64,000 nucleotides of DNA from Candidatus Thiodiazotropha sp. GTDB lineage: Bacteria; Pseudomonadota; Gammaproteobacteria; Chromatiales; Chromatiaceae. This document shows positions 1 to 64,000 of this stretch, piece by piece (the stretch's first letter is position 1; the number at the start of each line of letters is the position of its first letter). A program made the translations under genes and the position numbers. The notes beneath the pieces were generated by a model. The model made no database searches and was not told the DNA's origin. It saw only the letters and a list, made by a program, of their open reading frames with translations. The stretch is taken from positions 1 through 64,000 of the forward strand of contig JAIVEQ010000019.1 of NCBI GenBank assembly GCA_023838465.1. Direction: 5' to 3'.

Positions 1-85
1 CATTGATATTCCTGCGCAAATCCCAGCTAAATTTCGTACACTGTAAATGCCTACAAGGCTATACTATGCTGCACATAATTGAATA

Positions 86-427
86 TTATGTAGTTGCGAA
101 ATCCGGATATAGCCGAAAAAATGACCAGAGCCAGATATTCTCGGTCAGCCCCATTCCCAAGGTCGTGATGACAGCCACTACCAAACCTATACGGTAAAGA
201 CGGTCTTTGAGTAACAGATCGCTGATAGATGATGCTATGATCGCACCACACAGATAGCCCAGATAGTTGATAGCTGTTAACCAGCCTCCCTCAGAGAGAC
301 CAAGCCCCGCCTGTTCCTGCATAATCGGAAGTAATGGCGTGTAGGCAAAGCGGGCAATGCCTAGCATCAATATGAGGCTGATGATACCGCCTGATAATAC
401 CTTTAACCGTTCTGCCTGATCACTCAT
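86..427 (-). pseudogene. Truncated MFS transporter (YbfB/YjiJ-like), N-terminal part only
   Basis: The 113 codons resemble the start of YbfB/YjiJ-type major facilitator transporters, which are normally about 400 residues with 12 membrane segments. Visible are a first helix (residues 10-30), a TPLLPIM loop, a GYLCG second helix and a third helix ending WSFFR. After that the family expects a short L-x-G-L/F segment. Here the frame runs into LYPDFATT and stops. A shift of reading frame recovers only ISGF before unrelated sequence begins. The homology therefore ends near position 95-110, and the remaining three quarters of the gene is not seen. This looks like a deletion or rearrangement breakpoint rather than a single frameshift. 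The product is unlikely to transport anything. Confidence 0.7.
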
Positions 428-811
428 CTGTGCACCACTCTCAATACTTTAAAAGACTGTATGAGCTTTAACCCATCAATACCAGTAAATCATTGTGTTA
501 CTAACCTACGTTCGAGTTAGTGGTATTGGCAGTATGCTTAACAAGCTAAGATTGAGACTGATATTCACCGTGATGTCGGGGTACCATCTCTGAAGAGCAA
601 ACTCGCTGACAAACATTGGGTATTATTTGTCAGTGTAAACAAAAATTATTCAGTGATGCCCATACATGAGATGTGACAATTATTTTATTTGTAATTCCCG
701 GAGTGTCGTTCCTACATCCAAATATTATATTGAATTTTACCTGTTGTATTGACATGTGACATCCTTGTCCCGGACATTTCCTAGGGTCTTGTCGTTAGCT
801 ATTTCTACCCA
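428..811. other. Intergenic region with a short inverted repeat
   Basis: No credible gene is visible. An inverted repeat ACTAAC-(10 nt)-GTTAGT lies at 500-521. The right arm extends to GTTAGTGGTATTG, and its complement reappears interrupted on the left (CAATACCA near 478, CTAAC near 501). This may be an operator or a terminator remnant; function is unknown. Confidence 0.4.
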
Positions 812-1291
812 TTAATCACGCCATTTAGTGAATACATAGTCATGGTCCTTTTGTTGGGTATGACAACTGTGACAGGACATACCTTCGTCTGTGACAAGAC
901 GATCCGTACGGCTGTCGCCTGACCATCCCTCATACCCCCAACCATTGGTCTTAGGGAAGCGCTTGTTATCTTTAACCATGACACCTATCAGTACACGTTT
1001 TCCTTCAACGGAGGCCATACCGACATCGTTACTTTGTAGTTGATCGAATACCAGCATGGCACCCTCATCAAACCTGTTTTTCTTTAATCCTTCAAGAGCT
1101 TGATTGTTGGCATAGATGTGATGAATGCCAAGAAAGGGATTCTGTAGTGGGTGACCTTTATGAATAGTCATCGACTTTACGTGTGGCCATAGGCGGTAAC
1201 CATCGGGATAATCGATAAGGTCAGCACCATAGGATGAGCCAGACAGCATCAGTATGGCAGTCAACAAGGATCTATTTATCATAGGTTTCAT
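812..1291 (-). CDS. Cytochrome P460 family protein, periplasmic
   Basis: This is a 159-aa secreted monoheme cytochrome of the P460 family. The start at 1291 is preceded by GGAGA at proper spacing and gives a signal peptide ending near SSYGA. The longer reading frame (to 1366) has no such signal. Family features are the YPDGYRLWPHVKSM opening, the GIHHIYAN segment, the LIGVMVKD segment and a C-terminal CHSCH heme site (C140, C143, H144) followed by QKDHDYVFTKWRD. Known P460 proteins act on hydroxylamine or NO, but many paralogues have no assigned activity. It lies 25 bp downstream of the DUF2024 gene and is probably cotranscribed with it, under the divergent MarR regulator. Maturation would need the Ccm system encoded further along. 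The family call is firm; the substrate is unknown. Confidence 0.85.
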   Translation of the reverse strand: MKPMINRSLLTAILMLSGSSYGADLIDYPDGYRLWPHVKSMTIHKGHPLQNPFLGIHHIYANNQALEGLKKNRFDEGAMLVFDQLQSNDVGMASVEGKRVLIGVMVKDNKRFPKTNGWGYEGWSGDSRTDRLVTDEGMSCHSCHTQQKDHDYVFTKWRD

Positions 1292-1316
1292 TGCTCGTTC
1301 TCCATGGGTGGCGGAA

Positions 1317-1586
1317 TTAAAAAATAGGGCTGGGACAGCCTTCCATCTGTAGGATAAAGTAGCCATTAAGCGCTAGTTGGCGTTCAATCTCCGGGGTCGC
1401 TGATTCGCTGTGACAGAATCTACACTGCTCAAGTGTGATATCTGCATCGCAGATGCCGATATCCTTCAACCAGTCTGTTGCATACTGGTGGGCCTTCCCA
1501 TCGGCTCCCTCGGGTACAAGGACATCAAAATGAAATTGAGTGCCATTTGGGATGAGTGCATAAGTATCATAAACATCGATTTTCAT
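1317..1586 (-). CDS. DUF2024 family protein
   Basis: An 89-aa small cytosolic protein recognisable as DUF2024 by the MKIDVYDTYA opening, the HFDVLVPEG segment, the CRFCHSE motif in the middle and the C-terminal NGYFILQMEGCP. The paired cysteines with a histidine (CRFCH) look like a metal or redox site; no signal peptide is present, so it is not a periplasmic cytochrome despite the CxxCH pattern. It is first in a two-gene unit with the P460 cytochrome and is transcribed away from the MarR gene. Function of the family is not established. Confidence 0.8.
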   Translation of the reverse strand: MKIDVYDTYALIPNGTQFHFDVLVPEGADGKAHQYATDWLKDIGICDADITLEQCRFCHSESATPEIERQLALNGYFILQMEGCPSPIF

Positions 1587-1625
1587 TACTTGCCTCCATC
1601 ATCGTATTGGGTAAATTGGCTAAAC

Positions 1626-1640
1626 GTATCGAGTCGAAAC
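1626..1640. promoter_or_regulatory. Putative MarR operator copy 1
   Basis: GTATCGAGTCGAAAC matches the perfect palindrome at 1683-1697 in 12 of 15 positions and keeps the CGAAAC right half. It lies between the DUF2024 start (1586) and the MarR gene, where an autoregulated MarR dimer would be expected to bind. Confidence 0.55.
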
Positions 1641-1682
1641 AGTATAGATAGTTAAGCAGCTTATGCGTACTCTGTCAATATA

Positions 1683-1697
1683 GTTTCGACACGAAAC
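1683..1697. promoter_or_regulatory. Putative MarR operator copy 2 (perfect palindrome)
   Basis: GTTTCGACACGAAAC is a perfect 6-3-6 inverted repeat, 57 bp centre-to-centre from copy 1. The size and symmetry fit a winged-helix MarR dimer. The assignment to the adjacent regulator is inference from position. Confidence 0.6.
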
Positions 1698-1746
1698 TTA
1701 TAGAGTGCTAATATATTTACAATATGTGAGTCAAATACCGGGACTT

Positions 1747-2325
1747 ATGATGAGTATTGATCAGCTTCACACAACCCTTGAACGGTTATGTAATTTACTG
1801 CGTGTCGAGGCGCGAGAGCATGGAGCGGGGAATGGATTGCTACCTGTTCAACTTGAGGCACTTCACTACCTTAGAGAGTGCAACCGTTACTCAGATACTG
1901 TGCAGGGTGTCAGTGAATATCTTGGTCAGACAAAAGGTACAGTTTCACAAACCTTAAAGGTACTCGAGAAGCGAGGATTAGTAAAAAAACAGCCTGATTC
2001 AAATGATCGAAGATTAGTTCATCTACAGGTCACAGCTACAGGTCGTAAAACCTTGGATAAGGTTGTGCCTGCAATGTTTCTGATAGAAGCATTGAAAAGC
2101 ACCTCAGAGGCTAAAATTGGGCAACTGACTGATGACCTGAAAGGGGTATTGAGAGCCGCGCAACATGCGAGAGGAGCGAAAAGCTTCGGAGCTTGTATTA
2201 CATGTCGATTCAATGAAACGATTGATGGTGATTTTCGGTGTGGTCTAACAGGTGAAACTCTGATACCAAAAGACACTGAAAAAATATGTCGTGAACATCA
2301 ATTTCCCGATGTTATTGATTGTTAG
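1747..2325 (+). CDS. MarR family regulator with C-terminal Cys cluster
   Basis: A 192-aa MarR-type winged-helix repressor. Start chosen at the ATGATG at 1747-1752, since the upstream extension is not like the family. The DNA-binding region shows the recognition helix GTVSQTLKVLEKRGLV and the wing with SNDRRLVHLQVT. Beyond the usual end of the fold is a C-terminal segment with C150-x2-C153, C165 and C181-x2-H184 (FGACITCRF, FRCGLTGE, ICREHQ), which looks like a metal or Fe-S site and could make DNA binding responsive to redox state or metal. It is divergent from the DUF2024/P460 genes, with two palindromic sites between. It probably represses both directions. The family is clear; the ligand is inferred. 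Confidence 0.85.
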   Translation: MMSIDQLHTTLERLCNLLRVEAREHGAGNGLLPVQLEALHYLRECNRYSDTVQGVSEYLGQTKGTVSQTLKVLEKRGLVKKQPDSNDRRLVHLQVTATGRKTLDKVVPAMFLIEALKSTSEAKIGQLTDDLKGVLRAAQHARGAKSFGACITCRFNETIDGDFRCGLTGETLIPKDTEKICREHQFPDVIDC

Positions 2326-2379
2326 GCTAGTTAACATATTTTTGATGGTCAGTAGTAACATGAGCCAGTACCAAAAGTA

Positions 2380-4935
2380 CTAACGAGTTATCAGCTTGAT
2401 GTCTATTTGGTTATCTTCGATATATTGTTCTAGCGCTACCTTTGTTTCATCGATAATGGTGGCTATTTCACTCAAATACTGGTTGCCATGACGTCTGATA
2501 TCTTCACTCGATGACCGATTAAGCTTAGCCGCCTTTTCCAAAAGGTAGATTGCCCCAATATTACCAGCAGCCCCTTTTATTGCATGGGCATCATCGGTAA
2601 TTTGAGTGATATCCATCTCGTCCAGGGCGATTTCCATACGATCGATACAGCTATATATATCGGTTAAGAAATTGTTGACCAGCTCTTCAAAGAAATCTTC
2701 CCGCGAACTTAATCTTGTCAGTTCATCCAGCGTGTCATTATTGAGGTATTCCTGTCTTTTCGAGGTGAATGGCGTAGTCTTGCGGGACACCTTGTATGTG
2801 CCCTGAGATGAATCTGAAATCTTGTTGCCTTGATTGGTTAATCGCTGGATTTGGCTAATCAATGCTTTGATATCGATAGGCTTTTGCAGATAAACATCTG
2901 CTCCAGCTTCTTTACACTGCATTTCAGCATCTTTAGAAATATTAGCAGTGAGAACAATAAACGGGATATCGTTGATCAGACCCAGGCCTGCTTTGTACTC
3001 TCGAATAACGTCAAGTCCACCGATACGAGGCATCTGCATATCAAGTATGGCGAGATCAAATTCAACCTCTTCGAAACGTTGTAATGCACTCTCACCATCC
3101 TCGTACAGCTCAACCTCGTAGCCAGCTTTGGTCAACATCTCTCCTAGAATGAGGCGATTTACCGAAGTATCTTCAGCAACAAGGATCTTTAGTTTATTTT
3201 GATCTTGCTGTTGTTCCCACGACTCGATTGATTGCACACCATCCGGCAATTCGGTATCCAAGAATATGCTATGAATGGCGTTATAGAGTTGGCGTCTATT
3301 ATCCAGGTTCTGGACAATAGACCCGATATCGGGTGGTATTTTATATGATTGAAATCTTCCAATGGTGTCAATCAAAATGAGATGAGCATGATCGTTGGTT
3401 GAATGTTTTATCCTGTTTACCAGTTGCTGAATATCATCGTCGAGGTGATTGGCATCCAATAGGATCAAAGGTGGTTGATTTGAGGAGGGATCGGTTTGTG
3501 AGACCCTTTCAATGAGCTCATGCTCTGTACTGATTGCATCGTTATCAATATCCCATAGCTTGAGCGGTTGGTTGATCTTATTGTAAAAGCTGAGGCTATT
3601 GGTGAAAATTATTGCAGAATGTCCTGTGTAACTCTGCTCTTTTGAAGAATCCGGGACTTCCAATGGCAAATCAAAATAGAACCGAGTGCCTTTCCGATAA
3701 GTGCTTTCTACAAATATTTCACCACCCATGCAGTTGACCAGTTCTTTAGAAATAGTCGTGCCGAGACCTGAGCCACCATATTCCCTGGTAATCGAATCAT
3801 CAATTTGATTGAAGCGCTGGAATATATTTTTCAGGCCCTCTTCTGGTATACCGATGCCTGTATCTATGACTTCAAATCTTAAATTGGTTGTGGTTTGAGT
3901 GTAATGAAGGCGATTGACTCTGATATCCACGTAGCCTTGATGTGTGAATTTTATGGCATTACCGATCAGGTTATTAAGCACCTGTTGTATACGATGAGGG
4001 TCGCCAAGTAGGTTAAAAGGTACCTCCGGAGAGATATGGGTCATTAAGTTGATATGCTTTTCTCGAGCGATGGGTTCGAGGGAAGAGCTGACGGTCGTGA
4101 CCAGGGCATGTAGGTCGAACGCTTGATGTTCAATTTTAATCTCACCAGCATCGATCTTGGAGAAATCAAGCACGTCATCGATGAGTGTGAGAAGGTGTCT
4201 GGCGGAAGAGTCGATAGTTTTTATTTTTTTATCGGCACCCTGTGAGAGGCTCTCTGACATCAGTAGTTGAGAAATACCAATGATACCCGTCAGCGGGGTA
4301 CGCATTTCATGACTCATATTTGCGAGGAAGCGTCCCTTAGCCTGGTTTGCCCCCTCTGCCGTAGCTTTTGCTTCTACTAATTGCCCAAGTATCTTGGAGA
4401 CAAAAACCGGAATGACAATGTTGGTGACTATCAATCCATAACCAACCACTGGATGGGAAAGCCAAAACGGCGTTGCATTAATTAAAATAAGCAACCCTGA
4501 GGTGGAGAGCAGCATACCCAGGTAGAGGTAGTTGGTACCGAACCGGGCGCCATAACCAACGGTTATCCAGAGCAGTACGGTGAACAGGGGAGCGCCAATT
4601 TCACCTGCACCATACATGGCGAGGCAGGTCATGCTGTGATCACCCAGCATAGTCGTGATCTTGCGCAACCGAGAACCTTGCTTCATGAAGATGAAGGAGA
4701 GCAAAACCAGAAATGAAAAAATCTCGTAACCCGCAGCTAACATCGTAGCGGTGGAATGGCTGCTGCCTAGGGGGGCAACTAAGTCAGATATCAGTAGATA
4801 AGTGAAGACAATAAATGTAAAAAAGAGACGGATGAGCCCTTGCTCATATTCAAGGCGAGCCTCATCACTCAGTCCCTGAGTCAAGATCGTGAGTCGGGGT
4901 AGTCTAAAGACTTCTTTCAGTGTATCGCCGGCCAT
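2380..4935 (-). CDS. rpfC: RpfC-type hybrid sensor kinase for DSF signal
   Basis: The ATG at 4935 has AAGGGTGG upstream; a GTG at 4983 would add 16 residues. Order of parts (start-at-4935 numbering): about five hydrophobic segments in residues 30-180, the H-box [13 protein letters not shown] with His209, the HATPase with N-box ([10 protein letters not shown]), DTGIGIP and [10 protein letters not shown], a degenerate receiver with no clear phosphoacceptor, a second intact receiver ([27 protein letters not shown]) and a C-terminal HPt with [15 protein letters not shown]. This order with a multi-pass N-terminus is that of RpfC, the sensor of cis-2-unsaturated fatty acids. It is divergently transcribed from an rpfF homologue, which strengthens the call. 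The extra degenerate receiver is unusual compared with Xanthomonas RpfC. No rpfG is adjacent. Confidence 0.82.
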
Positions 4936-5326
4936 GGCATATCCACCCTTATGTGACTGATTTTTGTTTTTGCTTGGCCGCACATTGTAACAGCCGTGTA
5001 ATAAAATGAATGCATAGAAGAACTATAGCGGCAGTTCACACGGATAATTTTGCCAAAAATAAGATAATAATTCCCATAAATTACATAGATACCGAAATTA
5101 GTTGAGCAAGATCAATTAGTTAAGGGATTTTTCTTCCCATTGAAACCTGAAATGGTTCACGATCACAGCGTTTCTGTAGCTCAGTCCTTTACCATTTTAT
5201 GAAATGCTGTTTTTATCCTGCTGCGCCAAAGCCTAAGATAAAACCACCATCGTTACTGTAAAACGATGAGTTACTAACCAACCGATTCGCCAGTTGATAT
5301 GACATCTACCCAGAGAGGAAGAAAAA
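4936..5326. promoter_or_regulatory. Divergent rpfC/rpfF promoter region with hairpin
   Basis: The stretch between the two divergent signalling genes must hold both promoters. It contains a perfect inverted repeat CATCGTT-(7 nt)-AACGATG at 5248-5268, about 60 bp before the rpfF start, which could be an operator or a 5' leader hairpin. The ribosome site AGAGAGGAAG precedes the rpfF ATG. Confidence 0.45.
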
Positions 5327-6238
5327 ATGCTCAAAGCCGTACCCACACAATCACTATCTGACCTTTCTTTTGAGACCCTTAATGTACGCTATGATGAGAG
5401 CTACAAGACCCTGACATTTGCCATGGATCCTGGCGCAATACCCTGTTTTTCATATAATTTATTGAAGGATATTAATAAATTTCAATTGAAAATGACCGAT
5501 TTTCTGAGCAGCAAGGAAGTTAAAAGTGATGTTGATTTTCTAGTATTTGGTTCCGATGTGCCTGGAGTATTCAACCTGGGAGGCGATCTGAAGTTCTTTG
5601 TCGATATGATCACCTCCGGTGACAGGCAGACATTACAAAGTTATGCGGAGCTAAGCATCGATGTGCTATATGCCAATTTCATCAATCTGAATGCTAATGT
5701 CCGGACCATCTCCTTGGTAACCGGTACTGCACTGGGAGCAGGATTCGAGGCTGCACTTTCGAGTGACTATATCGTCGCCGAAGCAGGCAGCATGTTTAAA
5801 TTTCCTGAAGTTGTTTTCAATATGTTTCCTGGGATGGGGGCATATTCATTCTTGGCTCGGCGTATCTCACCGGCATTGGTGGAACGGATGATTGTTAATG
5901 CTGAAGGATATACCGCTGAGGATCTATACGAGATGGGTATAGTCGATGTCATTGCAGATCCTGGTGAGGGTGAAATGGCACTAAGGTCATTCATAAGGCG
6001 CCTCAAAAAATCAAGTATTACTAGGCGATCAGTACTGAAGATGCGCAATCGTGTCCTACCCTTGGAGAAACAGGAGTTGTTGGATATTGCTAATGATTGG
6101 GTCGATGCGGCATTCTCACTCAGTGACCGTGATATTTCGGCTATGTCACGCCTGGTTAGAGCGCAGTCGAAGATGATGAGCCAGAATGCTTCAAATGAAA
6201 AACAGTCCAATCAACTGGCGATGCAGAGTCACGGTTAA
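5327..6238 (+). CDS. rpfF: RpfF-type enoyl-CoA hydratase, DSF synthase
   Basis: A 303-aa crotonase-fold enzyme closest in layout to RpfF, which dehydrates 3-hydroxyacyl-ACP and releases cis-2-unsaturated fatty acids (diffusible signal factor). The oxyanion-hole loop FNLGGDLKFF is present. The two catalytic glutamates fall at Glu141 (GAGFEAALSSD) and Glu161 (FKFPEVVFN), the same numbering as in the Xanthomonas enzyme, followed by FPGMGAYSFLARR. A second signature is the long tail of basic helices after residue 200. It sits divergent to an RpfC-type kinase. Another crotonase role is possible, but the glutamate pair, the PGMGAYS segment and the neighbour all favour DSF synthesis. Confidence 0.85.
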   Translation: MLKAVPTQSLSDLSFETLNVRYDESYKTLTFAMDPGAIPCFSYNLLKDINKFQLKMTDFLSSKEVKSDVDFLVFGSDVPGVFNLGGDLKFFVDMITSGDRQTLQSYAELSIDVLYANFINLNANVRTISLVTGTALGAGFEAALSSDYIVAEAGSMFKFPEVVFNMFPGMGAYSFLARRISPALVERMIVNAEGYTAEDLYEMGIVDVIADPGEGEMALRSFIRRLKKSSITRRSVLKMRNRVLPLEKQELLDIANDWVDAAFSLSDRDISAMSRLVRAQSKMMSQNASNEKQSNQLAMQSHG

Positions 6239-6666
6239 TGCTAACTTCTAATAATAAAACTATCGTGCAATGGAGTCAGGTAATTATTGAATAATTAAAT
6301 GTAATACGTGCTTTTTATAACGAGTGTGGTGTTACAGGTTCTGGTGAAGCTCCTGTCCTCTATCTATGGGGGGAGGAGCTATGTTACCCAGCAGTTTGAG
6401 TTTCACCATATAGTCTGTTTAGGTCTTCAATCTCCACTGAAACCGTTGGCTGACACTGAACGTATCAATAGCTAGGAGGGTCTTAAATATCGAGATCTGC
6501 AGGTTTAATTGATGGGTTGTTAACCATTACGTGAGCGATAAAGTCTAAAAAATAAATATTGCAGCAACTAAATGGCAATGATTGTATTTGTGTATTTAGG
6601 TTTAATTTTTATTGTGGTATAGACAGCGTACTGCTCGATGGTCGACAACTCGTGAGGAGAATGCCG
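6239..6666. other. Intergenic region, no gene seen
   Basis: No credible coding sequence. A hairpin AGCTCCT...AGGAGCT lies near 6353-6382, downstream of rpfF and without a T tract; it may be a weak terminator or leader structure for the next gene. The AT-rich stretch at 6540-6610 could hold the cfa promoter. Confidence 0.35.
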
Positions 6667-7836
6667 ATGCCTCTCGAGAGTATAAGCCAAGGTATACAAA
6701 ATGAGCAGCATAGTGAGGTAGGCCAACCACAGGTGCTTGTCGAGCTACTTGGACAGGCAGATGTTCGTTTTAATGGTGATCGACCTTGGGACATTCAAGT
6801 TCATGATGAAATGCTGTTTAAGCGCGTTCTCACACACGGCTCGCTAGGTTTTGGCGAAGCCTATATGGATGGATTCTGGGACTGTTCAGCTCTGGATGAA
6901 TTATTCTCTCGACTGATGGCAGTTGATATCGATGAACAACTGGCTGGCTGGTTCAAGTTTCGCTTGATAAGTGAGCTGATACGTCAATATCTGTTTAATC
7001 TGCAATCGACCCGACGGGCATTTCAAGTAGGCGAGAAACACTACGATATAGGCAACGATGTTTTTGAGGCCATGCTCGATAGTGGCATGTGTTACTCCTG
7101 TGGATATTGGGAGCGCACTGATGATCTGGAGCGAGCGCAACGACAAAAGCTTGAGATGATTTGTCGCAAACTACAATTAAAACCGGGTGAGCGTTTGTTG
7201 GAGATTGGTTGTGGCTGGGGTTCTTTGATGCACTATGCAGCCAAACACTATGGGGTCAAGGTGGTTGGTGTAACAGTTTCGAAGGCGCAGCAGAAGTTAG
7301 CCCAGAAACGCTGTAAAGATCTCCCTGTAACCGTAGAACTGATGGACTACCGAGAGATTACAGGTAGCTTCGACAAGGTTGTATCAGTAGGGATGTTTGA
7401 ACATGTGGGACAAAAAAACTACCAGACATTTTTTAGGACTGTAAATCGCCTGCTATCTGACGACGGACTGTTTTTGTTACATACAATCGGTAGTCATAAA
7501 CGTGTAAAAACGCTTGATCCATGGACTGAAAAATATATATTCCCTAACGGAAAAATACCCTCTGCCAGTGAAATCACTGTCTCATTGGAGGGCCTCTTCC
7601 TGATAGAAGATTGGCATAATTTTGGTCGTGATTATGATCGTACACTGATGAACTGGTGGCTGAATTTTAATCAAGCATGGCCTGATTTGAAGCGGCACTA
7701 TGATGATCGCTTCTACCGGATGTGGAAATATTACTTACACTCCTGTGCAGGCTTCTTTCGCTGTCGCAAGGGACAATTGTGGCAACTTGTTTTGAATAAG
7801 CAGCACTATTCAGGGGTCTACCGTTCAGTACGCTGA
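6667..7836 (+). CDS. cfa: Cyclopropane-fatty-acyl-phospholipid synthase
   Basis: Transfers a methylene from S-adenosylmethionine to cis double bonds of membrane phospholipid chains. The ATG at 6667 has AGGAG eight bases upstream and gives 389 aa, the usual size (E. coli Cfa 382). An ATG at 6661 is also possible, and the reading frame open to 6559 is not supported by homology. N-terminal part: HGSLGFGEAYMDGFWDC. Methyltransferase core: EKHYDIGNDVFEAMLDSGMCYSC, the SAM-binding LLEIGCGWGSL, VGVTVSKAQ, SVGMFEHVGQKNY, and the C-terminal YFPNGK-like YIFPNGKIPS and WWLNF segments. It follows rpfF in the same direction but after 430 bp, so probably has its own promoter. Membrane cyclopropanation next to a fatty-acid signal synthase is suggestive but unproven as a link. 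Confidence 0.93.
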   Translation: MPLESISQGIQNEQHSEVGQPQVLVELLGQADVRFNGDRPWDIQVHDEMLFKRVLTHGSLGFGEAYMDGFWDCSALDELFSRLMAVDIDEQLAGWFKFRLISELIRQYLFNLQSTRRAFQVGEKHYDIGNDVFEAMLDSGMCYSCGYWERTDDLERAQRQKLEMICRKLQLKPGERLLEIGCGWGSLMHYAAKHYGVKVVGVTVSKAQQKLAQKRCKDLPVTVELMDYREITGSFDKVVSVGMFEHVGQKNYQTFFRTVNRLLSDDGLFLLHTIGSHKRVKTLDPWTEKYIFPNGKIPSASEITVSLEGLFLIEDWHNFGRDYDRTLMNWWLNFNQAWPDLKRHYDDRFYRMWKYYLHSCAGFFRCRKGQLWQLVLNKQHYSGVYRSVR

Positions 7837-7847
7837 GAAAAAAAATA

Positions 7848-7868
7848 AGCGCCGCATATAGCGGCGCT
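7848..7868 (-). terminator. Rho-independent terminator of the EF-G-like gene
   Basis: AGCGCCGC-(ATATA)-GCGGCGCT is an 8-bp GC-rich stem. On the minus strand it is followed by a run of T (complement of the A tract at 7838-7845). It lies between convergent genes and may act weakly for cfa as well. Confidence 0.85.
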
Positions 7869-7894
7869 CAATATGCCTGTTTTAAGCAATATGG

Positions 7895-9931
7895 TTATGC
7901 ATGTTGACTTGCTGTCAGTTGCCTTTGAACGTTGGCTGGGACTGCTTCATAGTGGCTGAACTCGATAGCGTAGTTACCTTCACCCCCCGTGATCGCTTTG
8001 AGATGAGTTGCATAGCCCTCCAATTCAGCTAAAGGTGCATGGCCTTTGATAATCAACATATTGTTATGTCCCGATTCTGTACCGCTGATCTGACCACGTC
8101 GTCCGGCCAAGTCACCCGTCAAGTCTCCCATAAAGCTGTCCGGGGTTGTGATCGATATTTCCACGATAGGCTCCAGAATCACCGGACCGGCATTATCAAC
8201 GGCTTCCAGAAAGGCCTTTTTACCCGCAGTGACAAAGGCGATCTCCTTGGAATCAACTGCATGGTACTTTCCATCATAGATGGTGACCCGGATATCCTGC
8301 ATGGCAAAGCCGCCGATCGCTCCTTCCTCCATGGCATGTCGAATACCCTTTTCAATGGCAGGTATAAACTGTCCCGGGATAGCGCCACCGACTACCTGAT
8401 TGACATACTCAAAACCTTCTCCTCGGTCGAGCGGTTCAATCCGTAGATAGACCTCGCCGAATTGGCCGGCGCCACCGGTCTGCTTTTTATGTCGATAATG
8501 TGCCTCTGCCTTACGCGTGATGGTCTCACGGTAGGCGATGCTGGGTGGGTGGGTTTCCACATCCACACTGTATTTGTTTTTTATCTGTTGCAGTAACACA
8601 TCAAGATGCAGTTCACCAAGACCACGCATCACTGTTTCATTCAGGCTGACATTGTGTTCAACATGGAAACAGGGATCTTCATCTTCCAGCTTATGTAAAG
8701 CATCACTCAACTTCTGCTCATCGCCTCGCTTGGCCGTGGTGATAGCAAGCCCAAACAGCGGTAGGGGGCACTCGATAGAGCGCAAGTGGTGGTGATCCTC
8801 ATCATGGGAGTCGTGTAGGACTGCGTCAAAATGGATATCTTCAATCCTTGCAACAGCACATATATCACCGGGAACAGCCTGCCTCATCTCATCCTGCTCT
8901 TTTCCCTGCAGTCTGAACAGGTGATTAACCTTGAAGGGTTTGCGTGCATCACCAATGAAGAGTTGAGCATTGGTTTCCAACGTCCCCTGGTGAACACGGA
9001 ATATACCCAGCTTGCCACGGTAGGGGTCGTTCATCACCTTAAAGACATGACCAATAACATGCTTTTGGGGGTCAGGTGATACCTCGACCGGTTTCATGTT
9101 GGCACCTTCTCCCTTCATGAAGGGGGGAGGATTGCCTTCCGTAGGATCCGGCATCAGCCGAGCACAAAGTGTCAACAATTCATCGATTCCAGCACCATTT
9201 TCCACGGATGTAAAACAGACAGGTATCAAGTGTCCTTCACGTAATGCCTTTTCAAAGGGGTCGTGTAGTTGTTCAGGTTGTAGAGCTTCCCCTTGTTCCA
9301 GATAGAGTTCCATAAGTGTTTCATCAACCTCAACCACCTGATCGATCATATTGTCGTGCGCTTGCGTGACCGAGGAGAAATCTGTCGGATCCCCACCTGG
9401 CTGAAAAAAACAGTCGATGACTTTTTTTCCATTCTCTGCAGGCAGATTGATGGGTAAACACTCCTTGCCAAAGGTCTCTTGCAGGTTTTTGAGCAATTTG
9501 GCGTAATCGACACCCGGCATATCGATTTTATTGATGATGATGAGACGGCAGAGATTTCTTCGCTTAGCTGCATCCATCATATTATGGGTAACTGGCTCGA
9601 TACCCGTGGTGGCATTGACGATGACTGCAGCTGTTTCCACCGCCGGGAGGATGCTGATGCCACGTCCCAGAAAATCGGCGTACCCGGGGGTATCGATCAG
9701 ATTCACCTGCTTACCTTCACGGCTTAGGTGGGTAATGGCAATATCCAAAGAGTGCTGAAGCTCTTTCTCCAGATCATCGTAATCACAGATAGTATCGCCT
9801 CGATCGATACTACCCGTGCTACCGATCATGCCACTGTGATGTAGTAGCGATTCGATCAGGCTGGTCTTACCAGCGCCGGCATGCCCTACTAGGGCGATAT
9901 TTCGAATGTCGTGGGTTGAATAACTGGCCAT
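7895..9931 (-). CDS. Elongation factor G-like GTPase (EF-G2 type)
   Basis: A 678-aa translational GTPase with G1 GHAGAGKTS, G3 DTPGYADF and G4 NKID, an EF-G domain II (FKVMNDPYRGKLG), domain III (AITTAKRGDEQKLS), domain IV (ETITRKAEAHYRHKKQTGG) and domain V (PDSFMGDLTGDLAGRRGQISG). It belongs to the shorter second EF-G group that often occurs as a solitary gene beside the canonical fusA of the str operon. No rpsL, rpsG or tuf is adjacent, which supports the paralogue reading. Known members vary between translocation, recycling and stress roles. It is preceded by 290 bp of non-coding sequence and ends at a strong terminator. Confidence 0.88.
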   Translation of the reverse strand: MASYSTHDIRNIALVGHAGAGKTSLIESLLHHSGMIGSTGSIDRGDTICDYDDLEKELQHSLDIAITHLSREGKQVNLIDTPGYADFLGRGISILPAVETAAVIVNATTGIEPVTHNMMDAAKRRNLCRLIIINKIDMPGVDYAKLLKNLQETFGKECLPINLPAENGKKVIDCFFQPGGDPTDFSSVTQAHDNMIDQVVEVDETLMELYLEQGEALQPEQLHDPFEKALREGHLIPVCFTSVENGAGIDELLTLCARLMPDPTEGNPPPFMKGEGANMKPVEVSPDPQKHVIGHVFKVMNDPYRGKLGIFRVHQGTLETNAQLFIGDARKPFKVNHLFRLQGKEQDEMRQAVPGDICAVARIEDIHFDAVLHDSHDEDHHHLRSIECPLPLFGLAITTAKRGDEQKLSDALHKLEDEDPCFHVEHNVSLNETVMRGLGELHLDVLLQQIKNKYSVDVETHPPSIAYRETITRKAEAHYRHKKQTGGAGQFGEVYLRIEPLDRGEGFEYVNQVVGGAIPGQFIPAIEKGIRHAMEEGAIGGFAMQDIRVTIYDGKYHAVDSKEIAFVTAGKKAFLEAVDNAGPVILEPIVEISITTPDSFMGDLTGDLAGRRGQISGTESGHNNMLIIKGHAPLAELEGYATHLKAITGGEGNYAIEFSHYEAVPANVQRQLTASQHA

Positions 9932-10161
9932 TTTGACTCCTATCAGCAGAAAACGCAGGCAAGCTACGCGTATTGATGGAAGGTATCGGCAAAAGGATAT
10001 TTATTTTCTTTTGGTTAAGCCAGTATATCAATCAGAGCAGGGCAGTTGTTGAGTTTAAGCAGGAAAATGGCATAAAAGTGGTTTTTGTAAGCTGCAGGCA
10101 GATTAAATGGAGGTTGGTTTTCTCAAATTAAGAACTGAGATTCAGCTACCCGTTTCAACTT

Positions 10162-10193
10162 CCTGATATTCCGGCTTGAGCCGGAATATCAGG
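10162..10193. repeat. Perfect 15-bp inverted repeat after ccmI
   Basis: CCTGATATTCCGGCT and its exact complement flank a 2-nt centre. It lies just beyond the end of the ccm operon and could act as its terminator or 3' stabiliser. No T run follows on either strand, so a REP-like palindromic element is also possible. The rest of 9932-10225 shows no gene. Confidence 0.6.
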
Positions 10194-10225
10194 ATTGCAG
10201 GCATGTTGTGAAATTCTATATGCTG

Positions 10226-11518
10226 TTATGGATGGACCGAGTTAATGACAACCCGAACGGTCTCTGATTGGCCTGGACTGACTGGTTTAATCTCACCTTC
10301 AAGATCGCCACTCTGAGCAGAGGGATTACCCGATAGGGATACACGCGCTCCCACGACCACTTCGGGAAAGCCGGATAGTTTCATCTGCGGCATCATCGCC
10401 ATACTGTCATCCAACTTAATGGAGAGTGGTAGATCACTCACTTTTTTTCTTACTGCGGCAAGGGGCATGGGGGGACCGCTAAGGGCTTTGGCATAGACAA
10501 ATACCAGATCACCAGGTTTTGCCTTCGCCTGTAATTCGGGGGAGAGAGAGATCTCTACCTGTAGGGATTTTGAGCTGTTCGCAACAGCTTTGCTGGAAGC
10601 AGGTTTTTTTGCTTGAACAATATTAGGCAGTGGGGCTTCATCCGGGGCTAGACCCAGTTTCGAACGGACATCGTCAAGTGCGTCGTTGACCGACTCTAGC
10701 TCAGCGCTCTGGGGTTGAAGCATGACTTTTAATGCCTCCCAGCGTTCAATAGCTGACTTGAATTCCGACCGTTGGTAGGCGAGGATGCCTGAAATCCATA
10801 GGACATTGGGGTTGTTCGGCTCTAGCTGGTAGGCCTTATCGATCATGGGTGCCGCTCGACCGCTGAAATCATTGCCGTTTGTCGAAGCAATTGCTTCAGA
10901 ATAAGCAAGCAGTAGGGCAACATTTTGATCATTCAACTGTATGGCACGCTGGTAGGCATTGATTGCAGCAGATGGATTATTCATTGCCATGTAGCTACGA
11001 CCCAGCATCACCCAACCTTCCTGATTTTCAGGCTGCTCCTGCAGCTTAGCTGCCAGACGTTTTACCAATTCCTCCATCGGAGGTAAATTTTGGGTATTTC
11101 CAGGCTGCGACTGTGTGGGAGAAGCCTTGGTGGGCATACCACTTGGTTGTTCGGCCAAGCGCTGGATGATTTCCGGGGAACCAATAGTCTGGTAGAGAAA
11201 AAAAGCGACTAATGGAATCAGCAGAGCGGAAAGTGCCATGTTACGGCCCGATACGGCTGTCTCTGTTGTCTTTTGTTCACTGGATATATCAGTGAGCAAC
11301 TCTTTTTCCAGGTCTTTACGCGCAGCGTCATAGCGGTTCTGTTCCAGGATGCCGGCTTCCAGGTCACTATCCAATTCTGCGAGTTGTTGCTTGAAAACAG
11401 AAAGATTAAGTTCGTTGGTTGTGACACCTGTTTCAACATGCTTTCGCAATAATGGCAACGCAACAAAGGCCATGGCCAGGACAATCAGCCCGGCAATAAT
11501 TATCCAAAATAGGGTCAT
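10226..11518 (-). CDS. ccmI: CcmI, cytochrome c biogenesis TPR protein
   Basis: A 430-aa membrane-anchored apocytochrome chaperone. Two N-terminal membrane segments (residues 1-25 and about 90-112) flank a cytoplasmic coiled region (NLSVFKQQLAELDSDLEAG), the pattern of CcmI. TPR-like repeats follow in the periplasm (VMLGRSYMAMNNPSAAINAYQ and two further copies to about residue 270). The C-terminal domain from about 300 has the LVFVYAKA and VVGARVSLSGN elements of the CcmH/CcmI C-terminus. It is last in the operon and overlaps the ccmH stop. In E. coli this part is fused to CcmH; here the two are separate. Confidence 0.92.
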   Translation of the reverse strand: MTLFWIIIAGLIVLAMAFVALPLLRKHVETGVTTNELNLSVFKQQLAELDSDLEAGILEQNRYDAARKDLEKELLTDISSEQKTTETAVSGRNMALSALLIPLVAFFLYQTIGSPEIIQRLAEQPSGMPTKASPTQSQPGNTQNLPPMEELVKRLAAKLQEQPENQEGWVMLGRSYMAMNNPSAAINAYQRAIQLNDQNVALLLAYSEAIASTNGNDFSGRAAPMIDKAYQLEPNNPNVLWISGILAYQRSEFKSAIERWEALKVMLQPQSAELESVNDALDDVRSKLGLAPDEAPLPNIVQAKKPASSKAVANSSKSLQVEISLSPELQAKAKPGDLVFVYAKALSGPPMPLAAVRKKVSDLPLSIKLDDSMAMMPQMKLSGFPEVVVGARVSLSGNPSAQSGDLEGEIKPVSPGQSETVRVVINSVHP

Positions 11519-11994
11519 TGATTAACGTCTCTGTTGTCGGTCGACTGCTTCAAAAGGTTGTTGAGTCGTTGTTGTTCTTCTGCCGATAGTTCAGTCTCTT
11601 GGGTGCGGCTCTTACGTTTTAGGATACGAAAAAGAACTACGCTGCCAATGAGAAAGACGATCAGTGGGCCGAACCAGATGGCATAAGTGGTTGGCTTGAG
11701 CGGTGGATTATATAAAACAAAATCACCGTAACGGGATACCATGAATTCAATAATCTCATCCTTGTTTTGACCCTGCTTCATCATGTCGTAAATTTCGTTT
11801 CTCAGATCAACGGCAAGTTCTGCATTTGAGCCTGCCAAGGATTCATTCTGGCATACCAGACAACGCATCTCTTCGATGATGGCACGGAAATCTTCACCCT
11901 GGCTGGGGTTTTCGAAGGAGTATTCAGCCAGAGTGGCAGCATTCAGAGATGGCAGGCTGACGATAAGGAGCAGGGTTAGAAAAAAAACACGCAC
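11515..11994 (-). CDS. ccmH: CcmH, apocytochrome c thioreduction protein
   Basis: A 159-aa periplasmic thioreductase with a signal sequence to about residue 19, the defining redox motif RCLVCQN, the following SNAELAVDLRNEI helix, and a C-terminal membrane anchor (IWFGPLIVFLIGSVVLF). It reduces the heme-attachment cysteines of apocytochromes together with CcmG. The stop overlaps the ccmI start and the gene begins 5 bp after ccmG. Confidence 0.94.
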   Translation of the reverse strand: MRVFFLTLLLIVSLPSLNAATLAEYSFENPSQGEDFRAIIEEMRCLVCQNESLAGSNAELAVDLRNEIYDMMKQGQNKDEIIEFMVSRYGDFVLYNPPLKPTTYAIWFGPLIVFLIGSVVLFRILKRKSRTQETELSAEEQQRLNNLLKQSTDNRDVNQ

Positions 11995-11999
11995 GAGTC

Positions 12000-12539
12000 T
12001 TATCCTTTATGCTTTAAATCTTCAATCATGGGTAGAAGGGTCTCATTGAACAGCGTCATGGTCATCGGACCTGCATGTTTGTAATGAATGATACCCTTGC
12101 TGTCCACAAGAAATGTTTCTGGTGCACCGTAGACGCCAAGGTCAATGGCAGTGCGTCCCTTCTTGTCAAAAATATTGATAGTGTAGGGATCCCCAAGTTG
12201 GCGCAACCAAGCCTGTGCCTTGTCCCGTTCATCCTTCCAGTTAAGGCCTACAATATCCACCTTGCCGCTACGCGACAGACGCACCAGTGTCTCATGTTCA
12301 GCCCGGCAGGAGACACACCAGGTTGCCCAGACATTCAGTAAATAGACTTTGCCGTTCAGGTCTACTTTATTGACGATGGTCTCTGCATTTTCCACGGTTG
12401 GTAGGGAAAACTCAGGAATCGGCTTACCGATAAGTGGGGAGGGTATCTCCCGCGGATTCAGACCCAGACCTTTGAACAGAAAGGCTGCGATAATCGCAAA
12501 GATAAACAGTGGTATGGAGTAGCGCAGATAGCGGTTCAT
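12000..12539 (-). CDS. ccmG: CcmG/DsbE thioredoxin-like protein
   Basis: A 179-aa thioredoxin-fold protein anchored by an N-terminal helix (LFIFAIIAAFLF). The active site is WATWCVSCRAE (C75, C78). The GVYGAPETFLVDSKG segment contains the cis-proline. It supplies electrons for heme attachment in the periplasm. The start at 12539 (MNRYLRY) is chosen over the open frame to 12650 because it gives the usual N-terminus and lies 7 bp after the ccmF stop. Confidence 0.93.
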   Translation of the reverse strand: MNRYLRYSIPLFIFAIIAAFLFKGLGLNPREIPSPLIGKPIPEFSLPTVENAETIVNKVDLNGKVYLLNVWATWCVSCRAEHETLVRLSRSGKVDIVGLNWKDERDKAQAWLRQLGDPYTINIFDKKGRTAIDLGVYGAPETFLVDSKGIIHYKHAGPMTMTLFNETLLPMIEDLKHKG

Positions 12540-12546
12540 TACTGGA

Positions 12547-14544
12547 TTATCTCCCAGAAACAGCAGGCGCCACGCCAGCGGTATTGACGGCTTCGGCAGA
12601 TCGCACACGGGCAGTACGGTATCGTCGATCAGTGATGGCAAGAATACCACCCAGTCCCATTAGCACTCCGCCTAGCCATATCCAGCGGACATAGGGTTTG
12701 TAGTAGAGCCGCAAGCTCCAATCGCCACCACCCAAGGGCTCACCGAGCGAGACATAGAGATCGCGGGTGAAACCCCAGTCGATTGCTGCTTCAGTCATCG
12801 GTCTGGTCTGGACAAAATAGGTGCGCTTTTCAGGTTCCAGGGTGGCTATGTGTTCACCGTCTTTGGTTACCTGGAAGCGGCCTCGATTGGCGTTGTAGTT
12901 GGGACCTGCTATCTGGTTGACACCTTCAAACAGAAACTCATGACCGGCGATTTCACTCACATCGCCCGGACTCATGCGAACATCGTTCTCATAGCCAAAA
13001 TTGCTGACCATGGTGATACCGACAATAAACACAGCAACGCCCAAATGGGCGAGGAGCATGCCGTAATAGCTGCGTCCGCCTGATTTGAAATCGACCCAGA
13101 AACCTGCAAAACCATGCTTGTGCTTCAGGCGATCCCGGAGATTGACCAAATGAGCCGTTGCGACCCACATGGCGAGACCCATACCCAGTCCAACCAGCCA
13201 GTTACCACCAGAAAAGACAGGTAGCAAGCTCAGCAAGCCAAACAACAAGCTGATGACAAACGCAACACGTAGCTGTTTTACTAACAGAGATGGCTCTGCA
13301 TGCTTCCAGCGGGAGAGTGAGCCGATACCCATGAGTAGAGCAAGAAAGGGCGTTGTAAGCAGAAACATCTTATTGAACCAGGGAAATCCTACTGAGATCT
13401 TGCCCAGTTCGAGTGCATCGTAGATCAGGGGGGCGAGGGTGCCCAACAGCACCAAAGCGGCAAACACTGACAGCAGCAGATTATTACCCAACAAAAAGGT
13501 CTCACGGGAAATCAGATCAAAACGTCCTCCACCTGAGATATAGGGTGCACGCCAGGTATATAGCAGCAGTGACCCGCCGATGACCACCAGAAGGAAGATC
13601 AGAATGAAGACGCCCCGTGCTGGATCTGAAGCAAATGAGTGTACTGATGTCAGCACACCTGAACGTACCAGGAATGTTCCTAGCAGGCTCAATGAAAATG
13701 CTGAGATGGCCAGCAGTACGGTCCAGCTCTTGAAGGCACCGCGCTTTTCGGTGACCGCCAGGGAGTGAATTAAGGCAGTGCCAACCAACCAGGGCAAGAA
13801 GGAGGCATTTTCAACCGGGTCCCAGAACCACCAGCCACCCCAACCCAATTCGTAGTAAGCCCACCAGCTACCGAGGACAATACCTAAGGTCAGAAAGACC
13901 CAGGCGACTGTAGTCCAAGGGCGTGACCAACGTGCCCAGGAAGCATCCAGTCGTCCACCCAGCAGCGCGGCAATGGCAAAAGCGAAGGCGACAGAGAAAC
14001 CGACATAACCCATGTAGAGCATAGGGGGATGGATCGCAAGCCCAAGATCCTGGAGCATCGGATTTAGTTCACCACCTTCGAAGGGTACAGGGAATGTCCG
14101 ATCAAATGGGTTGGAGGTCAGCAGCATGAAGAGCAGAAAACCGATACTGATCATGCCCATCACTGAGAGTACTCGAGAAACCATTTCCAGTGGCAGGTTG
14201 CGACTGAAGCTGGCAATGGCGACACTCCAGGCAGCAAGCAGGAACGCCCACAGAAGCAGGGAGCCTTCATGGGCACCCCATACCGCTGAGATCTTATACA
14301 TGTCGGGCAGTTTGGTATTGCCGTGCTGAGCGACATAGATAACGGAAAAGTCATTTGCCAAAAAGGCATTGGTCAGAATAATCAGAGAGATGCTGAGAAA
14401 TACAAACTGACCCCACGCCAGGGTGCGTGATGCAGCCATCCAGGAGGTCGTACGGGTATAGGAGCCAACAAGGGGAACCACTGCCTGAGTAACCGCCAGG
14501 CAGAGTGACAGGATGAGTGCAAAGTGCCCTAGTTCAGGAATCAT
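12547..14544 (-). CDS. ccmF: CcmF, heme lyase subunit
   Basis: A 665-aa polytopic membrane protein with the tryptophan-rich heme-handling motif [18 protein letters not shown]. About 15 hydrophobic segments and the conserved HGTKL-like periplasmic loop [23 protein letters not shown] are visible. It joins heme from CcmE to apocytochrome c in complex with CcmH and CcmI. Overlaps ccmE by 4 bp. Confidence 0.96.
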
Positions 14545-15008
14545 TGAACGCTTACCTGTGACTGCATCTTGTTTACCCCGTCGTCATGGGCGGTTTTCAG
14601 GGATGCGGCGACTTCCGGTGGCATGTAGTTCTCGTCATGCTTAGCCAACACTTCACTGGCAACGAAAATGCCATCCTGATTCAGTTGCCCCATGGCAACA
14701 ATGCCCTGACCTTCACGGAATAGGTCAGGCAGAATGCCCGTGTATTCCACTGTCACTGCTTCGGCGTTATCTGTAACAGAGAATGCAGTGGTGAGGCCAT
14801 CGGGTTTACGTTTGACACTATCTGTCTCTACCAGGCCACCTATACGAAAGGGGTGTGCGGTCGGGGCCTTACCTTCAGCTACTTCAGAAGGCGAGAAGAA
14901 GAACATGAGGTTTTCATCAAATGCATTGAGGGCCAGCCAGGTGGCAACGCCAATACCTGCAACCATCAGGCCGATGAGAGTCAGTCGTTTCTTACGGATA
15001 GGGTTCAT
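14541..15008 (-). CDS. ccmE: CcmE heme chaperone
   Basis: A 155-aa periplasmic chaperone with one N-terminal membrane segment (residues 8-28) and an OB-fold domain. The covalent heme ligand motif [10 protein letters not shown] carries His124 and Tyr128. It receives heme from CcmABCD and passes it to CcmF. Its ATG overlaps the ccmD stop in ATGA. Confidence 0.95.
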
Positions 15009-15172
15009 TTTGGCTCTTTCCTGGCCCGGCGTATTTTCCGGGCAATATCAGTTAAAACGCGTTTACGTTGACGCATAGGCGCTATGATGTTGGCCACTAA
15101 GATGACCAATGCCAACAGAAAGGAGGGCCAGACATAGACGGCATAACCGCCCATCGCGAAGAATTCGCTCAT
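15005..15172 (-). CDS. ccmD: CcmD, small heme exporter subunit
   Basis: A 55-aa protein starting [17 protein letters not shown], then one membrane segment and a strongly basic tail ([16 protein letters not shown]). This is the classic CcmD plan: a single helix that holds holo-CcmE release together with CcmABC. It overlaps ccmC at its start and ccmE at its stop, both as ATGA, so the operon is translationally coupled here. Confidence 0.93.
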
Positions 15173-15915
15173 TTGACCTCCTGTTCAACCATTTCCTGCA
15201 CCCAACGGGTATTGCGCTCGCGCTCGACAATTTCCGCCCGCGCGCGCATTAAGACCACGGCACCATAGTAAAGTTTAAAAGAGATGGCCATGATTAACAG
15301 TGGCATCAGCATGCTCATATCCATCGAAGGTTTATCGAATTTGGTGATCGAAGCGGGTTGGTGCAAGGTGTTCCACCATTCGACCGAATAATGAATGATG
15401 GGGATGTTGACAACACCTACAAGTGCCAGGATGGAGACCGCGCGTGCTGCGACACGTTTGTCTTCGATCGCGCTATGCAGGGCGATAATCCCAAGATAGA
15501 GAAACAGCAGCAGCAATTCAGCGGTGAGACGTGCATCCCAAACCCACCATGCCCCCCACATGGGCTTGCCCCATAGCGATCCCGTAGCCAGGGCCAGAAA
15601 GGTGAATGATGCCCCGACAGTGGCGCTACTGATCACCACAACCTCAGTCATCTTGATACGCCAGACCAGGCTGATCAGACCGGAGACAGCCATTACAACG
15701 TAGATAAACATCGACATCCAAGCCGCAGGTACATGGATGTACATAATGCGATAGCTTTCACCCTGCTGATAGTCAGCCGGAGCGACAAACAGGCCGTAGT
15801 AGAGGCCTACCAACAGCGTGATCAAGAAGCTGGTCATGAACCAGGGAATCATTTTGCCCGCCACGCTGTAGAAGTAGCGTGGAGAACCCATTTGATGAAA
15901 GAAACGTATGATCAT
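15169..15915 (-). CDS. ccmC: CcmC, heme exporter/handling protein
   Basis: A 248-aa six-helix membrane protein with the heme-binding WGAWWVWDARLTAELLLLF motif and flanking histidines (YIHVPAAWMS, IIHYSVEWWNTLHQ). It attaches heme to CcmE. A 1-nt gap separates it from the ccmB stop. Confidence 0.96.
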   Translation of the reverse strand: MIIRFFHQMGSPRYFYSVAGKMIPWFMTSFLITLLVGLYYGLFVAPADYQQGESYRIMYIHVPAAWMSMFIYVVMAVSGLISLVWRIKMTEVVVISSATVGASFTFLALATGSLWGKPMWGAWWVWDARLTAELLLLFLYLGIIALHSAIEDKRVAARAVSILALVGVVNIPIIHYSVEWWNTLHQPASITKFDKPSMDMSMLMPLLIMAISFKLYYGAVVLMRARAEIVERERNTRWVQEMVEQEVK

Positions 15916-15916
15916 A

Positions 15917-16600
15917 TCAACTCAGACTGATTCTCAATGAAGCGGCAGTGGCCATTGGTGCCAATACCAGGGAGCCCACCAGCATGGCGGATAATATCGA
16001 CAGTTGCGCTGTCGTCGGTATGCCGACAATAGCAGTTTTGACTGCATCGGTGGCAAAGATCAAGACCGGCACATAGAGGGGCAGGACCAGGATTGAAAGA
16101 ATCACTCCGCCTCGACGTAGACCAACCGTCAGAGCCACCCCCACAGAGCCTATTAGGCTGAGTACCGGCGTACCCAGTATCAGGGTCAGCATCAGCGTGG
16201 GAATGGCGGACGCTGGAATATTCAGCAGTACCGCTAACAAGGGGGCCACAATAAAAAGTGGTAGTCCAGTGACCAGCCAGTGGGCCAATATCTTGGCGAG
16301 CACAAGGATAGAAACCGGGTGGGCGCTCAACATAAACTGTTCCAGGGAGCCGTCGTCATAGTCAGAGCGAAACATGCTGTCCAGAGAGAGCAGGGCGGCA
16401 AGTAGAGCCGCCACCCAGATTACACCCGGCCCAACCGCTTCGATCAGTTTTGCATCATTGCCGATGCCTAAAGGAAACATGGCGGTGACCAATACAAAAA
16501 ACAGCATCGGATTGACTAATTCCGCACGACGACGGTATGCCAGGACAAGATCCCGTTTCAGGAGCAGGCTAAAGGCGCTGGTGAGGGAGAGGGTGCTCAT
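15917..16600 (-). CDS. ccmB: CcmB, heme ABC exporter permease
   Basis: A 227-aa six-helix permease subunit. Typical elements are LKRDLVLAYRRRAELVNPMLFF at the N-terminus, SLDSMFRSDYDDGSLEQ and a C-terminal hydrophobic pair ending SLRISLS. It pairs with CcmA; start overlaps the ccmA stop. Confidence 0.95.
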   Translation of the reverse strand: MSTLSLTSAFSLLLKRDLVLAYRRRAELVNPMLFFVLVTAMFPLGIGNDAKLIEAVGPGVIWVAALLAALLSLDSMFRSDYDDGSLEQFMLSAHPVSILVLAKILAHWLVTGLPLFIVAPLLAVLLNIPASAIPTLMLTLILGTPVLSLIGSVGVALTVGLRRGGVILSILVLPLYVPVLIFATDAVKTAIVGIPTTAQLSILSAMLVGSLVLAPMATAASLRISLS

Positions 16601-17247
16601 CGTTCTGATAGATTGATACGTACCAGTTGAACCTCATCCCTGAAGCCAATCCGATGATGGGTCGTCATGGCAGCCATGCCTCCCCGGTTGAGGTGTCCCT
16701 CGAACAGGCGTTCCATATGTTCAATGCCTTTTCTATCGAGGGAGGTAAACGGTTCGTCCAGAATCCAGAGTTTTGCGTCTGTCACCAGCAGCCTGGCAAT
16801 CGCCAGTCGGCGTTGCTGGCCGGCTGAAAGGTTACGGGTCGGTACGTCTTCAAAACCATACAGACCCACCTGGTCCAATGCTTCTTCCAGGTCTATGCCG
16901 TCGCTTGCCTTGCCAAGTCCTTGAGCGATACGAAGATTCTCCAACGGAGTTAAGTCGAGTTTGGAGCCGTCCTTGTGACCCAGATAGGCGATATGCTCAT
17001 GAAATTCCGGTCCAAGACGAAAAATATCTTCGCCTTCCCATAGCAACTTTCCCGACTCTGGGAGCCGAATGCCACAGAGTATGCGTAACAGGGAGGTTTT
17101 ACCGCTGCCATTACGCCCTTCCAGTACCAGTGCCTGCCCCGGATTAATACCGAAGCTCAGATCCTCGAAGAGTACCCGATCATCTCGGATACACTCTAAT
17201 GACTGGGCCTCGTAGGTACCTGCTGTGTTGGTTGCTGCTGCTGTCAC
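16597..17247 (-). CDS. ccmA: CcmA, heme ABC exporter ATPase
   Basis: A 216-aa ABC ATPase with Walker A GRNGSGKTSLL, signature LSAGQQRRLAIARLL and Walker B LWILDEPFTSLD. It is the first gene of the ccmABCDEFGHI operon, which runs without interruption to 10226. ATP hydrolysis releases holo-CcmE from the CcmCD complex. The following 620 bp upstream should hold the operon promoter. Confidence 0.95.
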   Translation of the reverse strand: MTAAATNTAGTYEAQSLECIRDDRVLFEDLSFGINPGQALVLEGRNGSGKTSLLRILCGIRLPESGKLLWEGEDIFRLGPEFHEHIAYLGHKDGSKLDLTPLENLRIAQGLGKASDGIDLEEALDQVGLYGFEDVPTRNLSAGQQRRLAIARLLVTDAKLWILDEPFTSLDRKGIEHMERLFEGHLNRGGMAAMTTHHRIGFRDEVQLVRINLSER

Positions 17248-17869
17248 AAGTTTTCTGTCGTTTTATCGTTATCTACTGTACTGCAGAGCAGAAACAGCAT
17301 TTTGGCAAAGTGGACAACCATACCCGATCTCACTCCGAGGCCTCAACAAAAAATAGAGCGCGTAGTGGATATAGTCATCGAATTCGTGCGCTATGTCTGG
17401 GTTAATATTCCCAAATAGAGACATTCAGCAACAATATTGATTCCAAAGAGGGTGCTTGATTCTTTGGTAAAAACGGTACTCTGTCACGGAATAAGCGAAG
17501 ATTGATACTTAACGTACAGAAATAGTGGATTTCTGTGTGGAGCCGAGCTGGATGTCATGTAAAGAGTGCTTGTTTGTATCAGGTTGCTTGCGGGGTCCTG
17601 ATAATCACCTGTTCCTGCTCGAAACTCTGCAAATTGGGGGTCCGTTCAGCAATATCAGACGTCTGCCAAACTAATGTTAAGCAAAATGCAATAGCCAACA
17701 CAAACAGGTATTTCACCCAGTATCCCCCCGGAAATATGTGTGGTGGTGAAATGGAATGCCCTTAAGGGTCACTTTTTTGTTAGGGGGGAAATATATAGTA
17801 ATTACCCTGGGCACGCTAGTGTAGGAATGAACTGATTTTGATCTAGGTCACCAAAACCGCTGCTTATAG
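17248..17869. other. Intergenic region upstream of ccm, no convincing gene
   Basis: This stretch lies between the ccmA start and the end of the Rieske gene. On the minus strand a hydrophobic reading frame of about 40 codons (17579-17701) resembles a small membrane or signal sequence, but it has no convincing start codon or ribosome site. Plus-strand frames here read like non-coding sequence. Confidence 0.4.
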
Positions 17870-18187
17870 TCAGTTTTTTGGTCGAATAAAAATTAGATCC
17901 TGGGTGATCTTGACGGAATAAGCACCGATTGGCTCGGTTGCAGGCTCTTCCAGAGCCGTGCCATTTTTCAGGCTAAAGCGGCTGCCGTGCAAAGAGCATT
18001 TAATATTTTCCCCTTCGATGCAGCCTAGATAGAGAGAGACCTCTTCGTGACTACATAGATCGTCTACAGCGTAGATTTCACCCTCAGCATTGGCGATCAG
18101 ATAGCGATGGCCTTTGATATCGACCCGTTTCATCTTTCCGACCGGCAGCTCAGCGCAACTAGCTACCTTTATCCACTTTTCAGCCAC
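17870..18187 (-). CDS. Rieske [2Fe-2S] ferredoxin-type protein
   Basis: A 105-aa soluble Rieske-fold protein. The cluster ligands are C45-x-H47 (LCSHEEV) and C64-x2-H67 (CSLHGSRF), the spacing of the NirD/dioxygenase-ferredoxin group rather than the membrane bc1 subunit. No signal peptide or oxygenase domain is present, so it is an electron carrier or regulatory partner. It starts 5 bp after the TrpD2-like gene and is probably cotranscribed with it. Confidence 0.9.
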   Translation of the reverse strand: MAEKWIKVASCAELPVGKMKRVDIKGHRYLIANAEGEIYAVDDLCSHEEVSLYLGCIEGENIKCSLHGSRFSLKNGTALEEPATEPIGAYSVKITQDLIFIRPKN

Positions 18188-18192
18188 TATCC

Positions 18193-19299
18193 CTATCTCA
18201 TCCGGTGATGTACAGCACCGGAATCAAGTACCTGGCGTACCTGATCGGCTGCTACAGTTACTGAATGAAAACGGCCCGCATGCCAAAGGATCAGGGCACA
18301 GCTATAGAGTAGGGAATCATATGCAGGGCCTTTTTCTCCTTGCAATGCGCGTAAGCCCGTCTCAGCTGCAGCCATTGCGGCACCAGAAACATTTCCAATG
18401 CGGGCAATTTCATCACCATTCGTGTTGATTGTTGTATCGTCTGGAAGAGGAACGGCTCTCAATGGCTGTTCAATTCCAAGGGCATCGGGCGAAATATCGA
18501 TGGCCTCTTCCTGTCCCATATCCTGGTAGCGGTAGATCATGCCTGACTGTCTGAGCGAAGGGATAACTCCACCTTCGGTACCACGCACCAGTAAACATCC
18601 TTCAAACCTGGCGAATCGGGCCAGTGAGGCATATTTCGCAGGATAGGGCTTATGTACATAACCAGTGACTAGATGGGTCTTTATTCGGCCGGTAATAGGT
18701 TTCGCCAGTACCTCGACAGTCGTTAGAACCTGACGTTTGATGATCTGTTGTCTTAATCCGGTCAGATTGTGTAATCCAGGACAAAAAGTACGCTGGTCGA
18801 CATAGGCCCATCCCAGTTCCGGGTCTTCCACGCGGGAGATGGCGGTATCCAGGCTCATATCCACATCAATACCGACAGCTTGAAGTACATGGCGATGGGT
18901 AATACCGAATTTTGGTCCCACTGAATCGAGGCCATGGCTCACGCAGGGGAGGCCGCAAGCCGCTAGAACGGGGGGGATCAACGGTGCGATAGGTAGATTG
19001 CGATTGACGCCGCTGTAAGGATCAGCCAGCGAGATCAGTTCATCAACATTGGCCTGACGGCTCTCCGAGACCTTGAGAATCGCATCCAGGGCACCTTTAT
19101 TCTCATCATCGGTTTCCCTTTTCATACGTAGTGCAATAAGAAAAATAGCAGCCTGCACATCATCAATCTCACCACGAAGGATGGCGGATACACCACCGCT
19201 GGCCTCATCCAAAGAGATGTCTTTGCTCAGTTCAGGTCCGGTAGCGATGCGTTGAATAATTGAGTGCATCAGCTCTTGAGATGACATGCTGTCAGTCAT
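18193..19299 (-). CDS. TrpD2-like glycosyl transferase family 3 protein
   Basis: A 368-aa relative of anthranilate phosphoribosyltransferase. The N-terminal helical domain (residues 10-85) carries ILRGEIDDVQAAIFLIALRMK and the catalytic domain carries SHGLDSVGPKFGITHRHVLQA. The canonical TrpD glycine-rich GTGGD loop is not seen, and the gene stands apart from other trp genes. This points to the YbiB/TrpD2 group, some of which bind nucleic acid, rather than to tryptophan synthesis. It forms a unit with a Rieske protein. Actual activity is unknown. Confidence 0.8.
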   Translation of the reverse strand: MTDSMSSQELMHSIIQRIATGPELSKDISLDEASGGVSAILRGEIDDVQAAIFLIALRMKRETDDENKGALDAILKVSESRQANVDELISLADPYSGVNRNLPIAPLIPPVLAACGLPCVSHGLDSVGPKFGITHRHVLQAVGIDVDMSLDTAISRVEDPELGWAYVDQRTFCPGLHNLTGLRQQIIKRQVLTTVEVLAKPITGRIKTHLVTGYVHKPYPAKYASLARFARFEGCLLVRGTEGGVIPSLRQSGMIYRYQDMGQEEAIDISPDALGIEQPLRAVPLPDDTTINTNGDEIARIGNVSGAAMAAAETGLRALQGEKGPAYDSLLYSCALILWHAGRFHSVTVAADQVRQVLDSGAVHHRMR

Positions 19300-19438
19300 G
19301 AAGTACTACCTGTGCGATTGACATTATGCAGTGCAGTATAAAAAACTTAGTAAAATAGTCAACTATTATCGCATCTGTACAATTAATACTTCCATCAGTT
19401 ACTTGAGAGGGATGATTTACGAACAGATCGATAGTTTA

Positions 19439-19512
19439 GACATTCCTGACCTTGAGGGAATGTCGACTTTATTTTGGGATAGGTAATAAACAGCCTGCAT
19501 GATACAGGCCGT
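19439..19512 (-). terminator. Two tandem hairpins after the small periplasmic gene
   Basis: The first hairpin is ACAGCCTG-(7 nt)-CAGGCCGT at 19490-19512. The second is GACATTCC-(10 nt)-GGAATGTC at 19439-19464. Both lie downstream of the 19534-19824 gene. The T runs are weak, so termination is likely but not certain. Confidence 0.55.
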
Positions 19513-19533
19513 TATTCTTTAAATGATACAGAG

Positions 19534-19824
19534 TTATCGGTGGAGAACGGATGTCAGTACGTGCTTGTATTCAAAAAACACAGAGTAGTTACCATAGTCC
19601 CAACGGGTTATTGGTGGTTCACCGACACTGGGATAAGCGTTCATCGGTTGTCCAAATCGTCGGGTAACTTGGTCCATGGTCATACTGCGAGACGGGCGTG
19701 ATACACCCTCTTCACTGTTGATAGGTGCTGCCTCTATTGAGTCAATGAGGAGCACCTCGGCCGAAACCGGTTGTGCAAGCAAGTACAGTAATGCAGCGGA
19801 CAGGGTGGTGAAACGAAATGTCAT
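19534..19824 (-). CDS. Small conserved periplasmic protein
   Basis: A 96-aa protein with a signal peptide to about residue 22 (LAQPVSA). The mature part has a short acidic linker and then MTMDQVTRRFGQPMNAYPSV...RWDYGNYSVFFEYKHV. That pattern recalls the SmpA/OmlA (BamE-like) fold: a helix with the x-V-x-x-x-F-G-x-P turn, then two strands with W and F-E. No lipobox is present. The cellular role is unknown; an outer-membrane-associated small protein is a reasonable guess. Confidence 0.7.
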   Translation of the reverse strand: MTFRFTTLSAALLYLLAQPVSAEVLLIDSIEAAPINSEEGVSRPSRSMTMDQVTRRFGQPMNAYPSVGEPPITRWDYGNYSVFFEYKHVLTSVLHR

Positions 19825-20095
19825 CTGAGCAACTCCGAATTTGTCTCTTCAGGTAGAAATATAGCACTCTTGTCTAACTATAGAAAACCATGAGATTTTC
19901 TTTCGCCTGAATCAGACGATTAATGAAGTTGATTTTCGCAAGTCATTGATTCATCAGGCTATACAAAAATGTTCGGGAAATGGGGCCGCTATTCCCTCTT
20001 ATTTTTGATACGCTATCCGATCCAAGCACTCATACACTCCATCTGCTATGAACCTACGGATTCAGGCGCCACTTTTAATGATTTAATGGCCACAC

Positions 20096-21343
20096 ATGTT
20101 CAAACCGATCGAATTATATATCGGCCTGCGGTATACACGCGCCAAGCGGCGTAATCACTTTATCTCCTTTATCTCCATGATCTCCATGGTTGGCATCATG
20201 CTGGGTGTGGTGGCTTTAATCGTGGTGTTATCAGTTATGAACGGGTTTCATAAAGAAGTCCGTGAACGAATTCTCGGAATGGCATCTCATGCAACCATTT
20301 CTGGGGTTAGTGGTGAGTTGAACAACTGGCAAGAGGTCCAGGCTGAAGCATCGAAATTCCCCCATGTCATCGGGGAGGCCCCTTATGTAGAGGGGCAGGG
20401 AATGCTGATCAGTGGACAAAAGGTCAGCGGGGTACTGTTACGAGGGATTTCACCGGAGCAGGAGGGGCAAGTCTCTGATGTCATCTCTGCTATTACTCAA
20501 GGTTCCATAGAGGCTCTACAACCTGGTAAGTATGGGATTATCCTTGGACGTGAACTGGCCCTGGTGTTGGGCGTTGGAGTGGGAGACCGGGTGACCCTTG
20601 TGACACCACAGGTCAACGTGACACCTGCGGGCATCATGCCGCGCCTTAAACGATTTACTGTGGCGGCCACTTTCCAGGTGGGTATGGGGGAGTATGATCG
20701 TGGTGTTGCGATTTTGCATATGAAGGATGCAGCAAAACTGATGCGGCTTGAGGATGGGGTGACCGGTGTCCGCCTCAAATTGGATGATCTCTATCTGGCA
20801 CCTCAGGTTTCCCGTGAGTTAGCACTTAAAATGGGAGGCAACTATCGAATCAGTGATTGGACGATGCAACACCGCAACTTTTTCGCAGCTTTGCAGACAG
20901 AGAAGCGCATGATGACCATTATTCTCTCACTGATTGTTGCTGTTGCTGCGTTCAATATCGTCTCTACCATGGTTATGGTCGTGACCGACAAACAGTCAGA
21001 TATCGCCATTTTACGTACCTTGGGAGCTTCTCCCCTCTCCATCATGGGCATCTTTATGGTGCAGGGAGCAACGATAGGTATTGTCGGCAACATCCTCGGT
21101 ATCATTGGCGGTGTGCTATTGGCCCTTAATGTTGAAGAGATTGTCAGCTGGATCGAATCGGCGTTTGGTTTTGATTTTCTTGATCCCAGCATCTATTACA
21201 TCACCAAACTTCCCTCTGATCCGCATCTCTCGGATGTCATGTTTATTGGCATTGCAGCATTCATCATCACCCTGGCGGCGACACTCTATCCAGCTTGGAA
21301 AGCCTCACGTACCCAGCCTGCTGAGGCATTGCGTTATGAGTGA
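20096..21343 (+). CDS. lolC: Lipoprotein-releasing ABC transporter permease (LolC/LolE type)
   Basis: A 415-aa FtsX-fold permease. N-terminal [24 protein letters not shown] leads into the first membrane helix. A periplasmic domain of about 200 residues follows, then three C-terminal helices ([51 protein letters not shown]) and the conserved [10 protein letters not shown] end. It extracts outer-membrane lipoproteins from the inner membrane and hands them to LolA. Only one permease gene lies here; no lolE follows lolD, so it may work as a homodimer (LolF-like) or pair with a gene elsewhere. Confidence 0.92.
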
Positions 21344-22022
21344 CCCGAAGATCGTACTGCAGGCCAGTAATTTGGTCAGAACATTTACTCAGGGCAATCT
21401 TCATGTAGAGGTATTGCAAGGAGTTGATCTTCAAATTAGACAGGGAGAACGGGTTGCAATCATTGGTGCATCCGGTTCCGGTAAAAGCACTTTACTGCAC
21501 TGTCTGGGTGGACTCGATCGGCCTGATGCAGGCCAGGTCATGTTAAATGGAAAGGATCTGCTCAGTCTTAACGAACGGGATAAAGGAAGACTCAGAAACC
21601 GACATATGGGTTTTGTCTACCAATTCCACCATTTGCTACCTGAATTCACTGCGTTAGAGAATGTCGCCATGCCGCTACTGATCGGTGGTGAATCTGTAAT
21701 AAAGGCAAGAGCATTGGCAGGGGAGATGTTGCGACAGGTTGGATTGGCTGAGCGGACAGAACATAAACCGAATGAACTCTCAGGTGGTGAGCGACAACGT
21801 GCTGCCCTGGCTAGAGCGATGGTTCATCACCCGGCATGCGTGTTGGCGGATGAACCAACAGGCAATCTTGATAGAAAGAGTGCTGATCAGGTCTATGAGT
21901 TGATGTTGCAGCTAAATATGGAGAGTCATACCAGCTTTGTGGTGGTCACCCATGATACTGAATTGGCTGCCCGTATGGATCAAACCTGGCAATTGGTGGA
22001 TGGTAAGCTGTCCAGGCCTTAG
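21336..22022 (+). CDS. lolD: LolD, lipoprotein-releasing ABC ATPase
   Basis: A 228-aa ATPase with Walker [17 protein letters not shown], the MacB/LolD-type [18 protein letters not shown], signature [17 protein letters not shown] and Walker [12 protein letters not shown]. The ATG at 21336 overlaps the permease stop by 8 bp; the longer open frame upstream lies inside the permease gene and is discarded. Partner of the preceding permease at the cytoplasmic face. Confidence 0.95.
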
Positions 22023-22026
22023 CTAT

Positions 22027-22575
22027 TTAAGTGGAAGGCGTGGTAGGCGTGCGTTGTGTTTTTTTTCTCAAACGACGGGCCTTCCATTTCTCGACCACAC
22101 GCCACCGCCAAATCCAGAGAATCAGGCTATAACCCAAAAGTGAAGCAAGGCTGGCACAAACCAGGCTACCGATGAGTAGGGGGACCCAGATTCCATCCAG
22201 TCCACCATTTTGAAACCATTCCAGGCTGAACTGGAAGGGCTCCACCTCAGCTGGTGAGCCTGTTATCCAAGTTCCGACCAAGTAGGCAAAGAAGAATAAT
22301 GGTGGGATAGTGATAGGATTGGAAATCCACACAAGGCATACAGAAAGGGGCAGGTTGACTCGAAACAATATCGCTGCAGCGGCGGCTAAAACCATCTGGA
22401 AGGGAAGGGGTATAAAGGCCATAAACAGGCCGACGGCGAAGGCTCCGGATGCCGAGTGTCGATTTAAATGCCACAGATTTGCATCATGCAGCAGCGTTCC
22501 AAAGACTCGTAAATGTTTATGATTGCGCACCTTATCATGATGAGGTAATAGGCTTTTGATGAGTCTTTTAGGCAT
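22027..22575 (-). CDS. DUF2062 membrane protein
   Basis: A 182-aa inner-membrane protein of the DUF2062 family. It shows the N-terminal basic segment, the SASGAFAVGLFMAFIPLPFQM helix, the LVWISNPITIPPLFFFAYLVG helix and a C-terminal helix followed by a basic tail. Convergent with lolD, only 4 bp apart, so the two share a termination zone. The molecular function of the family is not established. Confidence 0.85.
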   Translation of the reverse strand: MPKRLIKSLLPHHDKVRNHKHLRVFGTLLHDANLWHLNRHSASGAFAVGLFMAFIPLPFQMVLAAAAAILFRVNLPLSVCLVWISNPITIPPLFFFAYLVGTWITGSPAEVEPFQFSLEWFQNGGLDGIWVPLLIGSLVCASLASLLGYSLILWIWRWRVVEKWKARRLRKKTQRTPTTPST

Positions 22576-22788
22576 CAGTCAGGTGAGTAGTCTCTAATTG
22601 TAAAGTCGCCAACTAGCGCTTTATTGAAGCATGTTTAAGCATAGTACAACAAGGATTAAACGGAGTAGTACTTAAAGAAATTCTGTGCAAGTCATGGACA
22701 GCCGTCTTGCGACCAGACACTTCCACCTTGCAAAGATTTATTCTGAGCTTCCGAAATGAAAAGGAATTAATGAAGACAGGGACTTGTC

Positions 22789-25098
22789 ATGAATGGGATT
22801 CTTATCTGTTTTGTTGTTGGTGCAACACTCTTTCACTTTTTTAGAGATCTGCCGGGACTTGGGTGGCTGACGCTTTTGGTGCCAATGATTGTCCTCTGGC
22901 GATATAAATGGTCTCGCCCCTTGAGTGCACTCCTGGCTGGTGCAGGATGGAGTCTCCTGTTCGCTACCTATATGCTTCAGCAGCAACTGCCGGCTGACAT
23001 GGAACGCGAAGATTTAGTGCTGAAAGGGGTTGTCGAATCGCTACCAGCCCAACAGGGGAGGTTGAGCCGTTTCAAGGTGCGGGTAAATGAACTGCTCGAT
23101 GCCAGGGGGATACCGCTGGACCTGTCGCATCTGCAACTTAGTTGGTTTGGTACCAAGGAAACCGTCCGGGTCGGGGATACCTGGCAGTTAAAAGTTAGGC
23201 TGAAACGACCCAGGGGAATGCAGAATCCGGCTAGATTCGATTATGAGCGCTGGTTGTTTAGCCAGGGAGTACAAGCCAAAGGGTATGTCAGAGCATGGTC
23301 TGGCAATAGGGTTCTGAGTACAGAGCCAGGCACTGCCTGGATGGACCGACTGCGTCAAACCATTGCCAGGTTGATCGATCAGCATACCGCACAACCAGTA
23401 GCAGCTGCCTTGCTGAAGGCATTGTCAGTAGGCGATAAACGGGGTATCGGACCTGCCGAGTGGCGGGTCTTTTCTTTAACCGGTACCAATCATCTGATTG
23501 CGATATCTGGACTGCATGTGGGCATTGTGGCTGGATGGTTGCTGTTACTGGGTCAATGGGGCTGGTGTCGCAGTGAACGACTCACCCTTAAATTACCAGC
23601 GCTAAAAGCCGGGGCAATCATGGCACTGATTGGCGCGTTGATCTACGCAGGGCTTGCAGGTTTTTCCCTGCCGACACAACGAGCACTAATCATGCTGCTG
23701 ACAACCCTGGGAAGTGTTGTCCTTGGACGTCGAATTCAACCTGCCAGAAGTCTGGTGTTGGCACTGTTTCTGGTTGTGCTACTGGACCCTGTCGCCACCC
23801 TGTCCGCCGGATTTTGGCTCTCTTTTGGGGCAGTTGCAGTCATTATGTGGAGTGTAGGCGGTCGCATAATGCCTTGGCAGGGATGGCGGCAAGGGGTACG
23901 AGTGCAATGGTTCGTTACGCTTGGCTTGTTGCCGATACTGCTACTGTTTTTCGGTCGGGCGTCGCTGGTGTCCCCTGTGGTTAACTTGATTATGGTGCCT
24001 TGGTTTACCCTGGTATTGGTGCCGTTGGTATTGGCTGGCCTTCCATTACTCTTGATACCGGCTGCGGCTGGTTGGTGGTTTTGGTTGCTGGGCCTGATTA
24101 GCGGATATACCTATCAGTTTTTGGTTTGGTTTTCCTCTTTACCCTTTGCTTTGATGGAATTGCCCGACGTCACCAACTGGCTGTGGGGGGCGGCAATTGT
24201 AGGGAGTCTGCTATGGATGATGCCCGCTGGCATGCCTGGACGTGCATTGGGTGTTTGGTTGTTTGTACCGATATTTCTTTCGCCTCCAGAGCATCCGCAT
24301 GAGGGTGATTTATGGTTCACACTGTTGGATGTAGGTCAAGGGTTGGCCTGTGTGATTGAAACCAGCGACCATCTTTTGATCTACGATACCGGGCCGGCCA
24401 ATGACTCAGGATTCAGTACCGCCGAAACGGTGCTGCTTCCCTTCCTTCGCGCTCAAGGCTACGATAAAATTGATCGTTTGTTGCTCAGTAATGGTGATAG
24501 GGATCATGCTGGTGGCTATAGCTGGCTGAAAGAAGCACTCCCTATTGGGGATGTTCTGGCTGGAGAGCCTGAGCGTGCACAATATGCAGATGCCTGCCTT
24601 GCCGGTGAGAGCTGGAGCTGGGACGGTGTGACATTCAAACTACTGCATCCACAGGCGAAAGATAGCTTTCAGCGATCCAATGATCAATCCTGTGTTCTTC
24701 TGATTACCCTTGGTGATTGGCGCATACTGTTACCGGGGGATATAGAGAAGGTAGGTGAAAAACACTTACTGGAGCGCTATCCAGACGCGCTGAAATCACA
24801 GATTCTTGTTGCGCCACACCATGGCTCTGCCACATCATCTACAGCACCGTTCGTGACTGCAATCGATCCTGAGTGGGTGCTATTCTCTACCGGCTATAAA
24901 AATAGCTACGGCTTTCCAAAAGATGAAGTGGTTCAGCGTTGGCAGGCTAGGGGTGCGGTTATACTGAATACAGCTGAAACAGGTGCCATTCAGCTCCGTC
25001 TGTCACCTTACCAGACTGAGCTTAAGCCTCGTCTCTATCGTGAACTCAATAAGCGCTATTGGAGTGATCGGAATAGCGAGAAGGAAACTGGGGGGTGA
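22789..25098 (+). CDS. comEC: ComEC/Rec2 DNA uptake channel
   Basis: A 769-aa competence protein. N-terminal helices are followed by an OB-like soluble domain (residues 60-170), a competence membrane domain with GTNHLIAISGLHVGIVAG and AGFSLPTQRALIMLL, and a C-terminal metallo-beta-lactamase domain (TLLDVGQGLACVIE, SNGDRDHAGGYSW, LPGDIEKVGE, APHHGSATSS). It carries single-stranded DNA across the inner membrane during transformation. The complete domain set suggests it works. It stands between lol and exbB genes, as in several gammaproteobacteria. Confidence 0.95.
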   Translation: MNGILICFVVGATLFHFFRDLPGLGWLTLLVPMIVLWRYKWSRPLSALLAGAGWSLLFATYMLQQQLPADMEREDLVLKGVVESLPAQQGRLSRFKVRVNELLDARGIPLDLSHLQLSWFGTKETVRVGDTWQLKVRLKRPRGMQNPARFDYERWLFSQGVQAKGYVRAWSGNRVLSTEPGTAWMDRLRQTIARLIDQHTAQPVAAALLKALSVGDKRGIGPAEWRVFSLTGTNHLIAISGLHVGIVAGWLLLLGQWGWCRSERLTLKLPALKAGAIMALIGALIYAGLAGFSLPTQRALIMLLTTLGSVVLGRRIQPARSLVLALFLVVLLDPVATLSAGFWLSFGAVAVIMWSVGGRIMPWQGWRQGVRVQWFVTLGLLPILLLFFGRASLVSPVVNLIMVPWFTLVLVPLVLAGLPLLLIPAAAGWWFWLLGLISGYTYQFLVWFSSLPFALMELPDVTNWLWGAAIVGSLLWMMPAGMPGRALGVWLFVPIFLSPPEHPHEGDLWFTLLDVGQGLACVIETSDHLLIYDTGPANDSGFSTAETVLLPFLRAQGYDKIDRLLLSNGDRDHAGGYSWLKEALPIGDVLAGEPERAQYADACLAGESWSWDGVTFKLLHPQAKDSFQRSNDQSCVLLITLGDWRILLPGDIEKVGEKHLLERYPDALKSQILVAPHHGSATSSTAPFVTAIDPEWVLFSTGYKNSYGFPKDEVVQRWQARGAVILNTAETGAIQLRLSPYQTELKPRLYRELNKRYWSDRNSEKETGG

Positions 25099-25222
25099 GA
25101 AATGAGAATGACGACTCACTGAGATGTCAATTTGAAACCGTTACTTTCAGAGAGATGCTTGCATAAAGTATGATTGCCGCACGGGAATGTTTCTTCACTA
25201 ATGAATAAAGGACGCATATAAG

Positions 25223-25837
25223 GTGTTTGAACTGGTAAAGTCTGGCGGATGGCTCATGTTGCCCATCATCGCCTGCTCCATTGTTGCCCTTGGGATAGTT
25301 TTTGAGAGGCTTTGGTCGCTACAGCGAAAAAAGGTCATGCCTGACTACCTCATGAGGCAGATCCTGCAACTGCACAGAGAGAAGAAGCTGGATCTGGCTG
25401 ATCTTAACAAGTTGAGAACCAGCTCACCGCTGGGTAGGATTTTGGCGGCAGGGCTGATCAACAGAGATCACAACAAAGAGGTAATGAAGGAAGCGATCGA
25501 AGAGGTTGGTCGCCAAGTGGTCCATGAGCTTGAACGCTATCTCAATACCTTGGGGACCATCGCATCGATCTCTCCATTGCTTGGGCTTCTGGGTACCGTT
25601 ATCGGTATGATCAAAGTCTTCAGTGTCATTGTAACTGCCGGAGTCGGTGACCCCGGTGTGTTGGCCGGTGGTATTTCGGAAGCGCTGATTACCACAGCAG
25701 CAGGACTCTCCGTCGCAATACCAAGTCTGATGTTTCATCGCTATTTCAGTGGGCTGATAGACAGACTGGTGATGGGGATGGAAGAGCAGGCACTGAAGCT
25801 CGTCGAAGTCATTCATGGGGAAAGAGAGTTGAGATGA
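25223..25837 (+). CDS. exbB: ExbB/TolQ-type proton channel protein
   Basis: A 204-aa three-helix inner-membrane protein of the MotA/TolQ/ExbB family. It starts at a GTG with AAAGGA upstream. The conserved core is GTIASISPLLGLLGTVIGMIKVF and GISEALITTAAGLSVAIPSL. With ExbD it uses proton motive force to energise outer-membrane transport or, in this lpxK-linked type, a still uncertain envelope function. Overlaps exbD by 4 bp. Confidence 0.9.
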   Translation: MFELVKSGGWLMLPIIACSIVALGIVFERLWSLQRKKVMPDYLMRQILQLHREKKLDLADLNKLRTSSPLGRILAAGLINRDHNKEVMKEAIEEVGRQVVHELERYLNTLGTIASISPLLGLLGTVIGMIKVFSVIVTAGVGDPGVLAGGISEALITTAAGLSVAIPSLMFHRYFSGLIDRLVMGMEEQALKLVEVIHGERELR

Positions 25838-26253
25838 ATCTCCGGCCGAACCCACGTAAATCACCCGAAGTGGATATTACACCGCTTATCGATGTGGTCT
25901 TTCTGCTGTTGATTTTTTTTATGGTCTCCACCACTTTCGAGCGGGAGAGTCAGATCATGATCGAATTACCGGAAGCCACCGGTGAAGAGATCGAGCCTGA
26001 AAAACATAAGCTGGATATCACTATCAATATATCAGGTACTTTTTTCGTTAATCAGCTTGAGGTTGTTAATACAGAGGTTGATACCCTAAAACAGGCCATC
26101 AGCAATGCAGTGGGTGATAAGAGGGATTTACCTGTTGTTATCAATGCGGATGCTCGAACACCCCATCAATCTGTGATGACGGCAATGGATGCGGCAAGCC
26201 AGTTAGGATTAACGAAGATGACTTTCTCTGCGCATCGTCCAGTGGCTGAGTGA
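25834..26253 (+). CDS. exbD: ExbD/TolR-type protein
   Basis: A 139-aa protein with one N-terminal membrane helix carrying the proton-relay aspartate (VDITPLIDVVFLLLIFFMVSTTF) and a periplasmic domain ending TKMTFSAHRP. Partner of ExbB in the same unit, upstream of lpxK. Confidence 0.92.
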   Translation: MNLRPNPRKSPEVDITPLIDVVFLLLIFFMVSTTFERESQIMIELPEATGEEIEPEKHKLDITINISGTFFVNQLEVVNTEVDTLKQAISNAVGDKRDLPVVINADARTPHQSVMTAMDAASQLGLTKMTFSAHRPVAE

Positions 26254-26266
26254 GGGCTTTTCCCCT

Positions 26267-27262
26267 TTGAAGTCGATCGAAGCATCCTGGAATGATTGGC
26301 ATTTATTGACCCTGTTACTGTTACCCCTGTCGGGTCTATTCTGTCTGCTGAGCACAATCCGCCATCTGTTCTATCGTATCGGTTGGTTGCCGGTGCGAAC
26401 AGTTGATGTGCCTGTCATCGTTGTGGGTAATATCTCTGTGGGTGGCACTGGAAAGACACCACTGGTTATCTGGCTGGTCAACAGGCTGGTGGATTGGGGT
26501 TTCAAGCCCGGCATTATAACCCGGGGGTACGGCGGAAAATCTGACCACTGGCCACGTGAAGTGACGACGGAGAGTCTGGCGGAAGAGGTAGGTGATGAGG
26601 CGATCTTACTCAAACGTCGTACCGGCTGCCCTGTTTATGCGGGCGCTGATCGGCCGGCAGTTGCATCACAACTGTTATCTGAACATGCGTGTAATATTAT
26701 CATTTCCGATGACGGCTTGCAGCATTACGGGCTTAATAGGGAGTTGGAGATTGCAGTAGTAGATGGCGTAAGGCGTTTTGGGAATGGTCTCTGTCTACCG
26801 GCTGGGCCACTGCGTGAAACCCCCAAGCGTCTTGCTAAAGTCGATCTTGTCATCATCAATGGAAAACCAAAGCAGGGAGAGCACAGCATGTATGTGGCGG
26901 GTGTTGATGCACACTCCCTGGATGGTCGAAGCGAGTCTAGAAAGCTAACAACTTTTAGTGATGCAAAGGTGCATGCAATTGCCGGTATTGGTTATCCAGA
27001 ACGTTTTTTTTCCATGTTAGAAGCCAATGGACTAAAGCTGGAACGACATGCTTTTCCTGATCATTACCGCTACTCAACGAGTGATTTAATCGCTTTTTCA
27101 TCTCAGACTGTTCTCATGACCGAGAAAGATGCGGTAAAGTGCGAATTGTTTGCACAACCCGGCCATTGGTACGTGCCTGCCACAGCTGTAGTAGATGCCG
27201 GATTTGAACGACAACTTATGGCACTCACAAAAAGGCTGACTGATGGACAGAAAACTGCTTGA
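26267..27262 (+). CDS. lpxK: LpxK, tetraacyldisaccharide 4'-kinase
   Basis: A 331-aa lipid A kinase. The membrane-entry N-terminus ([17 protein letters not shown]) is followed by the P-loop [12 protein letters not shown] at residues 54-65, [10 protein letters not shown]-like [15 protein letters not shown], and the [16 protein letters not shown] motif. The start is a TTG at 26267, which gives the normal family N-terminus. Phosphorylates the lipid A precursor at the inner membrane. Overlaps the next gene by 20 bp. Confidence 0.93.
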
Positions 27263-27437
27263 TATTCTGGTTTGCCCTCTCTGCAAGGGGAAGCTCAATT
27301 ATATTAAAAAAGAGAGTGAACTCATTTGCCGGGTTGACCGTCTGGCCTTTCCCATTCGTGATGATATACCCGTGATGCTCGAGGAAGAGGCCAGAAAACT
27401 TGCTGCGGATGAAGAGATTACAGAAGGCAAGAGCTGA
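27243..27437 (+). CDS. UPF0434/Trm112-like small protein (YcaR type)
   Basis: A 64-aa protein with [36 protein letters not shown]: a Trm112-like zinc-ribbon remnant that retains only the first CxxC. It sits between lpxK and kdsB, its standard location in gammaproteobacteria. Stop and kdsB start overlap in TGATG. Confidence 0.92.
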
Positions 27438-28192
27438 TGCAATTCAAAGTGGTCATACCCGCCCGCTACGCATCTGTGCGTCTCCCTGGGAAACCTCTAT
27501 TGGAGTTGGCTGGAAAGCCTATGATACAGCATGTCTTCGAGCGCGCTGTTGAGAGTGGCGCCATTGAAGTCGTGGTTGCCACCGACAGTCAGCAAATTGC
27601 AGATGCCTGTCGTCAATTTTCAGCCGATGTCTGCATGACATCCGATCAGCATCGTAGTGGCTCTGACAGAATCGCCGAAGTGGTTTCAATCAGAGACTGG
27701 GATGAGGATGAGATCATAGTCAATCTACAAGGAGATGAACCCTGTATGCCAGCAGAACTGCTCAGCCAGGTTGCAGAGGATATGAACAGGCATGAGATTG
27801 CTGCAGTCACAACCCTTGCTGCAAAAATAACCGACCGTACAACCCTTTTCGACCCCCATGTGGTTAAAGTGGTGACTGATGCACAAGGTTATGCGCTCTA
27901 CTTCAGTCGGGCGCCTATCCCCTGGCATCGGGATGAGTTCATCAGTGCTGACACACCGCTTCCCAGTGACACAGGTTTTTCCCGGCATATAGGACTCTAC
28001 GCCTATCGAGCAGGGTATTTGTCCCGTTTCGTGGCGTGGAATCATGCCCCTATAGAGCGAGCAGAATCGTTAGAACAATTAAGGGTTTTATGGCATGGTG
28101 GTAAGATTCATGTCAGCCGTGCACAGATGGAGCCTGGTCGTGGGGTTGATACACGTGATGATTTGCAAAGAGTATCCAAACTGCTTGGCTAG
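27437..28192 (+). CDS. kdsB: KdsB, CMP-KDO synthetase
   Basis: A 251-aa nucleotidyltransferase with VIPARYASVRLPGKPL, the VATDSQQIADAC and SDQHRSGSDRIAE segments, NLQGDEPCMP and YFSRAPIPWHRD. Activates KDO for the LPS inner core in the cytoplasm. Last gene of the exbB-exbD-lpxK-UPF0434-kdsB unit. Confidence 0.96.
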   Translation: MQFKVVIPARYASVRLPGKPLLELAGKPMIQHVFERAVESGAIEVVVATDSQQIADACRQFSADVCMTSDQHRSGSDRIAEVVSIRDWDEDEIIVNLQGDEPCMPAELLSQVAEDMNRHEIAAVTTLAAKITDRTTLFDPHVVKVVTDAQGYALYFSRAPIPWHRDEFISADTPLPSDTGFSRHIGLYAYRAGYLSRFVAWNHAPIERAESLEQLRVLWHGGKIHVSRAQMEPGRGVDTRDDLQRVSKLLG

Positions 28193-28610
28193 CTGATAAC
28201 TGAAAATAAAGAACTAAGGGAACACCACCCCAATTCATGCTGATTACTAGTGGCAGGGGCGGCATGTCCATCTCTGTTTGTCAAGGGGATCCATCAGTTG
28301 GAAGAATGTTGAATTGTAAACTATCCCGACACATTCTCATAAAATTAGGGTATATCACCCATTTATTTTGGGAATTAATCGTATAAATGTCGGAATTCCT
28401 TACACTGAGGAATTATATACAATAATAATATACATTATAAAAATAGCTTAACTATATGTTAAATAATGCAAATATTTTGCATGGCATGAACGATGCATGT
28501 ATGCGCCGTATAAATTAAAAGATGTGAACCGAGTTACACATTTTCTGAAGTTTTTTATTTGTAAATCATTGTTGAGTTTTTTAGTTCCACAAAATTCAGG
28601 GGCACTGTTG
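28193..28610. other. AT-rich intergenic region with palindrome
   Basis: No gene is convincing before the kinase. The stretch from about 28370 is AT-rich and likely holds the kinase promoter. A perfect ATGCAAA-(TAT)-TTTGCAT inverted repeat at 28466-28482 is a candidate operator. The open frame extends back to an ATG at 28497, but that start has no ribosome site. Confidence 0.45.
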
Positions 28611-29459
28611 ATGACATTGGTTAAAGGTAAAACGAATAAGCTGAATATAACGGGTCAATCCTTGTTAACACTATCTGCTTCTTCAATCTCGCCAAATGCC
28701 AAACCATCCAATAAGTCAACCTCCTTGAAAGACAGGATGCCTTTAATGAATCCTCAAGTCTCCACCGATTTCACCGATCTTATTGGGCATGAGCAGTTGC
28801 CTTCACAGAGAATGAACTCTGAGGAGCAGGAGAAGAAGAGGATCTCACGGGAACTACATGACGGATTAGGTCAGCTGTTGACTACAATGGGTTTGCATGT
28901 ACAGCATTGTCTGGACGGTAGTTCTAGTGACGTTCCATTATCAGGAAATCACAGGGAGTCTCTTGAAGCGCTCTCTTCCATGGTTAAACAGGCGATCACT
29001 GAAGTAAGAACAATTTGCAGCGCCATCCGTCCTGCTATTTTGGATGACCTGGGGGTACTGGCGGCTGTCTCATGGCAATGTCGTCAGATATCAAGAATCT
29101 GTTCCAAGGTGGATGTCGTTACTGATTTTGATATTGATGAATCCCAAATACCTGAAGCGCATAAGACTGTCATCTATCGGATTGTTCAGGAGTCACTGAA
29201 CAATGCTGTGAAATATTCCCAGGCAAATGTGATTCGGGTTTCCATGGTCCACTCTCAGGATGCTATCCACCTTACAATTTTGGATAATGGTATCGGTTTC
29301 GACCTTGCTGATATTAAGGATAAGTTAGGGTTGGGCTTGATGAGTATGTGTGAACGGGCCGAGTCAGTAAACGGCAAAATGGATATGCATGCAGGTGTTG
29401 ATCAGGGTGTAGAGATTCGCGTTGTTTTTCCCGTGCAAAAAATTGCACTCAACGGTTAA
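28611..29459 (+). CDS. NarL-family cytosolic sensor histidine kinase
   Basis: About 282 aa from the ATG at 28611, chosen for the AGGGG upstream; an earlier ATG lies at 28497. The N-terminal 70 residues show no known domain and no membrane segment. The HisKA_3 helix is KKRISRELHDGLGQLL with His83. The catalytic part is complete: IVQESLNNAVKYSQ (N-box), LDNGIGFD and LGLGLMSMCERA. It should therefore autophosphorylate. It faces the response regulator gene, with their 3' ends overlapping by 11 bp, and the two are a likely pair. Input is unknown; a soluble kinase with a short N-terminus may need a partner sensor. Confidence 0.85.
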   Translation: MTLVKGKTNKLNITGQSLLTLSASSISPNAKPSNKSTSLKDRMPLMNPQVSTDFTDLIGHEQLPSQRMNSEEQEKKRISRELHDGLGQLLTTMGLHVQHCLDGSSSDVPLSGNHRESLEALSSMVKQAITEVRTICSAIRPAILDDLGVLAAVSWQCRQISRICSKVDVVTDFDIDESQIPEAHKTVIYRIVQESLNNAVKYSQANVIRVSMVHSQDAIHLTILDNGIGFDLADIKDKLGLGLMSMCERAESVNGKMDMHAGVDQGVEIRVVFPVQKIALNG

Positions 29460-30117
29460 TAATTCCCTTCTCTAGCGCATAGGTCGTTAGTGCCGAAACA
29501 CTGTGTAGATCAAGCTTCTTCATCAGATTGGCGCGGTGTTTTTCCACCGTTTTTACACTGATACAGAGATATTCCGCCATACTCTTATTGGTGTGCCCCT
29601 CAGCAATTAACTTAAGAATTTGCCGCTCTCTTTGAGTAACCGTATCCCAACGGGTAACAGGTTCTTGGTTGACATTGTTTGTATTCAGATAACTGTTGAC
29701 TACTTTTTCAGTGATCTCCGCACTCAAGTAGGTCTTTCCATTCAAGACCCGTTCGGCGGCTGTCATCAATTCATTTTGGGTAGCATCCTTCAATACATAG
29801 CCGTTAGCTCCAGCTTTAAGACTGGCAAGTACATACTCTTCCTCATTGTGTACCGTTAGAACCAGTGTCTTGACATCGGGCATGCGCTCTTTGATTTCAC
29901 GTATTGCATCCATGCCGTTCAATCCAGGCATACTCAAGTCCATGATAACCAAGTCGGGTTTAAGATCGATGACACGGCGAATAGCTTCGCGACCATTGTC
30001 AGCCTCACCGATTACTTCAAACTGCGGATTAGAGGTCAACAATGCCTTGAGCCCGGCGCGTAAAATGTTGTGATCTTCGGCGATGATGATTTTCTTCTTG
30101 TCCACGTCCATTGCCAT
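29449..30117 (-). CDS. NarL/FixJ-family response regulator
   Basis: A 222-aa two-domain regulator: receiver with IIAEDHNILR, phosphoacceptor Asp60 (LVIMDLSMPG), T (VLTVHN) and K (YVLKDAT), then a LuxR-type helix-turn-helix (TQRERQILKLIAEGHTNKSM, SVKTVEKHRANLMKKL). Convergent with and overlapping the kinase gene. It is transcribed away from the 30.7-kb secreted protein operon, so that operon is a candidate target. Confidence 0.93.
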   Translation of the reverse strand: MAMDVDKKKIIIAEDHNILRAGLKALLTSNPQFEVIGEADNGREAIRRVIDLKPDLVIMDLSMPGLNGMDAIREIKERMPDVKTLVLTVHNEEEYVLASLKAGANGYVLKDATQNELMTAAERVLNGKTYLSAEITEKVVNSYLNTNNVNQEPVTRWDTVTQRERQILKLIAEGHTNKSMAEYLCISVKTVEKHRANLMKKLDLHSVSALTTYALEKGIINR

Positions 30118-30343
30118 CCAAATAGTGTGTTAGATCTTAGTTGTTTCTTTTCTAAGATTAGGATCGTTTTACGTATGTCTATAACCAGCTAAGTTTAGAT
30201 ATGAATGGGGGCTATGCAAATCATGAATTATTATTATTTACAGTCTTGATTTTGCTTGTAGGGCACAATGACACAAATCCAACCTTGAATAAACCCCCCT
30301 AAATTATCGTGTGTGCCATGCTACTGCGTTTTATAATGATTGG

Positions 30344-30506
30344 CTAATCGCACAGCCACTGACAAAGCGATTTTATCGGGTGATTATTTTACCTGTTTTT
30401 TGACATTGGCTACTGCCAATTTTGTAGAAAAATCACTCGATTATTGAATAAATAAACCCGACTCTAAATCCTATCTGTCAACCCTACCTTTTTCAGTAGG
30501 GTTTTT
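30344..30506 (+). ncRNA. Putative structured leader or small RNA with terminator
   Basis: A transcript starting just after the TATAAT at 30332-30337 would be about 163 nt. It contains an 18-bp outer stem (30375-30392 with 30424-30441; 17 pairs allowing two G-U, one A-A mismatch), an inner hairpin ATTGGC-TACT-GCCAAT at 30405-30420, and ends at a terminator. No plus-strand protein gene lies upstream that would need this terminator. It could be a free small RNA or an attenuator/riboswitch leader of the downstream operon. No known RNA family was recognised. Confidence 0.45.
30480..30506 (+). terminator. Rho-independent terminator upstream of surface-protein gene
   Basis: AACCCTAC-(8 nt)-GTAGGGTT followed by TTTTTA on the plus strand. 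It sits 200 bp before the next plus-strand gene and has no protein gene before it, so it most likely ends the structured RNA described here. Confidence 0.75.
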
Positions 30507-30706
30507 ACTCCCGCCTAAATACTCAATTTACTCATTCCCGGGTAGGAAACTTGATGGGTAAATAGCGTAGTAACACGCAAAGACTCTTTATATAAAGAAA
30601 CGTAAACTTTGGCTCAAGCACTGGTAAAGGGGCTGGTGTGTCTGGATAGCTTGGCATGCAAGTCCCAGTAAAGTTTGTTGACCAATTAGGGTCTGGAGAA
30701 AAAACC

Positions 30707-33700
30707 ATGATAAACGAGAATCAGGGTTACAAAAACAGAGGTGTGATGGTTTTTATCGCACTAACTCTGCTTTTTCTGACTACAACTGTAAATGCAGCTC
30801 AATTTAATTTGAATGTTGTGGATAAGAATGGCAATGCGGTGGACGGTTTCCGCTGGCTGTTGCAGGAGGATAAGACTTTTGCAGTTGATCCTGCCAATCC
30901 ATCGATCATTCCCGATGAACTGCTCTCCATGGGTTTTCATGCCAGTAACCACCCACCCGCATTAGCGCAACTTACTGGTGCTGGCTTGAGTGGAAATGTA
31001 GAGACAGATGCGGTCAACATCACAAGTGTACCACCAGGCCGTTACTATGTTTCTGTGCTGCCTTATGCAGGTTATAGCATCAGTGGTAACCAAGCGGTGG
31101 TACTACCTAATGCAGAAGACCCGAATCAAACGCTGGATAATGTCACAGTTGTGGTGCAGAAACAGCCGATTCCTACAGCCCAGATCGCGATTTATCTGTT
31201 CCATGACAATGCACCGATCAATGGCACACCTGATCTACCGGAAGAGACTGACCCTGGTGTAGGCCAACCCGGCCATGTGGACTGGACTCAGTTCGAACTG
31301 TTTCTTGAAGAGCCGGCAGGCCGCTATGGCCAGAATGGCGGCCAGGTCATCCAGGATGTATTCGGCAACCCATTGGGTACCGTATATCAGCATGGTTGTG
31401 ATGCTGACGGACAACCCGATGCGGATCCCAATACTTTTTACGGCTGTTTTGATGCGAATGGTGATCCGATCGTCAGCAGTCTTGGTAACGGTACGCTGCA
31501 ACCTGATGAGAATGGCTTCCTGACGGTCAAGAACATTGCACCAGGCAAATACGGTGTGATCATCATTCCTCCAACACCTTCGACTGACCCAGGTTGGGTA
31601 CAGACCAGCACCATTGAAGGCAGCAAGGTTATCGATGCCTGGGTTAAAGCGAATGAGCCCCCCTTGTTTGTTGAATTCGGTCTTCCAGGGCCCCACGTCT
31701 TTGTAGGTTTCGTTAAATCCACAGCTGATGGCGGATTTCCTCCCTTGTCTGCCGGTCCAGGTCAACAAGTGGCGAGCATCAGCGGAACTATCACTGACAT
31801 GCATATGTCCCGCTCCCCGAACTTTCAGTTCTTTAGTGGTCGTCCGTTTCCTCAATGCTGGATTGGTCTGAACGAATCCACACCAGGCGGTTTAGGAAGA
31901 GGGCTTTATGCCGCACCTTGTGATGGCGACAGTAATTTCTCTATCCCGAATGTGCCTCCTGGCAGTTATCAGTTGGTTATCTGGGATAAACCTTTGGATG
32001 CGGTTATTGCTGCCCAACCTTTTACCGTTGATGAAACCGGTGGTACCTGTAATGGCGGTTCAACCTGTAACTTTGGTGATGTTCCCGTATTCAACTGGTT
32101 TGCCCGTCTGAATACCGCTGTCTTCAATGATGTTGACCAGGATGGTTTCTGGGAGCCGGATGGTGCTGATGGCATAGCAGGTAATTCAGACGATGAGAAC
32201 GGCATTGGTCCAGAGAGTCAGGATGTCAGTGTCCGCTGGCGTGATGGCACGATCTATCAGAACTTCGCTATGGATGGTGCAGGTGAAGCACCTTTTGATC
32301 AGGTTTTCCCCTTCTTTCATTGGCTGGTGGCTGAAGTCAGCTTTGCCAACAAGAAGGCAACAGGCGCCACATTTGTTGTGGATGCTGGTGGTGAAATCCT
32401 TGCCGATAATGGTTGGGACATGCCCTCGCTTGACGAGTTGACACCACAGGTACAGGTTTGTACACCGGCTCAATCACTGAATCCTGATGATCCAGATGCT
32501 GGCTGTGTCGTTGGTGATCCTCTCGTCAATGTAAACACGGGCAATAACCTTTCCAGGACTGAGACCGGTCAAGTGCTGACCACGGCCTTCCAGGGATTCC
32601 TGGGACAGACCAGTGTCATGCAATTCGGTAAGACCGACTATGTAAATTTCACTGCGCCAGATTTCACAACCGTTCCACCTACCTTGCCTCAGTTCGTTGG
32701 TGAGAATGGCGGTGTCTCAGGTATCGTTTACTATGCCACCGTACGTGCTGAGGATGAGCCTCAGTTTGCGGCTGCAGAGACTTGGGAGCCAGGTATTCCC
32801 CGCGTACAGATTAACCTGTATGCCGACGGTGACATCGACTGTTTTCCTCAAGGAAACTTTGGTGCCGATGACTGTGACATCGACTGGAATCAGAACGGTG
32901 GTCTGCCTGAACCAGACGATGGTGTCATTGATGATATCAATGGTAATAACGTTATCGACTTGGCTGACGTAGATAATTATCCTCTAGGATGGGCCGATGG
33001 CGGTGCACCTGGTGTCGAAGACGTCGACCGTAATGGTAATGGTGCCTTCGACCGCGGCGATGCCCTTGCTGTCACTTGGACCGACAGCTGGGATGACAGT
33101 CTGCCTACCGGTTGTCAGGGTCAAAACCTGATCGACTTCGATCAAGATGCCACCATCACAGATGAAGAGAACAGCCGCTGTTTTGACGGTCTGCGTAACT
33201 TCAATCAAGTCCGCCCTGGCGTATTTGACGGTGGTTTTGCTTTCAACAACTACGATACATCAACACTACCTGTAGCTATTCAATCCAGTCTGAATGCTTT
33301 CTATGCAAGCAGACGTGGTGTAGATAATCCTCTTCATCTGCCTGAAGAGTGGATGTTACCCTCCGACTATATCGTCGAAGCAGCAACGCCAGGTGGTTAC
33401 AAACTGGTGAAGGAAGAGCACAAGAACGTCGATTTTGGCGATCAGTACATCCCCTCCACTCAAGCAATTGCAGCCACTTGTGTCGGCGACATGCGCCCGG
33501 TTCCTGCTTTGCTTGCGATGGCGACTAAGGATGGCAGCGGTGATCTTGCGCAGATTCTCCCAGGCTTGGATCCGGCTGATGTAGCAGCGCCTTTTACGGG
33601 TGTTAGTCGTCCGCTCTGTGATCGTAAAGAGGTCCCTCTCTCCGGTGCGCAAAATGCGGGTGTTGAGTTCTTTCTGATGACAGATGTGCCCTTAGTCGGC

Positions 33701-36673
33701 AATGCCTCAGGCGTAATCCTCAATGACCTGGCCAATGAGTTCAACCCGAATTCTCCGGCCTTTGGTGAGAAGTTTGCGCCACCGAATGCACCAGTTGCAT
33801 TCTATGACGCGGAAGGCAATCAGGTGAGCCGTGTCTATGCAGATACCTACGGTCGTTACAATGCTGTTGTGCCTTCGACCTTTACGGCCAATCTGCCTCA
33901 GCCTTCGGGTCAGTCGCCTAACATGCTGGTCTCATGCATGAACGACGCCGGTCCTGTACCTAACCCGAATTATGATCCTGCACTGGATCCAGACGGCGAC
34001 AACATTGATGACAATGGCAATCCATCGACCATGCTTGATCCGTACTTCAACAAGCAGTTCAGTCAGTTCTCCTACACCTTTCAGTACATGCCGGGTGCCA
34101 CAACCTATCTGGATACCCCGGTTGAGCCCATTGCGGCCTTTGCCGGACCCGGTAATTTCCCAGTGGATTGTGAACGTCCGACGATTACCCCGATGATCAG
34201 TTATGTGAAGCGTCGTGGCGCAAGAATCGGTCCTTTCGCTCTGCCAGGACAGCAGATCCGTATCCAGGCAATGGGTAACAATGTACAGGTACCAAACCCT
34301 GAGTGGGATGGAGTAGATCTGGCCAACAAGTTTGTTGTGCGCAATTACAATTTTGGAAATGATGCACTAGCTAAATTGGTAGCAGCAGATGGTACAGAAA
34401 CAGCTATGGTTGTACTGGGTGCTAGTGATGGCAATCGGATATTTGCAACTGTACCAGTCGTTGATCCTGGTGATTATCAGGTAATTGTGACCCGGACCCG
34501 TGCAAATGGAGCTCCGCTTGCGAACCCGGTAGATTCACCTCTTGGTGTAACCCTGACAGTGGGTACACTGGTTGGTACTACAGAGATGGGTGTGCGTCCT
34601 AACGGTGCAAACTATAATGTTTGGAGCGTACCAGGTGACTTCGCCACTATCCAGGAAGCGATCGGTGATCCGACCAAGTTAGGTCAGCCCGGTGTTGCAG
34701 CAGGTGACATGATTCTGGTTGAGCCTGGCGTCTATGATGAAATGGTCATCATGTGGAAGCCGGTGAAACTGCAAGGGTGGGGTGCCGGTGCTGTGACCCT
34801 TAACGCCCGTCAGTCTCCGACTGAAAAGATTGTTCAGTGGCGTGCCCTGGCAAGAAAACTGGACGACGATGCCTCCATCGACCGTCTGATTGGCCAGACA
34901 TTGGGGGCGCTGGGCTTTCCAGCGCTGGCGGAAGCACTCTTTCCGACTGAGCAGGGTGCCGGTATCTTCGTCACAGGCAAGCGTACTGGTACCAACCGTT
35001 TCGGTGCCCTCGCTAACCGGGGCGCCCGCATCGATGGTTTTACCATTGTCGGCGCCAGCCAGGGTGGTGGCATCGTGGCCAATGGTTTTAACCAGTTCCT
35101 GAATATCAGTAACAACATTGTAACTTCCAACGCAGGTATCTTCGGCGGGGGTATCCGTATTGGACATCCCAACATCAGCCATGAAATAGCAGCTGAGACC
35201 GATTACAACCTCAATGGTGTGGATGAGAATGAAGTCGGTGACCTGGTCTACGATGATGCAATAAATGACAGAATTCGCATTCATCACAACCATATCACTC
35301 AGAATGGCAATTCCAATGGCACGGGTGGTGGTATCTCCCTGAATGTCGGCGCTGATGCTTATCGGGTCCAACAGAACTGGGTCTGCGGTAACTTCGGCAA
35401 AGGCAACGGTGGTGGTATTTCACACTTCGGCCGTTCCAACGGCGGTGTGATCGAAGATAACCACATCATCTTCAATGAGGTCTTTAACCAGCAAGTGGGT
35501 ACAGCACCTTCCGGTGGCGGTATCTTCATCGGTGGACAGCCTCCTTTGATGGCTGCCGAAGAGACCGGTCTTATGCTCTCTTCGGGTACAGGCCATGTCA
35601 CTGTTGATTCCAATATCATCCGTGGCAATGCAGCCGGTGCTGGCGATGGTAGTGCTATCCGCATCGATACGGCCAATGGTCTTGATGTTGATCGCAGTCT
35701 GGGTGCCCGTGGCCCCTGGTACGATGTGTTTGTTTTCAACAATATGATCGACAACAATGTTGCCGGTGTTGCTGGGGCTATCTCGGTATCCGACTCATTG
35801 CAGGCAATTATCCGTAACAATACGGTCGCCAACAACGACAGTACTGCAACGGGTTCTCAGGCGTTTGAGATCACCAATCCCAACCTCTCTCTTCCACAGC
35901 CAGCAGGTATTATCTCCAGGCTGCATGGACCAGCGATGTCGCAGTTGGTGAATATCGATGATGCTGCCGGTGATGTCCTTATCGATCCAGACACGCTACG
36001 TGATCCCGATGGCGCATTGTTCTCCGATCTGTTACTGCGTGACAACATCGTCTATCACAATCGGTCGTTTTTCTGGCTGAACTTTGACAACCCAGCTACA
36101 GCGATTAGTGAAACAGGGCTTTTCCCTGCGACTGCTACCTGTCTGGCCAGCGTGCCTGTCGACCTGACGACGTTCGATCCAGCAGTATGTAATGGAGATC
36201 TGGTGAACATCGAAGGCTATACCAACGATCTGGCAGTCATGAACGGAAAAATTGAGACAGCTGATGTGCTGGATGCACGCTTCTCACTCCTGCAAACCGG
36301 CGAGCTGGTACAGGTTCCGGGCAGTAATACCTTTATTACAGGTGATGCTGGATTCGTGAACGAGTACTTCAACGAAAGTCGTGACGGCTTCCTGTTCCCT
36401 GAGTTCAAGACACTGGCTACAGCGGGTGCTTTTGACGAGGGTGGCAACTTCATCCAGGTGGCTTTCGGTCCTTTGTCCCTGGTCGAGTTGGATGATGTAA
36501 CAGGCAATGTTGAAGGTCCTCTGTTTGACTATCACCTGACGACAGCACCTGTTTCAGCGGCCATCAATAATGGGGGCAATGTTGGGGCAGCAAGTCGTAT
36601 TGGTGTAGATATTGACAATGAAGCACGTCCTAACGGTGGTCTGAACGACATCGGTGCCGATGAGGCAATGTAA
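30707..36673 (+). CDS. Giant secreted beta-helix protein (1988 aa)
   Basis: The start at 30707 follows TCTGGAGAA by 8 nt and gives a signal peptide ending near TTVNA. Residues 30-330 look like Cna-B/SdrD-type beta-sandwich domains (SVPPGRYYVSVLPYAG, IAPGKYGVIIIPP). Between about 480 and 830 are acidic calcium-type loops (DVDQDGFWEPDG, DVDRNGNGAFDRGD). Around 1170-1300 is an IPT-like sandwich (DPGDYQVIVTRTRANG). From about 1305 a right-handed parallel beta-helix begins (PGDFATIQEAIG, GDMILVEPGVYDE) with many N-N-x-I/V coils, ending LNDIGADEAM, the 'choice-of-anchor Q' type end. Methionine- and histidine-poor, without copper motifs. It precedes three oxidase-like genes in one direction and may scaffold or anchor them at the surface. 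No family name is certain. Confidence 0.75.
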   Translation: MINENQGYKNRGVMVFIALTLLFLTTTVNAAQFNLNVVDKNGNAVDGFRWLLQEDKTFAVDPANPSIIPDELLSMGFHASNHPPALAQLTGAGLSGNVETDAVNITSVPPGRYYVSVLPYAGYSISGNQAVVLPNAEDPNQTLDNVTVVVQKQPIPTAQIAIYLFHDNAPINGTPDLPEETDPGVGQPGHVDWTQFELFLEEPAGRYGQNGGQVIQDVFGNPLGTVYQHGCDADGQPDADPNTFYGCFDANGDPIVSSLGNGTLQPDENGFLTVKNIAPGKYGVIIIPPTPSTDPGWVQTSTIEGSKVIDAWVKANEPPLFVEFGLPGPHVFVGFVKSTADGGFPPLSAGPGQQVASISGTITDMHMSRSPNFQFFSGRPFPQCWIGLNESTPGGLGRGLYAAPCDGDSNFSIPNVPPGSYQLVIWDKPLDAVIAAQPFTVDETGGTCNGGSTCNFGDVPVFNWFARLNTAVFNDVDQDGFWEPDGADGIAGNSDDENGIGPESQDVSVRWRDGTIYQNFAMDGAGEAPFDQVFPFFHWLVAEVSFANKKATGATFVVDAGGEILADNGWDMPSLDELTPQVQVCTPAQSLNPDDPDAGCVVGDPLVNVNTGNNLSRTETGQVLTTAFQGFLGQTSVMQFGKTDYVNFTAPDFTTVPPTLPQFVGENGGVSGIVYYATVRAEDEPQFAAAETWEPGIPRVQINLYADGDIDCFPQGNFGADDCDIDWNQNGGLPEPDDGVIDDINGNNVIDLADVDNYPLGWADGGAPGVEDVDRNGNGAFDRGDALAVTWTDSWDDSLPTGCQGQNLIDFDQDATITDEENSRCFDGLRNFNQVRPGVFDGGFAFNNYDTSTLPVAIQSSLNAFYASRRGVDNPLHLPEEWMLPSDYIVEAATPGGYKLVKEEHKNVDFGDQYIPSTQAIAATCVGDMRPVPALLAMATKDGSGDLAQILPGLDPADVAAPFTGVSRPLCDRKEVPLSGAQNAGVEFFLMTDVPLVGNASGVILNDLANEFNPNSPAFGEKFAPPNAPVAFYDAEGNQVSRVYADTYGRYNAVVPSTFTANLPQPSGQSPNMLVSCMNDAGPVPNPNYDPALDPDGDNIDDNGNPSTMLDPYFNKQFSQFSYTFQYMPGATTYLDTPVEPIAAFAGPGNFPVDCERPTITPMISYVKRRGARIGPFALPGQQIRIQAMGNNVQVPNPEWDGVDLANKFVVRNYNFGNDALAKLVAADGTETAMVVLGASDGNRIFATVPVVDPGDYQVIVTRTRANGAPLANPVDSPLGVTLTVGTLVGTTEMGVRPNGANYNVWSVPGDFATIQEAIGDPTKLGQPGVAAGDMILVEPGVYDEMVIMWKPVKLQGWGAGAVTLNARQSPTEKIVQWRALARKLDDDASIDRLIGQTLGALGFPALAEALFPTEQGAGIFVTGKRTGTNRFGALANRGARIDGFTIVGASQGGGIVANGFNQFLNISNNIVTSNAGIFGGGIRIGHPNISHEIAAETDYNLNGVDENEVGDLVYDDAINDRIRIHHNHITQNGNSNGTGGGISLNVGADAYRVQQNWVCGNFGKGNGGGISHFGRSNGGVIEDNHIIFNEVFNQQVGTAPSGGGIFIGGQPPLMAAEETGLMLSSGTGHVTVDSNIIRGNAAGAGDGSAIRIDTANGLDVDRSLGARGPWYDVFVFNNMIDNNVAGVAGAISVSDSLQAIIRNNTVANNDSTATGSQAFEITNPNLSLPQPAGIISRLHGPAMSQLVNIDDAAGDVLIDPDTLRDPDGALFSDLLLRDNIVYHNRSFFWLNFDNPATAISETGLFPATATCLASVPVDLTTFDPAVCNGDLVNIEGYTNDLAVMNGKIETADVLDARFSLLQTGELVQVPGSNTFITGDAGFVNEYFNESRDGFLFPEFKTLATAGAFDEGGNFIQVAFGPLSLVELDDVTGNVEGPLFDYHLTTAPVSAAINNGGNVGAASRIGVDIDNEARPNGGLNDIGADEAM

Positions 36674-36703
36674 AACGAGCGATGTGGATTGATCTCATGA
36701 GGG

Positions 36704-36736
36704 TGGAACCCTTGCTCATCGAGGGTAAGGGTTCCA
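36704..36736 (+). repeat. Hairpin between surface protein and oxidase genes
   Basis: TGGAACCCTT-(13 nt)-AAGGGTTCCA forms a 10-bp stem without a T run. It may slow transcription or protect an mRNA end, setting different amounts of the giant protein and the downstream oxidases. Confidence 0.5.
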
Positions 36737-36806
36737 ACCAAAGGGATCAGCAAACAGCAAAATTTGTTTTTAGGCAGTTACAAAAAATGATGAGGAGTAA
36801 CGCCAG

Positions 36807-38084
36807 ATGAAATTTTTTACAAAAAAAGCTCTTAGCGGAGCAATAGCAATCACATTGCTCGGGATGATCGGAAGCGCCGGTGCTGTTGTGAATATTCAGT
36901 GTCCTGGTGATACCAATGGTGATGCGGTGATCGATACACCAGATCCTAATCATCCGAATGCAAAATGTATGTCACTCATCGCAGGTGACAGTTTTGCCAT
37001 CATGTCAGATGACAATCCCCTATACATCTTCGGTTTTGGCGATCAGACAGGTACTCCTGAAGGTGATGTCATCTCAAATGGTATTCTGGATGCAGAATGG
37101 TCCGGTCCGACTATCGAACTGGATGAGGGAGATGAGCTTTGGCTTAACCTGTCAAACGTGGGTACCGTTATCCGTCCTGATCTGTTCGATCCTCATACAA
37201 TTCACTGGCATGGATTCCCCAATGCTGCCACTGTTTTTGATGGTGTGCCTGAGGTTTCAGTCAGTATCAATATGGGCGCGACCCTGAGTTATTACTACAA
37301 CGTGGTTGAGCCAGGCACCTACATCTACCATTGCCATGTGGAAGCTACTGAGCATATGGAGATGGGCATGTTGGCCAATCTCTATGTACACCCTGCACAA
37401 GATGCGACGGGTTGTGCGAGTGCGATACCTGGTTGTCCCGTAGCCACACGTAAAGGTGGTTCGGCTGCTGGTGCGCCGTTGGGTTATGCCTACAATGACG
37501 ATGATGGCACAACGGCTTTTGATCAGGAGAAGGCCCTGCAGCTAGCCAGTTTCGATTCAGACTTTCATGATGCCAGCCTGTTTGTACAGCCACTGCCATT
37601 TGCCTTGTTGGAAGGTGATTATCCGCAAATCAACGGTCGTGGCTATCCCGATACCATTGTGTCTGGAAGCCTCCCGGCACCAGTGGATGACGTGAACGGA
37701 AAAGTGACAGGTAATCCTGGTGAACTACTGAATAACGGAACCCCAACCCAGACTCTGGATTCAGTGATCAGTGTTGCCCAAGGTGAGCGGCTCTTGCTTA
37801 GGCTCTCCAATGTGGGCCTGGATCGGTTCTGGACAGTCACTGTACCCGGTCTGAAGATGCAAATTGTCGGTACCGGCGCCCGCCACATGCGTGGTACTGA
37901 CGGAAAGAATCTCTACCGCACTACCTCTTCTGTAAATTTCGGCGGTGGTGAAACACACGATGTGATCATTGATACCACGGATGTTGCAGCAGGGACTTAC
38001 TTCCTGCATGCCACTGAATTGCACCAAATGAGCAACAGAACGCAGTTCGACGGCGGCATGATCACCGAGATCGTTGTGAACTAA
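36807..38084 (+). CDS. Multicopper oxidase subunit with type-1 site and half trinuclear site
   Basis: A 425-aa secreted protein (signal to about residue 26) with two cupredoxin domains. The N-terminal domain has H130-x2-H133-x-H135-G (DPHTIHWHGF) and H175-C176-H177-x5-H183-x4-M188 (YHCHVEATEHMEMGM). These supply a full type-1 copper set (H130, C176, H183, M188) and four trinuclear histidines. The spacing x5 after HCH differs from the usual x3. The second domain has the fold pattern (GERLLLRLSNVG, GTYFLHATELHQM) but no HxH pair. On its own the protein lacks four of the eight trinuclear histidines of an active multicopper oxidase; the next gene has them. AT-rich start, 22 bp before the next gene. 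Confidence 0.85.
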   Translation: MKFFTKKALSGAIAITLLGMIGSAGAVVNIQCPGDTNGDAVIDTPDPNHPNAKCMSLIAGDSFAIMSDDNPLYIFGFGDQTGTPEGDVISNGILDAEWSGPTIELDEGDELWLNLSNVGTVIRPDLFDPHTIHWHGFPNAATVFDGVPEVSVSINMGATLSYYYNVVEPGTYIYHCHVEATEHMEMGMLANLYVHPAQDATGCASAIPGCPVATRKGGSAAGAPLGYAYNDDDGTTAFDQEKALQLASFDSDFHDASLFVQPLPFALLEGDYPQINGRGYPDTIVSGSLPAPVDDVNGKVTGNPGELLNNGTPTQTLDSVISVAQGERLLLRLSNVGLDRFWTVTVPGLKMQIVGTGARHMRGTDGKNLYRTTSSVNFGGGETHDVIIDTTDVAAGTYFLHATELHQMSNRTQFDGGMITEIVVN

Positions 38085-38106
38085 GACCAAGCCGAGCTAG
38101 GAGATA

Positions 38107-39498
38107 ATGATGATGAGAAAACTACTCAAACAACCTGGACGGCTGATGGGCGTCCTGATGTTGGGTGTGGCGAGCCTGCTCCCTTGGGCGCAATCTCAAG
38201 CTGCCCACGACATTCGTGGGATCACACCGCAACCAGGGGGCGAGTTCAATCTGTACGCCTTCCCTTTCAATATGAACCTGCCGGAAGGCACCAGTCTTCG
38301 TATGTGGGGTTTTGGTGATATGAATGCGGGAACAGGCGCATCCCACCCACAAGGGCAGGGATACGCACTACCCCAGTATCCGGCGCCGACTCTGATTGTC
38401 ACTGAAGGCGAATCGATCACGATCAACATGACCAACTACGGTGTACCGAATCCGGTTTCCATTATCGTTACCGGTCACCAGGTGACTGCGACCGGTGGTT
38501 TAGCGGGTCTTTTGACCAACACTTCGGATCCTTCGGGTACACAAACAGTGACCTACAGCTTCACGGCAGGTAGCCCGGGCACCTATATCTATCACAGCCT
38601 GGATGGTACGAATCCAGGACTGCATGCAGAAATGGGTCTACAGGGCGTCATGGTGGTCCGACCAGCCGATGGCAGTCGTTCAGCCTATGGCACCGGGACA
38701 GGGACGGACTATGATCAGGAAAATCTCTACCTGATGACAGAAGTGGACCCCGATATCCATATTCAGATGGAAAAGGGTCACTACGAACATTTCACACACT
38801 CGGACCGATATGCCTCGGTCTGGTTTTTGAACGGCCGGGTCTTTCCTGATCTCTTTCAGGGAGACTACAACAACCTGTTCCCAAACCAGCCCTATGAGTC
38901 CCTGGTTATGGCCCATCCCGGCGACACCGTTCTGGTACGCAATGTGAACGCCGGCCATGACTCCCACCCCATGCACTACCATGGTGAAAACCTGAGGTTC
39001 ATTGGACGGGATGGCAAGATGCTCAGCTCTGATGGTGTTGTGGCTGATCTAGGTCGTTCGGACAACACCATCAACTCAGCACCCAAGCAGACAGTCGATG
39101 CCCTTTGGACCTGGACTGGTAAGGGTCTCAACTGGGATATCTATGGTCACGATACCGGCCATGTCTGTGTCGATGGTGATGGCGATGGATTCGGTGATAC
39201 GGCGAATGGAACGACCTACGAACATGAGTATTGTGCTGATCACGGCAAGGCACTTTCCGATCTGGTCACCTTGCCGGGTGTCGGTGAATTGAGTCTCGGT
39301 GGTTGGTGGAGTGGTAGTCCCTTCCTGGGCGATACAGGCGACTTGCCTCCGGGTGAGGGCGGTCTGAATCCCTTCGGCGGTTACTTCCTGGTATGGCACT
39401 CCCATGCTGAGAAAGAACTCACCACCTTCGATATCTTCCCTGGTGGATCACTGGGTGCAGTTGTCGTCCTTCCGCCGTACATCGGCATTGATGAATAA
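38107..39498 (+). CDS. Multicopper oxidase subunit with the other half of the trinuclear site
   Basis: A 463-aa secreted protein (signal to about residue 32). AGGAG precedes a triple ATG, so the exact start is open by two codons. The N-terminal cupredoxin domain mirrors that of the previous protein (RMWGFGD, TEGESITINMTNYG) but the copper positions have become VTGHQV and IYHSLDGTNPG. The C-terminal domain carries SHPMHYHGENL (H287, H290, H292) and VWHSHAEKEL (H431, H433). The type-1 cysteine position is Ser432. It thus has four trinuclear histidines and no type-1 copper, the complement of the previous gene product. Also contains an acidic loop DGDGDGFGDT, perhaps calcium-binding. Confidence 0.85.
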   Translation: MMMRKLLKQPGRLMGVLMLGVASLLPWAQSQAAHDIRGITPQPGGEFNLYAFPFNMNLPEGTSLRMWGFGDMNAGTGASHPQGQGYALPQYPAPTLIVTEGESITINMTNYGVPNPVSIIVTGHQVTATGGLAGLLTNTSDPSGTQTVTYSFTAGSPGTYIYHSLDGTNPGLHAEMGLQGVMVVRPADGSRSAYGTGTGTDYDQENLYLMTEVDPDIHIQMEKGHYEHFTHSDRYASVWFLNGRVFPDLFQGDYNNLFPNQPYESLVMAHPGDTVLVRNVNAGHDSHPMHYHGENLRFIGRDGKMLSSDGVVADLGRSDNTINSAPKQTVDALWTWTGKGLNWDIYGHDTGHVCVDGDGDGFGDTANGTTYEHEYCADHGKALSDLVTLPGVGELSLGGWWSGSPFLGDTGDLPPGEGGLNPFGGYFLVWHSHAEKELTTFDIFPGGSLGAVVVLPPYIGIDE

Positions 39499-39515
39499 GT
39501 GGGGAGGGAAAGACA

Positions 39516-42269
39516 ATGAAAAGGTCCAAAACCATGAATGTTAAGATCAAACCAATTGTAATTGCATGCGCCTTGGCTCTGGCAACCAGCCCCGCCATGG
39601 CATTGACAGATAAATATCTGATTGCCAAAGAGTTTGTCAAGACTTTGCCTGATGGTACTACTGTCACGATGTGGGGTTATGCGGAAGATGTGGGAGGCGC
39701 TTGTTATAGTACAACGCCGATAGCCGACCGATTGGCTAGCGCTGCCTGTCAGGATCCAATAGCCACCGCTCCGGGTCCTGAACTGGTGATACCTGTAGGC
39801 GAGCCAGATTTCAGAATTTTTCTGACCAATCTGCTGACTGTTCCCAGTTCTATCATTATGACCGGACAGGAACGTCCTCATTCCAATAATGTCAGCAATG
39901 GTCCTACCTGGAATTTTGGCCCGGTTGGTAATCGTACCAGTGCAACCCAAAAAGTACGCTCCTATGGTCGTGAAGCGGGGGCCAACGGTGGCCGCAGGGC
40001 TTATGTTTGGAATACCTTCCGAGGTACCCCCATCGCAAACCCAGGTGGTACTTTCACCTACTACTCCGGTACAGAACCTCAAAAGCAGGTCTACATGGGG
40101 CTGTATGGTGCTGTTACAAAGAATGCGGCTGCCGGAGAGATTTATCCGGGTGTAGCATTTACGAATGAACAAATACTGTTCTACAGTGAAATCGATCCGG
40201 ACCACAATGCTGCGGTTGCAGCGGGTGATCCGAATTATACGCCTATTGCGTACCACCCAAAGTGGTTCCTGATCAATGGTGAACCCTATGAGGATGGAAC
40301 AACTCCGGATATAGCTATAGGCAACGCCGGTGTGCCGACACTGCTGCGTTTTCTGAGTGCAGCCAGTGAAAATCATGTGCCTGTCTTTCAAGGCCTGCAC
40401 GGCATGATCCATGCGGAAGACGGTATTCAGTACAACTGGCAGGATGGAGTGACGGGGGTTACAACAACGGCACCTCGTCAACAATACTCAGTCGGCTTAC
40501 CCCCACTGATGACCAAGGATGTGATTGTCACGCCAGCTTTGGAAGGACGCTATGCGGTCTATGATGGCAACGGCTATATGACCAACCCCAGTGACCCGGA
40601 AGTGATCACCGCCGGTGATACCGTGGGTGGTATGTTGCGCTTCCTGAATTTTGGACCAAGTGTTGCGAATGCACCACCGGTTGCTTTGCCTGACACACTG
40701 ACCATTGAATTCCCAGAAGGCACTATGACCGGTGTGAGTGGCGTGGTGGATGTCCTGGCCAATGACACTGATCCTGAATTAATGCCACTCACAATCACAC
40801 AATTTGATGCCACAACACCCGAAATCGGTGGTACCGTCTCATGTCTGGGATCGGAGTGTACCTTTACTCCAGCAGGGGGAGATCCCAACCCTTATACAAC
40901 TGGAACAGGTACATTTACCTATACCGTTTCAGATGGTCCTAACGCTGTGGCAGGTGTTGTGGTGACCGTTGATGTGATTGAGAATATGGCACCGACGCCT
41001 GTGACTGATGACGTCGCGACTGATACCGGTGTGGTGCTAGATTTCAACGTGCTGACCAACGATACAGATCCAGAAACAGATACGCTCTCAATAGTCACTC
41101 TGGATACTGCAGGTATCGTTGAAGGTTCATTGAGCTGTGACAATGGAACAGGTGCCTGTACCTATACACCACCTGCTGTGCCAACACTACTGCCATTGGT
41201 TGAGACATTCACCTACACTGTCGAAGATGGTATCAACCTGGAAAGTGCAGCGACTACCGTAACCATTACGGTCACTGATCCCATACCTGCAGCGCCCGTC
41301 GGCGTTAACGATACCTATAACATGGTTGAAGACGGTGTCTTGGATGTAGCGGCTCCTGGTGTATTGGAGAACGACACGGATGCCAATGGTGATGCATTAA
41401 CTGCGGTGATGGTGAGTGGGCCGACTAATGTGCGTCCGGATCCAAACAACCCAGGCCTTTTCCTGTTCAACCTGAGCCCCGACGGTTCGTTCCATTATGA
41501 GCCTGATGTTGACTTCAATGGTGTGGACAGCTTTACCTACGTGGTGGATGACGGTACGTCAATCAGTGGTCTAACAACAGTCACGATTACGGTTGATCCA
41601 CAGAATGGCACACCAATCGCCAATAACGATATGCTGTTTCTACAGGATGCCTCGTTGACCACCTTGAATGCGGATGGAGAAGTCATCGAGACCATCTTTA
41701 ACATAGCGGCACCTGGCGTGCTTGATAACGATGTTGATGTGGATGCAGCTGATACGCTAACAGCAGCGGAGGTCAATGACCCGGATAATGTCACCCCTGA
41801 ACTGGTAGGAACGGATGGTGCGGCTACTATCACGGTTGACCATGCTGCAAGCGGTATAGTGGGCAGCCTGACCTATGAGGCGACCGACACAGCCGCGGCA
41901 GTCAGCAATGTGGCCCAGGCCGATTTCATGAGGCTGGTATCCGTGAGACGCTCTGAGTACAACATGCGTCAAAATGCCAATCCGGCCAATGATGACTGGC
42001 GTATCAGGGGTAGTGTGGATGCCAGTATCGCACCAGGAACCCAGGTGCATGTCTTCCTGGTCAGGGGGGGTGCTGATGTCGCAGAGATTCTACCGACTGT
42101 GACTGGGAATAATAACGGTCTGGTTCGGAACAATCGCAACTGGGGCATCAATGCCAACAATGTCGGCAATGCTGGACTTCTCGCTCTACCCGGGGATACT
42201 CTGCGGGTTGAGGTGGAAGGGAATGCAGATGTGATCTACCTGAACTATCCTGTGTTTATCCAGCCTTAA
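39516..42269 (+). CDS. Cupredoxin-like protein without copper ligands, Ig-like repeats
   Basis: A 917-aa secreted protein (signal ending SPAMA, good AGGGA site). Residues 30-375 repeat the two-domain plan of the previous two genes (TMWGYAED, then LHGMIHAEDG at the place of HPMHYHG), but every copper histidine pair and the cysteine are lost (SSIIMTGQE, TYYSGTEP, HVPVFQG). From about 383 to 800 are three to four tandem cadherin/BIg-type domains marked VLANDTDPE, VLTNDTDPE, VLENDTDAN and VLDNDVDVD. The C-terminal 110 residues form another sandwich (SEYNMRQNANPANDDWRIRG). It probably provides structural domains of the oxidase complex plus a stalk or matrix-binding part; independent oxidase activity is not expected. 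Confidence 0.8.
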   Translation: MKRSKTMNVKIKPIVIACALALATSPAMALTDKYLIAKEFVKTLPDGTTVTMWGYAEDVGGACYSTTPIADRLASAACQDPIATAPGPELVIPVGEPDFRIFLTNLLTVPSSIIMTGQERPHSNNVSNGPTWNFGPVGNRTSATQKVRSYGREAGANGGRRAYVWNTFRGTPIANPGGTFTYYSGTEPQKQVYMGLYGAVTKNAAAGEIYPGVAFTNEQILFYSEIDPDHNAAVAAGDPNYTPIAYHPKWFLINGEPYEDGTTPDIAIGNAGVPTLLRFLSAASENHVPVFQGLHGMIHAEDGIQYNWQDGVTGVTTTAPRQQYSVGLPPLMTKDVIVTPALEGRYAVYDGNGYMTNPSDPEVITAGDTVGGMLRFLNFGPSVANAPPVALPDTLTIEFPEGTMTGVSGVVDVLANDTDPELMPLTITQFDATTPEIGGTVSCLGSECTFTPAGGDPNPYTTGTGTFTYTVSDGPNAVAGVVVTVDVIENMAPTPVTDDVATDTGVVLDFNVLTNDTDPETDTLSIVTLDTAGIVEGSLSCDNGTGACTYTPPAVPTLLPLVETFTYTVEDGINLESAATTVTITVTDPIPAAPVGVNDTYNMVEDGVLDVAAPGVLENDTDANGDALTAVMVSGPTNVRPDPNNPGLFLFNLSPDGSFHYEPDVDFNGVDSFTYVVDDGTSISGLTTVTITVDPQNGTPIANNDMLFLQDASLTTLNADGEVIETIFNIAAPGVLDNDVDVDAADTLTAAEVNDPDNVTPELVGTDGAATITVDHAASGIVGSLTYEATDTAAAVSNVAQADFMRLVSVRRSEYNMRQNANPANDDWRIRGSVDASIAPGTQVHVFLVRGGADVAEILPTVTGNNNGLVRNNRNWGINANNVGNAGLLALPGDTLRVEVEGNADVIYLNYPVFIQP

Positions 42270-42279
42270 TGTAAATGGC

Positions 42280-42310
42280 AATCAACCCCTGGTTATTCCA
42301 GGGGTTGATT
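42280..42310 (+). terminator. Strong hairpin after the third oxidase gene
   Basis: AATCAACCCCTGG-(TTATT)-CCAGGGGTTGATT is a perfect 13-bp stem with a 5-nt loop, 11 bp after the stop codon. The following TTGATTTGTC is only partly T-rich, so termination or 3'-end protection are both possible. It divides the oxidase genes from the downstream part of the cluster. Confidence 0.65.
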
Positions 42311-42361
42311 TGTCAAATCACAGGAAAGTAGTAACAGTATGAGCTTAAAGGGTAGGTGTTA

Positions 42362-42958
42362 ATGAAAAACCCTGACTATTCCGATAGGCCAAGTATGGAT
42401 GACCAGAAAAGTCATCCTAAAGGTCATCCACTGTTGATTATCATGGTAGTGGTTATCTGTATGACGGTGTTGATGGCTTTTGCCTCCTCCGTTGCCAAAA
42501 GCGCCGAAAGCCCGGCGACTGTCACCCAATCTCAGCAATCTATTTTCAAGGACTGGAAACCTCCGGTAGCTCAGCCTGTCAAACTGCCATCTCCGGTTTC
42601 CCCTCAAACGGCCAAGGAGATTGCGGAAAAGTGGGGCGTTGAACTGATCAGCCTGCGTTTAACCGCTGCCGGCTATATGATCGATTTCCGTTTTCGCGTG
42701 CTGGATGAAAAAAAGGCTAACAGCTTCTTTGATCACCGCATCAAACCGTTGCTGGTGGTTGAGAAATCTAATGCTAAACTACCTGTACCCATGGCCGCTA
42801 AGGTGGGCGCTTTTCGTCCAACGAATCGCGGCAAGAGTATTCGGCCAAATAAGATCTATTATATGGTTTTCGGCAATCCTGATGCCCATGTGAAGTCGGG
42901 AGAGAAGGTCACGATGGTGATCGGTGATTTCAAGGCTGAACACTTAACCGTTAACTAA
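42362..42958 (+). CDS. Membrane-anchored protein of unknown function
   Basis: 198 aa from the ATG at 42362 (GGGTAGG upstream); a GTG two codons earlier is also in frame. A short basic His-containing cytoplasmic N-terminus (MDDQKSHPKGHP) leads to one membrane helix (LLIIMVVVICMTVLMAFA). A Pro-rich linker follows (KPPVAQPVKLPSPVSP), then a periplasmic domain of about 120 residues (WGVELISLRLTAAGYMIDFRFRV, YYMVFGNPDAHVKSGEKV). The domain has no cysteine and no evident metal motif. No family recognised. Its position between the oxidase genes and the copper chaperone suggests a role in assembly or anchoring. Confidence 0.75.
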   Translation: MKNPDYSDRPSMDDQKSHPKGHPLLIIMVVVICMTVLMAFASSVAKSAESPATVTQSQQSIFKDWKPPVAQPVKLPSPVSPQTAKEIAEKWGVELISLRLTAAGYMIDFRFRVLDEKKANSFFDHRIKPLLVVEKSNAKLPVPMAAKVGAFRPTNRGKSIRPNKIYYMVFGNPDAHVKSGEKVTMVIGDFKAEHLTVN

Positions 42959-42984
42959 TATTTATTAAATGACAGGACAGTTTT

Positions 42985-45900
42985 ATGTGCACTAGGATTT
43001 CCATATTAAGATTATTGTCTCTGTTAGCCATTGCGTTACCCTTCGAAAGTCAATCAGCAGTTACTGTTTATTGTTGTGATGCAACCGCGGAAGCTCAATA
43101 CATACAGGATTTGGCCTCATTACCATCCATCACGGTCGACCTGACATCAGAAAGCTTTGAGGGTGATGCCTGGGTTGGTACACGTTCCTTACCGGAAGCC
43201 ACAGTCACATCGCAGGGCATTACATGGGCACCGAGTTCGAGTGGTGTTGCCGGTATGAGCACCAGTATTGGCGGTGGGGATGTGCATGATGGCAGCTATT
43301 TGATGTTTCCTGTCGATGACAGAAATAATCATCTGATTCCTGATCAATATAACTTGACCGCCAATGGCATAACCTTATACGGCGTCGGAGGTTGGTTTCG
43401 TAGCGCGTCAAGCACAAAATTAGCATTCACCAGCAACGGCTCTGAGGCCATTGATTTCACGGGTGAACAATCGACTGTTTTCGACTGGACATTTCTTGGT
43501 TTTATCGACGATGCTGGATTCAGCAACCTCATGATTCAAACATCAGATGAGATAGGAAATGAAGCGAATACTTTCTTTTCTGATGATTTTACCTTGGGTG
43601 CGCAATCGGGGGCATTTCCCGGCCAGAAGTTACAATTCAGCAGCGCCACTTATTCAACCAATGAAAGTTCCTCCAGCACACAGATTACAGTACAAAGATC
43701 AGGTGGTACATCGGGAGCGCTTTCGATCGACTATGCCTCCACCTCTGATGGCACAGCCAGCGCAGGACAAGATTTTACCGCGGTATCAGGCACTTTGGAC
43801 TTTGCTGATGGAGAGAGTAGTAAACAGTTCACCATCAACCTTCTTGATGATGGCGTATTTGAAGGTGATGAGACGGTCACATTGTCCTTGAGTGGTAGTG
43901 CCGTCGGGGTTATAAACACAGCAACATTGACAATCTTGGAGAATGACGCTCAACCTGTCGGAAGCGTAGAGTTTAGTGGTAGCAGTTATCGGGTTGATGA
44001 GGGGATAGGAAGCATTATAGTTACGGTTCAAAGAAGTAACGGAAGTGTCGGCAGTGGCTCTGTTGACTATGCCGTGAGCGATGGTACTGCGACTGCCGGC
44101 AGTGATTACACGTCTGCTGCTGGCAGTTTATCCTTCATTGATGGCGAAACAAGCAAAAGCTTCACTGTGGATATTACCGACGACAGTACACAAGAAGGTG
44201 CCGAATCGGTTGTACTGAGTTTGAGTAATCCAGTCTCTGTTTCCCTGGGAGAGAGAGATTTTGCTGATATAACCATCCTTGATAATGAACCGATACCTGC
44301 AGCCGGTAGTATTCAATTTAGCGGTTCTGCATACAGCGTGACTGAGGGCTTATCTGAGGTTGTGATACCGGTGACCCGCGTCGGTGGAAGTAGTGGGGCT
44401 GTCAGTGTTGTCTGCAGCACTGCGGATTCGAGCGCCCTGGCTGGGAGTGACTATTCAGCCACTCAAAGTAGTATCAGTTTTACTGAGGGTGAAACCTTGC
44501 AGCATTGCAGAGTCCCCCTCCTGAACGACAGCAGCTATGAAAACGATGAGTTGTTTATGGCTAATCTGGGAGCACTCACTGGCGGTGCTATCCTGGCTAC
44601 ACCTGCTATGGCTGTTGTTACCATTCAAAATGATGATCCAGTCCCTGTTGCAGGCAGCCTGCAGTTCAGTTTGGTTGAGTTTCAACAAACAGAGAATGGA
44701 GGCAGTGCAACCATTTCAGTGACTCGCTCAGGTGGTTCAAGCGGTGCCGTCAGTGTCAATTATGCAACTTCAGATAACAGTGCTGCGGCAGGTGAGGATT
44801 ATAGCGCGACCAATGGTAGCTTGAGTTTTGCCGATGGCGTTACTACCGCATCATTTCAAGTCACAATACTAGACGATAGTGCCTATGAGGGCGACGAGCG
44901 AGTCAATCTCAGCCTTAGCAATCCATCTGGCGGTGCTGTAATTGGTGCTAATTCAGCAGCTGATTTGATTATCACTGAGGATGATCAGGCACCAGCTTCA
45001 GGTCAAATTGAATTCAGTGTGAATACCTATGCTGCAGATGAGTTTAATGGAAGCGTGACAATCGAAGTGGTACGCCAAAACGGTAGTACCGGTGTTGCGA
45101 TGGTCAATTACACAACCAGCGATGGAACAGCCACTGCAGGCAATGATTATATTGTCAACAGCGGTACCCTTATCTTTGCCAATGGTGAAATCTCGAAGAG
45201 TTTCGATGTGACCCTGAATGATGATGCAAATTTCGAGGGCATTGAAACGTTCAATCTGACCTTGAGTAATGTGTTTGGTGCTTTACTGGGGGATATTACC
45301 TCAGCATCTGTCAGTCTCAGCGATGACGATGACCCACCAGCCGCCGGGGCTGTGGTGTTTACCGAATCAATCCAATCAGTCTCAGAAGATGGTAATAGCG
45401 CAACCATCTCGGTATCACGTGAGGGTGGTTCCGCTGGGGCCATATCTGTTGATTATACTACAATGGACGGCTCTGCAATCGCTTCCTCAGACTATACGTT
45501 TAGTACCGGTAGAATCAGTTTTGCTGCAGGTGAGGCAGTCAGTAAATCCTTCGATGTAGCAATAGTCAATGACACACAATTGGAAGGTGATGAGCAGTTA
45601 GCACTACAGCTGGTTAATCCTCAAGGTGGTGCTGTACTGGGAACGCAAAGCTTATCACAGCTGACCATCAATGATGATGAAGCACAGTCGAGCTCTGCCA
45701 TTCTTGCCTTCACAGTGAATAGCCTCTCTGTCGATGAATCATCTGCGGTCGCAAACATATCTATCAGCCGTGCAAATGTGCTGACGGGTAGCGTAACGGT
45801 TGATCTTAGCGTTGAATCCACAACGGCTGTTTCTGGCACTGATTTCAACGTCACAACCGGAACTTTACAGTTTGTCGATGGGGAATCACAAAAGAATATC

Positions 45901-46173
45901 AGTGTAGAGATCATCGACAACACCCTAGAAGATGGAAATAAGACGATTACATTTACGATAGGCAATGCAACTGGAGTAGCGGTTATAGATACTGCCAATA
46001 GTACAGTAACACTCACCATACTGGATGATGATGGAACCACAAATCCAGGTAATGATGATAGTGGTGGAGGCGGCGGCGGTGGCGGCAGTATTGATCTGCT
46101 ACTGCTGGCTTTTCTCCTGTCTTTAACCCTGTTTTTGTACAAATTCAGGCTGAATTTGTCACCTAAGTGTTAA
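42985..46173 (+). CDS. Seven-Calx-beta surface protein with GlyGly-CTERM-like tail
   Basis: A 1062-aa secreted protein with a signal peptide to about residue 25. Residues 30-210 form an anchor-type sandwich domain with paired cysteines (YCCDATAE). Seven tandem Calx-beta domains follow, each with the pattern S-x-Y-x-V-x-E, G-T-A-x-A-G-x-D-Y and D-D-x-x-x-E-G-x-E. The C-terminus is a Gly run (SGGGGGGGGS), a hydrophobic helix and a few basic residues (YKFRLNLSPKC). This resembles the GlyGly-CTERM signal handled by rhombosortase, which acts on T2SS-exported proteins; a match to that exact family is not certain. Calcium-stiffened adhesin or matrix protein is the likely role. Confidence 0.8.
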   Translation: MCTRISILRLLSLLAIALPFESQSAVTVYCCDATAEAQYIQDLASLPSITVDLTSESFEGDAWVGTRSLPEATVTSQGITWAPSSSGVAGMSTSIGGGDVHDGSYLMFPVDDRNNHLIPDQYNLTANGITLYGVGGWFRSASSTKLAFTSNGSEAIDFTGEQSTVFDWTFLGFIDDAGFSNLMIQTSDEIGNEANTFFSDDFTLGAQSGAFPGQKLQFSSATYSTNESSSSTQITVQRSGGTSGALSIDYASTSDGTASAGQDFTAVSGTLDFADGESSKQFTINLLDDGVFEGDETVTLSLSGSAVGVINTATLTILENDAQPVGSVEFSGSSYRVDEGIGSIIVTVQRSNGSVGSGSVDYAVSDGTATAGSDYTSAAGSLSFIDGETSKSFTVDITDDSTQEGAESVVLSLSNPVSVSLGERDFADITILDNEPIPAAGSIQFSGSAYSVTEGLSEVVIPVTRVGGSSGAVSVVCSTADSSALAGSDYSATQSSISFTEGETLQHCRVPLLNDSSYENDELFMANLGALTGGAILATPAMAVVTIQNDDPVPVAGSLQFSLVEFQQTENGGSATISVTRSGGSSGAVSVNYATSDNSAAAGEDYSATNGSLSFADGVTTASFQVTILDDSAYEGDERVNLSLSNPSGGAVIGANSAADLIITEDDQAPASGQIEFSVNTYAADEFNGSVTIEVVRQNGSTGVAMVNYTTSDGTATAGNDYIVNSGTLIFANGEISKSFDVTLNDDANFEGIETFNLTLSNVFGALLGDITSASVSLSDDDDPPAAGAVVFTESIQSVSEDGNSATISVSREGGSAGAISVDYTTMDGSAIASSDYTFSTGRISFAAGEAVSKSFDVAIVNDTQLEGDEQLALQLVNPQGGAVLGTQSLSQLTINDDEAQSSSAILAFTVNSLSVDESSAVANISISRANVLTGSVTVDLSVESTTAVSGTDFNVTTGTLQFVDGESQKNISVEIIDNTLEDGNKTITFTIGNATGVAVIDTANSTVTLTILDDDGTTNPGNDDSGGGGGGGGSIDLLLLAFLLSLTLFLYKFRLNLSPKC

Positions 46174-46199
46174 CTGTTAAAGGAATTCGGAGAAGTTTG

Positions 46200-46964
46200 A
46201 TGATGTCTTTAGTTTCAAGGAACATGCGTGCTGGCTTATTTATTTTGCCTGCTATGGTTTTTTCGCTAGCCGCATACTCTTCTGAAGGCGAACTTAGTGA
46301 TGCACCCGGCATAAAAACCGGGACGTTTCAACCGCCTTTTAAGATGGACTGTATCACCAGACCCTCCAATGACATGACTACCGCCAAAAGATTTATGGTC
46401 TCTACGAATATGAGCGACCATTCGAATCATGATCAGCATGCTCATCACAGGATGATGATGGAGCAAAATGACTATAAAATCGATAAAGTCGTTTATTCAA
46501 TTCCCGATGTTTTTTTAACATCTCATAAAGGCGAAAAGACTCATCTCCCTCAACTTCTAAATAGTGACAAGCCGGTGATGCTTAATTTTATATTCACCAC
46601 CTGTACGACTATCTGTCCGGTACTATCTGCAAGCTTTCATCAAGTTCAGGAGATTTTGGGGAAAGAAGAGTCTGTCTCTATGATATCAATCACCATTGAC
46701 CCGGAATATGACACACCACAGCAGTTGATGAAATACGCCAAGCGTTTTAAAGCTCAGGACAATTGGCAGTTCTTTACCGGCAGTTACAAAGATGTAGTGT
46801 CGGTCGAAAAGGCATTTGATATTTTTCGAGGTTCAAAACTGAACCATGAGCCCATTACTTTGATTCGAGGTGATGCTGAGGCATCTTGGATAAGGATTAA
46901 CGGTTTGGCCAGTGCAGAGGATATAGTAAAGGAGTATCACAGTATTATGGATAATGAGGAATAA
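46200..46964 (+). CDS. SCO1/SenC-like copper chaperone
   Basis: A 254-aa exported thioredoxin-fold protein. Start at 46200 has GGAG upstream. An N-terminal signal or anchor is followed by a histidine-rich stretch (SDHSNHDQHAHHRMMMEQ) and the SCO domain with FIFTTCTTICPVLSASF (C135-x3-C139), ITIDPEYDTP and the NHEPITLI histidine. SCO proteins deliver copper to cytochrome oxidase or act as thiol-disulfide reductases. Next to multicopper oxidase genes, loading those proteins is the likely job. The extra His/Met-rich segment fits copper capture. Its stop overlaps the next start (TAATG). Confidence 0.88.
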   Translation: MMSLVSRNMRAGLFILPAMVFSLAAYSSEGELSDAPGIKTGTFQPPFKMDCITRPSNDMTTAKRFMVSTNMSDHSNHDQHAHHRMMMEQNDYKIDKVVYSIPDVFLTSHKGEKTHLPQLLNSDKPVMLNFIFTTCTTICPVLSASFHQVQEILGKEESVSMISITIDPEYDTPQQLMKYAKRFKAQDNWQFFTGSYKDVVSVEKAFDIFRGSKLNHEPITLIRGDAEASWIRINGLASAEDIVKEYHSIMDNEE

Positions 46965-48604
46965 TGAAAAAAAAAACGAATTGGTTTTTTCAGCTTTGTC
47001 TGATAACTAGCTTAGTTGGGTATTCATCTGCATCGGTAAACTGTGCTGAGATCGATACTAATAAATATCAGATCGGCAAGCAGCTCTATACTGATGGTTT
47101 ACTTCCGTCCGGTGAGCCAGTAAAAGCAGTTGTTCAGGGTGATATCCAGGTTGAAGGCAACCAATTGATTTGTGAGACATGCCATAGAAGAAGTGGTATG
47201 GGCTCGACGGAAGGCCAGCAAGTCGTCCCGGCAATCGCGGGTCATATCCTCTTTAAACCACTCAAATTACCTACTAGTCGACCACCTGAGCCCCCCATCT
47301 ATCGAGATGGCTATACAAAACAGTCCCTAATGAGGGCAATCAGAGATGGGGTCGATGTAAATGGTGAGCCTTTGGATCCATTTATGCCCAGGTATAATAT
47401 TGATGAGGCGACTCTTGATGGTTTGACAACCTATCTCGATACACTTTCGCAAGCAGCATCCCCAGGTGTTACGGAAACAACCATTCACTTTGCCACTGTG
47501 GTACTCGCATCCAATAAGGAAGAAGATAACAGAGCGCTTCTGGATGTGATGAGCTTGTATGAAGAACAAAAAAATACTGAAACGCGGCACGAATCTAAGA
47601 GAGCAGAAAATGCACCGTGGCATAAGGAGTGGATGTTTAAGCCCTATAGGAAATGGCAAATTCATACTTGGGAGTTAACGGGTGATGAAGAGAGCTGGCC
47701 ATCACAATTAGAAGCGCTTTATGCAAAACAACCTGTTTTTGCTCTTTTAAACGGTCTTGTGCCTACAGGCTGGGAGAAAATCCACAACTTTTGTGAAAGT
47801 CAGAGCCTACCGTGTCTATTCCCTACCACCCAGTCGCCTGTTGTGGCAGAAAAATATTTTTACTCCATCTATTTGAATAAAGGTGCTGCGCATGAGGGTG
47901 AAGCAATAGCATCCTATCTTTCGAATAGTGAAAAGAGTGTCAATGTTATTCAGTATATCGATACATCTGATCAACTGAGCATGATGGCAGCAAATTCACT
48001 CCGTGATAGGTTACAGGAGAGAGATATTGCAGTTACTGATGTCATGTATAGTGATGTGATCGAGTCTAGTCAGCAGTTAGAAGTGTCACAGCCCAATCAG
48101 GTTACCGTATTGTGGCTGGGGCCGGGTAAAACAGATGAGTTATTGACAAGGCTGGGTAAAATCACCCCAACATCTATACCCGATGTTGTTCTTTCTACAA
48201 GGTTTTATGGAACCACAACAGATTCAATACCCTCTCGATTTCATGACTCAGTAAAGTTTATACATACCTCGGAAATGCCTCAGCGCCTGAAACGCTTATT
48301 GATGAGGTCCACAGGTTGGTTTAAATCGAAGAGGATTTATAATTCTGATGCGCTGGAGATTCAGGCTAACGCATTCTTTTCACTAAAGGTAGCCGGTGAT
48401 GCGCTTAAAAGTATCAGGGGTTATTTTTTTCGGGACTATTTTATCGAGAAAGTTGAACACATGATCGATGATATACCCTATACTTCGATCTACCCAAGGG
48501 TCAGCTTAGCGCCTGATCAACGGTTTATCTCGCGAGGTTTCTATGTGGCGGGAATAGACAATAGTGGCAAGCTCGTTAACTTCACAGATTGGAAGGCTCC
48601 GTAG
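46964..48604 (+). CDS. Cytochrome c fused to periplasmic-binding-like domain
   Basis: A 546-aa periplasmic protein with a signal peptide to about residue 28. The N-terminal 170 residues are a class I cytochrome c domain: heme site C70-E-T-C73-H74 (LICETCHRRSGMG), a conserved DGVDVNGEPLDPFMPRYNI with the probable axial Met, and LTTYLDTL. From about 180 to the end is a type-1 periplasmic-binding (amino-acid/urea-receptor-like) fold, with FATVVLASNKEEDN and PVFALLNGLVPTGWEKI. This fusion could sense or bind a small molecule while carrying electrons. It lies between SCO and a sensor kinase, so it may be the kinase's extracytoplasmic partner. Partner and ligand are inferred. Confidence 0.78.
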   Translation: MKKKTNWFFQLCLITSLVGYSSASVNCAEIDTNKYQIGKQLYTDGLLPSGEPVKAVVQGDIQVEGNQLICETCHRRSGMGSTEGQQVVPAIAGHILFKPLKLPTSRPPEPPIYRDGYTKQSLMRAIRDGVDVNGEPLDPFMPRYNIDEATLDGLTTYLDTLSQAASPGVTETTIHFATVVLASNKEEDNRALLDVMSLYEEQKNTETRHESKRAENAPWHKEWMFKPYRKWQIHTWELTGDEESWPSQLEALYAKQPVFALLNGLVPTGWEKIHNFCESQSLPCLFPTTQSPVVAEKYFYSIYLNKGAAHEGEAIASYLSNSEKSVNVIQYIDTSDQLSMMAANSLRDRLQERDIAVTDVMYSDVIESSQQLEVSQPNQVTVLWLGPGKTDELLTRLGKITPTSIPDVVLSTRFYGTTTDSIPSRFHDSVKFIHTSEMPQRLKRLLMRSTGWFKSKRIYNSDALEIQANAFFSLKVAGDALKSIRGYFFRDYFIEKVEHMIDDIPYTSIYPRVSLAPDQRFISRGFYVAGIDNSGKLVNFTDWKAP

Positions 48605-48630
48605 ATCTATGCATATTTGTCGCAATAACT

Positions 48631-50022
48631 ATGATGGATATCAACAATAACAAAGTCCAGGTTTCTTCAAAATCTAACTATCAACTTGCAAGAAGATATG
48701 GCGTAATCAGTTTTATAGCGATTATCCTGACTGCCTTTGTCATACTGCTTTTCTTTAGATACGAAACCAGCCAGATCATTCAAGACTCCAGTAAGCAGAG
48801 TAACGAGTCGCTAACAATAGCAACCGAGTATGCGCTCAATGATCACTTTGTGATGTTTCTTAATCTCACAAAGGTCAATAAAGATAAAATAATATCAAAA
48901 ATGCCGTTTGAGCCTATGCTTGAGCGCGCCATCAAGAAAATGATAGCCGATACAGATGTCGATAGAATCAAGCTATATGATACATCTGGGATGGTGATGT
49001 ACTCATCGAAGGCAAGTGCCTATAACGATGATGAAGACAATGATAGCTTCAAGTCTGCGTTAGCGGGTAACCCGAAAACAGTATTGAATTATCAGGATAG
49101 TTTCAGTTTTTTTAATACAAATACCAAGGATGTCAACCTGGTCCAGACTTATGTTCCAATACGTGCGAACAATTCATCACCGATCCTAGGTGTGATGGAG
49201 GTTTACTACGATATTAGTGGCTATGTGAGTCAATCAGATAAAACACTTTTTGTTCTGGTGTTAGTGACACTTGCATTGATGCTTTTTCTTTACTTTTTTC
49301 TACTCATGCATATCAAAAGGTCTGAACGAATTATCGATGATCAGAACCGTATCACAAGAGAAAAAAAGATCATGCTTGAGTTTCTTACTGCCAAGATGAT
49401 TCATGCCCAGGAAGATGAGAAAAAACGAATTGCCTTTGAACTGCATGAGGATGTTGTACAGACCCTGTCCGGGGTTAAGATGCAGCTCGAGAAGTACATA
49501 TTAACTGTGGGAACAATGGATGATGATAGCAGTGCAAAGCGACTCTCCCAAGATATCGTACCCGTGTTGCAGAATGCTGCCCATAAGATAAGAGCCGTAG
49601 CGATAGATTTACGCCCTCCAAGTCTTGATGATTTTGGCTTGAAGGCGGCCATCAATTCATTGGTCTCCGAGTGTCATACAGTAACAACAGGGCTGGAAGT
49701 TGAAGTCGATTTATCACTCAATGAGGACGAAATCACCGCTGATCGAAAATCGATTCTTTATCGAATTGTCAAAGACACACTCAAGGCGATCTGTTTTGAG
49801 GAGAAGTTTGCAGGCAGGGTGCAATTTATTTTTAAACATATTGACGAAGGGCTAATGATAAAGGCGGTGATCATTACTGGTCAAATCGGGGATAAGTATG
49901 GTGAAGATTTACCCGCTTTTTTTGACTCTATGAAAGAGAGGACGATCCTTTCAGGTGGCGACTTCTTTGTTGTAAATCAAGCTGAAGAAAGGGTTGAGGT
50001 AATCTCCTCTTGGTCCTATTAG
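48631..50022 (+). CDS. HisKA_3-type sensor kinase with degenerate ATP-binding domain
   Basis: A 463-aa two-helix membrane sensor: TM1 (ISFIAIILTAFVILLFF), a periplasmic sensor domain of about 160 residues, TM2 (TLFVLVLVTLALMLFLYFFLL), then KKRIAFELHEDVVQTLSG with His272 and SLDDFGLKAAI. The catalytic domain is abnormal. The N-box asparagines are lost (YRIVKDTLKAICFEE), the DNGxGF loop reads IITGQIGDKYGE and the GLGL loop is absent. ATP binding therefore looks doubtful. No regulator gene is adjacent; the NarL regulator at 29449 is the nearest candidate. It may be a scaffold or signal-transfer subunit that works with another kinase. Confidence 0.8.
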   Translation: MMDINNNKVQVSSKSNYQLARRYGVISFIAIILTAFVILLFFRYETSQIIQDSSKQSNESLTIATEYALNDHFVMFLNLTKVNKDKIISKMPFEPMLERAIKKMIADTDVDRIKLYDTSGMVMYSSKASAYNDDEDNDSFKSALAGNPKTVLNYQDSFSFFNTNTKDVNLVQTYVPIRANNSSPILGVMEVYYDISGYVSQSDKTLFVLVLVTLALMLFLYFFLLMHIKRSERIIDDQNRITREKKIMLEFLTAKMIHAQEDEKKRIAFELHEDVVQTLSGVKMQLEKYILTVGTMDDDSSAKRLSQDIVPVLQNAAHKIRAVAIDLRPPSLDDFGLKAAINSLVSECHTVTTGLEVEVDLSLNEDEITADRKSILYRIVKDTLKAICFEEKFAGRVQFIFKHIDEGLMIKAVIITGQIGDKYGEDLPAFFDSMKERTILSGGDFFVVNQAEERVEVISSWSY

Positions 50023-50041
50023 TGGGGTAACAGGGATGTAG

Positions 50042-50059
50042 GGTGCGGCAGGCCGCACC
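50042..50059. repeat. REP-like GC hairpin between convergent genes
   Basis: GGTGCGGC-(AG)-GCCGCACC follows TGTAG. This TGTAGGGTGCG...CGCACC layout resembles dispersed palindromic elements found in many proteobacterial genomes. It lies between the convergent kinase and protease genes and could also end both transcripts. Confidence 0.55.
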
Positions 50060-50155
50060 GTACTAAAGTTTAGGACAATGTCATCCCGTCGGAGGCAACA
50101 GGAGTTGTGCATGGATGCAGCGTATATAAATCTTAAGTCTAGATCCATAGACTAC

Positions 50156-53053
50156 TTATTCACTTTCTGCAGGGACAGGTTTTGCTATTTTACCGGTTTC
50201 GTCATTGAGTGCTTCAACCCCTGTTCTTAAACGACTTGTGTCGGTTCGGCTTTCACTCTGAGAATTGTTTTTATCCTGTGTCTCAGTACACGCTTCAGGA
50301 GATTTACCACCTTCACTCCCGCTGTTTTGGCCACAGGCTGATTTTGATTGATTGATACCGGTCTCTTGCTCACTCTCAAGCTGTAATTCACTGTTTAGGC
50401 TATCTTCCGGGGCCAGTGAATCCCCAGCACTGTATGTCTTACCTGGAGCGTAATCCCGAAGCGTAAGATCAAACACTTTTAGGCCTGAAGGTGCATTTGA
50501 TGTGTTGTCAGCCTCAGTACTGCCTCCGCCATGACTCACGCCGCCAGTAGCTGAGCCCGTTTGATTGCTCCGGCTTGGACTTGTTGCGGTGTGGAAGGAG
50601 ACAAAGGGCAGTGCATCATCATCCAAGATTCTGACAATAGCAGCGGATGGTTGCGAAACAACAGCGCCATCACTGGCATTGGAGAGCTGTAGGGTGAAAC
50701 TGTTTTCCTTTTTGTAAACACCATCATTGATGATTTTAACAGTCAGTGACTGTCGTGTGGAACCTGGCAGAAAGGTCAGTTTTCCACTACTTTCCCGGTA
50801 CTCCTGGTCATGTCTTGCTGAGCCATCCAGGGTAGTGTATTCGATAGAGACGATGCCCTCTGTATTGCCTGTACGAACAACTTCTATCGTTACCACTGAG
50901 CTATTTTCGCTGATATCGTAACTGACGGCATCGAAGTGAATTGAGGCGATACGGTTATCCGGATCATCGTCCAGAATGGTGACAGTGGTTGATGCAGGTT
51001 CCCCTATTTCGGCATCATCGTCGCTGTTGGATAGCAATAACTGGAAGCGTTCGTTGCCTTCAAAATCATTATCATCCACCAGTTCAATACGGATCTGCTT
51101 CTCTGACTCTCCATGAGAAAAGTGAATTTTGCCATCGCCAGCAATATAGTCTACATCTGCGGTGGCTGTATCGCTGACTATCCTGTATTCAACTTCAGCT
51201 GTGCCTGATGTGCCACCTGTACGTGTCACGTTGACGAATGCCTCCCGCCTGGACTCGTTCACGGCATACGAAATAGCACCAAAACTAAAGGTGCCGACCC
51301 CATCATTATCAAGTATGGTCACTTCGACTTCAGTTTGATTACCAAGAGAGACAGTGCCTCGTGGGTTGGACAGGGTGAGATAAAATGACTCGTTTTCCTC
51401 ATCCAGTTGGTCATCAAGTATTGCAACTTCAAAACTACGCAGGGTCTCTCCATCAGCAAATGTCAGGGTGCCGGAGGTGCCTGAATAGTCATGCCTCTCT
51501 CGAGCGTCGTCATCGCTGGTATGATAGTCGACAGACACTTCTCCGGCACTACCCCCCAGTCGCCTCACTGTGATGACAAGTCGGTTTGTCTCTTCATCGA
51601 TTGAATAGGAGGGCTCACTGAACACAAGAAGAGTAGATTCACTCGAGCCAAAGCTGGCAAGTAGGCGTTCATAGGCAGCCGCAACATTCAACAGACCGTA
51701 GCCGAAGTGGCCATCCGCACCCGGCTCACCCAGATCGGTGGCGGAATCGTACATGGCTGTCTCGATTTGGGACGGGGTGGCTTCCGGAAACGCACTTTTC
51801 AATAGGGCCATCGCACCCGTGATATGGGGAGCAGCAAATGAGGTACCAGAGACCACGTTATAGGCTACCGGCAGGATGTCGGTGGTGAAAACCTGACCAC
51901 CAGGTGCCACCAGTTTGGGAAACACGCCACCGTCACAAGCCCCCGGTCCACGGCTGCTGAGCAGTTCGATAGCATTGAATTGATCCACCGATCCCACTGA
52001 AAGAGCGCCTGGATTGTTGGCAGGGCTGATACTGCTTTCATCGAGTGGGCCGAAGTTACCAGCGGCAAAAATGACTCCGATGCCAGCTTCACGCAGCAGT
52101 TGAATATCATCACTGTACTCCTGGTAGCACTGGTTGATGGTTGTGGCGAATCCCCAGGAGTTGTTAACCAGGTCGGGAGCATCGTCAGTGAGTGGGTCTC
52201 CATCAGGATCAAGCAACCATTGGAAGGCCTCATGGATGGCGCTGAGGGTAGTCTGATTGGCATCATCAAAAATCCTGGCGGCGATCCATTTTGCCTCGGG
52301 AGCCATACCGATCTGGTAGCCGCTTTCATCGCCTGCCAAAATCAAGCCTAATGCTTGAGTACCATGTCCTACTTGGTCGACTGGGATTTCATGCTCTCCA
52401 TAAGGATCAAACCAATCGCCGATCCCGCCCCGCCATTTCTCAGAGAGATCCGGGTGATTCAGATCGACGCCGGAGTCCATGATGGCCACTACCACACCTT
52501 CGCCAGTGACGCCCTGTTGCCATAGTTGCTGCGTATTGACATTGTTGAGGTTCCAAAGAGGCTCAGCGGAGATTGATTCAACCTCTGTGGTGCTCATGGT
52601 CAAGCGTAAGTCCACAGTTATTCGTTCTACCTCCGGTAAGGCGGCGATTTCATCGGCTAGATGGGTGGGCAAGTCGAGGGCGATCGCATTGATGCTCCAT
52701 AGGGATTTCAGACGGGTTTTTACACCGTGCTTGCGCAGGGTTTTGGCTAATACGGCTTTGGGATGCTCAATCTGTTCCTTGAGTCCACGCAGTAGCCGTT
52801 TACGGAACAGCTTCTTTTGCTTGAGTGGTTGGGAGCGGGTGTTAGGTTCATACTGATGTTTTTTACGAAGAATATCTCGAAACTGACTGATATCTATTTG
52901 TTTTTTGAATTTTACAATGACAGGGATATGTGACGTACTATTCACTTGTGTAACAAGTTTCTCCACCTCAGCAGTTAACGCTGCCGCACCATAGAGGGTG
53001 GGAATATAGAATACAATCCCCCATATAGCGGCGAAAATGAGTCGTTTTGGCAT
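50156..53053 (-). CDS. Subtilisin-like serine protease with three Calx-beta domains
   Basis: A 965-aa secreted protease, start at 53053 (MPKRLIF). Signal peptide, then an I9-type propeptide (SHIPVIVKFKKQIDI) and the S8 catalytic domain with Asp in VVAIMDSGVDLNHPDLS, His in VGHGTQALG, the oxyanion Asn in NNSWGF and Ser in GTSFAAPHITGAMALLKS. The triad is intact. Three Calx-beta domains follow (residues about 475-820), of the same type as in the 42.98-kb protein. The C-terminal 130 residues are Ser/Glu-rich and low in complexity. It lies directly before the T2SS operon and is its likely substrate. It may process the neighbouring surface proteins; that is inference. Confidence 0.9.
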   Translation of the reverse strand: MPKRLIFAAIWGIVFYIPTLYGAAALTAEVEKLVTQVNSTSHIPVIVKFKKQIDISQFRDILRKKHQYEPNTRSQPLKQKKLFRKRLLRGLKEQIEHPKAVLAKTLRKHGVKTRLKSLWSINAIALDLPTHLADEIAALPEVERITVDLRLTMSTTEVESISAEPLWNLNNVNTQQLWQQGVTGEGVVVAIMDSGVDLNHPDLSEKWRGGIGDWFDPYGEHEIPVDQVGHGTQALGLILAGDESGYQIGMAPEAKWIAARIFDDANQTTLSAIHEAFQWLLDPDGDPLTDDAPDLVNNSWGFATTINQCYQEYSDDIQLLREAGIGVIFAAGNFGPLDESSISPANNPGALSVGSVDQFNAIELLSSRGPGACDGGVFPKLVAPGGQVFTTDILPVAYNVVSGTSFAAPHITGAMALLKSAFPEATPSQIETAMYDSATDLGEPGADGHFGYGLLNVAAAYERLLASFGSSESTLLVFSEPSYSIDEETNRLVITVRRLGGSAGEVSVDYHTSDDDARERHDYSGTSGTLTFADGETLRSFEVAILDDQLDEENESFYLTLSNPRGTVSLGNQTEVEVTILDNDGVGTFSFGAISYAVNESRREAFVNVTRTGGTSGTAEVEYRIVSDTATADVDYIAGDGKIHFSHGESEKQIRIELVDDNDFEGNERFQLLLSNSDDDAEIGEPASTTVTILDDDPDNRIASIHFDAVSYDISENSSVVTIEVVRTGNTEGIVSIEYTTLDGSARHDQEYRESSGKLTFLPGSTRQSLTVKIINDGVYKKENSFTLQLSNASDGAVVSQPSAAIVRILDDDALPFVSFHTATSPSRSNQTGSATGGVSHGGGSTEADNTSNAPSGLKVFDLTLRDYAPGKTYSAGDSLAPEDSLNSELQLESEQETGINQSKSACGQNSGSEGGKSPEACTETQDKNNSQSESRTDTSRLRTGVEALNDETGKIAKPVPAESE

Positions 53054-53520
53054 TGTTTCTGTCACCAAATGAGGCGATTTAGTCCTAAAGTGAGGAGATA
53101 ATGGTAAAAACTGAATGGATTCATCTAATTATCAACTATATTCTGTAAACCTTTATACCGTAATGCGTGTTACTACTACCTGATGATGAGGTATGTTACT
53201 ACCTTGATCGCCCAAGACACCGCTTCATCCAAACCGGGCTTTGTATCCTGTTGTGATGATAATGAGCTATCAAATAGTTTACTTCTGCAGTATCTATAGG
53301 ATTGATTTTCCTAAATATTCACTATTGAAGTGTGTTGACATTTGTGCGATGAACAAGCCTATGTCGACAACAGTAGAAGTCATGGTAGGGTTTTTATGCA
53401 TCAAAGGTAAGGAATTACCCCACAAGCAAATACACCGTCCTATCAATCTCCTAAACTCGGAAAATCTGCTGTGATTAAGAGAGCCAATCCGCAACCCGCG
53501 GAGTTTTACGGTGTGATGTT
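53054..53520. other. Divergent promoter region, protease and gspD
   Basis: No convincing gene. A direct repeat TGTTACTAC occurs at 53168 and 53194, which might be part of a regulator site. The 77-codon frame at 53241-53474 has no ribosome site or protein-like composition and is not called. Confidence 0.4.
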
Positions 53521-55770
53521 ATGAGAGTGACTGGAAAACCGATGAGAAAGAGACAATTCAATCTGTTGAGCATACTTCTGTCGATGGGGCTCACGCTGCT
53601 ATTGGCCTCGTGCGCTCAGCAACCTGAGGTCAATCAGACAGCCGCTAGTAGAGTGATTACTCCTTACCCGGCAGAGAGGCCACCTGTCTCTATGCCAGGC
53701 AATAGTGAGCAGGAAGAGTTGGTGCTTTCTCAGCAAGTAGAGCAGGAACCTGAATTCTTTGTTCGACAGGGAAGTGGAAAATTTCTCAAACAGAGCGGGT
53801 CATCCGCTTCTAAATCGAGCCAACCGGCACGTGGGGATATCACCCTCAATTTCGAGGGCGTTGACCTACGCGAGGTTGTAAAGGTCATTTTTGAGGAGAT
53901 CTTGCGAGAAAACTATCTCATTGACGACAAAGTGCAGGGCAAAGTGACTATTCACACGACCTATCCGGTAAGCACTGATGCCGTGTTACCGATTCTGGAG
54001 AATATTCTGCAGATGAATGGCGCTGTCATGGTAAGAAATGGCTCCCATTATAAAATTCTGCCTGCCGGGGAGATGAAAGGTATAGCGTTAAATCCAGAAG
54101 TCGGGCAGGGCAAGGCAAAAATGAGTGCGGGTCAGGGCGTACAGATTGTCCCTTTGAGATATATCTCTGCTGTTGAGATGAAAAAGATCTTGGAGAGCTT
54201 TACCTCATCGACTGAGCAGATACGTATTGATCCGGGTAGGAACTTGATGATCCTGACCGGCTCGTTTCAGAAGATCAATAATCTGCTGCAGACTGTCGAG
54301 ATGTTCGATGTGGATTGGCTAAGCGGTATGTCGTTTGGCCTGATACCACTTAAATCCACAGATGCCAAAACCATCACCGATGAACTCAAACATATCATTG
54401 GTGATGGAGACTCATCACCACTGGCCGGCATGATCAAGTTGATACCTGTAGAACGATTGAATGCGGTGATGGTGATCAGTCAACAACCGAAATATATCAA
54501 CGAAACACGCAAACTGATCAGCCAGTTTGACCAGGGTAGTGATAAATCGCCCGATCGCCGTCTCTATGTCTATCATCTGAAAAACGGTAAAGCGGAAAAT
54601 ATTGCCACTATTTTGCAGAATATTTTCGGCAATGAAGTTTCTACACCAGCTTCTTCGACTGGCTTAAGCAGCAGTGATCCACTGTTACGCTCAAACGTAC
54701 GTCCTCCCACCGCCAGTGGCATTGATCTTAAAAGCAGCAATGCCGACAGTCAGGGAGGCCTGACCAAGGATCAACCGTCAGCTGCTGCAGCAGTAGTTTC
54801 AAAAACCAGCCAGACAAGTTCAGCACCACAGGCCACCTCTGGTTCCACAGCGACTATCATTGCCGACCCGGACAATAATGCTATTCTGGTGATGGCCAGC
54901 CCCAGGGATTACCAAAAGATCAAGGCGACCATTAACCGATTGGATATATCGCCCAAGCAGGTACTTATTGAGGCAACCATTGCCGAAGTGCAGTTGAGCG
55001 ACAACCTGAGTTATGGGGTGCGCTGGTTTTTTAACGGTTCGACCGGTGGTGGACGACCCTATAAAGGAAGGTTTGGTAGTGTGCCCAGTGATGTGGCTGG
55101 CGGCGAGGGATTTGCTCTCGGGTTATTTAACAATACTGGTGATCTAAAAGTCTTCTTCGATATTCTGGAGAGCGAATCTTCAGTGAAATTCCTCTCTGCG
55201 CCACAGATCATGGTGATCGACAATCAGACAGCCAGTTTCCGGGTGGGTGATCAGATACCTATTGTCACTCGCGCCTCACAGAGTACTTCTGATCCCAATG
55301 CGCCGATCGTTTCCGAAGTACAGTTTCGTGATACAGGTACGCTGCTGCAGGTTACCCCGCGGATCAATGAAGGGGGCATGGTGACCCTTGAGGTCAGTCA
55401 AGAGGTGAGTACCCCTGGTACCTCTCCGGCGATTGGTGGTGGTGGTAATGTTTCGATATCCCAGCGTACCATTGAAAGCACCGTTATTGTGCACGATGGC
55501 CAGACCGTCGTACTTGGTGGATTGATCCGGGAAAACACCACCGGCGGCAAGACAGGTATTCCGGGTTTAATGCATATTCCTCTTCTCGGCAATCTGTTCG
55601 GCAGCACTACAAAGGACGTCAGTCGTACCGAATTGATCGTAACATTGACGCCAAAGGTGGTACGCAACCCACAAGAGGCCTACGATATATCTCAGGAGCT
55701 ACGGGAAAAGATACGCGACGCCACCTTGTTTCATGATGACTTTCAAAGGCGTCGGGCATCCAGTCAGTAA
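53521..55770 (+). CDS. gspD: GspD, type II secretion secretin
   Basis: A 749-aa outer-membrane secretin. The signal ends in a lipobox (LLLASCAQQ), so the N-terminus is probably lipidated. N0 domain (ITLNFEGVDLREVVKVIFEE), N1-N3 domains with a Ser/Ala-rich insert at about 375-435, and the secretin domain (LSYGVRWFFNG, FLSAPQIMVIDNQTA, GGLIRENTTGGKTGIPGL) are present. An ATG at 53542 (MRKRQFN) is an equally good start. It opens the gsp operon; 106 bp separate it from gspE. Confidence 0.95.
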   Translation: MRVTGKPMRKRQFNLLSILLSMGLTLLLASCAQQPEVNQTAASRVITPYPAERPPVSMPGNSEQEELVLSQQVEQEPEFFVRQGSGKFLKQSGSSASKSSQPARGDITLNFEGVDLREVVKVIFEEILRENYLIDDKVQGKVTIHTTYPVSTDAVLPILENILQMNGAVMVRNGSHYKILPAGEMKGIALNPEVGQGKAKMSAGQGVQIVPLRYISAVEMKKILESFTSSTEQIRIDPGRNLMILTGSFQKINNLLQTVEMFDVDWLSGMSFGLIPLKSTDAKTITDELKHIIGDGDSSPLAGMIKLIPVERLNAVMVISQQPKYINETRKLISQFDQGSDKSPDRRLYVYHLKNGKAENIATILQNIFGNEVSTPASSTGLSSSDPLLRSNVRPPTASGIDLKSSNADSQGGLTKDQPSAAAAVVSKTSQTSSAPQATSGSTATIIADPDNNAILVMASPRDYQKIKATINRLDISPKQVLIEATIAEVQLSDNLSYGVRWFFNGSTGGGRPYKGRFGSVPSDVAGGEGFALGLFNNTGDLKVFFDILESESSVKFLSAPQIMVIDNQTASFRVGDQIPIVTRASQSTSDPNAPIVSEVQFRDTGTLLQVTPRINEGGMVTLEVSQEVSTPGTSPAIGGGGNVSISQRTIESTVIVHDGQTVVLGGLIRENTTGGKTGIPGLMHIPLLGNLFGSTTKDVSRTELIVTLTPKVVRNPQEAYDISQELREKIRDATLFHDDFQRRRASSQ

Positions 55771-55876
55771 ATGACTTGAAGCGGGTATGTCATCGCGTGA
55801 TGTTGCCTGCCAGGTCTAAGCGGTAACCGTCAGTCACATCGGCATAGATCGCCCAGATACCTGAGAGGCAATTGTT

Positions 55877-57622
55877 GTGAGACAGGAGATTAGTCAGATA
55901 GCCAGGGATATCCCATCCACTGAGGATGATAAAGGCGCGCTCGTTTATACTGAACATCCACTTTGTGTAGCGCTTGTGGAGACAGGTAGACTCCGTACTG
56001 CAGATGCGGAGCGTGCGGTTCGTTTGAAGGAGAGCCAACAGAGCGACCAGTCGATAGGTACCATCCTATTACAGCTGGGTTTGATCTCTGATCGTGATCT
56101 GGCCCAGGCGCTGGCCGATATTTGTGGTGTGCCGGTCATCGAGAAAAAGGCCTATCCCGATTTTTCCCAGCTCAGCGAGAATATCTCTTCCAACTTCCTT
56201 AAACAGCACCGCCTGGTAGTCTTTGACGAGCAGGAAGATCACCTGCTGGCCATCATGGTCGACCCGACAGATCGTTATGTCATCGAAGCGCTGGAGTTGA
56301 TCAGCGGTAAGCAGGTACGGTTGTTGATCGGTATCGCGTCCGAGATTGACGAGGCGATACAGGCCTACTTCAGTGAGTTGCTGAAGAGTGAAAAAGGGGG
56401 AGATGCAGACGGTGTAGAGCATCAATTGCTTCTTGACGATGTCGAGCAACTCAAAGAGCTGGCTAGTGAAGCGCCGGTTATTAAAATGGTCAACCAGATC
56501 ATTCAGCGAGCGGTCTCTTCGAAAGCATCGGATATTCATATAGAACCCTTTGAAAATGTCCTCAAGATTCGCTACAGGGTGGATGGACTGTTACGTGAAA
56601 CAGAACACCCGTCCATTAATTTGGCTCCAGCGCTTATCTCCCGTATTAAGATCATGGCCAACCTCAATATTGCGGAACGGCGTCTGCCCCAGGATGGACG
56701 TTTTAAAGTGAGAGTGCATGGCAATACCCTCGATATGCGTGTCTCAACTGTACCGACCCTACACGGTGAGAGCATGGTGCTCAGGCTGCTGCAGCGTGAT
56801 GAGGTATCACTCGATTTCGCAAGTTTGGGATTTGAGAGCAACACAGAAAAACGGCTATTGGAGATACTCGATCGTCCACATGGCATTGTGGTAGTAACCG
56901 GTCCAACCGGCAGTGGTAAGACAACGACCCTGTATGCGGCACTGAACTACCTCAACCGGCCGGAGAGGAAAATTCTCACAGTGGAGGATCCGGTCGAATA
57001 CAATATCGAAGGGGTCAATCAGATTCAGGTTAAACCGGGTATCGGATTGAACTTTAGCATGGCCTTACGCTCAATCGTTCGTCAGGACCCGGATATCATC
57101 ATGATTGGTGAGATTCGTGATCAGGAGACTGCTCAAATAGCTGTCCAATCAGCACTGACCGGACATCTGGTACTCTCCTCTCTGCATACCAATGACGCGG
57201 CCGGCAGTATCACCCGGTTTCTCGATATGGGTATAGAGGCCTTTCTGCTTACTTCCACTGTGAATGCGGTGGTAGCCCAGCGCTTGGTACGAAATCTCTG
57301 TTCTCATTGTAAAGAGCCCTATAGTCCACCGGCAGAAATCTCAGCTCGCTTTGCCGGCTATTCCGGACCAGCCACACTCTATAAAGCTGTTGGCTGTGAC
57401 CATTGCAGCGGTAGCGGTTATCGCGGTCGTAGCGCCATCATTGAAATGATCGAGCTTTCCGAGGCCATGCGATCACTGATCCTGCAAGGCAAGGATAAGA
57501 ATGCCCTGGCAGACTGTGCAAAGCGTGAGGGGGCACAATCCATGTATGAGGATGGTCTCTATAAGGTGATGCGTGGTATCACTACCCTGGAAGAGGTGTT
57601 GCGAGTTACACAGGAGAGCTGA
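55877..57622 (+). CDS. gspE: GspE, type II secretion ATPase
   Basis: A 581-aa ATPase beginning at a GTG. The N-terminal GspE domains are followed by Walker A GPTGSGKTTTLYAAL, the Asp box TVEDPVEYN, Walker B IIMIGEIRDQETAQIA and the tetracysteine zinc motif (LCSHCKEPY ... GCDHCSGSG). It powers pseudopilus assembly at the cytoplasmic face. Followed by gspF after 2 bp. Confidence 0.96.
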   Translation: MRQEISQIARDIPSTEDDKGALVYTEHPLCVALVETGRLRTADAERAVRLKESQQSDQSIGTILLQLGLISDRDLAQALADICGVPVIEKKAYPDFSQLSENISSNFLKQHRLVVFDEQEDHLLAIMVDPTDRYVIEALELISGKQVRLLIGIASEIDEAIQAYFSELLKSEKGGDADGVEHQLLLDDVEQLKELASEAPVIKMVNQIIQRAVSSKASDIHIEPFENVLKIRYRVDGLLRETEHPSINLAPALISRIKIMANLNIAERRLPQDGRFKVRVHGNTLDMRVSTVPTLHGESMVLRLLQRDEVSLDFASLGFESNTEKRLLEILDRPHGIVVVTGPTGSGKTTTLYAALNYLNRPERKILTVEDPVEYNIEGVNQIQVKPGIGLNFSMALRSIVRQDPDIIMIGEIRDQETAQIAVQSALTGHLVLSSLHTNDAAGSITRFLDMGIEAFLLTSTVNAVVAQRLVRNLCSHCKEPYSPPAEISARFAGYSGPATLYKAVGCDHCSGSGYRGRSAIIEMIELSEAMRSLILQGKDKNALADCAKREGAQSMYEDGLYKVMRGITTLEEVLRVTQES

Positions 57623-57624
57623 GC

Positions 57625-58845
57625 ATGGCCTCATTCCTCTATAAAGCAGTCGGTGCTGATGGTGAGATTGTGGAGGGTGAGCTGCAAGCGGTCAGCCGGG
57701 ATCATGCGGTCAACCAAATCCATCTCAAAGGCCAGGTGCCCATTCGTGTCATAGAGAGTCAACAGAAGGGCAATCGTGCACCGCGTCGTCGATTGAGACG
57801 CAGTAAGGTACCTACTGAGCAGATCGCTTCATTTACACGGGAACTGTCTACCTTGCTGAAATCGGGCCAACCCCTCGATGGCGCACTCTCAATTCTAACA
57901 ACAATTGCCGGCGAATCATCGCTTTTCAGTCAACATCTGACCAGTATTCGCGATAGTTTGAAAAGTGGAAACTCTTTCGCAGATGCGTTGGGTAAAGAGG
58001 GTGGGTTGTTCAGTAATTTCTATGTACAGATGGTGAGAGCAGGGGAGTCGGGTGGTGCGCTGGAGAGTGTCCTCGCACGGCTCTCAATGCATCTGGAAAG
58101 ATCCAAGGAGGTACGTAGCTCATTGATATCGGCGCTGATCTATCCGGCCATCTTGCTGTTTGTTGCCATTACCTCAATCCTGATCCTATTGACCTACGTG
58201 ATTCCCCAGTTCAGTGAGTTGTTTAGTGATATGGGGGAGGCGTTACCCTTATCAACACGTATCACCATGGGTATGGCCGCACTGCTTCAGGATTATGGAT
58301 GGGTGCTGGCACTGTTTGTCATAGCACTCATATTCTTTTTCAAGTGGCAGATGGGCCAAAGAGTGAGTGCCAAACGTTGGCATGCCAGATTTCTCGGATT
58401 ACCGGTGATCGGTCCGATCATCAAACAGGTTGAGGCAGCGCGTTTCTGCCGAACCTTGGGAACCCTATTGGAAAACGGAGTGCCCTTGCTTAAATCGGTT
58501 GCGATTGTCAAAGGCACCATCAGCAACCATGTCATTGCCGACGGTATGGACCAGGTGGTTAGTAATCTGAAGTCGGGACAGCGGCTTGCCGATCCCCTGA
58601 CCGAACATGCCCAATTTCCACTTTTTGCGTTGCAGATGATACGCGTAGGAGAGGAGTCGGGGCAGTTGGAACCGATGTTGATGCAGACGGCTGAGATCCT
58701 CGATCAAGAGACACAGACCTTGATCAAACGCGCACTGAGTCTGGTCGAGCCAATCATGATTCTGTTTCTCGGCCTGATCATTGCGGGGGTCGTAATGTCG
58801 ATCCTGGTGGCTATCCTGGGTGTTAACTCCCTGGTTGCGCTATGA
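57625..58845 (+). CDS. gspF: GspF, type II secretion platform protein
   Basis: A 406-aa inner-membrane protein with two GspF domains (SFTRELSTLLKSGQPLDGAL and ARFCRTLGTLLENGVPLLKS) and three membrane helices. It couples GspE to the pseudopilus. Overlaps gspH in ATGAGG. Confidence 0.95.
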   Translation: MASFLYKAVGADGEIVEGELQAVSRDHAVNQIHLKGQVPIRVIESQQKGNRAPRRRLRRSKVPTEQIASFTRELSTLLKSGQPLDGALSILTTIAGESSLFSQHLTSIRDSLKSGNSFADALGKEGGLFSNFYVQMVRAGESGGALESVLARLSMHLERSKEVRSSLISALIYPAILLFVAITSILILLTYVIPQFSELFSDMGEALPLSTRITMGMAALLQDYGWVLALFVIALIFFFKWQMGQRVSAKRWHARFLGLPVIGPIIKQVEAARFCRTLGTLLENGVPLLKSVAIVKGTISNHVIADGMDQVVSNLKSGQRLADPLTEHAQFPLFALQMIRVGEESGQLEPMLMQTAEILDQETQTLIKRALSLVEPIMILFLGLIIAGVVMSILVAILGVNSLVAL

Positions 58846-59369
58846 GGCGGGTGAAGGTTGAAAATGTGGTCGAGATGAGTAACTGCTCTCAATTTCAACG
58901 TGGGTTTACCCTGATTGAGTTGATGCTGGTACTGGTCGTACTGGCACTCCTTGTCAGCTTGACTCCGCCGCTCTTTCAAAAGGCCTTCCCTACCCTAAAA
59001 CTAAAGGCAGCCACCCGGGATCTGGCACAGGAGATTCGTTATATACAGCAAACAGCTATCCTGACTGGCAGCCCCTCAAAAGTGCAATTCAATCTGCTTA
59101 CAAATGAGTATCAAAGCGATCTGGTCAACAGCGGTGAAATAAGACGTCTACCTGATGGTCTCCAATTTGCCACACGGGAAGGATCATCGTTGGCGATAGA
59201 TCAGCAGACGCTGATCTTCGTCTTTTATCCAGATGGTAGCTCGAGCGGAGGGCTGTTATTGCTTGATAATGGAGGACGGCGCTTTGCCATTGCTGTGGAT
59301 TGGTTGACAAGTCGGGTACAGGTTATCAACCCCGACACGCTGAGCGAAGATGAAAAATTCCAAGTCTGA
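58842..59369 (+). CDS. gspH: GspH, minor pseudopilin
   Basis: A 175-aa type IV pilin-like protein. The prepilin site is RGFTLIELMLVLVVLALLVS (cleavage after Gly, Glu at +5). The globular part has the GspH pattern (ATRDLAQEIRYIQQTAILTG ... FYPDGSSSGG). An internal start at 58875 would shorten the leader. It occupies the place where gspG would be expected. Confidence 0.88.
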   Translation: MRRVKVENVVEMSNCSQFQRGFTLIELMLVLVVLALLVSLTPPLFQKAFPTLKLKAATRDLAQEIRYIQQTAILTGSPSKVQFNLLTNEYQSDLVNSGEIRRLPDGLQFATREGSSLAIDQQTLIFVFYPDGSSSGGLLLLDNGGRRFAIAVDWLTSRVQVINPDTLSEDEKFQV

Positions 59370-59748
59370 GGGCATGACCCTGATCGAGGTATTGGTCGCA
59401 TTTGTCATTCTCAGCATGACCATGACCGTGATATTAAGGATTAACTCGACCACTCTGCGTAATCATCAGGTATCAGCACGCTATCTCAAGGCAGTGCAGA
59501 TAGCCCAATCAAGACTCGAACAGATGGCAGCGGAGGTACAAGAGAGCAACTACAGCCAGCAAGGCACCGATGAGGAAACTTATCGGTGGAGTTATCTGCG
59601 TCAGCCCTATAGTGCATGGACTGAGGAGAAGCTGTTTGCTGTTCCCCTGTCACCGATAGAGGAGACGATCACGCTTGCATGGGATGCCCCTGGCGGCGAA
59701 CGACAGGTGACATTCACACGAATAGGTGTTGTCCGTGTTAAACCCTGA
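59350..59748 (+). CDS. gspI: GspI, minor pseudopilin
   Basis: A 132-aa pseudopilin with leader and SEGMTLIEVLVAFVILSMT, where Met follows the cleaved Gly as is common in GspI. The AQSRLEQMAAE helix and a short beta region follow. Overlaps gspH by 20 bp. Confidence 0.9.
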   Translation: MKNSKSEGMTLIEVLVAFVILSMTMTVILRINSTTLRNHQVSARYLKAVQIAQSRLEQMAAEVQESNYSQQGTDEETYRWSYLRQPYSAWTEEKLFAVPLSPIEETITLAWDAPGGERQVTFTRIGVVRVKP

Positions 59749-60454
59749 TCGAACCATAACTGCTCCTCTCCATGCACCGAACCCCTTAGCTTTTGAAGCT
59801 ATTAAATGTGTCTCTCCGCATTGTAGAGAAGATGGCTTCACACTCTTGGAAGTGATGGTGGCAATGGTGCTATTGGCTGTCATTATGACGACCTCTGTAT
59901 CGATGCTGTTTCTTAATATCAAGGGGTGGGAAGGGCTGACAGAGAGTAGTGACAGAATTCTTGAGAATCATTTGATCCTGGCTAGAGTGACAACCCTGGT
60001 TCAGCATCTCACGCCCTTAGTATGGAGAAATCAGCGACGACAGCGTGGATTGGCATTTTCCGGGAATGCCCAACAGCTACATTTTATATCACCTGCCCCC
60101 CAACAGCATGCTGCTGGAGGGTTGTTCGAATATTTGCTGACACAGGAGAACGACCCTGAACAGGGTATGAGCCTGGTGCTTTATTATGCACCGCTGCATC
60201 CGGATAGTGAGGCACTCTCTTTACCGGAGAGTGGATCTCGTCGAGTCATGATAACGGGACTGGATGAGGTGCAGTTTTCTTTCTATGGCAGGAAACGAGA
60301 TCGTACCAAACCAGAATGGACAGATAGCTGGGAATCTGCATCGCATCTCTATCCCATGCTGATCAGAATGACGCAACGACACAGTGGTGAGCAGGCACTG
60401 ATTCAGGACCGCTTTATCCGTATTCGCCATCAATCAACTCTGATGGTGAGGTAG
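59726..60454 (+). CDS. gspJ: GspJ, minor pseudopilin
   Basis: A 242-aa pseudopilin. The prepilin site EDGFTLLEVMVAMVLLAVIM lies about 37 residues in, so the leader is unusually long. The start is a non-ATG codon (GTG 59726, TTG 59729 or GTG 59735) overlapping the gspI end. The body fits GspJ, with DRILENHLILARVTTLVQHL and FYGRKRDRTKPEW. Tip complex with GspI and GspK. Confidence 0.86.
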   Translation: MLSVLNPDRTITAPLHAPNPLAFEAIKCVSPHCREDGFTLLEVMVAMVLLAVIMTTSVSMLFLNIKGWEGLTESSDRILENHLILARVTTLVQHLTPLVWRNQRRQRGLAFSGNAQQLHFISPAPQQHAAGGLFEYLLTQENDPEQGMSLVLYYAPLHPDSEALSLPESGSRRVMITGLDEVQFSFYGRKRDRTKPEWTDSWESASHLYPMLIRMTQRHSGEQALIQDRFIRIRHQSTLMVR

Positions 60455-60459
60455 CAGGG

Positions 60460-61338
60460 ATGAGTGGAATGGTAAAGCCGATCTATCGTCAACAGGGTGT
60501 CGCTCTGGTGTTAGTACTTTGGCTGGTTGCCCTATTGACCATTATAGCCGCCAGCTTTTCCACCCATTCCAAAGTTGAGAGTAGACTCACGGGTAATGCG
60601 ATCGATGCACTCCGAGCTAAGCTAATGGCTGAAAGTGGCTTCAATCGCGCTATCATGGAATTGTTGGTCAACAATCCGCAACAGCGTTGGAATGTCAACG
60701 GTCAGGTCTACCCGTTGGAAAGTGAACAGGGTATCATCCACATAGCCATTCGTAGTTCGTCAGGCTTGCTGGACCTCAACAAGGCATCCCGGGAGCAGTT
60801 GCAAAAACTGTTTATACTGGTCACCGAAGAGATTCAAGAACAGGAAGCATTGGCCGATCGACTGAGTGATTGGCGTGACAGCGATGATTTGCGACGTCTG
60901 AATGGAGCAGAGGATAAGGATTACCGCAATCTGGGATATCCCTACGTCACCGCAGGGCGAGATCTGATCAGCATCGATGAGCTTGCCTATGTCATGGGAT
61001 TTGATGCGGTACGTGTTAACAAGTTACGTCCCTATGTCACACTCTATTCTGATTCGGCTAATTTAGATTACCGATTTGCGGCTGAGGAACTGACACTCCT
61101 GCTCAAGGGCCAGCTGGAAGTCAGCGAAGAGCTTACTGATGCCCTTGATCATATCGATAGCGATCTGGTAGATCTTGATGAACTCGAAGAGGGTGGAGGG
61201 GCCACAAGTAAGGTCTATCGGATCCAGGTAGAGGCTGTTACAACTCAGGGGGCGAGGGCACTTCTGCTGGTGGATGTGGATCTGAGAGGCCAGGGTGATA
61301 AACCCTATTCTATTCGTTCCTGGCATGATTCGTTATGA
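60460..61338 (+). CDS. gspK: GspK, minor pseudopilin
   Basis: A 292-aa pseudopilin with RQQGVALVLVLWLVALLTII (no Glu at +5, as typical of GspK) and the large alpha-domain with LLDLNKASREQLQKLF, DWRDSDDLRRLNGAEDKDY and YVMGFDAVRVNKLRPYVTLY. It caps the pseudopilus. Starts 5 bp after gspJ. Confidence 0.93.
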   Translation: MSGMVKPIYRQQGVALVLVLWLVALLTIIAASFSTHSKVESRLTGNAIDALRAKLMAESGFNRAIMELLVNNPQQRWNVNGQVYPLESEQGIIHIAIRSSSGLLDLNKASREQLQKLFILVTEEIQEQEALADRLSDWRDSDDLRRLNGAEDKDYRNLGYPYVTAGRDLISIDELAYVMGFDAVRVNKLRPYVTLYSDSANLDYRFAAEELTLLLKGQLEVSEELTDALDHIDSDLVDLDELEEGGGATSKVYRIQVEAVTTQGARALLLVDVDLRGQGDKPYSIRSWHDSL

Positions 61339-61364
61339 ATATGAAAACCCGTTAGAATCAATCG

Positions 61365-62441
61365 ATGGCTGTACAATCCCTGAGATATCAACTGAGAGGC
61401 TTCTGGCTTTGGTGGAGTAGCGAAATGGCTGCACTCATGCCGGAGAGGATGCGTGCCCTTTTCCGCAGTGGAAAGCCTGCCCAACTGCTCTATCAAGACG
61501 AATCATTGAGGATCGTCAACCAAGGATTGAGTGGAGAAGAGGTGGTAGAGAACTATCTTCGGGTCATCGATTTCAATGATCCGGAGCATAAACGCGTGCT
61601 CACCTCTGCGAGTGAAATACGGTTGTGCCTGGAGAGGAAAAAATATCTGTTTAAAAAGGTCACTCTTCCAATCGAAACTGAAGAGAACCTGCGTGAAGTG
61701 CTCGCTTTCGAAATGGATCGGCAGACCCCCTTCAGTCCCGACCAGGTCTACTACGACTATGTCATTAACGCGCGTGACAGGCAGAATCGCTCCCTGGACA
61801 TCACATTGATTCTTGCGCCAGTCGATAAAATCTCGATGGCTTTGCAGCAATTAGAAGAGAATAACATCCAGATCAATGCCATCTCCCCCTGTGAAGAGAT
61901 CGACCCAAACCTGAATGAGGTAAACCTTCTGCCTCCTGAAAAGCGGGAGAAGCCCCATAAACGATACCGCCTCGTGAATATGGCCCTTTTTCTGTTTGTA
62001 TCATTATTACTGATCGGCAATTTGGTACTTCCTGTATGGCAAAAGTCACAATTGGTAAAGCAATTGGATGGTGAGCTCGAACAGCATAAAGCACAGGCCT
62101 CTGAAGTCGTGGCCTTAAGAGATAAGGTCAACAGTGCTAAACAGCAAAACCGTTTTCTTGATGAGAAAAAACAAACATCTCTTCAAGTGCTCGACATACT
62201 TCTCGAATTGACCCTGCTGCTTCCTGATGATACCTGGGTCAGCAATTTTGAAATCAGAGACAAGACCGTTCATCTGCATGGCCAATCAGTGGCTTCCGCA
62301 ACACTGATTCCAATACTTGAGACTTCCAAACTGTTTGAGAACGTCACCTTCAGGTCACCCGTTACTCAGAACAAAAAGAATAATACCGAGCGATTTCATA
62401 TATCGGCCGATCTGGTTGTCAGCCAGGAGGAAAAGGGATAG
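61365..62441 (+). CDS. gspL: GspL-like inner-membrane assembly protein (PilM/PilN type)
   Basis: A 358-aa protein. The cytoplasmic N-terminal part is actin-fold-like (RKKYLFKKVTLPIETEENLREVLAFEMDRQ). One membrane helix (MALFLFVSLLLIGNLVLP) and a PilN-type periplasmic domain follow (LDILLELTLLLPDDTWVSNFEIR). It recruits GspE to the membrane. Its order in the operon and fold fit GspL although similarity is low, as usual for this component. Confidence 0.8.
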   Translation: MAVQSLRYQLRGFWLWWSSEMAALMPERMRALFRSGKPAQLLYQDESLRIVNQGLSGEEVVENYLRVIDFNDPEHKRVLTSASEIRLCLERKKYLFKKVTLPIETEENLREVLAFEMDRQTPFSPDQVYYDYVINARDRQNRSLDITLILAPVDKISMALQQLEENNIQINAISPCEEIDPNLNEVNLLPPEKREKPHKRYRLVNMALFLFVSLLLIGNLVLPVWQKSQLVKQLDGELEQHKAQASEVVALRDKVNSAKQQNRFLDEKKQTSLQVLDILLELTLLLPDDTWVSNFEIRDKTVHLHGQSVASATLIPILETSKLFENVTFRSPVTQNKKNNTERFHISADLVVSQEEKG

Positions 62442-63038
62442 ATGGTCTCCTCTCTGACACCCATTCAAAGCCGAATAGTGGCTGGGGCCATACTGCTTCT
62501 GTTGTTTCTGGTCATACTTGTAGCAGCGATCTATCCGATTTGGTCATTGAACTCAACCTATGATGAGCAGATCAGTGATGATCAACATCAGATACAGATC
62601 TATCAGCGTATTGCGTCCCAGGATAATCAATACCAACAGGAATTCAGTAATCTCAAACGAAATCAACAGACTGATCGGCGCTATCTACAAAGCAATACTG
62701 ATTCGTTGGCAAAGGCCGAATTACAACGAAGGATGAAACAGGTAGCAGCTAAGAAAAATGGTGAAATAATAAGTACTCAAGCTGTGCAGGTAACTCAGGA
62801 GGAGGATCTGAATCGCGTTGCTATTCGTGTAAGGATGAAGAGTACCCTCGAAAATATGAAGGCCATATTACATCAGTTAGAGACAGAGAAACCCTATCTT
62901 TTCGTAGAAAATATAACGGTTCGAAGCCGGCATGTAACAAGACGAAGACTACCAAAAACCAAAGAGATCACTAAAGCCATCAGTATGTTGGATGTGGAGT
63001 TTCTGCTTAGCGGTTATCTAAAGCGTGGAGAATCATGA
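62442..63038 (+). CDS. gspM: GspM-like inner-membrane protein
   Basis: A 198-aa protein with one N-terminal membrane helix (AILLLLFLVILVAAIYPIW), a coiled segment rich in Gln (DDQHQIQIYQRIASQDNQYQ) and a small alpha/beta domain (LENMKAILHQLETEKPYLFVEN). Abuts gspL. Assigned by position and plan. Confidence 0.78.
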   Translation: MVSSLTPIQSRIVAGAILLLLFLVILVAAIYPIWSLNSTYDEQISDDQHQIQIYQRIASQDNQYQQEFSNLKRNQQTDRRYLQSNTDSLAKAELQRRMKQVAAKKNGEIISTQAVQVTQEEDLNRVAIRVRMKSTLENMKAILHQLETEKPYLFVENITVRSRHVTRRRLPKTKEITKAISMLDVEFLLSGYLKRGES

Positions 63039-63598
63039 GCCACTGGAAGTCAAGCTTTAATATGCTGAGCCTCTTATTGATAGTGTCCCTGCTGGCGCTG
63101 TCCGGTTATCTCTACTATCAGTGGATAACACCCTTCAGCTCAATAGCCTCTACACCCGACCAGACCCGCAACAATTCGATTGAGGTATCGGGTGGTGAAC
63201 GCGAGGTAGTACTTTTCAGCCCAACTGCGATCAGTAGTTACACCGAGATCACAGAACGACCATTGTTTGTGGAAGGGCGACTACCACCGGCTGAACCCGA
63301 ACCGAAAAAAGCAGCAGCACGTTCTCCCAGCAAACCCTTACGCTTAAAACTGGAAGGTGTCGCCATAACGCCGAAAAATAAAGTGGCGATTATTCGTGAT
63401 CTGAACTCCAATGAACTGCTACGCGTTTCCCAGGGGATGAACAAGAATGACTGGAAGGTGGAGTCGGTCGACAGTTCAAGTGCAACCATAGTAAGAAAAG
63501 ATGTAAAACTGGTTCTCAAGCTTGAAATTGATAGCAACCGTAAAAAGAAGAGAAAATCCCCTACTATGAAACTACCATTTAAACCATCTAAAGGATAA
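63035..63598 (+). CDS. GspC/GspN-like inner-membrane T2SS protein
   Basis: A 187-aa protein with one membrane helix (SLLLIVSLLALSGYLYY) and a short periplasmic part. The part contains an ITERPLFVEGRLPP segment and an HR-like domain (LRLKLEGVAITPKNKVAIIRD, LRVSQGMNKNDWKVESV). It lacks the PDZ or coiled-coil end of long GspC proteins and resembles the short GspC/PulP type, which contacts the secretin. Basic C-terminus (KKKRKSPTMKLP). Starts overlapping gspM by 4 bp and ends the operon. Confidence 0.72.
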   Translation: MSHWKSSFNMLSLLLIVSLLALSGYLYYQWITPFSSIASTPDQTRNNSIEVSGGEREVVLFSPTAISSYTEITERPLFVEGRLPPAEPEPKKAAARSPSKPLRLKLEGVAITPKNKVAIIRDLNSNELLRVSQGMNKNDWKVESVDSSSATIVRKDVKLVLKLEIDSNRKKKRKSPTMKLPFKPSKG

Positions 63599-64000
63599 TC
63601 AATCGCAGTAGCAATTGGAATTTATAAGCTTCGTGAAGTTTAGCGTGTAGCCATAGATTTTAAATGATTTTAATCCGTATATCTGACAGAATCAGCTTTG
63701 GGTGTTATATTAGATGCAACTATTAATATCATTGCAAACAATTACTTATGAATAAAGATGGACAAATAAACGTACTCTTTGTCTGCATGGGCAATAAGAG
63801 TAAATTTCAATAAAAACAATAACTAATACTGATATGTGTACAAAACTGTGTACAAAATGAACTCAGTCCGAGTCCATCGTTATCTCCCTAGAACCTAAAT
63901 TCTACCTACTTTTCCGCCTACCTTACTCACTTTAGCTTATGGTATTGAGAATCAATGCCGTTGCTTTCTCGGTTTTCTTGTTTATACCCCAATTTTCCCA
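63599..64000. other. Non-coding tail with short tandem repeat
   Basis: No gene or terminator is evident after the T2SS operon. An 11-bp tandem repeat TGTGTACAAAA lies at 63835-63845 and 63847-63857. It may be a regulator site or a recombination-related repeat; the context is cut by the window end. Confidence 0.4.

Follow-up and report, generated by a model that had tools for sequence, protein, structure and literature searches.

The question raised by this locus is what a run of surface and copper protein genes could build together, and which electron donor the product would oxidise. It lies in Candidatus Thiodiazotropha, a gammaproteobacterial sulfur-oxidising symbiont of lucinid clams, within a stretch of 64,000 nucleotides that we call the window. 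The original prediction had grouped a giant beta-helix surface protein, a split oxidase, a membrane-anchored protein, a Calx-beta surface protein, a SCO copper chaperone, a cytochrome c/binding-protein fusion and a sensor kinase into one extracellular oxidation cluster, with Mn(II) as one of several candidate substrates. We consider it probable that this cluster makes a secreted hetero-oligomeric multicopper oxidase (MCO) on a giant surface scaffold, in which subunits A and B would share one trinuclear copper site and form a ring with subunit C, and whose donor is likely a metal or mineral.

A gene cluster conserved in many unrelated bacteria

The genes named in the original prediction are intact and share the forward strand (30656/30707-50022; Table 1), and Pfam agrees with the assignments of the genes starting at 36807, 38107, 39516, 42985, 46167 and 48589. 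Spacing is tight, with 22 nt between A and B and 17 nt between B and C, and the last three gene junctions overlap. Two points needed revision. The “split oxidase” does have Cu-oxidase domains in 36807 and 38107, but it comprises three genes, the third of which (39516) carries two degenerate cupredoxins. The genes do occupy the bounds proposed (30707-50022), but the set also includes a subtilase (50156-53068) and a response regulator and kinase (28497-30117). Scans for promoters and terminators gave results at chance level.

Table 1. Positions of the cluster genes and copper-ligand motifs in the window
Feature	Positions	Strand	Evidence
HisKA_3 sensor kinase adjoining the cluster	28497..29459	+	Pfam HisKA_3/HATPase_c
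NarL/LuxR-type response regulator, probable cluster regulator	29449..30117	-	52-57% identical regulators beside homologous clusters
Giant secreted scaffold, prealbumin/SdrD-like domains then beta-helix	30707..36673	+	Conserved upstream of A
Subunit A, two-domain cupredoxin, predicted type 1 copper and one trinuclear half (domain 1)	36807..38084	+	Pfam, ligands 86/86
A ligand motif HTIHWHG, residues 130-136	37194..37214	+	
A ligand motif HCHVEATEHMEMGM, residues 175-188	37329..37370	+	
Subunit B, two-domain cupredoxin, predicted other trinuclear half (domain 2), without type 1 Cys	38107..39498	+	Ligands 90/90
B ligand motif HPMHYHG, residues 287-293	38965..38985	+	
B ligand motif HSH, residues 431-433	39397..39405	+	
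Subunit C, two ligand-free cupredoxin domains and cadherin/Big_9 repeats	39516..42269	+	Pfam, tree (sister to B)
Membrane-anchored beta-sandwich protein	42356..42958	+	51/67 non-genus loci, alignment, AlphaFold2 pLDDT 86
Calx-beta surface protein	42985..46173	+	Pfam, seven Calx-beta stretches
SCO1/SenC copper chaperone, CTTIC motif	46167..46964	+	Pfam
Monoheme cytochrome c fused to LivJ-type binding domain, MofC-like architecture	46964..48604	+	CxxCH, family profile
Membrane HisKA_3 sensor kinase, last gene of the run	48589..50022	+	Pfam
Subtilase (Peptidase_S8) with Calx-beta repeats, inverted in the window	50156..53068	-	PF00082 E 1.7e-49

One scan of a species-level genome collection returned 208 relatives of B, and the best 80 of these were examined. 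Among these 80, carriers of the cluster were found in Gammaproteobacteria, Gallionellaceae, other Betaproteobacteria, Desulfobulbaceae, Geobacter relatives, Nitrospirae, Acidobacteria, Planctomycetes and other groups. All 33 long loci from outside the genus displayed the order helix-A-B-C, and the anchored beta-sandwich gene came next in 32 of them; SCO was present in 9 and the cytochrome fusion in 6. Across all 67 non-genus loci, the neighbours were the anchored protein (51), SCO (14) and the cytochrome/binding-protein fusion (11), and the A-B and B-C gaps across loci were mostly <40 nt. Within Thiodiazotropha, where homologues reach 97% identity, a strong B orthologue was found in 17/22 genomes (the window's own counted) and a divergent B in two more, and close species keep the order through the SCO and cytochrome genes where the stretch is long enough. 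Three divergent loci (L050, L052 and L053) show a changed gene order downstream of the anchor gene. The family is uncommon, occurring in 10/369 sampled genomes of the class and, for A, in 2/398 of the phylum. Taken together, these results demonstrate that the gene set forms one conserved system common to many unrelated bacteria; its members occur together and not scattered, partly in keeping with the single functional cluster that had been proposed. One gammaproteobacterial genome (G286) holds three divergent B copies on three contigs, perhaps several clusters.

Genes for ccm and type II secretion (T2SS) are also present inside the window, and a link to both had been suggested. Around the 67 non-genus loci, we found 0 ccm relatives within ~10 kb, and T2SS-type ATPase genes at only five loci; since neither travels with the cluster, we rejected T2SS and ccm as parts of the system.

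The trinuclear copper ligands are divided between two subunits

In the alignment of A, residues H130, H133, H135, H175, C176, H177, H183 and M188 show no variation across the 86 sequences spanning them. H287, H290, H292, H431 and H433 of B are likewise invariant (90/90), a conservation that is partly selected at one motif because WHSH was included in one of the two locus-search patterns, with the HPxHxHG motif of B and all A ligands outside that selection. Position 432 of B, the place of the type 1 Cys, is always Ser, and the alignment of C sequences has no conserved His or Cys. Compared to a classical two-domain oxidase, A thus keeps the domain-1 ligands only, B the domain-2 ligands only, and C neither. 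Because the ligands are complementary in A and B and absent in C, no subunit alone is able to build a trinuclear site. In the ligand table used for this comparison, the last HxH motif of B, and of a related subunit B' described below, falls one column off in the alignment; the motif is present in the sequences.

Both A and B match Pfam Cu-oxidase, and the full ligand set of the multicopper oxidase superfamily is obtained only when the two are combined. Two cupredoxin domains per chain are found in A, in B and in the front part of C. The best sequence matches of A are the two-domain MCOs 3g5w (Nitrosomonas) and 2zwn (mgLAC), with which it shares two domains and the motifs HTIHWHG and HCHxxxxxH. 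Whereas each subunit of a classical two-domain MCO has both trinuclear halves, here the halves lie on different gene products and none of A, B or C has both. Ceruloplasmin (1kcw) and MnxG (9bxa) have six cupredoxin domains in total, as do A, B and C together, but in one chain; in the window and the examined loci the domains are spread over three separate genes, with only one predicted type 1 site. Identity with NirK was also considered and rejected: A differs from the NirK entry of the ligand table in having HCH and HxHG motifs with the complete set of type 3 His, and B scores 48.6 against the NCBIfam NirK cut-off of 296.

We predict one trinuclear site at the A/B interface, in an A-B-C assembly tied to the giant protein. 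In such an enzyme the type 1 copper of A, which carries four of the trinuclear-site histidines, would oxidise the donor; B would supply the remaining four; electrons would pass from the type 1 copper to the interfacial site, where O2 would be reduced to water; and C, with both ligand sets lost, would probably take the third place in a three-subunit ring of two-domain units. Several carriers are related to anaerobes, and a haem-copper oxidase is absent in 1/12 carrier genomes tested, so O2 as the acceptor is not certain everywhere. A different reading, in which B (and C) survive only as structural relics while A forms a homo-oligomer or relies on a different partner, appears very improbable: C shows that ligand-free subunits are retained in this family, but the five histidines of B are invariant, and the second domain of A lacks the partner histidines in 11/11 sequences of the ligand table. 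The predicted heteromeric MCO with one interfacial trinuclear site is what is new here. As far as could be found, a trinuclear site divided over two proteins has not been described before, and our literature search on heteromeric split MCOs found no paper.

Structure model and origin of the subunits

A mixed A/B/C alignment collapsed all three subunits onto A. AlphaFold2 was therefore given a natural same-frame A-B-C read-through (from L131) together with paired rows from other genomes. The resulting A-B-C model is middling (pLDDT 65, pTM 0.65), with the copper loops as its weakest parts. Foldseek returned ceruloplasmin (1kcw) as the top match (E 3e-38), but over their full length the two superpose poorly (TM about 0.2); MnxG (9bxa) was also among the fold matches. 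A three-domain laccase superposes on model residues 417-1156, across B and C (Z 32, 2.9 Å, 379 residues). This model is compatible with a ring where C sits against B in the way that laccase domains sit against each other, so that domain 2 of B is left to face domain 1 of A. The A/B site itself falls in the low-confidence part of the model, which does not display it, so that its placement between A and B is one that we infer.

Phylogenetic analysis placed B and C as sisters (96), adjoined by B' (92), which is linked to RND genes; A and A' fall outside the B/C/B' group, in a branching order that the tree does not settle. In Gallionellaceae, A' and B' make up a second split pair that adjoins RND-size genes and shows the same complementary division of ligands. 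Together with this pair, the tree suggests an early duplication with complementary loss, and a later second duplication that would have led to the ligand-free C. The second pair is found at L152:8827-10892 and also in L154, L158 and L159, with genes of RND-efflux size adjacent; one subunit has the motifs HTIHHHG/HCHVNTPLH and the other HAVHTHANH/HLHDE, with no Cys. Classical two-domain oxidases occur in other Gallionellaceae loci (L151:8292-9347 and L153:7339-8442) near NirK-like genes and genes of RND-efflux size.

It has been proposed that six-domain copper proteins such as ceruloplasmin and the clotting factors arose from a triplicated two-domain unit (PMC3600357). Somewhat less firmly than the assembly itself, but still with fair confidence, we regard the cluster as encoding a natural MCO that builds a single trinuclear site from two paralogous products and keeps a third, ligand-free paralogue in the ring; it would be a living intermediate, reached via complementary loss after duplication, between homotrimeric two-domain and single-chain six-domain oxidases. 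If true, the triplication scheme would lead one to expect such a step, a heteromeric form that is widespread and has kept a single site.

Fusions of the oxidase to a giant surface protein

The giant protein has 2005 aa; its frame is open from 30656 and its signal peptide begins at 30707. Its own Pfam matches are weak, with added hints of NosD and choice-of-anchor Q, and its beta-helix assignment comes from relatives, namely the SdrD_B and Beta_helix domains of a fused relative in L136. On these grounds we accepted the giant beta-helix surface protein of the original prediction, whose surface or extracellular location also agrees with the export predicted by sequence. In L136, an Acidobacteria genome, helix, cadherin and A form one natural fusion of 2281 aa with no N in the sequence, and in Cupriavidus metallidurans CH34 and Paraburkholderia there is a natural C-cadherin-helix fusion of about 2700 aa. 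That the helix protein is joined to A in one genome and to C in others strengthens the case for an A-B-C assembly attached to it. Other apparent fusions were discarded: an A-B fusion in L124 arises from a gap in the assembly (XXXX within the reading), and the fused-looking ORFs of L127 and L132 are wrong-frame extensions.

Relation to known clusters and the likely electron donor

The cluster as such is already known, though uncharacterised. In Sideroxydans lithotrophicus ES-1, He et al. (2017) described three tandem MCO genes with a mofC-like and a SCO gene; they predicted an extracellular location for the MCO trio and reported that it lacks homology to OmpB/MofA (PMC5566968). Keffer et al. 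(2025) reported a higher abundance of Slit_1812-1818 on magnetite compared with Fe(II)-citrate; two of its proteins carry MCO motifs, and a third, larger one has domains resembling those of adhesins and polysaccharide lyases. They also reported similar clusters in Paraburkholderia and Ralstonia (PMC12016527). Our Burkholderiales loci, with homologous A, B and a C-helix fusion, match that description, and it is on this match that we call the cluster known. By gene order and published description, not by sequence, the locus resembles Slit_1812-1818 in its three tandem cupredoxin genes, of which two have MCO motifs and the larger one has none, and in its SCO1/SenC, MofC-like cytochrome, small hypothetical genes and predicted extracellular location. 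The window follows the order described for Slit_1812-1818 apart from an additional Calx-beta gene; the Gallionellaceae loci L156 and L157 follow it too, and in L135 the SCO and cytochrome genes have changed places. The ligand division, separate giant beta-helix gene, helix fusions, subtilase and spread over phyla set our findings apart from the Slit_1812-1818 account as far as it is described there. The ES-1 cluster that our locus resembles had already been proposed to serve extracellular metal oxidation.

The Mn(II) hypothesis of the original prediction found no specific support. According to it, the enzyme would be a Mn(II) oxidase like MnxG, McoA or MofA that deposits Mn oxides on the surface, which we hold unlikely. 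A secreted MCO with SCO and a cytochrome-binding fusion is the MofC architecture reported beside MofA and OmpB (PMC5566968), and MnxG is among the fold matches above. OmpB (Geobacter) and MofA (Leptothrix) are indeed secreted MCOs beside a MofC-like gene, OmpB also beside SCO, but they are described as single large oxidase chains and, according to the same report, are not homologous to the ES-1 trio. MnxG, too, is one six-domain chain where we find three chains. No evidence points to Mn in particular, and the sole expression evidence reported from a relative concerns magnetite (PMC12016527). Given the higher abundance of the relative's cluster on magnetite, we favour solid Fe(II) over Mn(II) as a guess at the substrate; the proposed mechanism would likely draw its electrons from a reduced metal or mineral located at the surface of the cell, with Fe(II) solids ranking ahead of Mn(II).

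A laccase-type oxidase for copper defence, or for phenols or siderophores, that merely happens to sit on the surface seems quite unlikely to us. MCOs often act in copper tolerance, the second split pair of Gallionellaceae adjoins large RND-size genes, and the cluster has NosL or SCO neighbours; yet no efflux genes recur around A-B-C, and a giant scaffold and extracellular site are unsuited to periplasmic Cu(I) oxidation. If the heteromeric oxidase is real, the cluster would provide a candidate enzyme for attack on solid minerals, as well as names and parts for an uncharacterised surface oxidase of iron, sulfur and methane cyclers, animal symbionts included.

Partner genes and their putative roles

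SCO, the cytochrome c/LivJ-type fusion and the NarL-type two-component system are frequent partners of the cluster. The copper loading that had been proposed agrees with the presence of SCO, or of NosL in one Desulfobulbaceae relative, and SCO (NosL in that relative) would load the oxidase, perhaps with the cytochrome-binding protein fusion. The protein from 46964 has one CxxCH and a weak Pfam cytochrome c match (E 0.008, below the Pfam cut-off); in PDB, its family profile matched cytochrome c chains and, over residues 269-483, a LivJ-type (Leu/Ile/Val) binding protein. Its assignment as electron acceptor in the original prediction was a guess. Since the cytochrome gene travels with SCO, the fusion may serve copper loading instead. 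We give a similarly low probability, as for Mn(II), to an electron-uptake or transfer module without O2 chemistry, in which the type 1 copper of A would pass electrons to a periplasmic cytochrome. Such a module would agree with the invariant type 1 ligands of A, the often adjacent cytochrome-binding protein fusion, and the Desulfobulbaceae and Geobacter relatives among carriers, but all eight trinuclear histidines are invariant and would be superfluous for a pure electron carrier, and the cytochrome gene, found in only 6/33 long non-genus loci, is therefore no obligatory local partner. At the position of SCO downstream of another cluster (L080:14873-16276), there is a NosL-type protein with a Phenol_MetA_deg domain, and related ORFs lie beside five other clusters.

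Returning to the predicted oxidase, of the 42 non-genus loci that extend far enough downstream, 34 have a relative of the subtilase catalytic domain (42-56% identical) shortly after B/C, following the anchored protein; this gene, left out of the original prediction, belongs to the cluster as a core neighbour, and it probably matures or assembles surface parts. A kinase is found beside the cluster in 11/11 informative Thiodiazotropha loci and 8/44 others. Regulators 52-57% identical to the NarL-type protein at 29449-30117 lie beside the distant clusters of L068, L086, L109, L111 and L135, and this two-component system probably regulates the cluster.

The anchored protein (42356-42958) was modelled by AlphaFold2 with a pLDDT of 86. 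Searches with its fold found no match that rose above the noise level (best Z 6.2, with a PCuAC copper chaperone at 6.1, and Foldseek E 0.04), and its alignment has no strictly conserved His or Met beyond the start; for these two reasons we assign it no copper role. Many of its homologues (e.g. in L090, L117 and L130) have a lipobox-like Cys behind the signal, so that outside the genus it is probably a lipoprotein. The Calx-beta protein is found in this position mainly in Thiodiazotropha. The C-terminus of the window's copy (42985-46173) has a Gly-rich run, a hydrophobic stretch and basic residues, and resembles a cell-surface sorting tail.

Follow-up and report, generated by a model that had tools for sequence, protein, structure and literature searches.

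Multicopper oxidases are known from textbooks as single chains or homotrimers. The two-domain oxidases are normally homotrimers, in which domain 1 of each chain and domain 2 of its neighbour together form a trinuclear copper cluster (PMC13151041). In the type-C oxidases, such as the blue copper oxidase of Nitrosomonas europaea (3G5W) and a laccase from a metagenome (2ZWN), the type-1 site is in domain 1, each domain has four trinuclear His and the cluster is expected between chains. The locus described here, from a 64-kb stretch of Candidatus Thiodiazotropha DNA (hereafter the window), codes for proteins with the same two-domain fold, and a cluster between chains is likewise proposed for it. 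Whereas one type-C gene gives a homotrimer with three sites, however, this locus has three paralogues, hereafter called g1, g2 and g3, and one site, the halves of which are on different proteins. A preliminary description of this DNA considered a site between two different polypeptides to be unusual for the family; an inter-chain cluster as such is normal in two-domain oxidases (PMC13151041), and the oddity lies in its chains not being copies of one protein.

The three genes lie on one strand, separated by gaps of 22 and 17 bp, and each product has a Sec-type signal peptide, identified by eye (Table 1). They are paralogous two-domain cupredoxin proteins. The relationship, claimed earlier for the N-terminal domains, was found over both domains in profile-profile comparison (g1/g2 E 4e-21, g2/g3 E 3e-28, g1/g3 E 9e-12). 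No Rfam match was found anywhere in the 64-kb window.

Table 1 Features of the three-gene cluster and its neighbours (positions in the window)
Feature	Position	Strand	Description
Surface-type protein, 2005 aa	30656..36673	+	fn3_3-like stretch, parallel beta-helix-like, choice-of-anchor Q end
g1	36807..38084	+	425 aa; exported two-domain cupredoxin protein; domain 1 with type-1 site and four trinuclear His
g1 HTIHWHG (H130, H133, H135)	37194..37214	+	kept in 73/73 homologues
g1 HCHVEATEHMEMGM (H175, C176, H177, H183, M188)	37329..37370	+	kept in 73/73 homologues
g2	38107..39498	+	463 aa; exported two-domain cupredoxin protein; domain 2 with remaining four trinuclear His
g2 HPMHYHG (H287, H290, H292)	38965..38985	+	kept in 70/70 homologues
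g2 HSH (H431, S432, H433)	39397..39405	+	kept in 69/69 homologues reaching that far
g3	39516..42269	+	917 aa; exported; two-domain cupredoxin core, then tandem-95/cadherin-like repeats
g3 cupredoxin core	about 39600-40655	+	predicted model pLDDT 89
Conserved 200-aa protein, family unassigned	42356..42958	+	usually immediately 3' of g3
Calx-beta repeat protein, surface type	42985..46173	+	
SCO1/SenC-family protein	46167..46964	+	probable role in copper delivery
546-aa protein, one CxxCH haem motif	46964..48604	+	conserved in cluster
Sensor histidine kinase	48589..50022	+	possible regulator

Two cupredoxin domains were assigned to g1 from Pfam and alignment, and its nearest structures by PDB sequence search were 3G5W and 2ZWN; the PDB sequence searches returned nothing closer than two-domain oxidases, laccases and nitrite reductases. 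In domain 1, H130, H133 and H135 correspond by homology to one type-1 His and two trinuclear His, and the second motif, H175-C176-H177-x5-H183-x4-M188, contains the type-1 Cys, His and Met together with two trinuclear His. All eight ligands are identical in the aligned g1 relatives. The open reading frames of the three genes and, in g1, the full type-1 site with four trinuclear His were borne out as given in the preliminary description. Only g1 among the three proteins has type-1 ligands in domain 1, where type-C oxidases have them. The predicted model of g2 (pLDDT 87) has the two-domain cupredoxin fold, with 3G5W and 2ZWN as best structure matches (Z 29). As had also been recognized earlier, its domain 2 has the other four trinuclear His and, at the type-1 Cys position, Ser432; the five His and Ser432 are conserved throughout the 70 aligned relatives, one of which ends early and reduces the count at some sites to 69/69. 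No conserved copper ligand set is present in domain 2 of g1, where H401 and H406 vary across homologues in the alignment, or in domain 1 of g2, where H163 and H173 do so.

The trinuclear His are split four and four between domain 1 of g1 and domain 2 of g2. The two half-sites which a type-C oxidase holds in one chain are found apart, the domain-1 half in g1 and the domain-2 half in g2. A Thiobacillus genome with a three-gene cluster of this kind also codes for a true type-C oxidase (L161); in this protein, used as a control, HTIHWHG with HCH and HAIHIHG with HDH stand on a single chain. Judged from the alignments, motifs with ligands invariant in about 70 homologues of each protein are not a product of chance. 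Neither g1 nor g2 could complete the cluster alone or as a homo-oligomer, which makes a heteromeric active site by far the best reading; from the sequences, the working enzyme is almost certainly assembled from different proteins and not from copies of one.

Neither domain of g3 has a conserved copper ligand set, and the predicted model of its core has the two-domain cupredoxin fold, matching 3G5W, 2ZWN and 4KNS at Z 26 in structure comparison. This agrees with the earlier view of g3 as a two-domain protein devoid of copper ligands, to which residues ~395-917, largely tandem-95/cadherin-like repeats, must be added. Some homologues (L039/L040), 421 aa long, lack the repeats but keep the two-domain core. 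The mean column identity is 29 % for g3 and 40-44 % for the other two paralogues, i.e. g3 diverges faster.

The three-gene set was found in conserved order in 80 loci from many phyla, and g3 comes after g2 in 73 loci. In loci with a long enough contig g1 was never seen without g2 beside it, giving no support to the possibility, raised in the preliminary description, that g1 homologues work alone as oxidases. In a tree the sequences form one clade per paralogue, and the distance matrices of g1, g2 and g3 are concordant (r 0.84-0.92). No combination of domains stood out in covariation between g1, g2 and g3 (MI with APC), the alignment being shallow (74 rows, Neff 62). The carriers include Gallionellaceae and Rhodoferax. 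Several are probably anaerobes (Desulfobacteraceae, Geobacter). Genomes with fused genes, proposed earlier as something to look for, were not encountered: g1-g2 and g2-g3 fusions were absent from the loci searched, and wherever all three genes were present they were separate ORFs. Two candidates were rejected, both being open reading through GC-rich DNA: an apparent g1-g2 overlap ORF (L064) and a long ORF (L073) with a signal peptide at g1.

The family of the 2005-aa surface-type protein adjoins g1 upstream in 74 of the 75 loci with enough flank, and in five loci it forms a single ORF with g1. Of the 53 loci whose flanks reach far enough, 31 have a SCO1/SenC gene. The 546-aa haem-motif protein had no Pfam match; compared by description only, it recalls a protein with a MofC-like cytochrome and a periplasmic-binding domain reported by He (2017, PMC5566968).

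From the complementary and conserved ligands, the folds and the linkage we infer that g1, g2 and g3 are quite probably subunits of a single exported multicopper oxidase that descends from a type-C homotrimer and has its site shared by g1 and g2. Triplication of the gene for an ancestral homotrimeric type-C two-domain oxidase would have led to a heterotrimer which kept one of the three sites. Electrons would enter at the type-1 copper in domain 1 of g1 and pass through its His-Cys-His motif to the trinuclear cluster, which would be completed by the four His from domain 2 of g2 and at which O2 would be reduced; with this, the probable anaerobes among the carriers fit awkwardly. Having lost its ligands, g3 most likely takes the third place in the ring, giving a 1:1:1 heterotrimer whose cyclic order would set domain 1 of g1 against domain 2 of g2. 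The SCO1-like protein probably delivers copper, and the enzyme is probably anchored to the cell surface by the g3 repeats together with the large beta-helix protein encoded upstream. Among substrates, a reduced metal would be the likeliest, e.g. Fe(II) or Mn(II), which may be bound in minerals. Surface oxidation of metals is plausible by analogy, and the proposal draws further on one proteomic study of a cluster matched by description.

With regard to the substrate only, the shared-site enzyme may instead detoxify copper or phenols, which we consider possible but not the expected outcome. The SCO1-like neighbour would suit copper handling and small laccases accept broad substrates (PMC13151041), but the linked genes for a large surface protein and a haem protein, the occurrence in Gallionellaceae and Rhodoferax and the expression of the matching Sideroxydans cluster in link with magnetite (PMC12016527) argue for a metal-mineral oxidase.

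It is unlikely, though to be taken seriously, that g1 and g2 alone form the shared site, e.g. in a 2:1 or 1:2 ring, and that g3, though of common ancestry, acts apart from them as a surface or adhesion protein. The absence of ligands, the faster evolution and the adhesin-like repeats of g3 would be consistent with this. The third paralogue is moreover absent from two-gene systems (below) and is thus not always needed, which leaves the ring position of g3 unproven. Its position after g2 in so many loci, the retention of its two-domain core in homologues without the repeats, and the match of three paralogues to the three places of the ancestral trimer nevertheless favour the heterotrimer.

Copper nitrite reductases have a type-2 catalytic copper, no trinuclear cluster and HCA where oxidases have HCH. 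They are weakly similar to both g1 and g2, which are each expected to be exported separately, and the two could be independent copper proteins (an electron carrier, a nitrite-reductase-like enzyme or a copper-binding protein) that are neighbours by chance. This is very improbable, as the invariant HCH of g1 and HSH of g2 are the type-3 copper pairs of oxidases, the eight invariant His fall exactly into two complementary sets and g1 and g2 are strictly adjacent. That g1 or g2 completes sites in its own homotrimer, the usual state of two-domain oxidases, through residues outside the recognized motifs is strongly disfavoured and scarcely credible, since the ligand positions of the other domains lack conserved His, those named above being variable.

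A second system, of two genes, has complementary half-sites in 17/17 loci; its proteins are on long branches in the tree with g1, g2 and g3, and their placement is unsure. We tentatively suggest, as a little less probable than its denial, that obligately heteromeric multicopper oxidases form a class that extends across many phyla and has one trinuclear site shared by paralogues from an ancestral homotrimer. On this view the two-gene family has the same split, a third family has it in type-B orientation, and the three-gene form would oxidise Fe(II)/Mn(II) at the cell surface. A site needing two gene products would mean that a symmetric enzyme became asymmetric, keeping one site of three, and the annotation of such clusters would change from three oxidases to one. 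The three-gene form is found in sulfur-oxidising animal symbionts and iron-cycling bacteria alike; if it oxidises mineral-bound iron or manganese, it would be a testable candidate for the long-sought extracellular metal oxidase.

The preliminary description proposed a six-domain oxidase on the plan of ceruloplasmin or MnxG, split over three genes. One copper set over two polypeptides and a ligand-free third paralogue were upheld; the six-domain plan was not, the closest relatives being the type-C oxidases. In six-domain proteins the trinuclear site is at domain pair 1/6 or 2/3, with 4/5 as the third geometric possibility, and bacterial six-domain oxidases have the type-1 copper in domain 2 and the cluster at 2/3 (Vasin 2013, PMC3600357). 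MnxG and the bacterial six-domain oxidases share six cupredoxin domains and one complete copper set with the present locus, but differ in this layout and in being single chains. Ceruloplasmin shares the six domains and a pseudo-threefold ring, but is a single chain with three type-1 sites and its cluster at 1/6, a layout that would fit only the order g1-g3-g2. By gene order the halves are here in domains 1 and 4, and a literal split of a six-domain chain, which would need pair 1/4, is rejected, with three ORFs in place of one polypeptide and no fusions.

The OmpB/MofA clusters of Geobacter and Leptothrix also combine genes for a surface multicopper protein, SCO1 and a MofC-like cytochrome, but their multicopper protein is a single large chain, to which He (2017, PMC5566968) reports the three-gene set to have no homology. 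In the literature searched, no paper on Thiodiazotropha and multicopper oxidase and no description of the shared-site layout were found; heteromeric multicopper oxidases were represented by mentions of fungal 'heterodimeric laccase', a plant review and unrelated matches. Sideroxydans lithotrophicus ES-1 has a tandem of three MCO genes accompanied by mofC-like and SCO genes, Slit_1812-1818 (He 2017, PMC5566968; Keffer 2025, PMC12016527). Here too three cupredoxin genes are adjacent; two of them have oxidase motifs, the third is larger and has none, and SCO1 and a cytochrome belong to the cluster. This cluster is very probably the same system, with orthology by description only, and its protein level is reported to be up on magnetite (Keffer 2025, PMC12016527). 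In the passages on this cluster in both papers the motif-bearing proteins are taken as separate oxidases and the complementary half-sites are not remarked. The gene cluster itself has already been reported in Sideroxydans, but in these passages the shared active site has not.

The open reading frames of g1, g2 and g3 were confirmed where the preliminary description had placed them, and the three proteins are paralogous, being alignable over both domains. The copper motifs assigned to domain 1 of g1 and domain 2 of g2 were borne out by the sequence and by the alignment of homologues, and g3 was, as claimed, without a copper ligand set. Residues H130, H133, H135, H175, C176, H177, H183 and M188 of g1 are present in all 73 aligned homologues, as are H287, H290 and H292 of g2 in 70 of 70 and H431, S432 and H433 in 69 of 69, one of the 70 alignment rows being too short to reach the latter. 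H401 and H406 in domain 2 of g1 vary among homologues, and no ligand set was found in the homologue alignment at the domain 1 positions of g2. Given this pattern of conservation, neither g1 nor g2 would be able to complete a trinuclear cluster by pairing only with copies of itself. Very probably g1 and g2 assemble a joint cluster, each contributing a half-site of four histidines; a 1:1:1 ring with g3 is favoured with less assurance. Signal peptides recognized by eye and the repeats suggest that all three proteins would be exported and located at the surface.

Features of the g1-g3 cluster and of related loci (L-numbers are loci from other genomes, with coordinates within the locus)
Feature	Position	Strand	Remark
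g1	36807-38084	+	
g2	38107-39498	+	
g3	39516-42269	+	
HTIHWHG	g1 residues 130-136		domain 1
HCHVEATEHMEMGM (HCH-x5-H-x4-M)	g1, ends at M188		domain 1
HPMHYHG	g2 residues 287-293		domain 2
HSH	g2 residues 431-433		domain 2
Histidine kinase and convergent NarL-like response regulator	28497-30117		just upstream of cluster
Subtilase with Calx-beta repeats	50156-53068	-	adjoins cluster
Two-gene operon	L166:4071-6198		
Two-gene operon	L167:6447-8594		
Two-gene split oxidase	L184-L198		
Reverse-split adjacent pair	L175:2845-6730		type-B orientation
Reverse-split adjacent pair	L178-L180		type-B orientation
g3 as two overlapping ORFs	L021:7518-10092		close relative; same contig as L041

Pfam identified multicopper-oxidase domains in g1 and g2 and matched only cadherin-like repeats in g3; a profile search with g3 matched two-domain laccases and ceruloplasmin, and its core is predicted to have the two-domain cupredoxin fold. 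The best solved relatives of g1 in the profile search were 3G5W and 2ZWN, which we take to be two-domain oxidases of type C, the kind whose domain 1 holds the type-1 copper. The g2 model matched 3G5W with Z 29.4 and 2.5 Å over 273 residues across both domains, and the predicted g3 core matched 4KNS, 2ZWN and 3G5W with Z 26.0. Two-domain oxidases, named type A, B or C by the position of the type-1 copper, are trimers in which the cluster histidines are supplied by two protomers (PMC13151041). In a type-C relative from a Thiobacillus genome with g1-g3, a single chain holds both half-sites, whereas in g1 and g2 the halves lie on different chains; the split is therefore a property of the g1-g3 family rather than an artefact of motif reading.

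Profile hits revealed a two-gene operon, gene A followed by gene B, in two genomes which also carry the three-gene system. Gene A has HxH and PMHxH in domain 2 and a bare domain 1, and gene B has HTxHxHG and HCH (the type-1 half-site) in domain 1 and a bare domain 2. Searching 369 genomes of the class brought up more such loci, and all 17 that were examined carry an A/B pair divided in the same way. Several gene A proteins have PMHCH as their second motif and so may possess a second type-1 cysteine. An adjacent pair in three genomes of one further genus is divided the opposite way: the first gene carries HVHG and HDH in its domain 1, and the type-1 set lies in domain 2 of the second. The HCH of the pair was visible in the scan for two of the genomes and found by reading the sequence (HLHCH) in the third. 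These two-gene families support the principle of a shared site and make an obligatory third paralogue less likely.

In the tree, g1, g2 and g3 each came out as a single clade (SH-aLRT 99-100), which makes the triplication older than the spread across phyla. The nearest pair was g2 and g3, with a support of 93, under the 95 mark. The distance matrices of the three genes correlate at 0.84-0.92, which is as expected for co-inherited genes and is not proof of contact. By record titles, the 80 loci belong to Gamma-, Beta- and Deltaproteobacteria, Acidobacteria, Myxococcota, Nitrospirae, Planctomycetes and others. Some carriers are probably anaerobes, an awkward fit for an oxidase that would reduce O2. 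All 80 yielded g1, 78 g2 and 73 g3, the missing genes being mostly at contig ends or on short contigs. Symbionts of Lamellibrachia and Escarpia tubeworms also have the cluster (L051-L053, L057). The window genome has its close relatives among Candidatus Thiodiazotropha symbionts of lucinid clams, one contig of which has g1 at 96 % identity, and g2 is present in most genomes of the genus. In one close relative g3 is broken into two ORFs by a frameshift or an assembly error (Table); L023 likewise has g3 as two ORFs.

The order in the Thiodiazotropha relatives is a large surface protein, g1, g2, g3 and a 200-aa protein, often followed by a Calx-beta protein, an SCO1-like protein and a haem protein that has a single CxxCH. 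Of the loci, 53 had a long enough flank; 31 of these yielded SCO1 and 28 the haem protein. The subtilase may belong to the system, since many distant loci have a related sequence a short way downstream of g3. The histidine kinase and NarL-like regulator, retained in most relatives of the genus, are possible regulators of the cluster. In five loci (L070, L078, L079, L098 and L102) the surface protein is continuous with g1, having no stop or internal signal peptide between them, which suggests, and does not prove, that g1 acts while attached to it.

He et al. (2017, PMC5566968) describe Sideroxydans lithotrophicus as having three tandem multicopper oxidase genes with mofC-like and SCO genes. Keffer et al. 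(2025, PMC12016527) report higher levels of Slit_1812-1818 on magnetite compared with Fe(II)-citrate, and place the motifs in Slit_1817 and 1818 and not in the larger 1816. Slit_1812-1818, as so described, fits g1, g2, g3, SCO1 and the haem protein, a likeness by description only, from which we infer orthology. As to the substrate, also inferred, surface metal oxidation is the likeliest role, with about an even chance of being correct, and copper or phenol oxidation is its main rival.

The preliminary description had likened g1-g3 to ceruloplasmin and MnxG and proposed looking for fused genes; no g1-g2 or g2-g3 fusion was found among the loci examined, and the likeness did not hold in detail. 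The possible cluster positions in six-domain proteins are the domain pairs 1/6, 2/3 and 4/5 (Vasin et al., PMC3600357), and a single chain following the gene order g1-g2-g3 would have its cluster at 1/4, which matches none of them. A valid pair, 1/6, arises only from the cyclic order g1-g3-g2, which free subunits can adopt. Bacterial six-domain oxidases have the cluster at 2/3 and the type-1 copper in domain 2 (Vasin et al., PMC3600357), whereas the g1-g3 system has its type-1 site in domain 1 of g1.
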